DNA of 64,000 nucleotides from Sinohyriopsis cumingii (Eukaryota > Mollusca > Bivalvia > Unionida > Unionidae). The position numbers and the translations under genes were made by a program. The DNA lies in assembly GCA_028554795.2 (NCBI GenBank), contig JAPYKE020000537.1, forward strand, positions 395,372 to 459,371, written 5' to 3'. The notes under the pieces were generated by a model that saw nothing but the letters and a program-made list of their open reading frames with translations, searched no databases and was not told where the DNA came from. Shown here in pieces: positions 1 to 64,000 of this stretch (position 1 is the first letter of the stretch; the number at the start of each line of letters is the position of its first letter).

Positions 1-139
1 CGATATTAATAATAATCATAATCGCGCTAAATCCAGAGAAAGAATAATGAGTAGCTTTCGAAAGAATACAGGTACAAGAAAAATGATGGTTATGTTTCAT
101 AGAAACACGAAATGAATTTCTTTCGTCTTATAATTTCAG
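1..139 (+). repeat. partial type A repeat at the left edge
   Basis: The 3' end of an incomplete repeat. Position 1 corresponds to 5291 and 10583. It holds the AT-rich triplet tract and the branch/acceptor region of micro-exon 1. The array therefore extends to the left of the window. Confidence 0.9.
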
Positions 140-172
140 GGCATTGGGAGCGCGGCAAGGACGATTGGCTCG
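140..172 (+). CDS. micro-exon copy 1, type I (33 nt, 11 codons)
   Basis: Seen: a 33-nt segment that follows TAATTTCAG and is followed by GTAAGT, so both splice signals fit the GT-AG consensus. GC content is 22/33 against roughly one third in the surrounding DNA. The length is divisible by three, so inclusion or skipping keeps frame. Read in frame 0 it gives GIGSAARTIGS. Read with phase-1 introns (first two bases complete a codon begun by the preceding exon) it gives HWERGKDDWL followed by a split codon. The same segment recurs eleven more times in the window at one copy per large repeat. There is no start codon, signal peptide or terminal exon here, so it must be an internal exon if it is one. 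I do not recognise the protein. Alternative: a chance splice-like motif copied with the repeat. Against that, the splice sites and length survive while type A and B flanks have diverged. Confidence 0.7.
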
Positions 173-550
173 GTAAGTTCAAATGTATCCTCAGCATTTA
201 AGAATTATTTATGCTTGGTCATATTTTGATTGCTTGTCTGTCGACTGTTCTATTTAAAACCTTGATCAAAACACCCTCTCCGTTAAAATGTCAGAATTCA
301 AAAGGTCAAGCATATCATATCAAACTTAAACAGAATTGTGATTTTAGTCTTTGTACTGATTTCCAAACTGAACATCTCACTGATAATGTAAAGGACACAA
401 ATATTGCTAATACTGCTAATACAGCTACAGCTACTTATACTGCTACTAATCCTGCTACTATTAAAATAACACATAAATAAATGAATATACAAACACCAAA
501 TTAGACCATGAATCTAAACAATATCGTAAGAAATGAGATTTAGCTTTCAG

Positions 551-583
551 CATTAACTATATGCCTCGAGTACTGGAAGAAAG
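551..583 (+). other. candidate second micro-exon of type A repeats (copy 1)
   Basis: A second 33-nt interval follows a TTTAGCTTTCAG acceptor and is followed by GTAGGT. Read with phase-1 introns it is open (LTICLEYWKK); in frame 0 it has an immediate TAA. The first 31 bases are identical in type A and type B repeats although flanks differ. In type B the donor has changed from AAGGTAGGT to ATGTTAAGT, which would make a 32-nt, frame-breaking exon with a poor donor. It may be a lost exon, an A-only exon, or coincidence. Confidence 0.3.
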
Positions 584-853
584 GTAGGTCATATTTATTG
601 TGAATAGCTCCTTTTACTAGCTTACAAATATAAACCCTCTCAATCAGTTGGATCCTTCACGGATAGAAAAAAAGAAATGGGCAGCCAAGAGTATTGTCCT
701 TTAATTTATAACCATTATAAATATAACATTACATTCACTGACAGATATAATGTCAACTCTGCAATGAACAAAGGTGTACCAAAACAACGATATTTTCAGC
801 AGATTAACATATTTCTGGAGCACGTAATAGGTATGCCTCCTCGGATGATCCAT

Positions 854-876
854 ATAATAATAATAATAATAATAAC

Positions 877-911
<35 letters not shown>
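854..911 (+). repeat. (AAT)n microsatellite, type A form
   Basis: A run of AAT units with one AAC interruption. Equivalent tracts lie near 6143-6210 (longer, one interruption) and 11437-11483 (uninterrupted). Long poly-Asn, poly-Ile, poly-Leu and poly-Tyr frames across these tracts are artefacts of the repeat. Confidence 0.9.
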
Positions 912-912
<1 letters not shown>

Positions 913-1221
913 GATGGTAAGGTCGTAAACGCAAAAGAAAAGAAAATATCAGAAGAAGCAGAAGCAATACATACTTTATTATGTCCAGAATAAAGAAAAA
1001 AGATTGCTCAGTTATACAAGGTTCGAGGTTTGCCCCGCATTGGAACATATAAATATACACACATAGAGAAATTATAGACCATGGCTAGGTTCAAGGATGT
1101 ATGTCAAATTCACAGTGACATTTGAGTTTTAATAGTAATAAGAACAAGCATTCTTTATTTCAGACAGGATAATTCATAGATTTAAACTAAAATAAGGATA
1201 TAAAAGAAAAATATTGTCAAC

Positions 1222-3040
1222 TTAAAAGATCTTATATATCTTATGTACAAGTATAAGATAAAATGACTGCAATGGATTGTTCCCTGAATGGTTTGGAATA
1301 AAATTAAGTAGCACATATACAGATAAACTTGTTCCTTCTGCTAAATTACGAGAATTTAAATGAATGGCATAGTTCCAAAGAGATTGCAATATTCTGTTCT
1401 TACTGTTTGATATTCCTGTCATCATTGAGTGTGTGTGTATGATTTGGATTTATAAAGTAGCTTTAAGAATTTTGCAGTCATATCGCTTCGATGTTTGCGG
1501 TGTGACAGTTTATAGTGATTTCTTGCAATGGGGCATCATGCCGCAGACAGGTAGTGTGATGTTCCACCCAGTTACATTATCCTGACACCAAGCCGACCAA
1601 TCGTAACACTAACATCTTAATGCTGAGCGACAAGAAAGGCAGCTATTAATACCATTTTTGTAAGTCTTTGGTGTGACCCGGCCGAGGATATATCACACGT
1701 GCTGACTACTAGGCCACTGGAGCGGGCTGTCATCATTGACAACACTATATTGTCTTTATTATTACTATTGCTTCAACAAAATGAAACCATTGCAATTTAC
1801 AAACACGTTGGTGACACTGTTCCATCAAAGATGGTCTAATAGAAACAGAAAAGTATTATTAAGACCAATGACAAGTTTCGCTTCACATATTTTTCACGGT
1901 TTGTACATAGAGGAGCAGAAGACATTGTGTATTTATAAGATTTGAATAATATCATTTTGATATATAATGAAAATTCTTCAGGTTGCGTTGATGCACAAAA
2001 ATCTGTAATGTCACATCAAATTTTCAATATCTGACCACTTAGATTTGGAATGAAGACCCAAATATGTAGAACAGTTCAAATACGTTAGAACATTGCCGTT
2101 AAAATGTACAGGGAGAGGAGATAGTGATTTGAAAGAAGTTGACTGAACGATCATTCATGCTGATTTTTGTGTATTACAGATGTAATCATTCTTTAATGCG
2201 AATTATTCACATATCTTTAACAATATCCTTAAATCAGCGATTAAAGGATTTATTAATGATATTTCATCAGTAAGACTATAGTTGTTAAGAAGCAACACAT
2301 TTGGTGGCAAACATAATGACACATAACACTGACCCGGCTTACGACTTAACTCGTATATGCATAATATTAAATAGCAAAGGTAAATACCGCACCCTCGACA
2401 TACCCCACTGGTTACATGGAAAGTGCTGGATATTACACTTCTCCATTTGACATAGTACAACTGTTTGCTATACCAGTTAACTAAAGTATGAACTATTTAG
2501 ACAGGTATTTTAGTATCAATGAATGATTCAAAGAGTATATAATGACTAAGTCTATGAAATGCCCTACTAGCGTCTAAAAAGCAAACAAACACTGATTCCC
2601 TGTTCTAAATAATAGTTAACAGTTTCCTTAAATGCATATAGGCACAAATCTGCAGATTGTCTTTTTTCTGAAAAACCTAACTGATTATCAGAGATTGTGA
2701 CTTCACATCTTTGCAGGATGATGAATTCAAATATCTTTGAAATATTATGCGTTAAGCGATATAGGTCTACATATATTTTTTGTCCTTCAGGTTACCAATT
2801 TTGCTTTTTAGTAGCGGTCTAATCGTAGATATAATGAATTCACCGGAAATCATATGACGTACGAAGATACCATTAAATGAAATCATCAAAAGCACATGAA
2901 GTCTAGTATTTTAAAATTTAAAATGTTCCACAGGTAAGAAAATCTGATCCAGGACATTTACCTCGTTTTTGTCTTTGTTATTGCACATTGGATCTCAAAA
3001 AGTGTGATTACCTGAACGCAAAAAAAATGCTGGAAGAACA
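1222..3040 (-). pseudogene. LINE reverse transcriptase relic in repeat 1 (SINE-interrupted)
   Basis: Read on the minus strand, fragments follow the order of a CR1/Jockey-type LINE ORF2. Just left of 3040 comes the fingers region (EHFK-like, then LLMISFNGIFV), then IRPLLKSKIGNLKD and ISKIFEFIILQ. The palm follows, with VTSGVCRG in the place of the usual VTNGVRQG. SLTDEISL then stands where YADD is expected, so the catalytic motif is lost. A C-terminal piece near 1400-1222 (MMTGISNSKNRIL) lies beyond the SINE. Frameshifts and stops are frequent. No endonuclease domain was recognised. It is dead and antisense to the micro-exons. Confidence 0.8.
1429..1726 (-). mobile_element. tRNA-derived SINE in repeat 1 (298 bp) with 13-bp target duplication
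   Basis: Flanked by the perfect direct repeat CTGTCATCATTGA at 1416-1428 and 1727-1739. On the minus strand the tRNA-like head is at the right end, next to GGCCACTGGAGCGG, and the tail at the left ends in an (AC)n run. The central part (ACACCAAGCCGACCA, then CTTTGGTGTGAC-CGGCCG) resembles a SINE body I associate with bivalve genomes. Part of the tRNA-like head is deleted compared with type B. It lies inside the LINE relic, whose reading resumes on the other side. Confidence 0.75.
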
Positions 3041-3044
3041 CTCT

Positions 3045-3445
3045 TCTTATTTGGTTTTTAAAACTTTAGTGAGTCTATAAAATGATTTTTCCATATGTCG
3101 CGTATATTATTTTGACAATAGCTCGCATCGATGCAAATTGGTAGTTTATTGGAAGTTGTGGTATTTCGTTTTACAATATAAAGTTATTGCTTATATGTAT
3201 TTTGTGTTGAAAAGTTACCCTTTTGCCAGCCATGTCACCCTATTATGTTTCTTCCTTGCTAACATTGGTATCAACTTGTCAACTATATTGCTTCTTTTTC
3301 AACAAGGTTGCCATGTCGATAACTATGCGGCTATTCGGCCATCCATGTTGCCTATTTAGCTACACACACTGCCATACTGCCAGATATGCTACCATACTGC
3401 CAGCCAGAAATAAACTAAATTGGTTAGAGTATTATATTGGATAAA
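3045..3445. other. conserved non-coding block right of the LINE, with a short direct repeat
   Basis: Found in every repeat (for example 19595-20015) and quite similar between A and B. It holds the direct repeat CCATACTGCCAG at 3372-3383 and 3392-3403. Two overlapping short frames exist on the + strand, but they sit in different frames of the same DNA and look like nothing known. It may be the 5' flank or leader of the LINE. No function assigned. Confidence 0.4.
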
Positions 3446-5200
3446 TGGTGACAAGAATATTCAAGCTCCAACATCCGATGAATGGTATTAAGGTATACAA
3501 ATAAACAGTACAAATAATGGCAAAATATGTCTAAATACAAGTTGCCTTTAGGTTTCTGCTTCGATATGAATTTTCAACGGTGATCTTAAGAACACGAACC
3601 ATTTTTACAAGCCAAACACAGTAGAATTGACCATATGCTAAAATGAAAAATAAAATTTAGAATGGATCAACCATGCGAGAGTTTCAAAGTATGGATTTCA
3701 ATGCAAATAGAACAAAGTAAAATATACAAGCATTCAACCATATGGATACAACAAACCACCTCTTTTAAGTAGGTACTACGTGACAAGATCTGAGTATCAC
3801 TTTGCCAATATGCATACTATGAAACGTAAAGATCCAAGTGCAAGGCCGAGGAGTATAGTACCAGTGAACATCATAAACTATGGCTATGTAGCTGATAAGG
3901 ACAGACACTAAGAAACACCTATTATTCGCTTAATGTTAGTCCAGGTTGAAAAATAACCAAACGCGCCTACTCTAAGTTACGATATATACACCTATGATCG
4001 CACTTGCTTATAATAAATCAAATGTACCACTAAGATGGTCTTATGTCTTACCTTATTCCGTGAGCCATACTGATATAGTTTTGTTGTATAGGATGCAACA
4101 TCATAGTTATTCTGAAAATGGTTAGAACATACTTTTGTAAACTTTCCTAAGATATATCAATGATGAGGTATTTGCAAAAATGTTCAAATCATTTCAGAAT
4201 AAACTACCAATGGTATATTAACCAGCAACATAAATAAGGAGAGAATAAAACTGGAAGATAATATTGAACTTATGCATTTTTTCAACGTTCAATTACCTTT
4301 TGAAATGAAAAGTTGCACTATCACACAAAACACGTATTTAGTTTTGAAGTATTTCATATTGGTTATTGTATGATTTCGATGTATCGTGCTATATCATCAT
4401 ATGAAATCAACTCGCAGATTATTCGATTCTCTTAATTACTTTGACCATGTTGTTCGAGACAAATGTCAAAGAAATACCAGAAAATGATTTTCTCCTGCAT
4501 CGCTTTAGAATAACGCATAACAGAACTATTTTTTAAGTATTAACCGCCTCAAATCAATGTCATACATAACTATTTTCAGTTCATCTAGAACAAAATAAAA
4601 CGACTCTACCTAATAAAAAGAATCTCAAAAGTCAGGTCTATTTTGTTCTTCTAATCTACCATTAAGTAACTAAAGTTAAAGGATCAAAATACTCATTCAA
4701 TTTTCATGTTATAAATCTACATAGATTATTATCCTATGGTGTATAGTAAAGAACTACATTTAGAACATTCCAAAATGTTGAATGAGAAAAGGGAAGAGGT
4801 TATTTTATATGGGATGAAAAATTAAAATTCCTATTAATACATTGTGTTTCTGATGAATCTTTAAACATAAAATCACGAAAGTATTTTCAAAAAGATTTAT
4901 ATATTAATAAACATATCATAAGGATATTAAGACTGTCATCACATATTTCTTGTACAGCTTAATGCACATAACATATTGAAAATATTTATAACTAATTGGA
5001 AATTCTGAAATAAGAACCTGCGATTCCTATATAGGCTTTCACAATGATGGGAAGCTGGATATTGTTGAATTAACATAGGTTTATTACTTTGTTATAAAGT
5101 TCTAACTTACATGCAACATATTACAGAATATTTGTATTTCAAACTTAGGCAAAGGAACTGCACACATCTACATGTACTGGCATGAAAAATCAAGTGTCAT
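3446..5200. other. AT-rich stretch with no recognised feature
   Basis: About 1.75 kb with dense stops in all frames. I see no splice-bounded open segment, no transposon ends and no RNA gene. The same holds for the matching stretch of every other repeat (for example 8745-10490 and 20013-21800). Confidence 0.6.
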
Positions 5201-5429
5201 CTTTTCAATAAAGTGAAATTATACAAATAATAGTAATAATAATAATAATAGCAAAAATACTGATAATTATAAAAATAATTGTAATAATTGCGATATTAAT
5301 AATAATCATAATCGCGCTAAATCCAGAGAAAGAATAATGAGTAGCTTTCGAAAGAATACAGGTACAAGAAAAATGATGGTTATGTTTCATAGAAACACGA
5401 AATGAATTTCTTTCGTCTTATAATTTCAG

Positions 5430-5462
5430 GGCATTGGGAGCGCGGCAAGGACGATTGGCTCG
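5430..5462 (+). CDS. micro-exon copy 2, type I
   Basis: Identical in sequence to copy 1, with the same TAATTTCAG acceptor and GTAAGT donor. It lies 5290 bases downstream of copy 1. The intron between them carries no other convincing exon except the candidate at 551-583. Confidence 0.7.
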
Positions 5463-5840
5463 GTAAGTTCAAATGTATCCTCAGCATTTAAGAATTATTT
5501 ATGCTTGGTCATATTTTGATTGCTTGTCTGTCGACTGTTCTATTTAAAACCTTGATCAAAACACCCTCTCCGTTAAAATGTCAGAATTCAAAAGGTCAAG
5601 CATATCATATCAAACTTAAACAGAATTGTGATTTTAGTCTTTGTACTGATTTCCAAACTGAACATCTCACTGATAATGTAAAGGACACAAATATTGCTAA
5701 TACTGCTAATACAGCTACAGCTACTTATACTGCTACTAATCCTGCTACTATTAAAATAACACATAAATAAATGAATATACAAACACCAAATTAGACCATG
5801 AATCTAAACAATATCGTAAGAAATGAGATTTAGCTTTCAG

Positions 5841-5873
5841 CATTAACTATATGCCTCGAGTACTGGAAGAAAG
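5841..5873 (+). other. candidate second micro-exon of type A repeats (copy 2)
   Basis: Same sequence, acceptor and GTAGGT donor as the copy at 551-583. Confidence 0.3.
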
Positions 5874-6141
5874 GTAGGTCATATTTATTGTGAATAGCTC
5901 CTTTTACTAGCTTACAAATATAAACCCTCTCAATTAGTTGGATCCTTCACGGATAGAAAAAAAGAAATGGGCAGCCAAGAGTATTGTCCTTTAATTTATA
6001 ACCATTATAAACATAACATTACATTCACTGACAGATATAATATCAACTCTGCAATGAACAAAGGTGTACCAAAACAACGATATTTTCAGCAGATTAACAT
6101 ATTTCTGGAGCACGTAATAGGTATGCCTCCTCGGATGATCC

Positions 6142-6211
<70 letters not shown>

Positions 6212-6520
6212 GATGGTAAGGTCGTAAACGCAAAAGAAAAGAAAATATCAGAAGAAGCAGAAGCAATACATACTTTATTATGTCCAGAATAAAGAAAAAA
6301 GATTGCTCAGTTATACAAGGTTCGAGGTTTGCCCCGCATTGGAACATATAAATATACACACATAGAGAAATTATAGACCATGGCTAGGTTCAAGGATGTA
6401 TGTCAAATTCACAGTGACATTTGAGTTTTAATAGTAATAAGAACAAGCATTCTTTATTTCAGACAGGATAATTCATAGATTTAAACTAAAATAAGGATAT
6501 AAAAGAAAAATATTGTCAAC

Positions 6521-8343
6521 TTAAAAGATCTTATATATCTTATGTACAAGTATAAGATAAAATGACTGCAATGGATTGTTCCCTGAATGGTTTGGAATAA
6601 AATTAAGTAGCACATATACAGATAAACTTGTTCCTTCTGCTAAATTACGAGAATTTAAATGAATGGCATAGTTCCAAAGAGATTGCAATATTCTGTTCTT
6701 ACTGTTTGATATTCCTGTCATCATTGAGTGTGTGTGTATGATTTGGATTTATAAAGTAGCTTTAAGAATTTTGCAGTCATATCGCTTCGATGTTTGCGGT
6801 GTGACAGTTTATAGTGATTTCTTGCAATGGGGCATCATGCCGCAGACAGGTAGTGTGATGTTCCACCCAGTTACATTATCCTGACACCAAGCCGACCAAT
6901 CGTAACACTAACATCTTAATGCTGAGCGACAAGAAAGGCAGCTATTAATACCATTTTTGTAAGTCTTTGGTGTGACCCGGCCGAGGATATATCACACGTG
7001 CTGACTACTAGGCCACTGGAGCGGGCTGTCATCATTGACAACACTATATTGTCTTTATTATTACTATTGCTTCAACAAAATGAAACCATTGCAATTTACA
7101 AACACGTTGGTGACACTGTTCCATCAAAGATGGTCTAATAGAAACAGAAAAGTATTATTAAGACCAATGACAAGTTTCGCTTCACATATTTTTCACGGTT
7201 TGTACATAGAGGAGCAGAAGACATTGTGTATTTATAAGATTTGAATAATATCATTTTGATATATAATGAAAATTCTTCAGGTTGCGTTGATGCACAAAAA
7301 TCTGTAATGTCACATCAAATTTTCAATATCTGACCACTTAGATTTGGAATGAAGACCCAGATATGTAGAACAGTTCAAATACGTTAGAACATTGCCGTTA
7401 AAATGTACAGGGAGAGGAGATAGTGATTTGAAAGAAGTTGACTGAACGATCATTCATGCTGATTTTTGTGTATTACAGATGTAATCATTCTTTAATGCGA
7501 ATTATTCACATATCTTTAACAATATCCTTAAATCAGCGATTAAAGGATTTATTAATGATATTTCATCAGTAAGACTATAGTTGTTAAGAAGCAACACATT
7601 TGGTGGCAAACATAATGACACATAACACTGACCCGGCTTACGACTTAACTCGTATATGCATAATATTAAATAGCAAAGGTAAATACCGCACCCTCGACAT
7701 ACCCCACTGGTTACATGGAAAGTGCTGGATATTACACTTCTCCATTTGACATAGTACAACTGTTTGCTATACCAGTTAACTAAAGTATGAACTATTTAGA
7801 CAGGTATTTTAGTATCAATGAATGATTCAAAGAGTATATAATGACTAAGTCTATGAAATGCCCTACTAGCGTCTAAAAAGCAAACAAACACTGATTCCCT
7901 GTTCTAAATAATAGTTAACAGTTTCCTTAAATGCATACAGGCACAAATCTGCAGATTGTCTTTTTTCTGAAAAACCTAACTGATTATCAGAGATTGTGAC
8001 TTCACATCTTTGCAGGATGATGAATTCAAATATCTTTGAAATATTATGCGTTAAGCGATATAGGTCTACATATATTTTTTTGTCCTTCAGGTTACCAATT
8101 TTGCTTTTTAGTAGCGGTCTAATCGTAGATATAATGAATTCACCGGAAATCATATGACGTACGAAGATACCATTAAATGAAATCATCAAAAGCACATGAA
8201 GTCTAGTATTTTAAAATTTAAAATGTTCCACAGGTAAGAAAATCTGATCCAGGACATTTACCTCGTTTTTGTCTTTGTTATTGCACATTGGATCTCAAAA
8301 AGTGTGATTACCTGAACGCAAGAAAAATGCTGGAAGAACACTC
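6521..8343 (-). pseudogene. LINE reverse transcriptase relic in repeat 2
   Basis: Same relic. Here the N-terminal part stays open from 8195 to 7866 and shows IRPLLKSKIGNLKDKK, then NISKIFEFIILQ, NQLGF and the CLYAFKETVNYY stretch, matching fingers motifs of this LINE group. The palm piece with the decayed LTDE motif is at 7759-7502. Confidence 0.82.
6728..7025 (-). mobile_element. SINE in repeat 2 (298 bp)
   Basis: Same insertion as in repeat 1; the 13-bp target duplications are at 6715-6727 and 7026-7038. Confidence 0.75.
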
Positions 8344-10721
8344 TTCTTATTTGGTTTTTAAAACTTTAGTGAGTCTATAAAATGATTTTTCCATATGTCG
8401 CGTATATTATTTTGACAATAGCTCGCATCAATGCAAATTGGTAGTTTATTGGAAGTTGTGGTATTTCGTTTTACAATATAAAGTTATTGCTTATATGTAT
8501 TTTGTGTTGAAAAGTTACCCTTTTGCCAGCCATGTCACCCTATTATGTTTCTTCCTTGCTAACATTGGTATCAACTTGTCAACTATATTGCTTCTTTTTC
8601 AACAAGGTTGCCATGTCGATAACTATGCGGCTATTCGGCCATCCATGTTGCCTATTTAGCTACACACACTGCCATACTGCCAGATATGCTACCATACTGC
8701 CAGCCAGAAATAAACTAAATTGGTTAGAGTATTATATTGGATAAATGGTGACAAGAATATTCAAGCTCCAACATCCGATGAATGGTATTAAGGTATACAA
8801 ATAAACAGTACAAATAATGGCAAAATATGTCTAAATACAAGTTGCCGTTAGGTTTCTGCTTCGATATGAATTTTCAACGGTGATCTTAAGAACACGAACC
8901 ATTTTTACAAGCCAAACACAGTAGAATTGACCATATGCTAAAATGAAAAATAAAATTTAGAATGGATCAACCATGCGAGAGTTTCAAAGTATGGATTTCA
9001 ATGCAAATAGAACAAAGTAAAATATACAAGCATTCAACCATATGGATACAACAAACCACCTCTTTTAAGTAGGTACTACGTGACAAGATCTGAGTATCAC
9101 TTTGCCAATATGCATCCTATGAAACGTAAAGATCCAAGTGCAAGGCCGAGGAGTATAGTACCAGTGAACATCATAAACTATGGCTATGTAGCTGATAAGG
9201 ACAGACACTAAGAAACACCTATTATTCGCTTAATGTTAGTCCAGGTTGAAAAATAACCAAACGCGCCTACTCTAAGTAACGATATATACACCAATGATAG
9301 CACTTACTTATAATAAATCAAATGTATCACTAAGATGGTATTATTTCTTACCTTATTCCGTGAGCCATACTAATATAGTTTTGTTGTATAGGATGCAACA
9401 TCATAGTTATTCTGAAAATGGTTAGAACATACTTTTGTAAACTTTCCTAAGATATATCAATGATGAGGTATTTGCAAAAATGTTCAAATCATTTCAGAAT
9501 AAACTACCAATGGTATATTAACCAGCAACATAAATAAGGAGAGAATAAAACTGGAAGATAATATTGAACTTATGCATTTTTTCAACGTTCAATTACCTCT
9601 TGAAATGAAAAGTTGCACTATCACACAAAACACGTATTTAGTTTTGAAGTATTTCATATTGGTTATTGTATGATTTCGATGTATCGTGCTATATCATCAT
9701 ATGAAATCAACTCGCAGATTATTCGATTCTCTTAATTACTTTGACCATGTTGTTCGAGACAAATGTCAAAGAAATACCAGAAAATGATTTTCTTCTGCAT
9801 CGCTTTAGAATAACGCATATCAGAACTGTTTTTTAAGTGTTAACCGCCTCAAATCAATGTCATACATAACTATTTTCAGTTCATCTAGAACAAAATAAAA
9901 CGACTGTACCTAATAAAATGAATCTCAAAAGTCAGGTCTATTTTGTTCTTCTAATCTACCATTAGGTAACTAAAGTTAATGGATCAAAATACTCATTCAA
10001 TTTTCATGTTATAAATCTACATAGATTATTATCCTATGGTGTATAGTAAAGAACTACATTTAGAACATTCCAAAATGGTGAATGACAAAAGGGAAGAGGT
10101 TATTTTATATGGGATGAAAAATTAAAATTCCTATTAATACATTGTGTTTCTGATGAATCTTTAAACAAAATCACGAAAGTATTTTCAAAAAGATTTATAT
10201 ATTAATAAACATATCATAAGGATATTAAGACTGTCATCACATATTTCTTGTACAGCTTAATGCACATAACATATTGAAAACATTTATAACTAATTGGAAA
10301 TTCTGATATTAGAACCTGCGATTCCTATATAGGCTTTCACAATGATGGGAAGCTGGATATTGTTGAATTAACATAGGTTTATTACTTTGTTATAAAGTTC
10401 TAACTTACATCCAACATATTACAGAATATTTGTATTTCAAACTTAGGCAAAGGAACTGCACACATCTACATGTACTGGCATGAAAAATCAAGTGTCATCT
10501 TTTCAATAAAGAGAAATTATACAAATAATAATAATAATAATAGCAAAAATACTGATAATTATAAAAATAATTGTAATAATTGCGATATTAATAATAATCA
10601 TAATCGCGCTAAATCCAGAGAAAGAATAATGAGTAGCTTTCGAAAGAATACAGGTACAAGAAAAATGATGGTTATGTTTCATAGAAACACGAAATGAATT
10701 TCTTTCGTCTTATAATTTCAG

Positions 10722-10754
10722 GGCATTGGGAGCGCGGCAAGGACGATTGGCTCG
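10722..10754 (+). CDS. micro-exon copy 3, type I
   Basis: Third and last type I copy, identical to copies 1 and 2. The intron that follows starts as type A and ends as type B sequence, so this is the last exon before the change of repeat family. Confidence 0.7.
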
Positions 10755-11132
10755 GTAAGTTCAAATGTATCCTCAGCATTTAAGAATTATTTATGCTTGG
10801 TCATATTTTGATTGCTTGTCTGTCGACTGTTCTATTTAAAACCTTGATCAAAACACCCTCTCCGTTAAAATGTCAGAATTCAAAATGTCAAGCATATCAT
10901 ATCAAACTTAAACATAATTGTGATTTTAGTCTTTGTACTGATTTCCAAACTGAACATCTCACTGATAATGTAAAGGACACAAATATTGCTAATACTGCTA
11001 ATACAGCTACAGCTACTTATACTGCTACTAAACCTGCTACTATTAAAATAACACATAAATAAATGAATATACAAACACCAAATTAGACCATGAATCTAAA
11101 CAATATCGTAAGAAATGAGATTTGGCTTTCAG

Positions 11133-11165
11133 CATTAACTATATGCCTCGAGTACTGGAAGAAAG
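11133..11165 (+). other. candidate second micro-exon of type A repeats (copy 3)
   Basis: Same 33-nt sequence. The acceptor is TTTGGCTTTCAG, the G variant seen in most type B repeats, and the donor is still GTAGGT. Confidence 0.3.
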
Positions 11166-11433
11166 GTAGGTCATATTTATTGTGAATAGCTCCTTTTACT
11201 AGCTTACAAATATAAACCCTCTCAATTAGTTGGATCCTTCACGGATAGAAAAAAAGAAATGGGCAGCCAAGAATATTGTCCTTTAATTTATAATCATTAT
11301 AAATATAACATTACATTGACTGACATATATAATGTTAACTCTGCAATGAACAAAGGTGTACCAAAACAACGATATTTTCAGCAGATTAACATATTTCTGG
11401 AGCACGTAATAGGTATGACTCCTCAGATGATCC

Positions 11434-11485
<52 letters not shown>

Positions 11486-11794
11486 GATGGTAAGGTCGTA
11501 AACGCAAAAGAAAATAAAATATCAGAAGAAGCAGATGCAATACATACTTTATTATGTCCAGAATAAAGAAAAAAGATTGCTCAGTTATACAAGGTTCGAG
11601 GTTTGCCCCGCAATGGAACATATAAATATACACACATAGAGAAATTATAAACCATGGCTAGGTTCAAGGATGTATGTCAAATTCACAGTGACATTTGAGT
11701 TTTAATAGTAATAAGAACAAGCATTCTTTATTTCAGACAGGATAATTCATAGATTTAAACTAAAATAAGGATATAAAAGAAAAATATTGTCAAC

Positions 11795-13617
11795 TTAAAA
11801 GATCTTATATATCTTATGTACAAGTATAAGATAAAATGACTGCAATGGATTGTTCCCTGAATGGTTTGGAATAAAATTAAGTAGCACATATACAGATAAA
11901 CTTGTTCCTTCTGCTAAATTACGAGAATTTAAATGAATGGCATAGTTCCAAAGAGATTGCAATATTCTGTTCTTACTGTTTGATATTCCTGTCATCATTG
12001 AGTGTGTGTGTATGATTTGGATTTATAAAGTAGCTTTAAGAATTTTGCAGTCATATCGCTTCGATGTTTGCGGTGTGACAGTTTATAGTGATTTCTTGCA
12101 ATGGGGCATCATGCCGCAGACAGGTAGTGTGATGTTCCACCCAGTTACATTATCCTGACACCAAGCAGACCAATCGTAACACTAACATCTTAATGCTGAG
12201 CGACAAGAAAGGCAGCTATTAATACCATTTTTGTAAGTCTTTGGTGTGACCCGGCCGAGGATATATCACACGTGCTGACTAATAGGCCACTGGAGCGGGC
12301 TGTCATCATTGACAACACTATATTGTCTTTATTATTACTATTGCTTCAACAAAATGAAACCATTGCAATTTACAAACACGTTGGTGACACTGTTCCATCA
12401 AAGATGGTCTAATAGAAACAGAAAAGTATTATTAAGACCAATGACAAGTTTCGCTTCACATATTTTTCACGGTTTGTACATAGAGGAGCAGAAGACATTG
12501 TGTATTTATAAGATTTGAATAATATCATTTTGATATATAATGAAAATTCTTCAGGTTGCGTTGATGCACAAAAATCTGTAATGTCACATCAAATTTTCAA
12601 TATCTGACCACTTAGATTTGGAATGAAGACCCAAATATGTAGAACAGTTCAAATACGTTAGAACATTGCCGTTAAAATGTACAGGGAGAGGAGATAGTGA
12701 TTTGAAAGAAGTTGACTGAACGATCATTCATGCTGATTTTTGTGTATTACAGATGTAATCATTCTTTAATGCGAATTATTCACATATCTTTAACAATATC
12801 CTTAAATCAGCGATTAAAGGATTTATTAATGATATTTCATCAGTAAGACTATAGTTGTTAAGAAGCAACACATTTGGTGGCAAACATAATGACACATAAC
12901 ACTGACCCGGCTTACGACTTAACTCGTATATGCATAATATTAAATAGCAAAGGTAAATACCGCACCCTCGACATACCCCACTGGTTACATGGAAAGTGCT
13001 GGATATTACACTTCTCCATTTGACATAGTACAACTGTTTGCTATACCAGTTAACTAAAGTATGAACTATTTAGACAGGTATTTTAGTATCAATGAATGAT
13101 TCAAAGAGTATATAATGACTAAGTCTATGAAATGCCCTACTAGCGTCTAAAAAGCAAACAAACACTGATTCCCTGTTCTAAATAATAGTTAACAGTTTCC
13201 TTAAATGCATATAGGCACAAATCTGCAGATTGTCTTTTTTCTGAAAAACCTAACTGATTATCAGAGATTGTGACTTCACATCTTTGCAGGATGATGAATT
13301 CAAATATCTTTGAAATATTATGCGTTAAGCGATATAGGTCTACATATATTTTTTTGTCCTTCAGGTTACCAATTTTGCTTTTTAGTAGCGGTCTAATCGT
13401 AGATATAATGAATTCACCGGAAATCATATGACGTACGAAGATACCATTAAATGAAATCATCAAAAGCACATGAAGTCTAGTATTTTAAAATTTAAAATGT
13501 TCCACAGGTAAGAAAATCTGATCCAGGACATTTACCTCGTTTTTGTCTTTGTTATTGCACATTGGATCTCAAAAAGTGTGATTACCTGAACGCAAGAAAA
13601 ATGCTGGAAGAACACTC
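11795..13617 (-). pseudogene. LINE reverse transcriptase relic in repeat 3
   Basis: As in repeat 2: fingers segment at 13469-13140, palm piece at 13033-12776, C-terminal piece at 11998-11795. Confidence 0.82.
12002..12299 (-). mobile_element. SINE in repeat 3 (298 bp)
   Basis: Same insertion; target duplications at 11989-12001 and 12300-12312. Confidence 0.75.
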
Positions 13618-14410
13618 TTCTTATTTGGTTTTTAAAACTTTAGTGAGTCTATAAAATGATTTTTCCATATGTCGCGTATATTATTTTGACAATAGCTCGC
13701 ATCAATGCAAATTGGTAGTTTATTGGAAGTTGTGGTATTTCGTTTTACAATATAAAGTTATTGCTTATATGTATTTTGTGTTGAAAAGTTGCCCTTTTGC
13801 CAGCCATGTCACCCTATTATGTTTCTTCCTTGCTAACATTGGTATCAACTTGTCAACTATATTGCTTCTTTTTCAACAAGGTTGCCATGTCGATAACTAT
13901 GCGGCTATTCGGCCATCCATGTTGCCTATTTAGCTACACACACTGCCATACTGCCAGATATGCTACCATACTGCCAGCCAGAAATAAACTAAATTGGTTA
14001 GAGTATTATATTGGATAAATGGTGACAAGAATATTCAAGCTCCAACATCCGATGAATGGTATTAAGGTATACAAATAAACAGTACAAATAATGGCAAAAT
14101 ATGTCTAAATACAAGTTGCCGTTAGGTTTCTGCTTCGATATGAATTTTCAACGGTGATCTTAAGAACACGAACCATTTTTACAAGCCAAACACAGTAGAA
14201 TTGACCATATGCTAAAATGAAAAATAAAATTTAGAATGGATCAACCATGCGAGAGTTTCAAAGTATGGATTTCAATGCAAATAGAACAAAGTAAAATATA
14301 CAAGCATTCAACCATATGGATACAACAAACAACCTCTTTTAAGTAGGTACTACGTGACAAGATCTGAGTATCACTTTGCCAATATGCATACTATGAAACG
14401 TAAAGATCCA

Positions 14411-14462
14411 AGTGCAAGGCCGACGAGTGTAGTACCAGTGCACGGCCGAGGAGTATAGTCCC
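14411..14462 (+). repeat. 26-bp tandem duplication, diagnostic of type B
   Basis: Two adjacent 26-bp units built on AGTGCA-GGCCGAGGAGT-TAGT-CC. Type A repeats have one unit (for example 3837-3862). It is found in all type B introns (for example 20403-20454) and here already in the right part of repeat 3. Confidence 0.85.
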
Positions 14463-15987
14463 AGTGCACATCATAAACTATGGCTATGTAGCTGATAAGG
14501 ACAGACACTAAGAAACACCTATTGTTCGCTTAATGTTAGTCCAGGTTGAAAAATAACCAAACGCGCCTACTCTAAGTAACGATATATACACCTATGATCG
14601 CACTTACTTATAATAAATCAAATGTATCACTAAGAAGATATTATTTCTTACCTTATTCCGTGAGCCATACTGATATAGTTTTGTTGTATAAGATACAACG
14701 TCATAGTTATTCAGAAAATGGTTAGAACATACCTTTGTAAACTTTCCGAAGACTCCAGCATCAATAAATATATAAATGGTGAGGTATTTGAAAAAATGTT
14801 CAAATCATTTGAGAATAAACTACGAATGGTATATTAACCAGCAACACACATAAGGTGAGAATAAAAATGGGAGATAATATTGAACTTATGAATTTTTTCA
14901 ACGTTCAATTACCTCTTGAAATGAAAAGTTGCACTATCACACAAAACACGTATTATGTTTTGAAGTATTTCATACTGGTTATTGTATGATTTCGATGTAT
15001 CGTGGTATATGTTCATATGAAATCAACTCGCAGATTATTCGATTCTCTTAATTACTTTGACGATGTTGTTCCAGACTAATGTCAAAGAAATAACACAGAA
15101 TGATTTTCTTCTGCATAGCCTTAGAATGACTCATATCAGAACTGTGGTTTAAGTGTTAACCGCTTGAAATGAATGTCATATATGACTATTTTCAGTTCAT
15201 CTAGAGCAAAATAAAACTACTCTACCTAATAAAATGAATCTCAAAAGTCAGGTCTGTTTTGTTCTTCTAATCTACCATTAGGTAACTAAAGTTAAAGGAT
15301 CAAAATACTCATTCAATTTTCATGTTATAAATTTATATAGATTATTATCCTATGGTGTATAGTAAAGAACTACATTTAGAATATTCCAAAATGGTGAATG
15401 AGAAAAGGGAAGAGGTTATTTTATATGGGATGAAAAATTAAAATTCCTATTAATACATTGTGTTTCTGATGAATCTTTAAACATAAAATCACGAAAGTAT
15501 TTTCAAAAAGAATTATATATTAATAAACATATCATAAGGATATTAAGACGGTCATCACATATTTCTTGTACAGCTTAATGCACATAACATATTGAAAACA
15601 TTTAAAGCTAATTGGAAATTCTGAAATAAGAACCTGTGATTCCTATATAGGCTTTCACAATGATGGGAAGCTGGATATTGTTGAATTGACATAGGTTTAT
15701 TACTTTGTTATAAAGTTCTAACTTACAGGCAACATATTACTGACTATTTGCATTTCAAACCTAGGCAAAGGAACTGCACACAACTACATGTACCGACATT
15801 AAAATCCAATTGTCATCTTTTCAAAAAAGAAAACATATGCAATAATAATAATAATAATAATAATAAAAATCGCACTAAATCCAGAGAAGGAAGAAAGAGT
15901 AACTTTCGAATGAATACAGGTAGAAGGAAAATGATGGTTATGTTGCATAGAGACACGAAATGAATTGTTTTCGTTTTATGTTTTCAG

Positions 15988-16020
15988 AGAGTTGGGAGCG
16001 CGTTAAGATCGATTGGCTCG
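15988..16020 (+). CDS. micro-exon copy 4, type II
   Basis: First copy in type B surroundings. The acceptor is stronger than in type A (TTTTATGTTTTCAG) and the donor is GTAAGT. Compared with type I it differs at exon positions 1, 3, 4, 16, 17, 21 and 22 (7 of 33), with length unchanged. Frame 0 reads RVGSALRSIGS. The phase-1 reading is (E)SWERVKIDWL. The remaining frame has a TAA stop across positions 17-19, so that frame cannot be coding if all copies belong to one gene. Confidence 0.7.
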
Positions 16021-16740
16021 GTAAGTTCCAATGTATCCTCAGCATTTAAGAATTATTTATGCTTGGTCATATTTTGATTTGCTTGGCTGGCGACTGTTCT
16101 ATTTGAAACCTTGATCAAAACACCCTCTCTGTTAAAATGTCAAAATTCTAAATGTCAATCATATCATATCAAACTTAAAGAAACAGAATTGTGATTTTAG
16201 TCTTTGTACTGATTTCTAAACGGAACATCTCTCTGATAAAGTAAAAAACACAAATATTGCTAATACTGCTAATACAGTTACAGCTACTTATACTTCTACT
16301 AATCCTGCTACTATTAAAATAACACATAAATAAATGAATATACACACAAAAAATTAGACCATGAACCAAAAAAGTATCGTAGGAATTGAGATTTGGCTTT
16401 CAGCATTAACTATATGCCTCGAGTACTGGAAGAATGTTAAGTCATATTCATTGTGATTAGGGCCTTTTACTAGCTGAAAAATGTAGACGCTCTCAATTAG
16501 TTGGCTCCTTCACGGATAGAAAAATAGAAATGGGAGCCAAGAGAATTGTCCTTTAATTTATAACCATTATAAATGTAACATTACATTCACTGACAGATAT
16601 ACCGTTAACTCTGCACTGATCAAAGGTGTAACAAAACAACGATATTTTCACCAAATGAATATATTTCTGGCGCACGTAATATGAACAAATGTACTCAGAT
16701 GAACCATATAACAACAGTAGTAATAATACTAAAAGTAGTT

Positions 16741-16775
<35 letters not shown>

Positions 16776-17210
16776 GTTGATGAGGTCTTAAACGCAAAAG
16801 AAGATAAAATATCAGACGAAGCAGAAGCAACAAATACTACTATTTTGTCCAGAATAAAGACAAAAGATTGCTCAGGTATACAAGGTTCGAGGGTTGCCCC
16901 GCAATGGAACATATAAATATACACACATAGATAAATTATAAAACATGGCTAGGTTCAAGGATGTATGTCAAATTCACAGTGACATTTGAGTTTTAATAGC
17001 AATAAGAATAAGCATTCTTTATTTCAGACAGAATAATTCATAGATTTAAATTAAAATATGATATAAAAGAAAAGTATTGTCAACATAAAAGATTATATTT
17101 ATATATTATGTACAAGTATAAAGATACAAGGACAAAAATGAATTGTGCCCTAAATGGTTACAAATAAAATTTAGTAGTACATATAAACAGAAACATGTTC
17201 CTTCTGCTAA

Positions 17211-17863
17211 GGTGGCGCTCACCAGATAATATGTACTTTTGAGAGAGTGACGTATGTAAGGTGAAGTAGTTCACATTTAAAACATGCACAGTGTAGAGAA
17301 TGTTTGCATACCTCAATGCTACATTAATGTAAAGTGGATGATATTTCTTTTGGATATTGTACTTTTGGAAATTTGACATGATTTAAGCACACTGCTAACT
17401 AAAATGACTGCTCCCTTGTGTTAAAAAAATCAGTCTGAATTAGTCTAAAGTACTCTATACATAGCAGCTATTAAAATAGGGAAATTGAAATTTGCGAGAC
17501 TAGACAATACCAGCTTCTAAAAGTGCAATGAATGAATTACCAAATATATAAAATGTAAAAAAAGTTATCGGCTCTTTTTTATACAATTTACCTCTGAAGT
17601 TCAGGAAGTGAAAATGACCAAGTAGAGCTAGCACTTTTTTGAAAGGTGCACATTTGAAGTAAGGCCAAGCTGTATACTCTATAACCCATAGTACACCCAT
17701 CAATCATACACCAAAATAAAGGGAATTAAAGGTTCTTTGCATTATACCTAAGATATACAAGGTCTTTTTTAAATAGCCAGTATAACCAGTGAGGAAAGCC
17801 GGGGACATTCTTTTTCTTTAAAATCCTAACCCTATGCAAAATGCGAAACTGTTTAGCGCCACC
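17211..17863. mobile_element. 653-bp MITE in repeat 4 with GGTGGCGCT inverted ends
   Basis: Begins GGTGGCGCT and ends AGCGCCACC, a perfect 9-bp terminal inverted repeat that extends to 15 bp with two mismatches. It is flanked by TAA at 17208-17210 and 17864-17866. Type A repeats have a single TAA at the same place (1342-1344) and no insert, so this is a clean filled/empty site pair. No transposase can be read inside. A 3-bp TAA duplication and G-rich ends suggest a PIF/Harbinger-like non-autonomous element, which is inference. Confidence 0.85.
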
Positions 17864-17950
17864 TAAATTATGAAACGTTAAATTAATGCCATAATTCCGA
17901 AGAGATTTCCATATTCTGATTTTACTATTTGATATTCTTGTCATCATTGA

Positions 17951-18271
17951 GTGTTTGTGAATGTTTTGGTTTTTTAATGTAGCTTTAACAATTTTGCAGT
18001 CATATCGCTTCGATGTTTGCGGTGTGATAGTTTATAGTGATGTCTAGCAATGGGGCATCATGCCGCAGACATGTAATATGATGTCCCACCAAGATACATT
18101 TTCCTGACACCAAGCCGACCAGTCATAACACTAACCAATTAATGTTGGGCGCCAAGCAAGGCAGCTGTTAGGTTCATCTTTGTAAGTCTTTGGTATGACT
18201 CGGCCGGGTATCGATCACAAAACCTCCCGCAATCGAGGCAGACCTTATAATCGCTAATCCTCTGGAGCGGT
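17951..18271 (-). mobile_element. SINE in repeat 4 (321 bp, fuller tRNA-like head)
   Basis: The type B form keeps about 23 bases lost in type A. Minus-strand GATCGATACC at 18216-18207 resembles a pol III B box, and TAGCGATTATAAGG upstream of it an A box. The target duplications have diverged (CTTGTCATCATTGA on the left, CTGTAATCATAGA on the right). Confidence 0.75.
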
Positions 18272-18946
18272 CTGTAATCATAGAGAATACGCTCCTTATT
18301 ATTACTTCATCAAAACTGAATACATTTTAATTTACAAACACGTTGGAGGCACTGTTCCATCTAGGAAGGTCTAATAGCAAAATAAAAGTATTATTAAGAT
18401 CAATAACTGGTTTTCGTATCACATATTTGTTACAGTCTGTCCATAGAGGAGCAGAATACATTGTGCAGCAATCAGATTTGAATACTATCATTTTGATATA
18501 TAAGGAACAATTCTTCAGTTTGCGTCGATGCATCCTTTTTTGAGTGCACAAACATCTGTAATGCCTCATCAAATTTTCATTATCTGACCAATTGGATTTT
18601 AAATAAAGGCCCAAATATGTATAACTGTTGAAATACGTTAGAAAATTGCCGTTAAAATGTACAGGAGGAGGAGGAGATAGTAATTGGAAAGAAGTTGAAA
18701 GAACGAACATGCATGCTGATTTTTGTGTATTACAGACGTAATCATTCTTTAATGCGTATTGTTCACATATCTTTAATAATATCCTTTAATCTGCGATTAA
18801 AGGACTTATTAATGACATTTCATCAGTAAGACTACAATTGTTAAGAAACAACACATTTGGTGGCAGACCTAATGCCACATAACACTGACCCAGTTCACGA
18901 TTTAACTCGTATATGGATATGTTAAATAACAAAGGGTAAGTACTCG

Positions 18947-18973
18947 CCCCCACCCCAACCCCCACCTTACCCC
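18947..18973 (-). other. G-quadruplex-capable tract, type B only
   Basis: The minus strand has four G-runs (4, 5, 4 and 5 bases) separated by loops of 6, 2 and 1 bases, a classical G4 pattern. Equivalent sites: 24963-24989, 30977-31003, 36983-37009, 42975-43001, 48970-48996, 54953-54979, 60934-60960. The type A counterpart near 2388-2410 lacks the runs. It falls in the LINE relic, where it replaces part of the palm coding sequence. Confidence 0.6.
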
Positions 18974-21845
18974 ACTGGTTACATGGAATGCACTGGATAT
19001 TACACTTCTCCATTTGACATAGTACAACCGTTTGCAATACCAATTAACTAAAGTATGAACTATGTAGACAGGTATTTTAGTATCAGTGAATGTTTCAAAG
19101 AGTATATAATGACTAAGTCTATGAAATGCCCTACTAGCATCTAAAAAGCAAACAAACACTGATTCCATGTTCTAAATAATAATTAACAGTTTCCTTAAAT
19201 GCATATAGGCACAAATCTGCAGATTGTCTTTTTTCTTAAAAACCTAACTGATTACCAGAGATTGTGACTTCACATCTTTGCAGGATGATGAGTTCAAATA
19301 TCTTTGAAATAATATTAGTTAAGTGATATAGGTCTACATATACGTTTTGTCCTTCAGGTTACCAATTTTGCTTTTTAGTAGCGGTCTAATCGTAGATTTT
19401 GTGAAATCAGCTGGAATCACGTTACGTACGAAGATATCATTAAATGAAATCATCAAAAGCACATGAAGTCTAGTATTTGAAAATTTAAAATGTTCCACAT
19501 GTAACAGAATCTGATCCTGGACATTTACCTCGTTTTTTGTCTTTGTTATTGCACATTGGATCTCAAATAGTGTGATTACCTCAACGCAAGAAAAATGCTG
19601 AAAGAACACGCTTCTTATTTGGTTTTTAACACTTTAGTAAGTCTATTAAATGATTTTTCTATATGTCACGTGTATTATTTTGACCATAGTTCCCATCAAT
19701 GCAAATTGGTAGTTTATTGGAAGTTGTGGTATTTGGTTTTACAATATAAAGTTATTGCTTATATGCATTTTGTGTTGAAAAGTTGCCCTCTTGCCAGCCA
19801 TGTCACCCTATTATGTTTCTTCCTTGCTAACATTGTTATCAACTTGCCAACTATATTGCTTCTTTTTCAACAAAGTTGCCATGTCGATAACTATGCGGCT
19901 ATTCGGCCATCCATGTTGCCTATTTAGCTACACACACTGCCATACTGCCAGGTATGCTACCATACTGCCAGCCAGAAATAAACTAAATTGGTTAGAGTAT
20001 TATATTGGATAAATGGTGACAAGAATATTCAAGCTCCAACATCCGATGAATGGTATTAAGGTATACAAATAAACAGTACACATAATGGCAAATATGTCTA
20101 AATATAAGTTGCCTTTAAGTTTCTGCTTCGATATGATTTTTCAACGGTATCTAAAGAACACGAACCATTTTTACAAGCCAAACACAGTAGAATTGACCAT
20201 ATGTTAATATGAAAAATAAAATTTAGAATGGATCAACCATGCGAGATTTTCAAAGTATGGATTTCAATGCAAATAGAACAAAGTAAAATATACAAGCATT
20301 CAACCATATGAATAAAACAAACAACCTCTTTTAAGTAGGTACTACGTGACAAGATCTGAGTATCACTTTGCCAATATGCATCCTATGAAACGTAAATATC
20401 CAAGTGCAAGGCCGAGGAGTGTAGTACCAGTGCACGGCCGAGGAGTATAGTCCCAGTGCACTTCATAAACTATGGCTATGTAGCTGATAAGGACAGACAC
20501 TAAGAAACACCTATTGTTCGCTTAATGTTAGTCCAGGTTGAAAAATAACCAAACGCGCCTACTCTAAGTAACGATATATACACCTATGATCGCACTTACT
20601 TATAATAAATCAAATGTATCACTAAGAAGGTATTATTTCTTACCTTATTCCGTGAGCCATACTGATATAGTTTTGTTGTATAAGATACAACGTCATAGTT
20701 ATTCAGAAAATGGTTAGAACATACCTTTGTAAACTTTCCGAAGACTCCAGCATCAATAAATATATAAATGGTGAGGTATTTGAAAAAATGTTCAAATCAT
20801 TTGAGAATAAACTACGAATGGTATATTAACCAGCAACACACATAAGGTGAGAATAAAAATGGGAGATAATATTGAACTTATGAATTTTTTCAACGTTCAA
20901 TTACCTCTTGAAATGAAAAGTTGCACTATCACACAAAACACGTATTATGTTTTGAAGTATTTCATATTGGTTATTGTATGATTTCGATGTATCGTGCTAT
21001 ATGTTCATATGAAATCAACTCGCAGATTATTCGATTCTCTTAATTACTTTGACAATGTTGCTCCAGACTAATGTCAAAGAAATAACACAGAATGATTTTC
21101 TTCTGCATAGCCTTAGAATAACGCATATCAGAACTGTGGTTTAAGTGTTAACCGCTTGAAATGAATGTCATATATGACTATTTTCAGTTCATCTAGAGCA
21201 AAATAAAACTACTCTACCTAATAAAATGAATCTCAAAAGTCAGGTCTGTTTTGTTCTTCTAATCTACCATTAGGTAACTAAAGTTAAAGGATCAAAATAC
21301 TCATTCAATTTTCATGTTATAAATTTATATAGATTATTATCCTATGGTGTATAGTAAAGAACTACATTTAGAATATTCCAAAATGGTGAATGAGAAAAGG
21401 GAAGAGGTTATTTTATATGGGATGAAAAATTAAAATTCCTATTAATACATTGTGTTTCTGATGAATCTTTAAACATAAAATCACGAAAGTATTTTCAAAA
21501 AGAATTATATATTAATAAACATATCATAAGGATATTAAGACTGTCATCACATATTTCTTGTACAGCTTAATGCACATAACATATTGAAAACATTTAAAGC
21601 TAATTGGAAATTCTGAAATAAGAACCTGTGATTCCTATATAGGTTTTCACAATGATGGGAAGCTGGATATTGTTGAATTAACATAGGTTTATTACTTTGT
21701 TATAAAGTTCTAACTTACATGCAACATATTACTGACTATTTGCATTTCAAACCTAGGCAAAGGAACTGCACACAACTACATGTACCGACATTAAAATCCA
21801 ATTGTCATCTTTTCAAAAAAGAAAACATATGCAATAATAATAATC

Positions 21846-21876
<31 letters not shown>

Positions 21877-21994
21877 TCGCACTAAATCCAGAGAAGGAAG
21901 AAAGAGTAACTTTCGAATGAATACAGGTAGAAGGAAAATGATGGTTATGTTGCATAGAGACACGAAATGAATTGTTTTCGTTTTATATTTTCAG

Positions 21995-22027
21995 AGAGTT
22001 GGGAGCGCGTTCTGGTCGATTGGCTCG
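21995..22027 (+). CDS. micro-exon copy 5, type III
   Basis: First type III copy. It differs from type II only at positions 18, 19 and 21, within the central core, while about 100 bases on each side show only one difference each. Frame 0 reads RVGSAFWSIGS; phase-1 reads (E)SWERVLVDWL. Every change is an amino-acid change in both usable frames. The acceptor is TTTTATATTTTCAG and the donor GTAAGT. Confidence 0.7.
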
Positions 22028-22747
22028 GTAAGTTCCAATGTATCCTCAGCATTTAAGAATTATTTATGCTTGGTCATATTTTGATTTGCTTGGCTGGCGA
22101 CTGTTCTACTTGAAACCTTGATCAAAACACCCTCTCTGTTAAAATGTCAAAATTCTAAATGTCAATCATATCATATCAAACTTAAAGAAACAGAATTGTG
22201 ATTTTAGTCTTTGTACTGATTTCTAAACGGAACATCTCTCTGATAAAGTAAAAAACACAAATATTGCTAATACTGCTAATACAGCTACAGCAACTTATAC
22301 TGCTACTAATCCTGCTACTATTAAAATAACACATAAATAAATGAATATACACACAAAAAATTAGACCATGAACCAAAAAATTATCGTAGGAATTGAGATT
22401 TGGCTTTCAGCATTAACTATATGCCTCGAGTACTGGAAGAATGTTAAGTCATATTCATTGTGATTAGGGCCTTTTACTAGCTGAAAAATGTAGACGCTCT
22501 CAATTAGTTGGCTCCTTCACGGATAGAAAAATAGAAATGGGAGCCAAGAGAATTGTCCTTTAATTTATAACCATTATAAATGTAACATTACATTCACTGA
22601 CAGATATACCGTTAACTCTGCACTGATCAAAGGTGTAACAAAACAACGATATTTTCACCAAATGAATATATTTCTGGCGCACGTAATATGAACAAATGTA
22701 CTCAGTTGAACCATATAACAACAGTAGTAATAATACTAAAAGTAGTT

Positions 22748-22791
<44 letters not shown>

Positions 22792-23226
22792 GTTGATGAG
22801 GTCTTAAACGCAAAAGAAGATAAAATATCAGACGAAGCAGAAGCAACAAATACTACTATTTTGTCCAGAATAAAGACAAAAGATTGCTCAGGTATACAAG
22901 GTTCGAGGGTTGCCCAGCAATGGAACATATAAATATACACACATAGATAAATTATAAAACATGGCTAGGTTCAAGGATGTATGTCAAATTCACAGTGACA
23001 TTTGAGTTTTAATAGTAATAAGAATAAGCATTCTTTATTTCAGACAGAATAATTCATAGATTTAAATTAAAATATGATATAAAAGAAAAGTATTGTCAAC
23101 ATAAAAGATTATATTTATATCTTATGTACAAGTATAAAGATACAAGGACAACAATGAATTGTGCCCTAAATGGTTACAAATAAAATTTAGTAGTACATAT
23201 AAACAGAAACATGTTCCTTCTGCTAA

Positions 23227-23879
23227 GGTGGCGCTCACCAGATAATATGTACTTTTGAGAGAGTGACGTATGTAAGGTGAAGTAGTTCACATTTAAAACA
23301 TGCACAGTGTAGAGAATGTTTGCATACCTCAATGCTACATTAATGTAAAGTGGATGATATTTCTTTTGGATATTGTACTTTTGGAAATTTGACATGATTT
23401 AAGCACACTGCTAACTAAAATGACTGCTCCCTTGTGTTAAAAAAATCAGTCTGAATTAGTCTAAAGTACTCTATACATAGCAGCTATTAAAATAGGGAAA
23501 TTGAAATTTGCGAGACTAGACAATACCAGCTTCTAAAAGTGCAATGAATGAATTACCAAATATATAAAATGTAAAAAAAGTTATCGGCTCTTTTTTATAC
23601 AATTTACCTCTGAAGTTCAGGAAGTGAAAATGACCAAGTAGAGCTAGCACTTTTTTGAAAGGTGCACATTTGAAGTAAGGCCAAGCTGTATACTCTATAA
23701 CCCATAGTACACCCATCAATCATACACCAAAATAAAGGGAATTAAAGGTTCTTTGCATTATACCTAAGATATACAAGGTCTTTTTTAAATAGCCAGTATA
23801 ACCAGTGAGGAAAGCCGGGGACATTCTTTTTCTTTAAAATCCTAACCCTATGCAAAATGCGAAACTGTTTAGCGCCACC
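23227..23879. mobile_element. MITE in repeat 5 (653 bp)
   Basis: Same element with TAA on both sides; the ends are intact. Confidence 0.85.
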
Positions 23880-23966
23880 TAAATTATGAAACGTTAAATT
23901 AATGCCATAATTCCGAAGAGATTTCCATATTCTGATTTTACTATTTGATATTCTTGTCATCATTGA

Positions 23967-24287
23967 GTGTTTGTGAATGTTTTGGTTTTTTAATGTAGCT
24001 TTAACAATTTTGCAGTCATATCGCTTCGATGTTTGCGGTGTGATAGTTTATAGTGATGTCTAGCAATGGGGCATCATGCCGCAGACATGTAATATGATGT
24101 CCCACCAAGATACATTTTCCTGACACCAAGCCGACCAGTCATAACACTAACCAATTAATGTTGGGCGCCAAGCAAGGCAGCTGTTAGGTTCATCTTTGTA
24201 AGTCTTTGGTATGACTCGGCCGGGTATCGATCACAAAACCTCCCGCAATCGAGGCAGACCTTATAATCGCTAATCCTCTGGAGCGGT
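23967..24287 (-). mobile_element. SINE in repeat 5 (321 bp)
   Basis: Type B form, same position in the LINE relic, same degraded target duplications. Confidence 0.74.
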
Positions 24288-27200
24288 CTGTAATCATAGA
24301 GAATACGCTCCTTATTATTACTTCATCAAAACTGAATACATTTTAATTTACAAACACGTTGGAGGCACTGTTCCATCTAGGAAGGTCTAATAGCAAAATA
24401 AAAGTATTATTAAGATCAATAACTGGTTTTCGTATCACATATTTGTTACAGTCTGTCCATAGAGGAGCAGAATACATTGTGCAGCAATCAGATTTGAATA
24501 CTATCATTTTGATATATAAGGAACAATTCTTCAGTTTGCGTCGATGCATCCTTTTTTGAGTGCACAAACATCTGTAATGCCTCATCAAATTTTCATTATC
24601 TGACCAATTGGATTTTAAATAAAGGCCCAAATATGTATAACTGTTGAAATACGTTAGAAAATTGCCGTTAAAATGTACAGGAGGAGGAGGAGATAGTAAT
24701 TGGAAAGAAGTTGAAAGAACGAACATGCATGCTGATTTTTGTGTATTACAGACGTAATCATTCTTTAATGCGTATTGTTCACATATCTTTAATAATATCC
24801 TTTAATCTGCGATTAAAGGACTTATTAATGACATTTCATCAGTAAGACTACAATTGTTAAGAAACAACACATTTGGTGGCAGACCTAATGCCACATAACA
24901 CTGACCCAGTTCACGATTTAACTCGTATATGGATATGTTAAATAACAAAGGGTAAGTACTCGCCCCCACCCCAACCCCCACCTTACCCCACTGGTTACAT
25001 GGAATGCACTGGATATTACACTTCTCCATTTGACATAGTACAACCGTTTGCAATACCAATTAACTAAAGTATGAACTATGTAGACAGGTATTTTAGTATC
25101 AGTGAATGTTTCAAAGAGTATATAATGACTAAGTCTATGAAATGCCCTACTAGCATCTAAAAAGCAAACAAACACTGATTCCATGTTCTAAATAATAATT
25201 AACAGTTTCCTTAAATGCATATAGGCACAAATCTGCAGATTGTCTTTTTTCTTAAAAACCTAACTGATTACCAGAGATTGTGACTTCACATCTTTGCAGG
25301 ATGATGAGTTCAAATATCTTTGAAATAATATTAGTTAAGTGATATAGGTCTACATATACGTTTTGTCCTTCAGGTTACCAATTTTGCTTTTTAGTAGCGG
25401 TCTAATCGTAGATTTTGTGAAATCAGCTGGAATCACGTTACGTACGAAGATATCATTAAATGAAATCATCAAAAGCACATGAAGTCTAGTATTTGAAAAT
25501 TTAAAATGTTCCACATGTAACAGAATCTGATCCTGGACATTTACCTCGTTTTTTGTCTTTGTTATTGCACATTGGATCTCAAATAGTGTGATTACCTCAA
25601 CGCAAGAAAAATGCTGAAAGAACACGCTTCTTATTTGGTTTTTAACACTTTAGTAAGTCTATTAAATGATTTTTCTATATGTCACGTGTATTATTTTGAC
25701 CATAGTTCCCATCAATGCAAATTGGTAGTTTATTGGAAGTTGTGGTATTTGGTTTTACAATATAAAGTTATTGCTTATATGCATTTTGTGTTGAAAAGTT
25801 GCCCTCTTGCCAGCCATGTCACCCTATTATGTTTCTTCCTTGCTAACATTGTTATCAACTTGCCAACTATATTGCTTCTTTTTCAACAAAGTTGCCATGT
25901 CGATAACTATGCGGCTATTCGGCCATCCATGTTGCCTATTTAGCTACACACACTGCCATACTGCCAGGTATGCTACCATACTGCCAGCCAGAAATAAACT
26001 AAATTGGTTAGAGTATTATATTGGATAAATGGTGACAAGAATATTCAAGCTCCAACATCCGATGAATGGTATTAAGGTATACAAATAAACAGTACACATA
26101 ATGGCAAATATGTCTAAATATAAGTTGCCTTTAAGTTTCTGCTTCGATATGATTTTTCAACGGTATCTAAAGAACACGAACCATTTTTACAAGCCAAACA
26201 CAGTAGAATTGACCATATGTTAATATGAAAAATAAAATTTAGAATGGATCAACCATGCGAGATTTTCAAAGTATGGATTTCAATGCAAATAGAACAAAGT
26301 AAAATATACAAGCATTCAACCATATGAATAAAACAAACAACCTCTTTTTAAGTAGGTACTACGTGACAAGATCTGAGTATCACTTTGCCAATATGCATCC
26401 TATGAAACGTAAATATCCAAGTGCAAGGCCGAGGAGTGTAGTACCAGTGCACGGCCGAGGAGTATAGTCCCAGTGCACTTCATAAACTATGGCTATGTAG
26501 CTGATAAGGACAGACACTAAGAAACACCTATTGTTCGCTTAATGTTAGTCCAGGTTGAAAAATAACCAAACGCGCCTACTCTAAGTAACGATATATACAC
26601 CTATGATCGCACTTACTTATAATAAATCAAATGTATCACTAAGAAGGTATTATTTCTTACCTTATTCCGTGAGCCATACTGATATAGTTTTGTTGTATAA
26701 GATACAACGTCATAGTTATTCAGAAAATGGTTAGAACATACCTTTGTAAACTTTCCGAAGACTCCAGCATCAATAAATATATAAATGGTGAGGTATTTGA
26801 AAAAATGTTCAAATCATTTGAGAATAAACTACGAATGGTATATTAACCAGCAACACACATAAGGTGAGAATAAAAATGGGAGATAATATTGAACTTATGA
26901 ATTTTTTCAACGTTCAATTACCTCTTGAAATGAAAAGTTGCACTATCACACAAAACACGTATTATGTTTTGAAGTATTTCATATTGGTTATTGTATGATT
27001 TCGATGTATCGTGCTATATGTTCATATGAAATCAACTCGCAGATTATTCGATTCTCTTAATTACTTTGACAATGTTGCTCCAGACTAATGTCAAAGAAAT
27101 AACACAGAATGATTTTCTTCTGCATAGCCTTAGAATAACGCATATCAGAACTGTGGTTTAAGTGTTAACCGCTTGAAATGAATGTCATATATGACTATTT

Positions 27201-27862
27201 TCAGTTCATCTAGAGCAAAATAAAACTACTCTACCTAATAAAATGAATCTCAAAAGTCAGGTCTGTTTTGTTCTTCTAATCTACCATTAGGTAACTAAAG
27301 TTAAAGGATCAAAATACTCATTCAATTTTCATGTTATAAATTTATATAGATTATTATCCTATGGTGTATAGTAAAGAACTACATTTAGAATATTCCAAAA
27401 TGGTGAATGAGAAAAGGGAAGAGGTTATTTTATATGGGATGAAAAATTAAAATTCCTATTAATACATTGTGTTTCTGATGAATCTTTAAACATAAAATCA
27501 CGAAAGTATTTTCAAAAAGAATTATATATTAATAAACATATCATAAGGATATTAAGACTGTCATCACATATTTCTTGTACAGCTTAATGCACATAACATA
27601 TTGAAAACATTTAAAGCTAATTGGAAATTCTGAAATAAGAACCTGTGATTCCTATATAGGTTTTCACAATGATGGGAAGCTGGATATTGTTGAATTAACA
27701 TAGGTTTATTACTTTGTTATAAAGTTCTAACTTACATGCAACATATTACTGACTATTTGCATTTCAAACCTAGGCAAAGGAACTGCACACAACTACATGT
27801 ACCGACATTAAAATCCAATTGTCATCTTTTCAAAAAAGAAAACATATGCAATAATAATAATC

Positions 27863-27893
<31 letters not shown>

Positions 27894-28011
27894 TCGCACT
27901 AAATCCAGAGAAGGAAGAAAGAGTAACTTTCGAATGAATACAGGTAGAAGGAAAATGATGGTTATGTTGCATAGAGACACGAAATGAATTGTTTTCGTTT
28001 TATATTTTCAG

Positions 28012-28044
28012 AGAGTTGGGAGCGCGTTCTGGTCGATTGGCTCG
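28012..28044 (+). CDS. micro-exon copy 6, type III
   Basis: Identical to copy 5, with the same acceptor variant (TTTATATTTTCAG) and GTAAGT donor. Confidence 0.7.
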
Positions 28045-28764
28045 GTAAGTTCCAATGTATCCTCAGCATTTAAGAATTATTTATGCTTGGTCATATTTTG
28101 ATTTGCTTGGCTGGCGACTGTTCTACTTGAAACCTTGATCAAAACACCCTCTCTGTTAAAATGTCAAAATTCTAAATGTCAATCATATCATATCAAACTT
28201 AAAGAAACAGAATTGTGATTTTAGTCTTTGTACTGATTTCTAAACGGAACATCTCTCTGATAAAGTAAAAAACACAAATATTGCTAATACTGCTAATACA
28301 GCTACAGCAACTTATACTGCTACTAATCCTGCTACTATTAAAATAACACATAAATAAATGAATATACACACAAAAAATTAGACCATGAACCAAAAAAGTA
28401 TCGTAGGAATTGAGATTTGGCTTTCAGCATTAACTATATGCCTCGAGTACTGGAAGAATGTTAAGTCATATTCATTGTGATTAGGGCCTTTTACTAGCTG
28501 AAAAATGTAGACGCTCTCAATTAGTTGGCTCCTTCACGGATAGAAAAATAGAAATGGGAGCCAAGAGAATTGTCCTTTAATTTATAACCATTATAAATGT
28601 AACATTACATTCACTGACAGATATACCGTTAACTCTGCACTGATCAAAGGTGTAACAAAACAACGATATTTTCACCAAATGAATATATTTCTGGCGCACG
28701 TAATATGAACAAATGTACTCAGTTGAACCATATAACAACAGTAGTAATAATACTAAAAGTAGTT

Positions 28765-28805
<41 letters not shown>

Positions 28806-29240
28806 GTTGATGAGGTCTTAAACGCAAAAGAAGATAAAATATCAGACGAAGCAGAAGCAACAAATACTACTATTTTGTCCAGAATAAAGACAAAAGATTG
28901 CTCAGGTATACAAGGTTCGAGGGTTGCCCAGCAATGGAACATATAAATATACACACATAGATAAATTATAAAACATGGCTAGGTTCAAGGATGTATGTCA
29001 AATTCACAGTGACATTTGAGTTTTAATAGTAATAAGAATAAGCATTCTTTATTTCAGACAGAATAATTCATAGATTTAAATTAAAATATGATATAAAAGA
29101 AAAGTATTGTCAACATAAAAGATTATATTTATATCTTATGTACAAGTATAAAGATACAAGGACAACAATGAATTGTGCCCTAAATGGTTACAAATAAAAT
29201 TTAGTAGTACATATAAACAGAAACATGTTCCTTCTGCTAA

Positions 29241-29893
29241 GGTGGCGCTCACCAGATAATATGTACTTTTGAGAGAGTGACGTATGTAAGGTGAAGTAGT
29301 TCACATTTAAAACATGCACAGTGTAGAGAATGTTTGCATACCTCTATGCTACATTAATGTAAAGTGGATGATATTTCTTTTGGATATTGTACTTTTGGAA
29401 ATTTGACATGATTTAAGCACACTGCTAACTAAAATGACTGCTCCCTTGTGTTAAAAAAATCAGTCTGAATTAGTCTAAAGTACTCTATACATAGCAGCTA
29501 TTAAAATAGGGAAATTGAAATTTGCGAGACTAGACAATACCAGCTTCTAAAAGTGCAATGAATGAATTACCAAATATATAAAATGTAAAAAAAGTTATCG
29601 GCTCTTTTTTATACAATTTACCTCTGAAGTTCAGGAAGTGAAAATGACCAAGTAGAGCTAGCACTTTTTTGAAAGGTGCACATTTGAAGTAAGGCCAAGC
29701 TGTATACTCTATAACCCATAGTACACCCATCAATCATACACCAAAATAAAGGGAATTAAAGGTTCTTTGCATTATACCTAAGATATACAAGGTCTTTTTT
29801 AAATAGCCAGTAGAACCAGTGAGGAAAGCCGGGGACATTCTTTTTCTTTAAAATCCTAACCCTATGCAAAATGCGAAACTGTTTAGCGCCACC
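29241..29893. mobile_element. MITE in repeat 6 (653 bp)
   Basis: Same element. CCTCTATGC replaces CCTCAATGC inside, a variant shared with repeats 7-11. Confidence 0.85.
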
Positions 29894-29980
29894 TAAATTA
29901 TGAAACGTTAAAAGAATGCCATAATTCCGAAGAGATTTCCATATTCTGATTTTACTATTTGATATTCTTGTCATCATTGA

Positions 29981-30301
29981 GTGTTTGTGAATGTTTTGGT
30001 TTTTTAATGTAGCTTTAACAATTTTGCAGTCATATCGCTTCGATGTTTGCGGTGTGATAGTTTATAGTGATGTCTAGCAATGGGGCATCATGCCGCAGAC
30101 ATGTAATATGATGTCCCACCAAGATACATTTTCCTGACACCAAGCCGACCAGTCATAACACTAACCAATTAATGTTGGGCGCCAAGCAAGGCAGCTGTTA
30201 GGTTCATCATTGTAAGTCTTTGGTATGACTCGGCCGGGTATCGATCACAAAACCTCCCGCAATCGAGGCAGACCTTATAATCGCTAATCCTCTGGAGCGG
30301 T
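29981..30301 (-). mobile_element. SINE in repeat 6 (321 bp)
   Basis: Type B form; one private base change (TCATCATTGTAAG) near 30208. Confidence 0.74.
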
Positions 30302-33300
30302 CTGTAATCATAGAGAATACGCTCCTTATTATTACTTCATCAAAACTGAATACATTTTAATTTACAAACACGTTGGAGGCACTGTTCCATCTAGGAAGGT
30401 CTAATAGCAAAATAAAAGTATTATTAAGATCAATAACTGGTTTTCGTATCACATATTTGTTACAGTCTGTCCATAGAGGAGCAGAATACATTGTGCAGCA
30501 ATCAGATTTGAATACTATCATTTTGATATATAAGGAACAATTCTTCAGTTTGCGTCGATGCATCCTTTTTTGAGTGCACAAACATCTGTAATGCCTCATC
30601 AAATTTTCATTATCTGACCAATTGGATTTTAAATAAAGGCCCAAATATGTATAACTGTTGAAATACGTTAGAAAATTGCCGTTAAAATGTACAGGAGGAG
30701 GAGGAGATAGTAATTGGAAAGAAGTTGAAAGAACGAACATGCATGCTGATTTTTGTGTATTACAGACGTAATCATTCTTTAATGCGTATTGTTCACATAT
30801 CTTTAATAATATCCTTTAATCTGCGATTAAAGGACTTATTAATGACATTTCATCAGTAAGACTACAATTGTTAAGAAACAACACATTTGGTGGCAGACCT
30901 AATGCCACATAACACTGACCCAGTTCACGATTTAACTCGTATATGGATATGTTAAATAACAAAGGGTAAGTACTCGCCCCCACCCCAACCCCCACCTTAC
31001 CCCACTGGTTACATGGAATGCACTGGATATTACACTTCTCCATTTGACATAGTACAACCGTTTGCAATACCAATTAACTAAAGTATGAACTATGTAGACA
31101 GGTATTTTAGTATCAGTGAATGTTTCAAAGAGTATATAATGACTAAGTCTATGAAATGCCCTACTAGCATCTAAAAAGCAAACAAACACTGATTCCATGT
31201 TCTTTTTAAATAATAATTAACAGTTTCCTTAAATGCATATAGGCACAAATCTGCAGATTGTCTTTTTTCTTAAAAACCTAACTGATTACCAGAGATTGTG
31301 ACTTCACATCTTTGCAGGATGATGAGTTCAAATATCTTTGAAATAATATTAGTTAAGTGATATAGGTCTACATATACGTTTTGTCCTTCAGGTTACCAAT
31401 TTTGCTTTTTAGTAGCGGTCTAATCGTAGATTTTGTGAAATCAGCTGGAATCACGTTACGTACGAAGATATCATTAAATGAAATCATCAAAAGCACATGA
31501 AGTCTAGTATTTGAAAATTTAAAATGTTCCACATGTAACAGAATCTGATCCTGGACATTTACCTCGTTTTTTGTCTTTGTTATTGCACATTGGATCTCAA
31601 ATAGTGTGATTACCTCAACGCAAGAAAAATGCTGAAAGAACACGCTTCTTATTTGGTTTTTAACACTTTAGTAAGTCTATTAAATGATTTTTCTATATGT
31701 CACGTGTATTATTTTGACCATAGTTCCCATCAATGCAAATTGGTAGTTTATTGGAAGTTGTGGTATTTGGTTTTACAATATAAAGTTATTGCTTATATGC
31801 ATTTTGTGTTGAAAAGTTGCCCTCTTGCCAGCCATGTCACCCTATTATGTTTCTTCCTTGCTAACATTGTTATCAACTTGCCAACTATATTGCTTCTTTT
31901 TCAACAAAGTTGCCATGTCGATAACTATGCGGCTATTCGGCCATCCATGTTGCCTATTTAGCTACACACACTGCCATACTGCCAGGTATGCTACCATACT
32001 GCCAGCCAGAAATAAACTAAATTGGTTAGAGTATTATATTGGATAAATGGTGACAAGAATATTCAAGCTCCAACATCCGATGAATGGTATTAAGGTATAC
32101 AAATAAACAGTACAAATAATGGCAAATATGTCTAAATATAAGTTGCCTTTAAGTTTCTGCTTCGATATGATTTTTCAACGGTATCTAAAGAACACGAACC
32201 ATTTTTACAAGCCAAACACAGTAGAATTGACCATATGTTAATATGAAAAATAAAATTTAGAATGGATCAACCATGCGAGATTTTCAAAGTATGGATTTCA
32301 ATGCAAATAGAACAAAGTAAAATATACAAGCATTCAACCATATGAATAAAACAAACAACCTCTTTTAAGTAGGTACTACGTGACAAGATCTGAGTATCAC
32401 TTTGCCAATATGTATCCTATGAAACGTAAATATCCAAGTGCAAGGCCGAGGAGTGTAGTACCAGTGCACGGCCGAGGAGTATAGTCCCAGTGCACTTCAT
32501 AAACTATGGCTATGTAGCTGATAAGGACAGACACTAAGAAACACCTATTGTTCGCTTAATGTTAGTCCAGGTTGAAAAATAACCAAACGCGCCTACTCTA
32601 AGTAACGATATATACACCTATGATCGCACTTACTTATAATAAATCAAATGTATCACTAAGAAGGTATTATTTCTTACCTTATTCCGTGAGCCATACTGAT
32701 ATAGTTTTGTTGTATAAGATACAACGTCATAGTTATTCAGAAAATGGTTAGAACATACCTTTGTAAACTTTCCGAAGACTCCAGCATCAATAAATATATA
32801 AATGGTGAGGTATTTGAAAAAATGTTCAAATTATTTGAGAATAAACTACGAATGGTATATTAACCAGCAACACACATAAGGTGAGAATAAAAATGGGAGA
32901 TAATATTGAACTTATGAATTTTTTCAACGTTCAATTACCTCTTGAAATGAAAAGTTGCACTATCACACAAAACACGTATTATGTTTTGAAGTATTTCATA
33001 TTGGTTATTGTATGATTTCGATGTATCGTGCTATATGTTCATATGAAATCAACTCGCAGATTATTCGATTCTCTTAATTACTTTGACAATGTTGCTCCAG
33101 ACTAATGTCAAAGAAATAACACAGAATGATTTTCTTCTGCATAGCCTTAGAATAACGCATATCAGAACTGTGGTTTAAGTGTTAACCGCTTGAAATGAAT
33201 GTCATATATGACTATTTTCAGTTCATCTAGAGCAAAATAAAACTACTCTACCTAATAAAATGAATCTCAAAAGTCAGGTCTGTTTTGTTCTTCTAATCTA

Positions 33301-34025
33301 CCATTAGGTAACTAAAGTTAAAGGATCAAAATACTCATTCAATTTTCATGTTATAAATTTATATAGATTATTATCCTATGGTGTATAGTAAAGAACTACA
33401 TTTAGAATATTCCAAAATGGTGAATGAGAAAAGGGAAGAGGTTATTTTATATGGGATGAAAAATTAAAATTCCTATTAATACATTGTGTTTCTGATGAAT
33501 CTTTAAACATAAAATCACGAAAGTATTTTCAAAAAGAATTATATATTAATAAACATATCATAAGGATATTAAGACTGTCATCACATATTTCTTGTACAGC
33601 TTAATGCACATAACATATTGAAAACATTTAAAGCTAATTGGAAATTCTGAAATAAGAACCTGTGATTCCTATATAGGCTTTCACAATGATGGGAAGCTGG
33701 ATATTGTTGAATTAACATAGGTTTATTACTTTGTTATAAAGTTCTAACTTACATGCAACATATTACTGACTATTTGCATTTCAAACCTAGGCAAAGGAAC
33801 TGCACACAACTACATGTACCGACATTAAAATCCAATTGTCATCTTTTCAAAAAAGAAAACATATGCAATAATAATAATCATAATAATAATAATAATAATA
33901 ATAAAAATCGCACTAAATCCAGAGAAGGAAGAAAGAGTAACTTTCGAATGAATACAGGTAGAAGGAAAATGATGGTTATGTTGCATAGAGACACGAAATG
34001 AATTGTTTTCGTTTTATATTTTCAG

Positions 34026-34058
34026 AGAGTTGGGAGCGCGTTCTGGTCGATTGGCTCG
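34026..34058 (+). CDS. micro-exon copy 7, type III
   Basis: Identical to copies 5 and 6, with the same acceptor variant and donor. Confidence 0.7.
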
Positions 34059-34778
34059 GTAAGTTCCAATGTATCCTCAGCATTTAAGAATTATTTATGC
34101 TTGGTCATATTTTGATTTGCTTGGCTGGCGACTGTTCTACTTGAAACCTTGATCAAAACACCCTCTCTGTTAAAATGTCAAAATTCTAAATGTCAATCAT
34201 ATCATATCAAACTTAAAGAAACAGAATTGTGATTTTAGTCTTTGTACTGATTTCTAAACGGAACATCTCTCTGATAAAGTAAAAAACATAAATATTGCTA
34301 ATACTGCTAATACAGCTACAGCTACTTATACTGCTACTAATCCTGCTACTATTAAAATAACACATAAATAAATGAATATACACACAAAAAATTAGACCAT
34401 GAACCAAAAAAGTATCGTAGGAATTGAGATTTGGCTTTCAGCATTAACTATATGCCTCGAGTACTGGAAGAATGTTAAGTCATATTCATTGTGATTAGGG
34501 CCTTTTACTAGCTGAAAAATGTAGACGCTCTCAATTAGTTGGCTCCTTCACGGATAGAAAAATAGAAATGGGAGCCAAGAGAATTGTCCTTTAATTTATA
34601 ACCATTATAAATGTAACATTACATTCACTGACAGATATACCGTTAACTCTGCACTGATCAAAGGTGTAACAAAACAACGATATTTTCACCAAATGAATAT
34701 ATTTCTGGCGCACGTAATATGAACAAATGTACTCAGATGAACCATATAACAACAGTAGTAATAATACTAAAAGTAGTT

Positions 34779-34810
<32 letters not shown>

Positions 34811-35245
34811 GTTGATGAGGTCTTAAACGCAAAAGAAGATAAAATATCAGACGAAGCAGAAGCAACAAATACTACTATTTTGTCCAGAATAAAGACAAAA
34901 GATTGCTCAGGTATACAAGGTTCGAGGGTTGCCCCGCAATGGAACATATAAATATACACACATAGATAAATTATAAAACATGGCTAGGTTCAAGGATGTA
35001 TGTCAAATTCACAGTGACATTTGAGTTTTAATAGTAATAAGAATAAGCATTCTTTATTTCAGACAGAATAATTCATAGATTTAAATTAAAATATGATATA
35101 AAAGAAAAGTATTGTCAACATAAAAGATTATATTTATATCTTATGTACAAGTATAAAGATACAAGGACAACAATGAATTGTGCCCTAAATTGTTACAAAT
35201 AAAATTTAGTAGTACATATAAACAGAAACATGTTCCTTCTGCTAA

Positions 35246-35898
35246 GGTGGCGCTCACCAGATAATATGTACTTTTGAGAGAGTGACGTATGTAAGGTGAA
35301 GTAGTTCACATTTAAAACATGCACAGTGTAGAGAATGTTTGCATACCTCTATGCTACATTAATGTAAAGTGGATGATATTTCTTTTGGATATTGTACTTT
35401 TGGAAATTTGACATGATTTAAGCACACTGCTAACTAAAATGACTGCTCCCTTGTGTTAAAAAAATCAGTCTGAATTAGTCTAAAGTACTCTATACATAGC
35501 AGCTATTAAAATAGGGAAATTGAACTTTGCGAGACTAGACAATACCAGCTTCTAAAAGTGCAATGAATGAATTACCAAATATATAAAATGTAAAAAAAGT
35601 TATCGGCTCTTTTTTATACAATTTACCTCTGAAGTTCAGGAAGTGAAAATGACCAAGTAGAGCTAGCACTTTTTTGAAAGGTGCACATTTGAAGTAAGGC
35701 CAAGCTGTATACTCTATAACCCATAGTACACCCATCAATCATACACCAAAATAAAGGGAATTAAAGGTTCTTTGCATTATACCTAAGATATACAAGGTCT
35801 TTTTTAAATAGCCAGTATAACCAGTGAGGAAAGCCGGGGACATTATTTTTCTTTAAAATCCTAACCCTATGCAAAATGCGAAACTGTTTAGCGCCACC
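35246..35898. mobile_element. MITE in repeat 7 (653 bp)
   Basis: Same element; private change ACATTATTTTT near its right end. Confidence 0.85.
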
Positions 35899-35985
35899 TA
35901 AATTATGAAACGTTAAAAGAATGCCATAATTCCGAAGAGATTTCCATATTCTGATTTTACTATTTGATATTCTTGTCATCATTGA

Positions 35986-36306
35986 GTGTTTGTGAATGTT
36001 TTGGTTTTTTAATGTAGCTTTAACAATTTTGCAGTCATATCGCTTCGATGTTTGCGGTGTGATAGTTTATAGTGATGTCTAGCAATGGGGCATCATGCCG
36101 CAGACATGTAATATGATGTCCCACCAAGATACATTTTCCTGACACCAAGCCGACCAGTCATAACACTAACCAATTAATGTTGGGCGCCAAGCAAGGCAGC
36201 TGTTAGGTTCATCTTTGTAAGTCTTTGGTATGACTCGGCCGGGTATCGATCACAAAACCTCCCGCAATCGAGGCAGACCTTATAATCGCTAATCCTCTGG
36301 AGCGGT
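35986..36306 (-). mobile_element. SINE in repeat 7 (321 bp)
   Basis: Type B form without visible indels, although the neighbouring LINE segment is indel-rich. Confidence 0.74.
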
Positions 36307-39300
36307 CTGTAATCATAGAGAATACGCTCCTTATTATTACTTCATCAAAACTGAATACATTTTAATTTACAAACACGTTGGAGGCACTGTTCCATCTAGG
36401 AAGGTCTAATAGCAAAATAAAAGTATTATTAAGATTAATAACTGGTTTTCGTATCACATATTTGTTACAGTCTGTCCATAGAGGAGCAGAATACAATTGT
36501 GCAGCAATCAGATTTGAATACTATCATTTTGATATATAAGGAACAATTCTTCAGTTTGCGTCGATGCATCCTTTTTTGAGTGCACAAACATCTGTAATGC
36601 CTCATCAAATTTTCATTATCTGACCAATTGGATTTTAAATAAAGGCCCAAATATGTATAACTGTTGAAATACGTTAGAAAATTGCCGTTAAAATGTACAG
36701 GAGGAGGAGGAGATAGTAATTGGAAAGAAGTTGAAAGAACGAACATGCATGCTGATTTTTGTGTATTACAGACGTAATCATTCTTTAATGCGTATTGTTC
36801 ACATATCTTTAATAATATCCTTTAATCTGCGATTAAAGGACTTATTAATGACATTTCATCAGTAAGACTACAATTGTTAAGAAACAACACATTTGGTGGG
36901 CAGACCTAATGCCACATAACACTGACCCAGTTCACGATTTAACTCGTTATGGATATGTTAAATAACAAAGGGTAAGTACTCGCCCCCACCCCAACCCCCA
37001 CCTTACCCCACTGGTTACATGGAATGCACTGGATATTACACTTCTCCATTTGACATAGTACAACCGTTTGCAATACCAATTAACTAAAGTATGAACTATG
37101 TAGACAGGTATTTTAGTATCAGTGAATGTTTCAAAGAGTATATAATGACTAAGTCTATGAAATGCCCTACTAGCATCTAAAAATCAAACAAACACTGATT
37201 CCATGTTCTAAATAATAATTAACAGTTTCCTTAAATGCATATAGGCCACAAATCTGCAGATTGTCTTTTTTCTTAAAAACCTAACTGATTACCAGAGATT
37301 GTGACTTCACATCTTTGCAGGATGATGAGTTCAAATATCTTTGAAATAATATTAGTTAAGTGATATAGGTCTACATATACGTTTTGTCCTTCAGGTTACC
37401 AATTTTGCTTTTTAGTAGCGGTCTAATCGTAGATTTTGTGAAATCAGCTGGAATCACGTTACGTACGAAGATATCATTAAATGAATCATCAAAAGCACAT
37501 GAAGTCTAGTATTTGAAAATTTAAAATGTTCCACATGTAACAGAATCTGATCCTGGACATTTACCTCGTTTTTTGTCTTTGTTATTGCACATTGGATCTC
37601 AAATAGTGTGATTACCTCAACGCAAGAAAAATGCTGAAAGAACACGCTTCTTATTTGGTTTTTAACACTTTAGTAAGTCTATTAAATGATTTTTCTATAT
37701 GTCACGTGTATTATTTTGACCATAGTTCCCATCAATGCAAATTGGTAGTTTATTGGAAGTTGTGGTATTTGGTTTTACAATATAAAGTTATTGCTTATAT
37801 GCATTTTGTGTTGAAAAGTTGCCCTCTTGCCAGCCATGTCACCCTATTATGTTTCTTCCTTGCTAACATTGTTATCAACTTGCCAACTATATTGCTTCTT
37901 TTTCAACAAAGTTGCCATGTCGATAACTATGCGGCTATTCGGCCATCCATGTTGCCTATTTAGCTACACACACTGCCATACTGCCAGGTATGCTACCATA
38001 CTGCCAGCCAGAAATAAACTAAATTGGTTAGAGCATTATATCGGATAAATGGTGACAAGAATATTCAAGCTCCAACATCCGATGAATGGTATTAAGGTAT
38101 ACAAATAAACAGTACAAATAATGGCAAATATGTCTAAATATAAGTTGCCTTTAAGTTTCTGCTTCGATATGATTTTTCAACGGTATCTAAAGAACACGAA
38201 CCATTTTTACAAGCCAAACACAGTAGAATTGACCATATGTTAATATGAAAAATAAAATTTAGAATGGATCAACCATGCGAGATTTTCAAAGTATGGATTT
38301 CAATGCAAATAGAACAAAGTAAAATATACAAGCATTCAACCATATGAATAAAACAAACAACCTCTTTTAAGTAGGTACTACGTGACAAGATCTGAGTATC
38401 ACTTTGCCAATATGCATCCTATGAAACGTAAATATCCAAGTGCAAGGCCGAGGAGTGTAGTACCAGTGCACGGCCGAGGAGTATAGTCCCAGTGCACTTC
38501 ATAAACTATGGCTATGTAGCTGATAAGGACAGACACTAAGAAACACCTATTGTTCGCTTAATGTTAGTCCAGGTTGAAAAATAACCAAACGCGCCTACTC
38601 TAAGTAACGATATATACACCTATGATCGCACTTACTTATAATAAATCAAATGTATCACTAAGAAGGTATTATTTCTTACCTTATTCCGTGAGCCATACTG
38701 ATATAGTTTTGTTGTATAAGATACAACGTCATAGTTATTCAGAAAATGGTTAGAACATACCTTTGTAAACTTTCCGAAGACTCCAGCATCAATAAATATA
38801 TAAATGGTGAGGTATTTGAAAAAATGTTCAAATCATTTGAGAATAAACTACGAATGGTATATTAACCAGCAACACACATAAGGTGAGAATAAAAATGGGA
38901 GATAATATTGAACTTATGAATTTTTTCAACGTTCAATTACCTCTTGAAATGAAAAGTTGCACTATCACACAAAACACGTATTATGTTTTGAAGTATTTCA
39001 TATTGGTTATTGTATGATTTCGATTTATCGTGCTATATGTTCATATGAAATCAACTCGCAGATTATTCGATTCTCTTAATTACTTTGACAATGTTGCTCC
39101 AGACTAATGTCAAAGAAATAACACAGAATGATTTTCTTCTGCATAGCCTTAGAATAACGCATATCAGAACTGTGGTTTAAGTGTTAACCGCTTGAAATGA
39201 ATGTCATATATGACTATTTTCAGTTCATCTAGAGCAAAATAAAACTACTCTACCTAATAAAATGAATCTCAAAAGTCAGGTCTGTTTTGTTCTTCTAATC

Positions 39301-40015
39301 TACCATTAGGTAACTAAAGTTAAAGGATCAAAATACTCATTCAATTTTCATGTTATAAATTTATATAGATTATTATCCTATGGTGTATAGTAAAGAACTA
39401 CATTTAGAATATTCCAAAATGGTGAATGAGAAAAGGGAAGAGGTTATTTTATATGGGATGAAAAATTAAAATTCCTATTAATACATTGTGTTTCTGATGA
39501 ATCTTTAAACATAAAATCACGAAAGTATTTTCAAAAAGAATTATATATTAATAAACATATCATAAGGATATTAAGACTGTCATCACATATTTCTTGTACA
39601 GCTTAATGCACATAACATATTGAAAACATTTAAAGCTAATTGGAAATTCTGAAATAAGAACCTGTGATTCCTATATAGGCTTTCACAATGATGGGAAGCT
39701 GGATATTGTTGAATTGACATAGGTTTATTACTTTGTTATAAAGTTCTAACTTACAGGCAACATATTACTGACTATTTGCATTTCAAACCTAGGCAAAGGA
39801 ACTGCACACAACTACATGTACCGACATTAAAATCCAATTGTCATCTTTTCAAAAAAGAAAACATATGCAATAATAATAATAATAATAATAATAAAAATCG
39901 CACTAAATCCAGAGAAGGAAGAAAGAGTAACTTTCGAATGAATACAGGTAGAAGGAAAATGATGGTTATGTTGCATAGAGACACGAAATGAATTGTTTTC
40001 GTTTTATGTTTTCAG

Positions 40016-40048
40016 AGAGTTGGGAGCGCGTTCTGGTCGATTGGCTCG
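40016..40048 (+). CDS. micro-exon copy 8, type III on a mosaic background
   Basis: The exon is type III, but the acceptor carries the TTTATGTTTTCAG variant that otherwise accompanies type II copies. The downstream flank (CTACTTG) is type III-like. The last type II-like marker is at 40008 and the first type III marker at 40033, so a recombination or conversion boundary lies in or directly beside the exon's 5' half. Confidence 0.7.
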
Positions 40049-40768
40049 GTAAGTTCCAATGTATCCTCATCATTTAAGAATTATTTATGCTTGGTCATAT
40101 TTTGATTTGCTTGGCTGGCGACTGTTCTACTTGAAACCTTGATCAAAACACCCTCTCTGTTAAAATGTCAAAATTCTAAATGTCAATCATATCATATCAA
40201 ACTTAAAGAAACAGAATTGTGATTTTAGTCTTTGTACTGATTTCTAAACGGAACATCTCTCTGATAAAGTAAAAAACATAAATATTGCTAATACTGCTAA
40301 TACAGCTACAGCTACTTATACTGCTACTAATCCTGCTACTATTAAAATAACACATAAATAAATGAATATACACACAAAAAATTAGACCATGAACCAAAAA
40401 AGTATCGTAGGAATTGAGATTTAGCTTTCAGCATTAACTATATGCCTCGAGTACTGGAAGAATGTTAGGTCATATTCATTGTGATTAGGGCCTTTTACTA
40501 GCTGAAAAATGTAGACGCTCTCAATTAGTTGGCTCCTTCACGGATAGAAAAATAGAAATGGGAGCCAAGAGAATTGTCCTTTAATTTATAACCATTATAA
40601 ATGTAACATTACATTCACTGACAGATATACCGTTAACTCTGCACTGATCAAAGGTGTAACAAAACAACGATATTTTCACCAAATGAATATATTTCTGGCG
40701 CACGTAATATGAACAAATGTACTCAGATGAACCATATAACAACAGTAGTAATAATACTAAAAGTAGTT

Positions 40769-40803
<35 letters not shown>

Positions 40804-41238
40804 GTTGATGAGGTCTTAAACGCAAAAGAAGATAAAATATCAGACGAAGCAGAAGCAACAAATACTACTATTTTGTCCAGAATAAAGACAAAAGATTGCT
40901 CAGGTATACAAGGTTCGAGGGTTGCCCCGCAATGGAACATATAAATATACACACATAGATAAATTATAAAACATGGCTAGGTTCAAGGATGTATGTCAAA
41001 TTCACAGTGACATTTGAGTTTTAATAGTAATAAGAATAAGCATTCTTTATTTCAGACAGGATAATTCATAGATTTAAATTAAAATATGATATAAAAGAAA
41101 AGTATTGTCAACATAAAAGATTATATTTATATCTTATGTACAAGTGTAAAGATACAAGGAAAACAATGAATTGTGCCTTGAATGGTTACAAATAAAATTT
41201 AGTAGTACATATAAACAGAAACATGTTCCTTCTGCTAA

Positions 41239-41891
41239 GGTGGCGCTCACCAGATAATATGTACTTTTGAGAGAGTGACGTATGTAAGGTGAAGTAGTTC
41301 ACATTTAAAACATGCACAGTGTAGAGAATGTTTGCATACCTCTATGCTACATTAATGTAAAGTGGATGATATTTCTTTTGGATAGTGTACTTTTGGAAAT
41401 TTGACATGATTTAAGCACACTGCTAACTAAAATGACTGCTCCCTTGTGTTAAAAAAATCAGTCTGAATTAGTCTAAAGTACTCTATACATAGCAGCTATT
41501 AAAATAGGGAAATTGAACTTTGCGAGACTAGACAATACCAGCTTCTAAAAGTGCAATGAATGAATTACCAAATATATAAAATGTAAAAAAAGTTATCGGC
41601 TCTTTTTTATACAATTTACCTCTGAAGTTCAGGAAGTGAAAATGACCAAGTAGAGCTAGCACTTTTTTGAAAGGTGCACATTTGAAGTAAGGCCAAGCTG
41701 TATACTCTATAACCCATAGTACATCCATCAATCATACACCAAAATAAAGGGAATTAAAGGTTCTTTGCATTATACCTAAGATATACAAGGTCTTTTTTAA
41801 ATAGCCAGTATAACCAGTGAGGAAAGCCGGGGACATTCTTTTTCTTTAAAATCCTAACCCTATGCAAAATGCGAAACTGTTTAGCGCCACC
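41239..41891. mobile_element. MITE in repeat 8 (653 bp)
   Basis: Same element; private changes GGATAGTGTAC and TACATCCATC. Confidence 0.85.
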
Positions 41892-41978
41892 TAAATTATG
41901 AAACGTTAAATGAATGCCATAATTCCGAAGAGATTTCCATATTCTGATTTTACTATTTGATATTCTTGTCATCATTGA

Positions 41979-42299
41979 GTGTTTGTGAATGTTTTGGTTT
42001 TTTAATGTAGCTTTAACAATTTTGCAGTCATATCGCTTCGATGTTTGCGGTGTGATAGTTTATAGTGATGTCTAGCAATGGGGCATCATGCCGCAGACAT
42101 GTAATATGATGTCCCACCAAGATACATTTTCCTGACACCAAGCCGACCAGTCATAACACTAACCAATTAATGTTGGGCGCCAAGCAAGGCAGCTGTTAGG
42201 TTCATCTTTGTAAGTCTTTGGTATGACTCGGCCGGGTATCGATCACAAAACCTTCCGCAATCGAGGCAGACCTTATAATCGCTAATCCTCTGGAGCGGT
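41979..42299 (-). mobile_element. SINE in repeat 8 (321 bp)
   Basis: Type B form; one change (ACCTTCCGC) in the tRNA-like head. Confidence 0.74.
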
Positions 42300-45200
42300 C
42301 TGTAATCATAGAGAATACGCTCCTTATTATTACTTCATCAAAACTGAATACATTTTAATTTACAAACACGTTGGAGGCACTGTTCCATCTAGGAAGGTCT
42401 AATAGCAAAATAAAAGTATTATTAAGATCAATAACTGGTTTTCGTATCACATATTTGTTACAGTCTGTCCATAGAGGAGCAGAATACATTGTGCAGCAAT
42501 CAGATTTGAATACTATCATTTTGATATATAAGGAACAATTCTTCAGTTTGCGTCGATGCATCCTTTTTTGAGTGCACAAACATCTGTAATGCCTCATCAA
42601 ATTTTCATTATCTGACCAATTGGATTTTAAATAAAGGCCCAAATATGTATAACTGTTGAAATACGTTAGAAAATTGCCGTTAAAATGTACAGGAGGAGGA
42701 GGAGATAGTAATTGGAAAGAAGTTGAAAGAACGAACATGCATGCTGATTTTTGTGTATTACAGACGTAATCATTCTTTAATGCGTATTGTTCACATATCT
42801 TTAATAATATCCTTTAATCTGCGATTAAAGGACTTATTAATGACATTTCATCAGTAAGACTACAATTGTTAAGAAACAACACATTTGGTGGCAGACCTAA
42901 TGCCACATAACACTGACCCAGTTCACGATTTAACTCGTATATGGATATGTTAAATAACAAAGGGTAAGTACTCGCCCCCACCCCAACCCCCACCTTACCC
43001 CACTGGTTACATGGAATGCACTGGATATTACACTTCTCCATTTGACATAGTACAACCGTTTGCAATACCAATTAACTAAAGTATGAACTATGTAGACAGG
43101 TATTTTAGTATCAGTGAATGTTTCAAAGAGTATATAATGACTAAGTCTATGAAATGCCCTACTAGCATCTAAAAAGCAAACAAACACTGATTCCATGTTC
43201 TAAATAATAATTAACAGTTTCCTTAAATGCATATAGGCACAAATCTGCAGATTGTCTTTTTTCTTAAAAACCTAACTGATTACCAGAGATTGTGACTTCA
43301 CATCTTTGCAGGATGATGAGTTCAAATATCTTTGAAATAATATTAGTTAAGTGATATAGGTCTACATATACGTTTTGTCCTTCAGGTTACCAATTTTGCT
43401 TTTTAGTAGCGGTCTAATCGTAGATTTTGTGAAATCAGCTGGAATCACGTTACGTACGAAGATATCATTAAATGAAATCATCAAAAGCACATGAAGTCTA
43501 GTATTTGAAAATTTAAAATATTCCACATGTAACAGAATCTGATCCTGGACATTTACCTCGTCTTTTGTCTTTGTTATTGCACATTGGATCTCAAATAGTG
43601 TGATTACCTCAACGCAAGAAAAATGCTGAAAGAACACGCTTCTTATTTGGTTTTTAACACTTTAGTAAGTCTATTAAATGATTTTTCTATATGTCACGTG
43701 TATTATTTTGACCATAGTTCCCATCAATGCAAATTGGTAGTTTATTGGAAGTTGTGGTATTTGGTTTTACAATATAAAGTTATTGCTTATATGCATTTTG
43801 TGTTGAAAAGTTGCCCTCTTGCCAGCCATGTCACCCTATTATGTTTCTTCCTTGCTAACTTTGTTATCAACTTGCCAACTATATTGGTTCTTTTTCAACA
43901 AAGTTGCCATGTCGATAACTATGCGGCTATTCGGCCATCCATGTTGCCTATTTAGCTACACACACTGCCATACTGCCAGGTATGCTACCATACTGCCAGC
44001 CAGAAATAAACTAAATTGGTTAGAGTATTATATTGGATAAATGGTGACAAGAATATTCAAGCTCCAACATCCGATGAATGGTATTAAGGTATACAAATAA
44101 ACAGTACAAATAATGGCAAATATGTCTAAATATAAGTTGCCTTTAAGTTTCTGCTTCGATATGATTTTTCAACGGTATCTAAAGAACACGAACCATTTTT
44201 ACAAGCCAAACACAGTAGAATTGACCATATGTTAATATGAAAAATAAAATTTAGAATGGATCAACCATGCGAGATTTTCAAAGTATGGATTTCAATGCAA
44301 ATAGAACAAAGTAAAATATACAAGCATTCAACCATATGAATAAAACAAACAACCTCTTTTAAGTAGGTACTACGTGACAAGATCTGAGTATCACTTTGCC
44401 AATATGCATCCTATGAAACGTAAATATCCAAGTGCAAGGCCGAGGAGTGTAGTACCAGTGCACGGCCGAGGAGTATAGTCCCAGTGCACTTCATAAACTA
44501 TGGCTATGTAGCTGATAAGGACAGACACTAAGAAACACCTATTGTTCGCTTAATGTTAGTCCAGGTTGAAAAATAACCAAACGCGCCTACTCTAAGTAAC
44601 GATATATACACCTATGATCGCACTTACTTATAATAAATCAAATGTATCACTAAGAAGGTATTATTTCTTACCTTATTCCGTGAGCCATACTGATATAGTT
44701 TTGTTGTATAAGATACAACGTCATAGTTATTCAGAAAATGGTTAGAACATACCTTTGTAAACTTTCCGAAGACTCCAGCATCAATAAATATATAAATGGT
44801 GAGGTATTTGAAAAAATGTTCAAATCATTTGAGAATAAACTACGAATGGTATATTAACCAGCAACACACATAAGGTGAGAATAAAAATGGGAGATAATAT
44901 TGAACTTATGAATTTTTTCAACGTTCAATTACCTCTTGAAATGAAAAGTTGCACTATCACACAAAACACGTATTATGTTTTGAAGTATTTCATACTGGTT
45001 ATTGTATGATTTCGATGTATCGTGGTATATGTTCATATGAAATCAACTCGCAGATTATTCGATTCTCTTAATTACTTTGACGATGTTGTTCCAGACTAAT
45101 GTCAAAGAAATAACACAGAATGATTTTCTTCTGCATAGCCTTAGAATGACTCATATCAGAACTGTGGTTTAAGTGTTAACCGCTTGAAATGAATGTCATA

Positions 45201-46004
45201 TATGACTATTTTCAGTTCATCTAGAGCAAAATAAAACTACTCTACCTAATAAAATGAATCTCAAAAGTCAGGTCTGTTTTGTTCTTCTAATCTACCATTA
45301 GGTAACTAAAGTTAAAGGATCAAAATACTCATTCAATTTTCATGTTATAAATTTATATAGATTATTATCCTATGGTGTATAGTAAAGAACTACATTTAGA
45401 ATATTCCAAAATGGTGAATGAGAAAAGGGAAGAGGTTATTTTATAGGGGATGAAAAATTAAAATTCCTATTAATACATTGTGTTTCTGATGAATCTTTAA
45501 ACATAAAATCACGAAAGTATTTTCAAAAAGAATTATATATTAATAAACATATCATAAGGATATTAAGACTGTCATCACATATTTCTTGTACAGCTTAATG
45601 CACATAACATATTGAAAACATTTAAAGCTAATTGGAAATTCTGAAATAAGAACCTGTGATTCCTATATAGGCTTTCACAATGATGGGAAGCTGGATATTG
45701 TTGAATTGACATAGGTTTATTACTTTGTTATAAAGTTCTAACTTACAGGCAACATATTACTGACTATTTGCATTTCAAACCTAGGCAAAGGAACTGCACA
45801 CAACTACATGTACCGACATTAAAATCCAATTGTCATCTTTTCAAAAAAGAAAACATATGCAATAATAATAATAATAATAATAAAAATCGCACTAAATCCA
45901 GAGAAGGAAGAAAGAGTAACTTTCGAATGAATACAGGTAGAAGGAAAATGATGGTTATGTTGCATAGAGACACGAAATGAATTGTTTTCGTTTTATGTTT
46001 TCAG

Positions 46005-46037
46005 AGAGTTGGGAGCGCGTTAAGATCGATTGGCTCG
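46005..46037 (+). CDS. micro-exon copy 9, type II
   Basis: The exon and close flanks match copy 4 rather than the neighbouring copies 5-8, including CTATTTG and the TTACAG-CTACTTATACTTCT variant downstream. About 325 bases downstream the sequence switches to type A for about 52 bases. Confidence 0.7.
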
Positions 46038-46757
46038 GTAAGTTCCAATGTATCCTCAGCATTTAAGAATTATTTATGCTTGGTCATATTTTGATTTGCT
46101 TGGCTGGCGACTGTTCTATTTGAAACCTTGATCAAAACACCCTCTCTGTTAAAATGTCAAAATTCTAAATGTCAATCATATCATATCAAACTTAAAGAAA
46201 CAGAATTGTGATTTTAGTCTTTGTACTGATTTCTAAACGGAACATCTCTCTGATAAAGTAAAAAACACAAATATTGCTAATACTGCTAATACAGTTACAG
46301 CTACTTATACTTCTACTAATCCTGCTACTATTAAAATAACACATAAATAAATGAATATACAAACACCAAATTAGACCATGAATCTAAACAATATCGTAAG
46401 AAATGAGATTTAGCTTTCAGCATTAACTATATGCCTCGAGTACTGGAAGAATGTTAAGTCATATTCATTGTGATTAGGGCCTTTTACTAGCTGAAAAATG
46501 TAGACGCTCTCAATTAGTTGGCTCCTTCACGGATAGAAAAATAGAAATGGGAGCCAAGAGAATTGTCCTTTAATTTATAACCATTATAAATGTAACATTA
46601 CATTCACTGACAGATATACCGTTAACTCTGCACTGATCAAAGGTGTAACAAAACAACGATATTTTCACCAAATGAATATATTTCTGGCCCACGTAATATG
46701 AACAAATGTACTCAGTTGAACCATATAACAACAGTAGTAATAATACTAAAAGTAGTT

Positions 46758-46798
<41 letters not shown>

Positions 46799-47233
46799 GT
46801 TGATGAGGTCTTAAACGCAAAAGAAGATAAAATATCAGACGAAGCAGAAGCAACAAATACTACTATTTTGTCCAGAATAAAGACAAAAGATTGCTCAGGT
46901 ATACAAGGTTCGAGGGTTGCCCAGCAATGGAACATATAAATATACACACATAGATAAATTATAAAACATGGCTAGGTTCAAGGATGTATGTCAAATTCAC
47001 AGTGACATTTGAGTTTTAATAGTAATAAGAATAAGCATTCTTTATTTCAGACAGAATAATTCATAGATTTAAATTAAAATATGATATAAAAGAAAAGTAT
47101 TGTCAACATAAAAGATTATATTTATATCTTATGTACAAGTATAAAGATACAAGGACAACAGTGAATTGTGCCCTAAATGGTTACAAATAAAATTTAGTAG
47201 TACATATAAACAGAAACATGTTCCTTCTGCTAA

Positions 47234-47886
47234 GGTGGCGCTCACCAGATAATATGTACTTTTGAGAGAGTGACGTATGTAAGGTGAAGTAGTTCACATT
47301 TAAAACATGCACAGTGTAGAGAATGTTTGCATACCTCTATGCTACATTAATGTAAAGTGGATGATATTTCTTTTGGATATTGTACTTTTGGAAATTTGAC
47401 ATGATTTAAGCACACTGCTAACTAAAATGACTGCTCCCTTGTGTTAAAAAAATCAGTCTGAATTAGTCTAAAGTACTCTATACATAGCAGCTATTAAAAT
47501 AGGGAAATTGAAATTTGCGAGACTAGACAATACCAGCTTCTAAAAGTGCAATGAATGAATTACCAAATATATAAAATGTAAAAAAAGTTATCGGCTCTTT
47601 TTTATACAATTTACCTCTGAAGTTCAGGAAGTGAAAATGACCAAGTAGAGCTAGCACTTTTTTGAAAGGTGCACATTTGAAGTAAGGCCAAGCTGTATAC
47701 TCTATAACCCATAGTACACCCATCAATCATACACCAAAATAAAGGGAATTAAAGGTTCTTTGCATTATACCTAAGATATACAAGGTCTTTTTTAAATAGC
47801 CAGTAGAACCAGTGAGGAAAGCCGGGGACATTCTTTTTCTTTAAAATCCTAACCCTATGCAAAATGCGAAACTGTTTAGCGCCACC
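47234..47886. mobile_element. MITE in repeat 9 (653 bp)
   Basis: Same element; shares CAGTAGAACC with the copy in repeat 6. Confidence 0.85.
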
Positions 47887-47973
47887 TAAATTATGAAACG
47901 TTAAAAGAATGCCATAATTCCGAAGAGATTTCCATATTCTGATTTTACTATTTGATATTCTTGTCATCATTGA

Positions 47974-48294
47974 GTGTTTGTGAATGTTTTGGTTTTTTAA
48001 TGTAGCTTTAACAATTTTGCAGTCATATCGCTTCGATGTTTGCGGTGTGATAGTTTATAGTGATGTCTAGCAATGGGGCATCATGCCGCAGACATGTAAT
48101 ATGATGTCCCACCAAGATACATTTTCCTGACACCAAGCCGACCAGTCATAACACTAACCAATTAATGTTGGGCGCCAAGCAAGGCAGCTGTTAGGTTCAT
48201 CTTTGTAAGTCTTTGGTATGACTCGGCCGGGTATCGATCACAAAACCTCCCGCAATCGAGGCAGACCTTATAATCGCTAATCCTCTGGAGCGGT
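47974..48294 (-). mobile_element. SINE in repeat 9 (321 bp)
   Basis: Type B form, same insertion point. Confidence 0.74.
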
Positions 48295-51200
48295 CTGTAA
48301 TCATAGAGAATACGCTCCTTATTATTACTTCATCAAAACTGAATACATTTTAATTTACAAACACGTTGGAGGCACTGTTCCATCTAGGAAGGTCTAATAG
48401 CAAAATAAAAGTATTATTAAGATCAATAACTGGTTTTCGTATCACATATTTGTTACAGTCTGTCCATAGAGGAGCAGAATACATTGTGCAGCAATCAGAT
48501 TTGAATACTATCATTTTGATATATAAGGAACAATTCTTCAGTTTGCGTCGATGCATCCTTTTTTGAGTGCACAAACATCTGTAATGCCTCATCAAATTTT
48601 CATTATCTGACCAATTGGATTTTAAATAAAGGCCCAAATATGTATAACTGTTGAAATACGTTAGAAAATTGCCGTTAAAATGTACAGGAGGAGGAGGAGA
48701 TAGTAATTGGAAAGAAGTTGAAAGAACGAACATGCATGCTGATTTTTGTGTATTACAGACGTAATCATTCTTTAATGCGTATTGTTCACATATCTTTAAT
48801 AATATCCTTTAATCTGCGATTAAAGGACTTATTAATGACATTTCATCAGTAAGACTACAATTGTTAAGAAACAACACATTTGGTGGCAGACCTAATGCCA
48901 CATAACACTGACCCAGTTCACGATTTAACTCGTATATGGATATGTTAAATAACAAAGGGTAAGTACTCGCCCCCACCCCAACCCCCACCTTACCCCACTG
49001 GTTACATGGAATGCACTGGATATTACACTTCTCCATTTGACATAGTACAACCGTTTGCAATACCAATTAACTAAAGTATGAACTATGTAGACAGGTATTT
49101 TAGTATCAGTGAATGTTTCAAAGAGTATATAATGACTAAGTCTATGAAATGCCCTACTAGCATCTAAAAAGCAAACAAACACTGATTCCATGTTCTAAAT
49201 AATAATTAACAGTTTCCTTAAATGCATATAGGCACAAATCTGCAGATTGTCTTTTTTCTTAAAAACCTAACTGATTACCAGAGATTGTGACTTCACATCT
49301 TTGCAGGATGATGAGTTCAAATATCTTTGAAATAATATTAGTTAAGTGATATAGGTCTACATATACGTTTTGTCCTTCAGGTTACCAATTTTGCTTCTTA
49401 GTAGCGGTCTAATCGTAGATTTTGTGAAATCAGCTGGAATCACGTTACGTACGAAGATATCATTAAATGAAATCATCAAAAGCACATGAAGTCTAGTATT
49501 TGAAAATTTAAAATGTTCCACATGTAACAGAATCTGATCCTGGACATTTACCTCGTTTTTTGTCTTTGTTATTGCACATTGGATCTCAAATAGTGTGATT
49601 ACCTCAACGCAAGAAAAATGCTGAAAGAACACGCTTCTTATTTGGTTTTTAACACTTTAGTAAGTCTATTAAATGATTTTTCTATATGTCACGTGTATTA
49701 TTTTGACCATAGTTCCCATCAATGCAAATTGGTAGTTTATTGGAAGTTGTGGTATTTGGTTTTACAATATAAAGTTATTGCTTATATGCATTTTGTGTTG
49801 AAAAGTTGCCCTCTTGCCAGCCATGTCACCCTATTATGTTTCTTCCTTGCTAACTTTGTTATCAACTTGCCAACTATATTGGTTCTTTTTCAACAAAGTT
49901 GCCATGTCGATAACTATGCGGCTATTCGGCCATCCATGTTGCCTATTTAGCTACACACACTGCCATACTGCCAGGTATGCTACCATACTGCCAGCCAGAA
50001 ATAAACTAAATTGGTTAGAGTATTATATTGGATAAATGGTGACAAGAATATTCAAGCTCCAACATCCGATGAATGGTATTAAGGTATACAAATAAACAGT
50101 ACAAATAATGGCAAATATGTCTAAATATAAGTTGCCTTTAAGTTTCTGCTTCGATATGATTTTTCAACGGTATCTAAAGAACACGAACCATTTTTACAAG
50201 CCAAACACAGTAGAATTGACCATATGTTAATATGAAAAATAAAATTTAGAATGGATCAACCATGCGAGATTTTCAAAGTATGGATTTCAATGCAAATAGA
50301 ACAAAGTAAAATATACAAGCATTCAACCATATGAATAAAACAAACAACCTCTTTTAAGTAGGTACTACGTGACAAGATCTGAGTATCACTTTGCCAATAT
50401 GCATCCTATGAAACGTAAATATCCAAGTGCAAGGCCGAGGAGTGTAGTACCAGTGCACGGCCGAGGAGTATAGTCCCAGTGCACTTCATAAACTATGGCT
50501 ATGTAGCTGATAAGGACAGACACTAAGAAACACCTATTGTTCGCTTAATGTTAGTCCAGGTTGAAAAATAACCAAACGCGCCTACTCTAAGTAACGATAT
50601 ATACACCTATGATCGCACTTACTTATAATAAATCAAATGTATCACTAAGAAGGTATTATTTCTTACCTTATTCCGTGAGCCATACTGATATAGTTTTGTT
50701 GTATAAGATACAACGTCATAGTTATTCAGAAAATGGTTAGAACATACCTTTGTAAACTTTCCGAAGACTCCAGCATCAATAAATATATAAATGGTGAGGT
50801 ATTTGAAAAAATGTTCAAATCATTTGAGAATAAACTACGAATGGTATATTAACCAGCAACACACATAAGGTGAGAATAAAAATGGGAGATAATATTGAAC
50901 TTATGAATTTTTTCAACGTTCAATTACCTCTTGAAATGAAAAGTTGCACTATCACACAAAACACGTATTATGTTTTGAAGTATTTCATACTGGTTATTGT
51001 ATGATTTCGATGTATCGTGGTATATGTTCATATGAAATCAACTCGCAGATTATTCGATTCTCTTAATTACTTTGACGATGTTGTTCCAGACTAATGTCAA
51101 AGAAATAACACAGAATGATTTTCTTCTGCATAGCCTTAGAATGACTCATATCAGAACTGTGGTTTAAGTGTTAACCGCTTGAAATGAATGTCATATATAA

Positions 51201-51999
51201 CTATTTTCAGTTCATCTAGAGCAAAATAAAACTACTCTACCTAATAAAATGAATCTCAAAAGTCAGGTCTGTTTTGTTCTTCTAATCTACCATTAGGTAA
51301 CTAAAGTTAAAGGATCAAAATACTCATTCAATTTTCATGTTATAAATTTATATAGATTATTATCCTATGGTGTATAGTAAAGAACTACATTTAGAATATT
51401 CCAAAATGGTGAATGAGAAAAGGGAAGAGGTTATTTTATCTGGGATGAAAAATTAAAATTCCTATTAATACATTGTGTTTCTGATGAATCTTTAAACATA
51501 AAATCACGAAAGTATTTTCAAAAAGAATTATATATTAATAAACATATCATAAGGATATTAAGACTGTCATCACATATTTCTTGTACAGCTTAATGCACAT
51601 AACGTATTGAAAACATTTAAAGCTAATTGGAAATTCTGAAATAAGAACCTGTGATTCCTATATAGGCTTTCACAATGATGGGAAGCTGGATATTGTTGAA
51701 TTGACATAGGTTTATTACTTTGTTATAAAGTTCTAACTTACAGGCAACATATTACTGACTATTTGCATTTCAAACCTAGGCAAAGGAACTGCACACAACT
51801 ACATGTACCGACATTAAAATCCAATTGTCATCTTTTCAAAAAAGAAAACATATGCAATAATAATAATAATAATAATAAAAATCGCACTAAATCCAGAGAA
51901 GGAAGAAAGAGTAACTTTCGAATGAATACAGGTAGAAGGAAAATGATGGTTATGTTGCATAGAGACACGAAATGAATTGTTTTCGTTTTATGTTTTCAG

Positions 52000-52032
52000 A
52001 GAGTTGGGAGCGCGTTAAGATCGATTGGCTCG
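52000..52032 (+). CDS. micro-exon copy 10, type II
   Basis: Identical to copies 4 and 9, with TTTTATGTTTTCAG acceptor and GTAAGT donor. Confidence 0.7.
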
Positions 52033-53216
52033 GTAAGTTCCAATGTATCCTCAGCATTTAAGAATTATTTATGCTTGGTCATATTTTGATTTGCTTGGCT
52101 GGCGACTGTTCTATTTGAAACCTTGATCAAAACACCCTCTCTGTTAAAATGTCAAAATTCTAAATGTCAATCATATCATATCAAACTTAAAGAAACAGAA
52201 TTGTGATTTTAGTCTTTGTACTGATTTCTAAACGGAACATCTCTCTGATAAAGTAAAAAACACAAATATTGCTAATACTGCTAATACAGTTACAGCTACT
52301 TATACTTCTACTAATCCTGCTACTATTAAAATAACACATAAATAAATGAATATACAAACACCAAATTAGACCATGAATCTAAACAATATCGTAAGAAATG
52401 AGATTTAGCTTTCAGCATTAACTATATGCCTCGAGTACTGGAAGAATGTTAAGTCATATTCATTGTGATTAGGGCCTTTTACTAGCTGAAAAATGTAGAC
52501 GCTCTCAATTAGTTGGCTCCTTCACGGATAGAAAAATAGAAATGGGAGCCAAGAGAATTGTCCTTTAATTTATAACCATTATAAACGTAACATTACATTC
52601 ACTGACAGATATACCGTTAACTCTGCACTGATCAAAGGTGTAACAAAACAACGATATTTTCACCAAATGAATATATTTCTGGCGCACGTAATATGAACAA
52701 ATGTACTCAGATGAACCATATAACAACAGTAGTAATAATACTAAAAGTAGTTGTAATAATAATAATAATAATAATAATAAAGTTGATGAGGTCTTAAACG
52801 CAAAAGAAGATAAAATATCAGACGAAGCAGAAGCAACAAATACTACTATTTTGTCCAGAATAAAGACAAAAGATTGCTCAGGTATACAAGGTTCGAGGGT
52901 TGCCCCGGAATGGAACATATAAATATACACACATAGATAAATTATAAAACATGGCTAGGTTCAAGGATGTATGTCAAATTCACAGTGACATTTGAGTTTT
53001 AATAGTAATAAGAATAAGCATTCTTTATTTCAGACAGAATAATTCATAGATTTAAATTAAAATATGATATAAAAGAAAAGTATTGTCAACATAAAAGATT
53101 ATATTTATATCTTATGTACAAGTATAAAGATACAAGGACAACAATGAATTGTGCCCTAAATGGTTACAAATAAAATTTAGTAGTACATATAAACAGAAAC
53201 ATGTTCCTTCTGCTAA

Positions 53217-53869
53217 GGTGGCGCTCACCAGATAATATGTACTTTTGAGAGAGTGACGTATGTAAGGTGAAGTAGTTCACATTTAAAACATGCACAGTGT
53301 AGAGAATGTTTGCATACCTCTATGCTACATTAATGTAAAGTGGATGATATTTCTTTTGGATATTGTACTTTTGGAAATTTGACATGATTTAAGCACACTG
53401 CTAACTAAAATGACTGCTCCCTTGTGTTAAAAAAATCAGTCTGAATTAGTCTAAAGTACTCTATACATAGCAGCTATTAAAATAGGGAAATTGAAATTTG
53501 CGAGACTAGACAATACCAGCTTCTAAAAGTGCAATGAATGAATTACCAAATATATAAAATGTAAAAAAAGTTATCGGCTCTTTTTTATACAATTTACCTC
53601 TGAAGTTCAGGAAGTGAAAATGACCAAGTAGAGCTAGCACTTTTTTGAAAGGTGCACATTTGAAGTAAGGCCAAGCTGTATACTCTATAACCCATAGTAC
53701 ACCCATCAATCATACACCAAAATAAAGGGAATTAAAGGTTCTTTGCATTATACCTAAGATATACAAGGTCTTTTTTAAATAGCCAGTATAACCAGTGAGG
53801 AAAGCCGGGGACATTCTTTTTCTTTAAAATCCTAACCCTATGCAAAATGCGAAACTGTTTAGCGCCACC
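53217..53869. mobile_element. MITE in repeat 10 (653 bp)
   Basis: Same element, ends and TAA flanks intact. Confidence 0.85.
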
Positions 53870-53956
53870 TAAATTATGAAACGTTAAAAGAATGCCATAA
53901 TTCCGAAGAGATTTCCATATTCTGATTTTACTATTTGATATTCTTGTCATCATTGA

Positions 53957-54277
53957 GTGTTTGTGAATGTTTTGGTTTTTTAATGTAGCTTTAACAATTT
54001 TGCAGTCATATCGCTTCGATGTTTGCGGTGTGATAGTTTATAGTGATGTCTAGCAATGGGGCATCATGCCGCAGACATGTAATATGATGTCCCACCAAGA
54101 TACATTTTCCTGACACCAAGCCGACCAGTCATAACACTAACCAATTAATGTTGGGCGCCAAGCAAGGCAGCTGTTAGGTTCATCTTTGTAAGTCTTTGGT
54201 ATGACTCGGCCGGGTATCGATCACAAAACCTCCCGCAATCGAGGCAGACCTTATAATCGCTAATCCTCTGGAGCGGT
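53957..54277 (-). mobile_element. SINE in repeat 10 (321 bp)
   Basis: Type B form, same insertion point. Confidence 0.74.
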
Positions 54278-57200
54278 CTGTAATCATAGAGAATACGCTC
54301 CTTATTATTACTTCATCAAAACTGAATACATTTTAATTTACAAACACGTTGGAGGCACTGTTCCATCTAGGAAGGTCTAATAGCAAAATAAAAGTATTAT
54401 TAAGATCAATAACTGGTTTTCGTATCACATATTTGTTACAGTCTGTCCATAGAGGAGCAGAATACATTGTGCAGCAATCAGATTTGAATACTATCATTTT
54501 GATATATAAGGAACAATTCTTCAGTTTGCGTCGATGCATCCTTTTTTGAGTGCACAAACATCTGTAATGCCTCATCAAATTTTCATTATCTGACCAATTG
54601 GATTTTAAATAAAGGCCCAAATATGTATAACTGTTGAAATACGTTAGAAAATTGCCGTTAAAATGTACAGGAGGAGGAGGAGATAGTAATTGGAAAGAAG
54701 TTGAAAGAACGAACATGCATGCTGATTTTTGTGTATTACAGACGTAATCATTCTTTAATGCGTATTGTTCACATATCTTTAATAATATCCTTTAATCTGC
54801 GATTAAAGGACTTATTAATGACATTTCATCAGTAAGACTACAATTGTTAAGAAACAACACATTTGGTGGCAGACCTAATGCCACATAACACTGACCCAGT
54901 TCACGATTTAACTCGTATATGGATATGTTAAATAACAAAGGGTAAGTACTCGCCCCCACCCCAACCCCCACCTTACCCCACTGGTTACATGGAATGCACT
55001 GGATATTACACTTCTCCATTTGACATAGTACAACCGTTTGCAATACCAATTAACTAAAGTATGAACTATGTAGACAGGTATTTTAGTATCAGTGAATGTT
55101 TCAAAGAGTATATAATGACTAAGTCTATGAAATGCCCTACTAGCATCTAAAAAGCAAACAAACACTGATTCCATGTTCTAAATAATAATTAACAGTTTCC
55201 TTAAATGCATATAGGCACAAATCTGCAGATTGTCTTTTTTCTTAAAAACCTAACTGATTACCAGAGATTGTGACTTCACATCTTTGCAGGATGATGAGTT
55301 CAAATATCTTTGAAATAATATTAGTTAAGTGATATAGGTCTACATATACGTTTTGTCCTTCAGGTTACCAATTTTGCTTTTTAGTAGCGGTCTAATCGTA
55401 GATTTTGTGAAATCAGCTGGAATCACGTTACGTACGAAGATATCATTAAATGAAATCATCAAAAGCACATGAAGTCTAGTATTTGAAAATTTAAAATGTT
55501 CCACATGTAACAGAATCTGATCCTGGACATTTACCTCGTTTTTTGTCTTTGTTATTGCACATTGGATCTCAAATAGTGTGATTACCTCAACGCAAGAAAA
55601 ATGCTGAAAGAACACGCTTCTTATTTGGTTTTTAACACTTTAGTAAGTCTATTAAATGATTTTTCTATATGTCACGTGTATTATTTTGACCATAGTTCCC
55701 ATCAATGCAAATTGGTAGTTTATTGGAAGTTGTGGTATTTGGTTTTACAATATAAAGTTATTGCTTATATGCATTTTGTGTTGAAAAGTTGCCCTCTTGC
55801 CAGCCATGTCACCCTATTATGTTTCTTCCTTGCTAACATTGTTATCAACTTGCCAACTATATTGTTTCTTTTTCAACAAAGTTGCCATGTCGATAACTAT
55901 GTGGCTATTCGGCCATCCATGTTGCCTATTTAGCTACACACACTGCCATACTGCCAGGTATGCTACCATACTGCCAGCCAGAAATAAACTAAATTGGTTA
56001 GAGTATTATATTGGATAAATGGTGACAAGAATATTCAAGCTCCAACATCCGATGAATGGTATTAAGGTATACAAATAAACAGTACAAATAATGGCAAATA
56101 TGTCTAAATATAAGTTGCCTTTAAGTTTCTGCTTCGATATGATTTTTCAACGGTATCTAAAGAACACGAACCATTTTTACAAGCCAAACACAGTAGAATT
56201 GACCATATGTTAATATGAAAAATAAAATTTAGAATGGATCAACCATGCGAGATTTTCAAAGTATGGATTTCAATGCAAATAGAACAAAGTAAAATATACA
56301 AGCATTCAACCATATGAATAAAACAAACAACCTCTTTTAAGTAGGTACTACGTGACAAGATCTGAGTATCACTTTGCCAATATGCATCCTATGAAACGTA
56401 AATATCCAAGTGCAAGGCCGAGGAGTGTAGTACCAGTGCACGGCCGAGGAGTATAGTCCCAGTGCACTTCATAAACTATGGCTATGTAGCTGATAAGGAC
56501 AGACACTAAGAAACACCTATTGTTCGCTTAATGTTAGTCCAGGTTGAAAAATAACCAAACGCGCCTACTCTAAGTAACGATATATACACCTATGATCGCA
56601 CTTACTTATAATAAATCAAATGTATCACTAAGAAGGTATTATTTCTTACCTTATTCCGTGAGCCATACTGATATAGTTTTGTTGTATAAGATACAACGTC
56701 ATAGTTATTCAGAAAATGGTTAGAACATACCTTTGTAAACTTTCCGAAGACTCCAGCTTCAATAAATATATAAATGGTGAGGTATTTGAAAAAATGTTCA
56801 AATCATTTGAGAATAAACTACGAATGGTATATTAACCAGCAACACACATAAGGTGAGAATAAAAATGGGAGATAATATTGAACTTATGAATTTTTTCAAC
56901 GTTCAATTACCTCTTGAAATGAAAAGTTGCACTATCACACAAAACACGTATTATGTTTTGAAGTATTTCATACTGGTTATTGTATGATTTCGATGTATCG
57001 TGGTATATGTTCATATGAAATCAACTCGCAGATTATTCGATTCTCTTAATTACTTTGACGATGTTGTTCCAGACTAATGTCAAAGAAATAACACAGAATG
57101 ATTTTCTTCTGCATAGCCTTAGAATGACTCATATCAGAACTGTGGTTTAAGTGTTAACCGCTTGAAATGAATGTCATATATAACTATTTTCAGTTCATCT

Positions 57201-57982
57201 AGAGCAAAATAAAACTACTCTACCTAATAAAATGAATCTCAAAAGTCAGGTCTGTTTTGTTCTTCTAATCTACCATTAGGTAACTAAAGTTAAAGGATCA
57301 AAATACTCATTCAATTTTCATGTTATAAATTTATATAGATTATTATCCTATGGTGTATAGTAAAGAACTACATTTAGAATATTCCAAAATGGTGAATGAG
57401 AAAAGGGAAGAGGTTATTTTATCTGGGATGAAAAATTAAAATTCCTATTAATACATTGTGTTTCTGATGAATCTTTAAACATAAAATCACGAAAGTATTT
57501 TCAAAAAGAATTATATATTAATAAACATATCATAAGGATATTAAGACTGTCATCACATATTTCTTGTACAGCTTAATGCACATAACGTATTGAAAACATT
57601 TAAAGCTAATTGGAAATTCTGAAATAAGAACCTGTGATTCCTATATAGGCTTTCACAATGATGGGAAGCTGGATATTGTTGAATTGACATAGGTTTATTA
57701 CTTTGTTATAAAGTTCTAACTTACAGGCAACATATTACTGACTATTTGCATTTCAAACCTAGGCAAAGGAACTGCACACAACTACATGTACCGACATTAA
57801 AATCCAATTGTCATCTTTTCAAAAAAGAAAACATATGCAATAATAATAATAATAATAATAAAAATCGCACTAAATCCAGAGAAGGAAGAAAGAGTAACTT
57901 TCGAATGAATACAGGTAGAAGGAAAATGATGGTTATGTTGCATAGAGACACGAAATGAATTGTTTTCGTTTTATGTTTTCAG

Positions 57983-58015
57983 AGAGTTGGGAGCGCGTTA
58001 AGATCGATTGGCTCG
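57983..58015 (+). CDS. micro-exon copy 11, type II
   Basis: Identical to copies 4, 9 and 10. The flanks are almost indistinguishable from those of copy 10. Confidence 0.7.
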
Positions 58016-59199
58016 GTAAGTTCCAATGTATCCTCAGCATTTAAGAATTATTTATGCTTGGTCATATTTTGATTTGCTTGGCTGGCGACTGTTCTATTTG
58101 AAACCTTGATCAAAACACCCTCTCTGTTAAAATGTCAAAATTCTAAATGTCAATCATATCATATCAAACTTAAAGAAACAGAATTGTGATTTTAGTCTTT
58201 GTACTGATTTCTAAACGGAACATCTCTCTGATAAAGTAAAAAACACAAATATTGCTAATACTGCTAATACAGTTACAGCTACTTATACTTCTACTAATCC
58301 TGCTACTATTAAAATAACACATAAATAAATGAATATACAAACACCAAATTAGACCATGAATCTAAACAATATCGTAAGAAATGAGATTTAGCTTTCAGCA
58401 TTAACTATATGCCTCGAGTACTGGAAGAATGTTAAGTCATATTCATTGTGATTAGGGCCTTTTACTAGCTGAAAAATGTAGACGCTCTCAATTAGTTGGC
58501 TCCTTCACGGATAGAAAAATAGAAATGGGAGCCAAGAGAATTGTCCTTTAATTTATAACCATTATAAACGTAACATTACATTCACTGACAGATATACCGT
58601 TAACTCTGCACTGATCAAAGGTGTAACAAAACAACGATATTTTCACCAAATGAATATATTTCTGGCGCACGTAATATGAACAAATGTACTCAGATGAACC
58701 ATATAACAACAGTAGTAATAATACTAAAAGTAGTTGTAATAATAATAATAATAATAATAATAAAGTTGATGAGGTCTTAAACGCAAAAGAAGATAAAATA
58801 TCAGACGAAGCAGAAGCAACAAATACTACTATTTTGTCCAGAATAAAGACAAAAGATTGCTCAGGTATACAAGGTTCGAGGGTTGCCCCGGAATGGAACA
58901 TATAAATATACACACATAGATAAATTATAAAACATGGCTAGGTTCAAGGATGTATGTCAAATTCACAGTGACATTTGAGTTTTAATAGTAATAAGAATAA
59001 GCATTCTTTATTTCAGACAGAATAATTCATAGATTTAAATTAAAATATGATATAAAAGAAAAGTATTGTCAACATAAAAGATTATATTTATATCTTATGT
59101 ACAAGTATAAAGATACAAGGACAACAATGAATTGTGCCCTAAATGGTTACAAATAAAATTTAGTAGTACATATAAACAGAAACATGTTCCTTCTGCTAA

Positions 59200-59852
59200 G
59201 GTGGCGCTCACCAGATAATATGTACTTTTGAGAGAGTGACGTATGTAAGGTGAAGTAGTTCACATTTAAAACATGCACAGTGTAGAGAATGTTTGCATAC
59301 CTCTATGCTACATTAATGTAAAGTGGATGATATTTCTTTTGGATATTGTACTTTTGGAAATTTGACATGATTTAAGCACACTGCTAACTAAAATGACTGC
59401 TCCCTTGTGTTAAAAAAATCAGTCTGAATTAGTCTAAAGTACTCTATACATAGCAGCTATTAAAATAGGGAAATTGAAATTTGCGAGACTAGACAATACC
59501 AGCTTCTAAAAGTGCAATGAATGAATTACCAAATATATAAAATGTAAAAAAAGTTATCGGCTCTTTTTTATACAATTTACCTCTGAAGTTCAGGAAGTGA
59601 AAATGACCAAGTAGAGCTAGCACTTTTTTGAAAGGTGCACATTTGAAGTAAGGCCAAGCTGTATACTCTATAACCCATAGTACACCCATCAATCATACAC
59701 CAAAATAAAGGGAATTAAAGGTTCTTTGCATTATACCTAAGATATACAAGGTCTTTTTTAAATAGCCAGTATAACCAGTGAGGAAAGCCGGGGACATTCT
59801 TTTTCTTTAAAATCCTAACCCTATGCAAAATGCGAAACTGTTTAGCGCCACC
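59200..59852. mobile_element. MITE in repeat 11 (653 bp)
   Basis: Same element, ends and TAA flanks intact. Confidence 0.85.
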
Positions 59853-59939
59853 TAAATTATGAAACGTTAAAAGAATGCCATAATTCCGAAGAGATTTCCA
59901 TATTCTGATTTTACTATTTGATATTCTTGTCATCATTGA

Positions 59940-60260
59940 GTGTTTGTGAATGTTTTGGTTTTTTAATGTAGCTTTAACAATTTTGCAGTCATATCGCTTC
60001 GATGTTTGCGGTGTGATAGTTTATAGTGATGTCTAGCAATGGGGCATCATGCCGCAGACATGTAATATGATGTCCCACCAAGATACATTTTCCTGACACC
60101 AAGCCGACCAGTCATAACACTAACCAATTAATGTTGGGCGCCAAGCAAGGCAGCTGTTAGGTTCATCTTTGTAAGTCTTTGGTATGACTCGGCCGGGTAT
60201 CGATCACAAAACCTCCCGCAATCGAGGCAGACCTTATAATCGCTAATCCTCTGGAGCGGT
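59940..60260 (-). mobile_element. SINE in repeat 11 (321 bp)
   Basis: Type B form, same insertion point. Confidence 0.74.
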
Positions 60261-63200
60261 CTGTAATCATAGAGAATACGCTCCTTATTATTACTTCATC
60301 AAAACTGAATACATTTTAATTTACAAACACGTTGGAGGCACTGTTCCATCTAGGAAGGTCTAATAGCAAAATAAAAGTATTATTAAGATCAATAACTGGT
60401 TTTCGTATCACATATTTGTTACAGTCTGTCCATAGAGGAGCAGAATACATTGTGCAGCAATCAGATTTGAATACTATCATTTTGATATATAAGGAACAAT
60501 TCTTCAGTTTGCGTCGATGCATCCTTTTTTGAGTGCACAAACATCTGTAATGCCTCATCAAATTTCATTATCTGACCAATTGGATTTTAATAAAGGCCCA
60601 AATATGTATAACTGTTGAAATACGTTAGAAAATTGCCGTTAAAATGTACAGGAGGAGGAGGAGATAGTAATTGGAAAGAAGTTGAAAGAACGAACATGCA
60701 TGCTGATTTTTGTGTATTACAGACGTAATCATTCTTTAATGCGTATTGTTCACATATCTTTAATAATATCCTTTAATCTGCGATTAAAGGACTTATTAAT
60801 GACATTTCATCAGTAAGACTACAATTGTTAAGAAACAACACATTTGGTGGCAGACCTAATGCCACATAACACTGACCCAGTTCACGATTTAACTCGTATA
60901 TGGATATGTTAAATAACAAAGGGTAAGTACTCGCCCCCACCCCAACCCCCACCTTACCCCACTGGTTACATGGAATGCACTGGATATTACACTTCTCCAT
61001 TTGACATAGTACAACCGTTTGCAATACCAATTAACTAAAGTATGAACTATGTAGACAGGTATTTTTAGTATCAGTGAATGTTTCAAAGAGTATATAATGA
61101 CTAAGTCTATGAAATGCCCTACTAGCATCTAAAAAGCAAACAAACACTGATTCCATGTTCTAAATAATAATTAACAGTTTCCTTAAATGCATATAGGCAC
61201 AAATCTGCAGATTGTCTTTTTTCTTAAAAACCTAACTGATTACCAGAGATTGTGACTTCACATCTTTGCAGGATGATGAGTTCAAATATCTTTGAAATAA
61301 TATTAGTTAAGTGATATAGGTCTACATATACGTTTTGTCCTTCAGGTTACCAATTTTGCTTTTTAGTAGCGGTCTAATCGTAGATTTTGTGAAATCAGCT
61401 GGAATCACGTTACGTACGAAGATATCATTAAATGAAATCATCAAAAGCACATGAAGTCTAGTATTTGAAAATTTAAAATGTTCCACATGTAACAGAATCT
61501 GATCCTGGACATTTACCTCGTTTTTTGTCTTTGTTATTGCACATTGGATCTCAAATAGTGTGATTACCTCAACGCAAGAAAAATGCTGAAAGAACACGCT
61601 TCTTATTTGGTTTTTAACACTTTAGTAAGTCTATTAAATGATTTTTCTATATGTCACGTGTATTATTTTGACCATAGTTCCCATCAATGCAAATTGGTAG
61701 TTTATTGGAAGTTGTGGTATTTGGTTTTACAATATAAAGTTATTGCTTATATGCATTTTGTGTTGAAAAGTTGCCCTCTTGCCAGCCATGTCACCCTATT
61801 ATGTTTCTTCCTTGCTAACATTGTTATCAACTTGCCAACTATATTGTTTCTTTTTCAACAAAGTTGCCATGTCGATAACTATGTGGCTATTCGGCCATCC
61901 ATGTTGCCTATTTAGCTACACACACTGCCATACTGCCAGGTATGCTACCATACTGCCAGCCAGAAATAAACTAAATTGGTTAGAGTATTATATTGGATAA
62001 ATGGTGACAAGAATATTCAAGCTCCAACATCCGATGAATGGTATTAAGGTATACAAATAAACAGTACAAATAATGGCAAATATGTCTAAATATAAGTTGC
62101 CTTTAAGTTTCTGCTTCGATATGATTTTTCAACGGTATCTAAAGAACACGAACCATTTTTACAAGCCAAACACAGTAGAATTGACCATATGTTAATATGA
62201 AAAATAAAATTTAGAATGGATCAACCATGCGAGATTTTCAAAGTATGGATTTCAATGCAAATAGAACAAAGTAAAATATACAAGCATTCAACCATATGAA
62301 TAAAACAAACAACCTCTTTTAAGTAGGTACTACGTGACAAGATCTGAGTATCACTTTGCCAATATGCATCCTATGAAACGTAAATATCCAAGTGCAAGGC
62401 CGAGGAGTGTAGTACCAGTGCACGGCCGAGGAGTATAGTCCCAGTGCACTTCATAAACTATGGCTATGTAGCTGATAAGGACAGACACTAAGAAACACCT
62501 ATTGTTCGCTTAATGTTAGTCCAGGTTGAAAAATAACCAAACGCGCCTACTCTAAGTAACGATATATACACCTATGATCGCACTTACTTATAATAAATCA
62601 AATGTATCACTAAGAAGGTATTATTTCTTACCTTATTCCGTGAGCCATACTGATATAGTTTTGTTGTATAAGATACAACGTCATAGTTATTCAGAAAATG
62701 GTTAGAACATACCTTTGTAAACTTTCCGAAGACTCCAGCTTCAATAAATATATAAATGGTGAGGTATTTGAAAAAATGTTCAAATCATTTGAGAATTAAA
62801 CTACGAATGGTATATTAACCAGCAACACACATAAGGTGAGAATAAAAATGGGAGATAATATTGAACTTATGAATTTTTTCAACGTTCAATTACCTCTTGA
62901 AATGAAAAGTTGCACTATCACACAAAACACGTATTATGTTTTGAAGTATTTCATACTGGTTATTGTATGATTTCGATGTATCGTGGTATATGTTCATATG
63001 AAATCAACTCGCAGATTATTCGATTCTCTTAATTACTTTGACGATGTTGTTCCAGACTAATGTCAAAGAAATAACACAGAATGATTTTCTTCTGCATAGC
63101 CTTAGAATGACTCATATCAGAACTGTGGTTTAAGTGTTAACCGCTTGAAATGAATGTCATATATAACTATTTCAGTTCATCTAGAGCAAAATAAAACTAC

Positions 63201-63963
63201 TCTACCTAATAAAATGAATCTCAAAAGTCAGGTCTGTTTTGTTCTTCTAATCTACCATTAGGTAACTAAAGTTAAAGGATCAAAATACTCATTCAATTTT
63301 CATGTTATAAATTTATATAGATTATTATCCTATGGTGTATAGTAAAGAACTACATTTAGAATATTCCAAAATGGTGAATGAGAAAAGGGAAGAGGTTATT
63401 TTATCTGGGATGAAAAATTAAAATTCCTATTAATACATTGTGTTTCTGATGAATCTTTAAACATAAAATCACGAAAGTATTTTCAAAAAGAATTATATAT
63501 TAATAAACATATCATAAGGATATTAAGACTGTCATCACATATTTCTTGTACAGCTTAATGCACATAACGTATTGAAAACATTTAAAGCTAATTGGAAATT
63601 CTGAAATAAGAACCTGTGATTCCTATATAGGCTTTCACAATGATGGGAAGCTGGATATTGTTGAATTGACATAGGTTTATTACTTTGTTATAAAGTTCTA
63701 ACTTACAGGCAACATATTACTGACTATTTGCATTTCAAACCTAGGCAAAGGAACTGCACACAACTACATGTACCGACATTAAAATCCAATTGTCATCTTT
63801 TCAAAAAGAAAACATATGCAATAATAATAATAATAATAATAAAAATCGCACTAAATCCAGAGAAGGAAGAAAGAGTAACTTTCGAATGAATACAGGTAGA
63901 AGGAAAATGATGGTTATGTTGCATAGAGACACGAAATGAATTGTTTTCGTTTTATGTTTTCAG

Positions 63964-63996
63964 AGAGTTGGGAGCGCGTTAAGATCGATTGGCTCG
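63964..63996 (+). CDS. micro-exon copy 12, type II, at the window edge
   Basis: Complete 33-nt copy with its acceptor. Only the first four donor bases (GTAA) fall inside the window. The array therefore continues beyond the right edge. Confidence 0.68.
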
Positions 63997-64000
63997 GTAA

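Follow-up and report, generated by a model that had tools for sequence, protein, structure and literature searches.

In flatworm micro-exon genes, introns that can reach about 5 kb separate short exons, most of them a multiple of three in length (PMC10526429, PMC7653826); in S. mansoni such a gene has 10-20 short exons, mostly of 15 bp (PMC10526429), and frame-keeping exon skipping gives variant transcripts (PMC4015677). The definition in PMC7653826 calls for micro-exons of under 70 nt whose length is a multiple of three, in genes with seven or more exons, of which half are micro-exons and four or more of these lie in succession. The locus described here would share with these schistosome and tapeworm genes a run of short exons divisible by three and variable products; unlike them, it is one predicted 33-nt exon repeated at least 41 times together with its introns, and the likeness is one of predicted gene layout. 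Davis et al. in 1988 reportedly described, to go by the title, tandemly repeated 81-base exons of Schistosoma mansoni encoding a repeat; ours would also be tandem and repeat-encoding, at 33 bases instead of 81. A Dscam1-type gene gathers interchangeable exons into large tandem clusters (PMC8042237, PMC6071210). Our locus would be alike in having a large tandem set of interchangeable, here predicted, exons. Dscam variable exons are much longer, closely spaced and diverse, whereas those of the array are 33 nt long, 4.5-7.9 kb apart and nearly all alike. Aphid bicycle genes evolve rapidly and contain micro-exons (PMC9168663). Their likeness to the array would lie in these two properties. Bicycle genes are rich in micro-exons, and we know of no repeated-exon array in them. 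The statement in the initial annotation that no described system matches was therefore too strong, since flatworm micro-exon genes are a near kind, as are tandemly repeated exons; it is the copy number and uniformity of the array that are unusual.

The window, that is the whole 64-kb stretch analysed, is the end of contig C537 in an assembly of 2.9 Gb. All 12 of the 33-nt segments noted earlier were found on one strand where they had been placed, each preceded by TTTCAG; 11 of the 12 were followed by GTAAGT, and the last by GTAA, at which point both window and contig stop (Table 1). The array had been thought to leave the window at both ends; it does so on the left, and the right side is simply the contig end. 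Across the 2.9-Gb genome there were 40 full matches, all at a single locus (30 on the plus strand of C537 and 10 on the minus strand of the chromosome-sized contig C11), giving an array of at least 41 copies when the cut copy, the 31st on C537, is included, and 42 when a diverged copy on C11 is added. We read 31 array copies letter by letter, the cut copy and 30 full ones, and all 30 full copies in the retrieved sequence had the form CAG, 33 nt, GTAAG[TA]; the other 10 were exact matches to the core pattern through GTAAGT. Around each segment lie 4.5 to 8 kb of DNA that appears to be non-coding, and the array by itself extends over about 230 kb. The relevant stretches are C537 290-459 kb and C11 81.56-81.68 Mb, the latter with a gap at 81676867-81676966. 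In the terms of the micro-exon gene definition, the 31 read copies and the diverged copy are predicted exons that, at 33 nt, fall below the 70-nt limit and are a multiple of three, and the DNA of the two contigs carries 41 predicted micro-exons in succession. A search for the exon-core DNA pattern in viral and in genome contigs returned 0 and 0 matches.

Table 1. Repeat units and predicted micro-exons in the 64-kb window
Feature	Positions	Strand	Remarks
Three class-A repeat units (5290, 5292, 5266 bp)	1..15848	+	Interpreted as exon with flanking introns
Eight class-B repeat units (5981-6017 bp)	15849..63824	+	About 656 alignment columns absent from A units
Predicted micro-exon, type A	140..172	+	Frame 0 GIGSAARTIGS
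Predicted micro-exon, type A	5430..5462	+	
Predicted micro-exon, type A	10722..10754	+	
Predicted micro-exon, type B1	15988..16020	+	Frame 0 RVGSALRSIGS
Predicted micro-exon, type B2	21995..22027	+	Frame 0 RVGSAFWSIGS
Predicted micro-exon, type B2	28012..28044	+	
Predicted micro-exon, type B2	34026..34058	+	
Predicted micro-exon, type B2	40016..40048	+	
Predicted micro-exon, type B1	46005..46037	+	
Predicted micro-exon, type B1	52000..52032	+	
Predicted micro-exon, type B1	57983..58015	+	
Predicted micro-exon, type B1	63964..63996	+	Contig stops four bases into donor

The window contains 11 whole units in two classes, A (n = 3, 5266-5292 bp) and B (n = 8, 5981-6017 bp), with an identity of about 91-93% from one class to the other and of 97.8-100% inside each; these are recent duplicates, so that the 12 copies do not amount to 12 independent sightings. 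When splice signals were scored with splice-site matrices, the 33-nt segment reached 17.4-18.0 within a single unit, which is not extraordinary by itself: candidates on the minus strand scored comparably (18.0 in a B unit and 18.7 in an A unit), and the best scores in 300 simulated units had a mean of 15.7 and a 95th percentile of 19.4. One could accordingly suppose that a GC-rich 33 nt happened to fall between an AG and a GT in one ancestral unit and was duplicated along with the repeat, its one-unit scores lying inside the simulated range. We give this supposition scarcely any credence, since just 1 of the 300 simulated units produced a candidate of 60 nt or less that scored 17 or more with a GC content of 54% or more, and since the segment changes in excess and is kept in the diverged copy, as described below. 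It is the comparison of unit types, not the splice score of any one unit, that lifts the segment above chance.

Seven exon types were distinguished, examples of which read GIGSAARTIGS, RVGSALRSIGS, GIGSLLSSIGS and FIIRAFICIAP in frame 0. Among the three sense frames, frame 0 is the sole one open in all seven; frame 1 was dropped for a stop in B1, and frame 2 (HWERGKDDWL and so on) for a stop in C3. In the six close types codons 1-3 and 5-8 vary and the last three are fixed. The flanks of the diverged copy differ by 31-33% and contain 9 indel runs, and this copy still has the AG, exactly 33 nt without an indel, the GTAAGT and an open frame 0.

On a tree of the six unit types, to which recombination between units makes any single tree an approximation, we counted 20 changes in the 33 exon sites against 314 in 2031 other compared sites, a 3.9-fold difference whose counts would be inflated if the B1-B2 difference (3 changes within 4 nt) was one event. 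The excess of variable sites in the exon was significant (Fisher p 3.6e-5); 14 of 2032 windows reached the exon's change count, and all 14 overlapped the exon, starting 0 to 13 columns upstream of it. By codon position 1, 2 and 3 of frame 0 the exon changes numbered 10, 7 and 3. Of the 21 type pairs, which overlap and so lack independence, 19 showed exon divergence in excess of flank divergence (Fisher p < 0.05), the exceptions being C-C2 and C-C3. Note that A-B windows taken pairwise were unremarkable, 4-8% of windows being equally variable, and that the 26 splice-flank columns were no quieter than the rest, showing 6 changes where the mean per site was 0.155. We read the 33 nt as a coding exon under diversifying selection, and its outpacing of the surrounding DNA suggests a predicted protein that is built of repeats and rapidly diversifying.

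These rates also bear on whether the array could be a macrosatellite, in which DNA that once bore an exon was amplified in tandem and the copies are untranscribed or unused, the exon being a passenger. Its units are homogenised as in satellites, six sequences are common to the 41 copies, and the older units at the C11 edge are fragmented; relics on C11 at 81613.9, 81612.3 and 81616.5 kb retain portions of the downstream intron, and no 33-nt exon with a proper acceptor was seen in them. A passenger, however, would be expected to change as fast as the remainder of the unit, and this segment changed 3.9 times faster than those 2031 sites while its length and one frame were kept; local hypermutation would need to spare the reading frame. 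We consider such an origin unlikely, though it deserves to be taken seriously.

The initial annotation saw nothing else in the repeats that looked coding, and our tests agree. Within one A-B unit pair, the ungapped windows that were free of stops and held 5 or more differences showed no purifying signature of a second coding segment (best p 0.07, uncorrected), and the units otherwise hold only short ORFs, some of them transposon pieces, and one decayed reverse-transcriptase piece. This result speaks against each 5-6 kb unit being a complete small gene with its own promoter, first exon, 33-nt exon and last exon, an arrangement that we regard as very improbable. A single exon per unit, all on the same strand, would fit it, and tapeworm micro-exon genes expand by tandem duplication (PMC7653826); yet the windows of that unit pair and the short ORFs gave no sign of such a gene, and C-type units, about 0.8 kb shorter than A units, retain the exon all the same. 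Rfam at its gathering threshold gave 0 matches within the window. Twenty repeat motifs (cephalopod SINE and tRNA-like) yielded one 10-base tRNA-like match in L029 and nothing else. In the 6 kb examined of C1138 (17 kb) there were no tRNA and two long frames resembling a Penelope-type element.

A protein of 11-residue repeats, proposed at the outset, is compatible with the symmetric 33 nt, with frame 0 open in 7 of 7 types, and with a helical pitch seen in most types tested. Alpha-synuclein and type I antifreeze proteins have 11-residue (hendecad) helix repeats, and the predicted peptide would share their repeat length and a hydrophobic stripe that advances by about 98 degrees with each residue. 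The largest harmonic was the moment at the pitch of an 11-residue helix in 5 of 5 frame-0 types tested (C3 and D left out), with shuffle p values of 0.0028, 0.15, 0.057, 0.0004 and 0.0008 and, for the concatenation, 0.015; in frame 2, for comparison, they were 0.32, 0.41, 0.034, 0.17 and 0.52, and 0.14. The likeness to hendecad proteins is one of period only; sequence searches gave no relationship. A 127-aa query of the repeat peptide against 7372 candidates found no homologue at E <= 10, and a 308-aa query, with 7997 candidates scored, gave five weak matches (E 8.4e-3 to 0.19), two of which were inspected, looked like low-complexity glycine/serine-rich tails and were set aside as composition. 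A PDB search gave one match per frame (E 0.99 and 0.82), and Pfam Collagen_mid (E 0.0014), below its own cut-off, was likewise attributed to composition.

We favour the reading, with a probability of roughly 0.6, that one large gene uses the 33-nt segments as genuine coding exons, symmetric phase-0 cassettes joined as 11-residue helix repeats. That these are micro-exons of one larger gene, as first proposed, gains support at the level of sequence from the whole-genome copies, their single locus, and the frame and rate comparisons. Neither a first exon, a signal-peptide exon, a last exon nor a promoter of such a gene was found, a stretch of 50 kb preceding the array on C537 having been scanned for internal exons; some 3' exons stand as candidates. 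Each cassette would comprise 11 codons in phase 0 with 4.5-7.9 kb of intron of its own, and unequal crossing-over between the near-identical introns would have raised their number to at least 41 (42 with the diverged copy) with the reading frame unbroken. The locus would be transcribed, and splicing of the pre-mRNA would join many or all cassettes end to end, yielding a secreted or membrane-active protein with 11-residue repeats of the form xIGSxxxxIGS. Three helical turns would be added per exon, so that skipping or a change in copy number would alter length and leave the register unchanged. Diversifying selection, whatever its agent, may act on the first two and the middle codons, as expected for a surface, secreted or recognition protein.

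The cassettes might instead form a mutually exclusive bank in the manner of insect Dscam1, one of the 41 exons entering each transcript and giving an otherwise constant protein one of several 11-residue faces. The exons are symmetric, of one length and one phase, and the pattern of variable and fixed codons in the six close types would suit such faces. The 41 copies, however, hold only 6 sequences, 22 copies being type A, and most choices would be redundant. Alternative cassettes, as suggested in the initial annotation, would be distinct but highly redundant, and we judge the bank improbable.

If the array is transcribed and spliced as one gene, as we favour, roughly 450 repeat residues would be encoded by 41 or more nearly identical 33-nt exons, the introns between them being about 135 to 240 times as long, a hard test of ordered spliceosome recognition of tiny repeated exons, and the genome could vary both the length and the sequence of the protein with the frame unbroken. 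More speculatively, the exons might be interchangeable parts of one continuous hendecad helix whose length is set by crossing-over in introns in the germline and by exon inclusion in the cell, its exposed residues being selected apart; such a diversity-generating system, unlike micro-exon genes and Dscam, is a doubtful prospect. Gene finders that impose a minimum exon length or mask repeats would probably miss the array, and similar ones may be overlooked in other large AT-rich genomes.

The initial annotation had described twelve 33-nt segments in the window, and all twelve were found where it had put them, preceded by CAG. The GTAAGT donor claimed for each was present in 11; in the twelfth the sequence stops within the donor. 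Comparison of the window with itself sorted 11 whole units, each a predicted exon with its kilobase-scale flank, into class A, at 5.27-5.29 kb, and class B, at 5.98-6.02 kb, and placed the third class-A unit nearer to B than the remaining two A units. The twelve copies are recent duplicates that amount to a few independent sightings, and the splice signals of one unit taken by itself were good, though not beyond chance. A reverse transcriptase remnant lies within a B unit and was amplified along with the array; minus-strand frames adjoining it seem, on reading, to be part of the same element. A TTGCCA-rich stretch of the unit recurs in relics at both edges of the array, with about 67-83% identity. 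The window held no Rfam family at the gathering threshold.

We also searched the genome assembly (2.905 Gb, 1138 contigs). An exon-core pattern occurred at 33 places, 29 on C537, the contig of the window, and 4 on the chromosome-sized contig C11. A 221-base query of exon plus flank gave at least 40 matches at E <= 0.001, divided 30 to 10 between C537 and C11, with none outside these two contigs among the matches listed; the totals are minima. A query made from D, a diverged copy on C11 outside the array, again matched this locus only. With the cut copy at the end of C537, the array totals at least 41 copies. B units stand at the ends of both contigs, which makes it very probable that C537 fits into the C11 gap. 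Arithmetic puts the sequence missing there at about 0.5 kb or more, and whole units, in any number, could be missing as well. From the gap, C11 carries B units, followed by C units about 4.46 kb long; in two places the exon spacing is wider, 7.9 and 7.6 kb. Three older units, now decayed, border the array on its 3' side; they keep parts of the exon-adjacent intron, and no clear 33-nt exon was seen in them.

Exon types and features of the locus
Feature	Location	Strand	Sequence or peptide	Remark
Type A			GGCATTGGGAGCGCGGCAAGGACGATTGGCTCG; GIGSAARTIGS	22 copies: 12 read, 10 by pattern and search
Type B1			RVGSALRSIGS	8 copies
Type B2			RVGSAFWSIGS	5 copies
Type C			GIGSLLSSIGS	4 copies
Type C2			GIGSLLPSIGS	1 copy
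Type C3			GTESLLPSIGS	1 copy
Type D	C11:81610868-81610836		FIIRAFICIAP	Diverged copy, outside the 41
Window	C537:395372-459371			End of 459 kb contig
Array on C537	Starts near 290.1 kb			Exon spacing 5.27-5.31 kb until A-to-B change
Array on C11	From 100-N gap 81676867-81676966 down to ~81.617 Mb	minus
Decayed older units	C11 81616.5, 81613.9, 81612.3 kb			3' edge of array
Reverse transcriptase remnant	Window 18902-19171	minus		RVT_1, E 0.0011, below cut-off
TTGCCA-rich stretch of unit	Window 19780-20184
Phase-0 exon candidates, cluster	C11:81592952-81585039	minus		Downstream of array
Candidate in cluster			VLFHIHFHAP
Candidate in cluster			EQDMETYESE	Acidic; splice score 21.5
Candidate in cluster				120-nt exon
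Candidate in cluster			LYVTPEEEEEEDELK	Acidic
Polinton-like element	C11:81676967-81690600			Beside array gap
1092-aa uninterrupted frame	C11:81563821-81567097			Resembles polyprotein of a non-LTR retrotransposon, with endonuclease and reverse transcriptase, by reading of translation
Long frames	C1138:1-6000			Contig of 17 kb; resemble Penelope-type element, by reading under code 5

CAG plus 33 nt was kept in 31 of the 31 array copies read, with the donor GTAAGT in 29, GTAAGA in one (C537 369083) and cut in one; the scan sought these same features, so what counts is that it found 30 copies, every one that the 221-base query places in the sequence examined. D, with AAG at the acceptor and GTAAGT at the donor, keeps the acceptor AG and all six donor bases. 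Its flanks differ by 31-33%, and its nine indel runs all lie outside the exon. Frame 0, the proposed 11-codon frame, was the one sense frame out of three to be open in all seven types. By point estimate the exon diverged more than the flank in 20 of 21 type pairs, the exception being C-C2 (0.03 vs 0.05); the excess had Fisher p < 0.05 in 19 of the 21, which are not independent, C-C2 and C-C3 falling short. On a tree of six types built from the flanks, the 33 exon sites took 20 changes and the 2031 others 314 (ratio 3.9), and the exon's count was reached solely by windows overlapping it. Frame-0 changes at codon positions 1, 2 and 3 numbered 10, 7 and 3, which speaks for amino-acid change rather than constraint. 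Elsewhere in the unit, no purifying signature appeared in those windows of one A-B pair that were free of stops and gaps and held at least 5 differences. Against these results, A and B compared directly were, taken alone, unremarkable, the 26 splice-flank columns, with 6 changes, varied as much as the remainder, and the cluster of B1-B2 changes may be one mutational event. On balance, the likeliest reading of the 33-nt segment is that of a coding exon on which diversifying selection acts.

As 33 nt make 11 codons with phase 0 on both sides, any number of cassettes would stay in frame. The hydrophobic moment of the joined frame-0 peptides, calculated on a hydrophobicity scale, peaked at 98 degrees per residue, as in a helix that makes three turns in 11 residues. 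In a shuffle test p was < 0.05 for three of five types and for the concatenation, the two B types failing; frame 2 gave p < 0.05 in one of five. We infer that the joined repeat could be helical in shape. The best protein-search match to the repeat has a glycine-serine tail whose period is similar, a likeness that we set down to convergence or composition.

Tandemly repeated exons have reportedly been described in a schistosome, judging by the title of a paper. Among the papers listed from open-licence PubMed Central, none was seen to describe a tandem 33-nt exon array of this scale. Short symmetric exons and long introns, which in the array are predicted, are common to it and to flatworm micro-exon genes as portrayed in three papers (PMC10526429, PMC7653826, PMC4015677). 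We liken the array to known kinds and claim membership in no family.

The candidate cluster downstream of the array may form the 3' end of the predicted array gene, a lead only. Exon candidates numbered 8 sense vs 4 antisense in the 43 kb downstream on C11, and 4 vs 5 in the 50 kb upstream on C537; the sense excess is not specific to the downstream side, because one (5 vs 0) also occurred beyond the C11 gap, in the Polinton-like stretch. Among the eight sense candidates two use a common donor and one falls within a presumed dispersed repeat; the joined pieces had no Pfam match. In the Polinton-like element itself one frame matches an AAA domain (E 2.8e-8), while two others resemble an adenovirus-type protease (Peptidase_C5, E 0.0094) and an rve integrase (E 5.7e-5), both short of the cut-off; a fourth frame had no match in the family scan. 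Adjoining frames resemble, on reading, capsid, polymerase and homing-endonuclease genes, and similar Polinton-like frames occur, in pieces, at 240-290 kb of C537.
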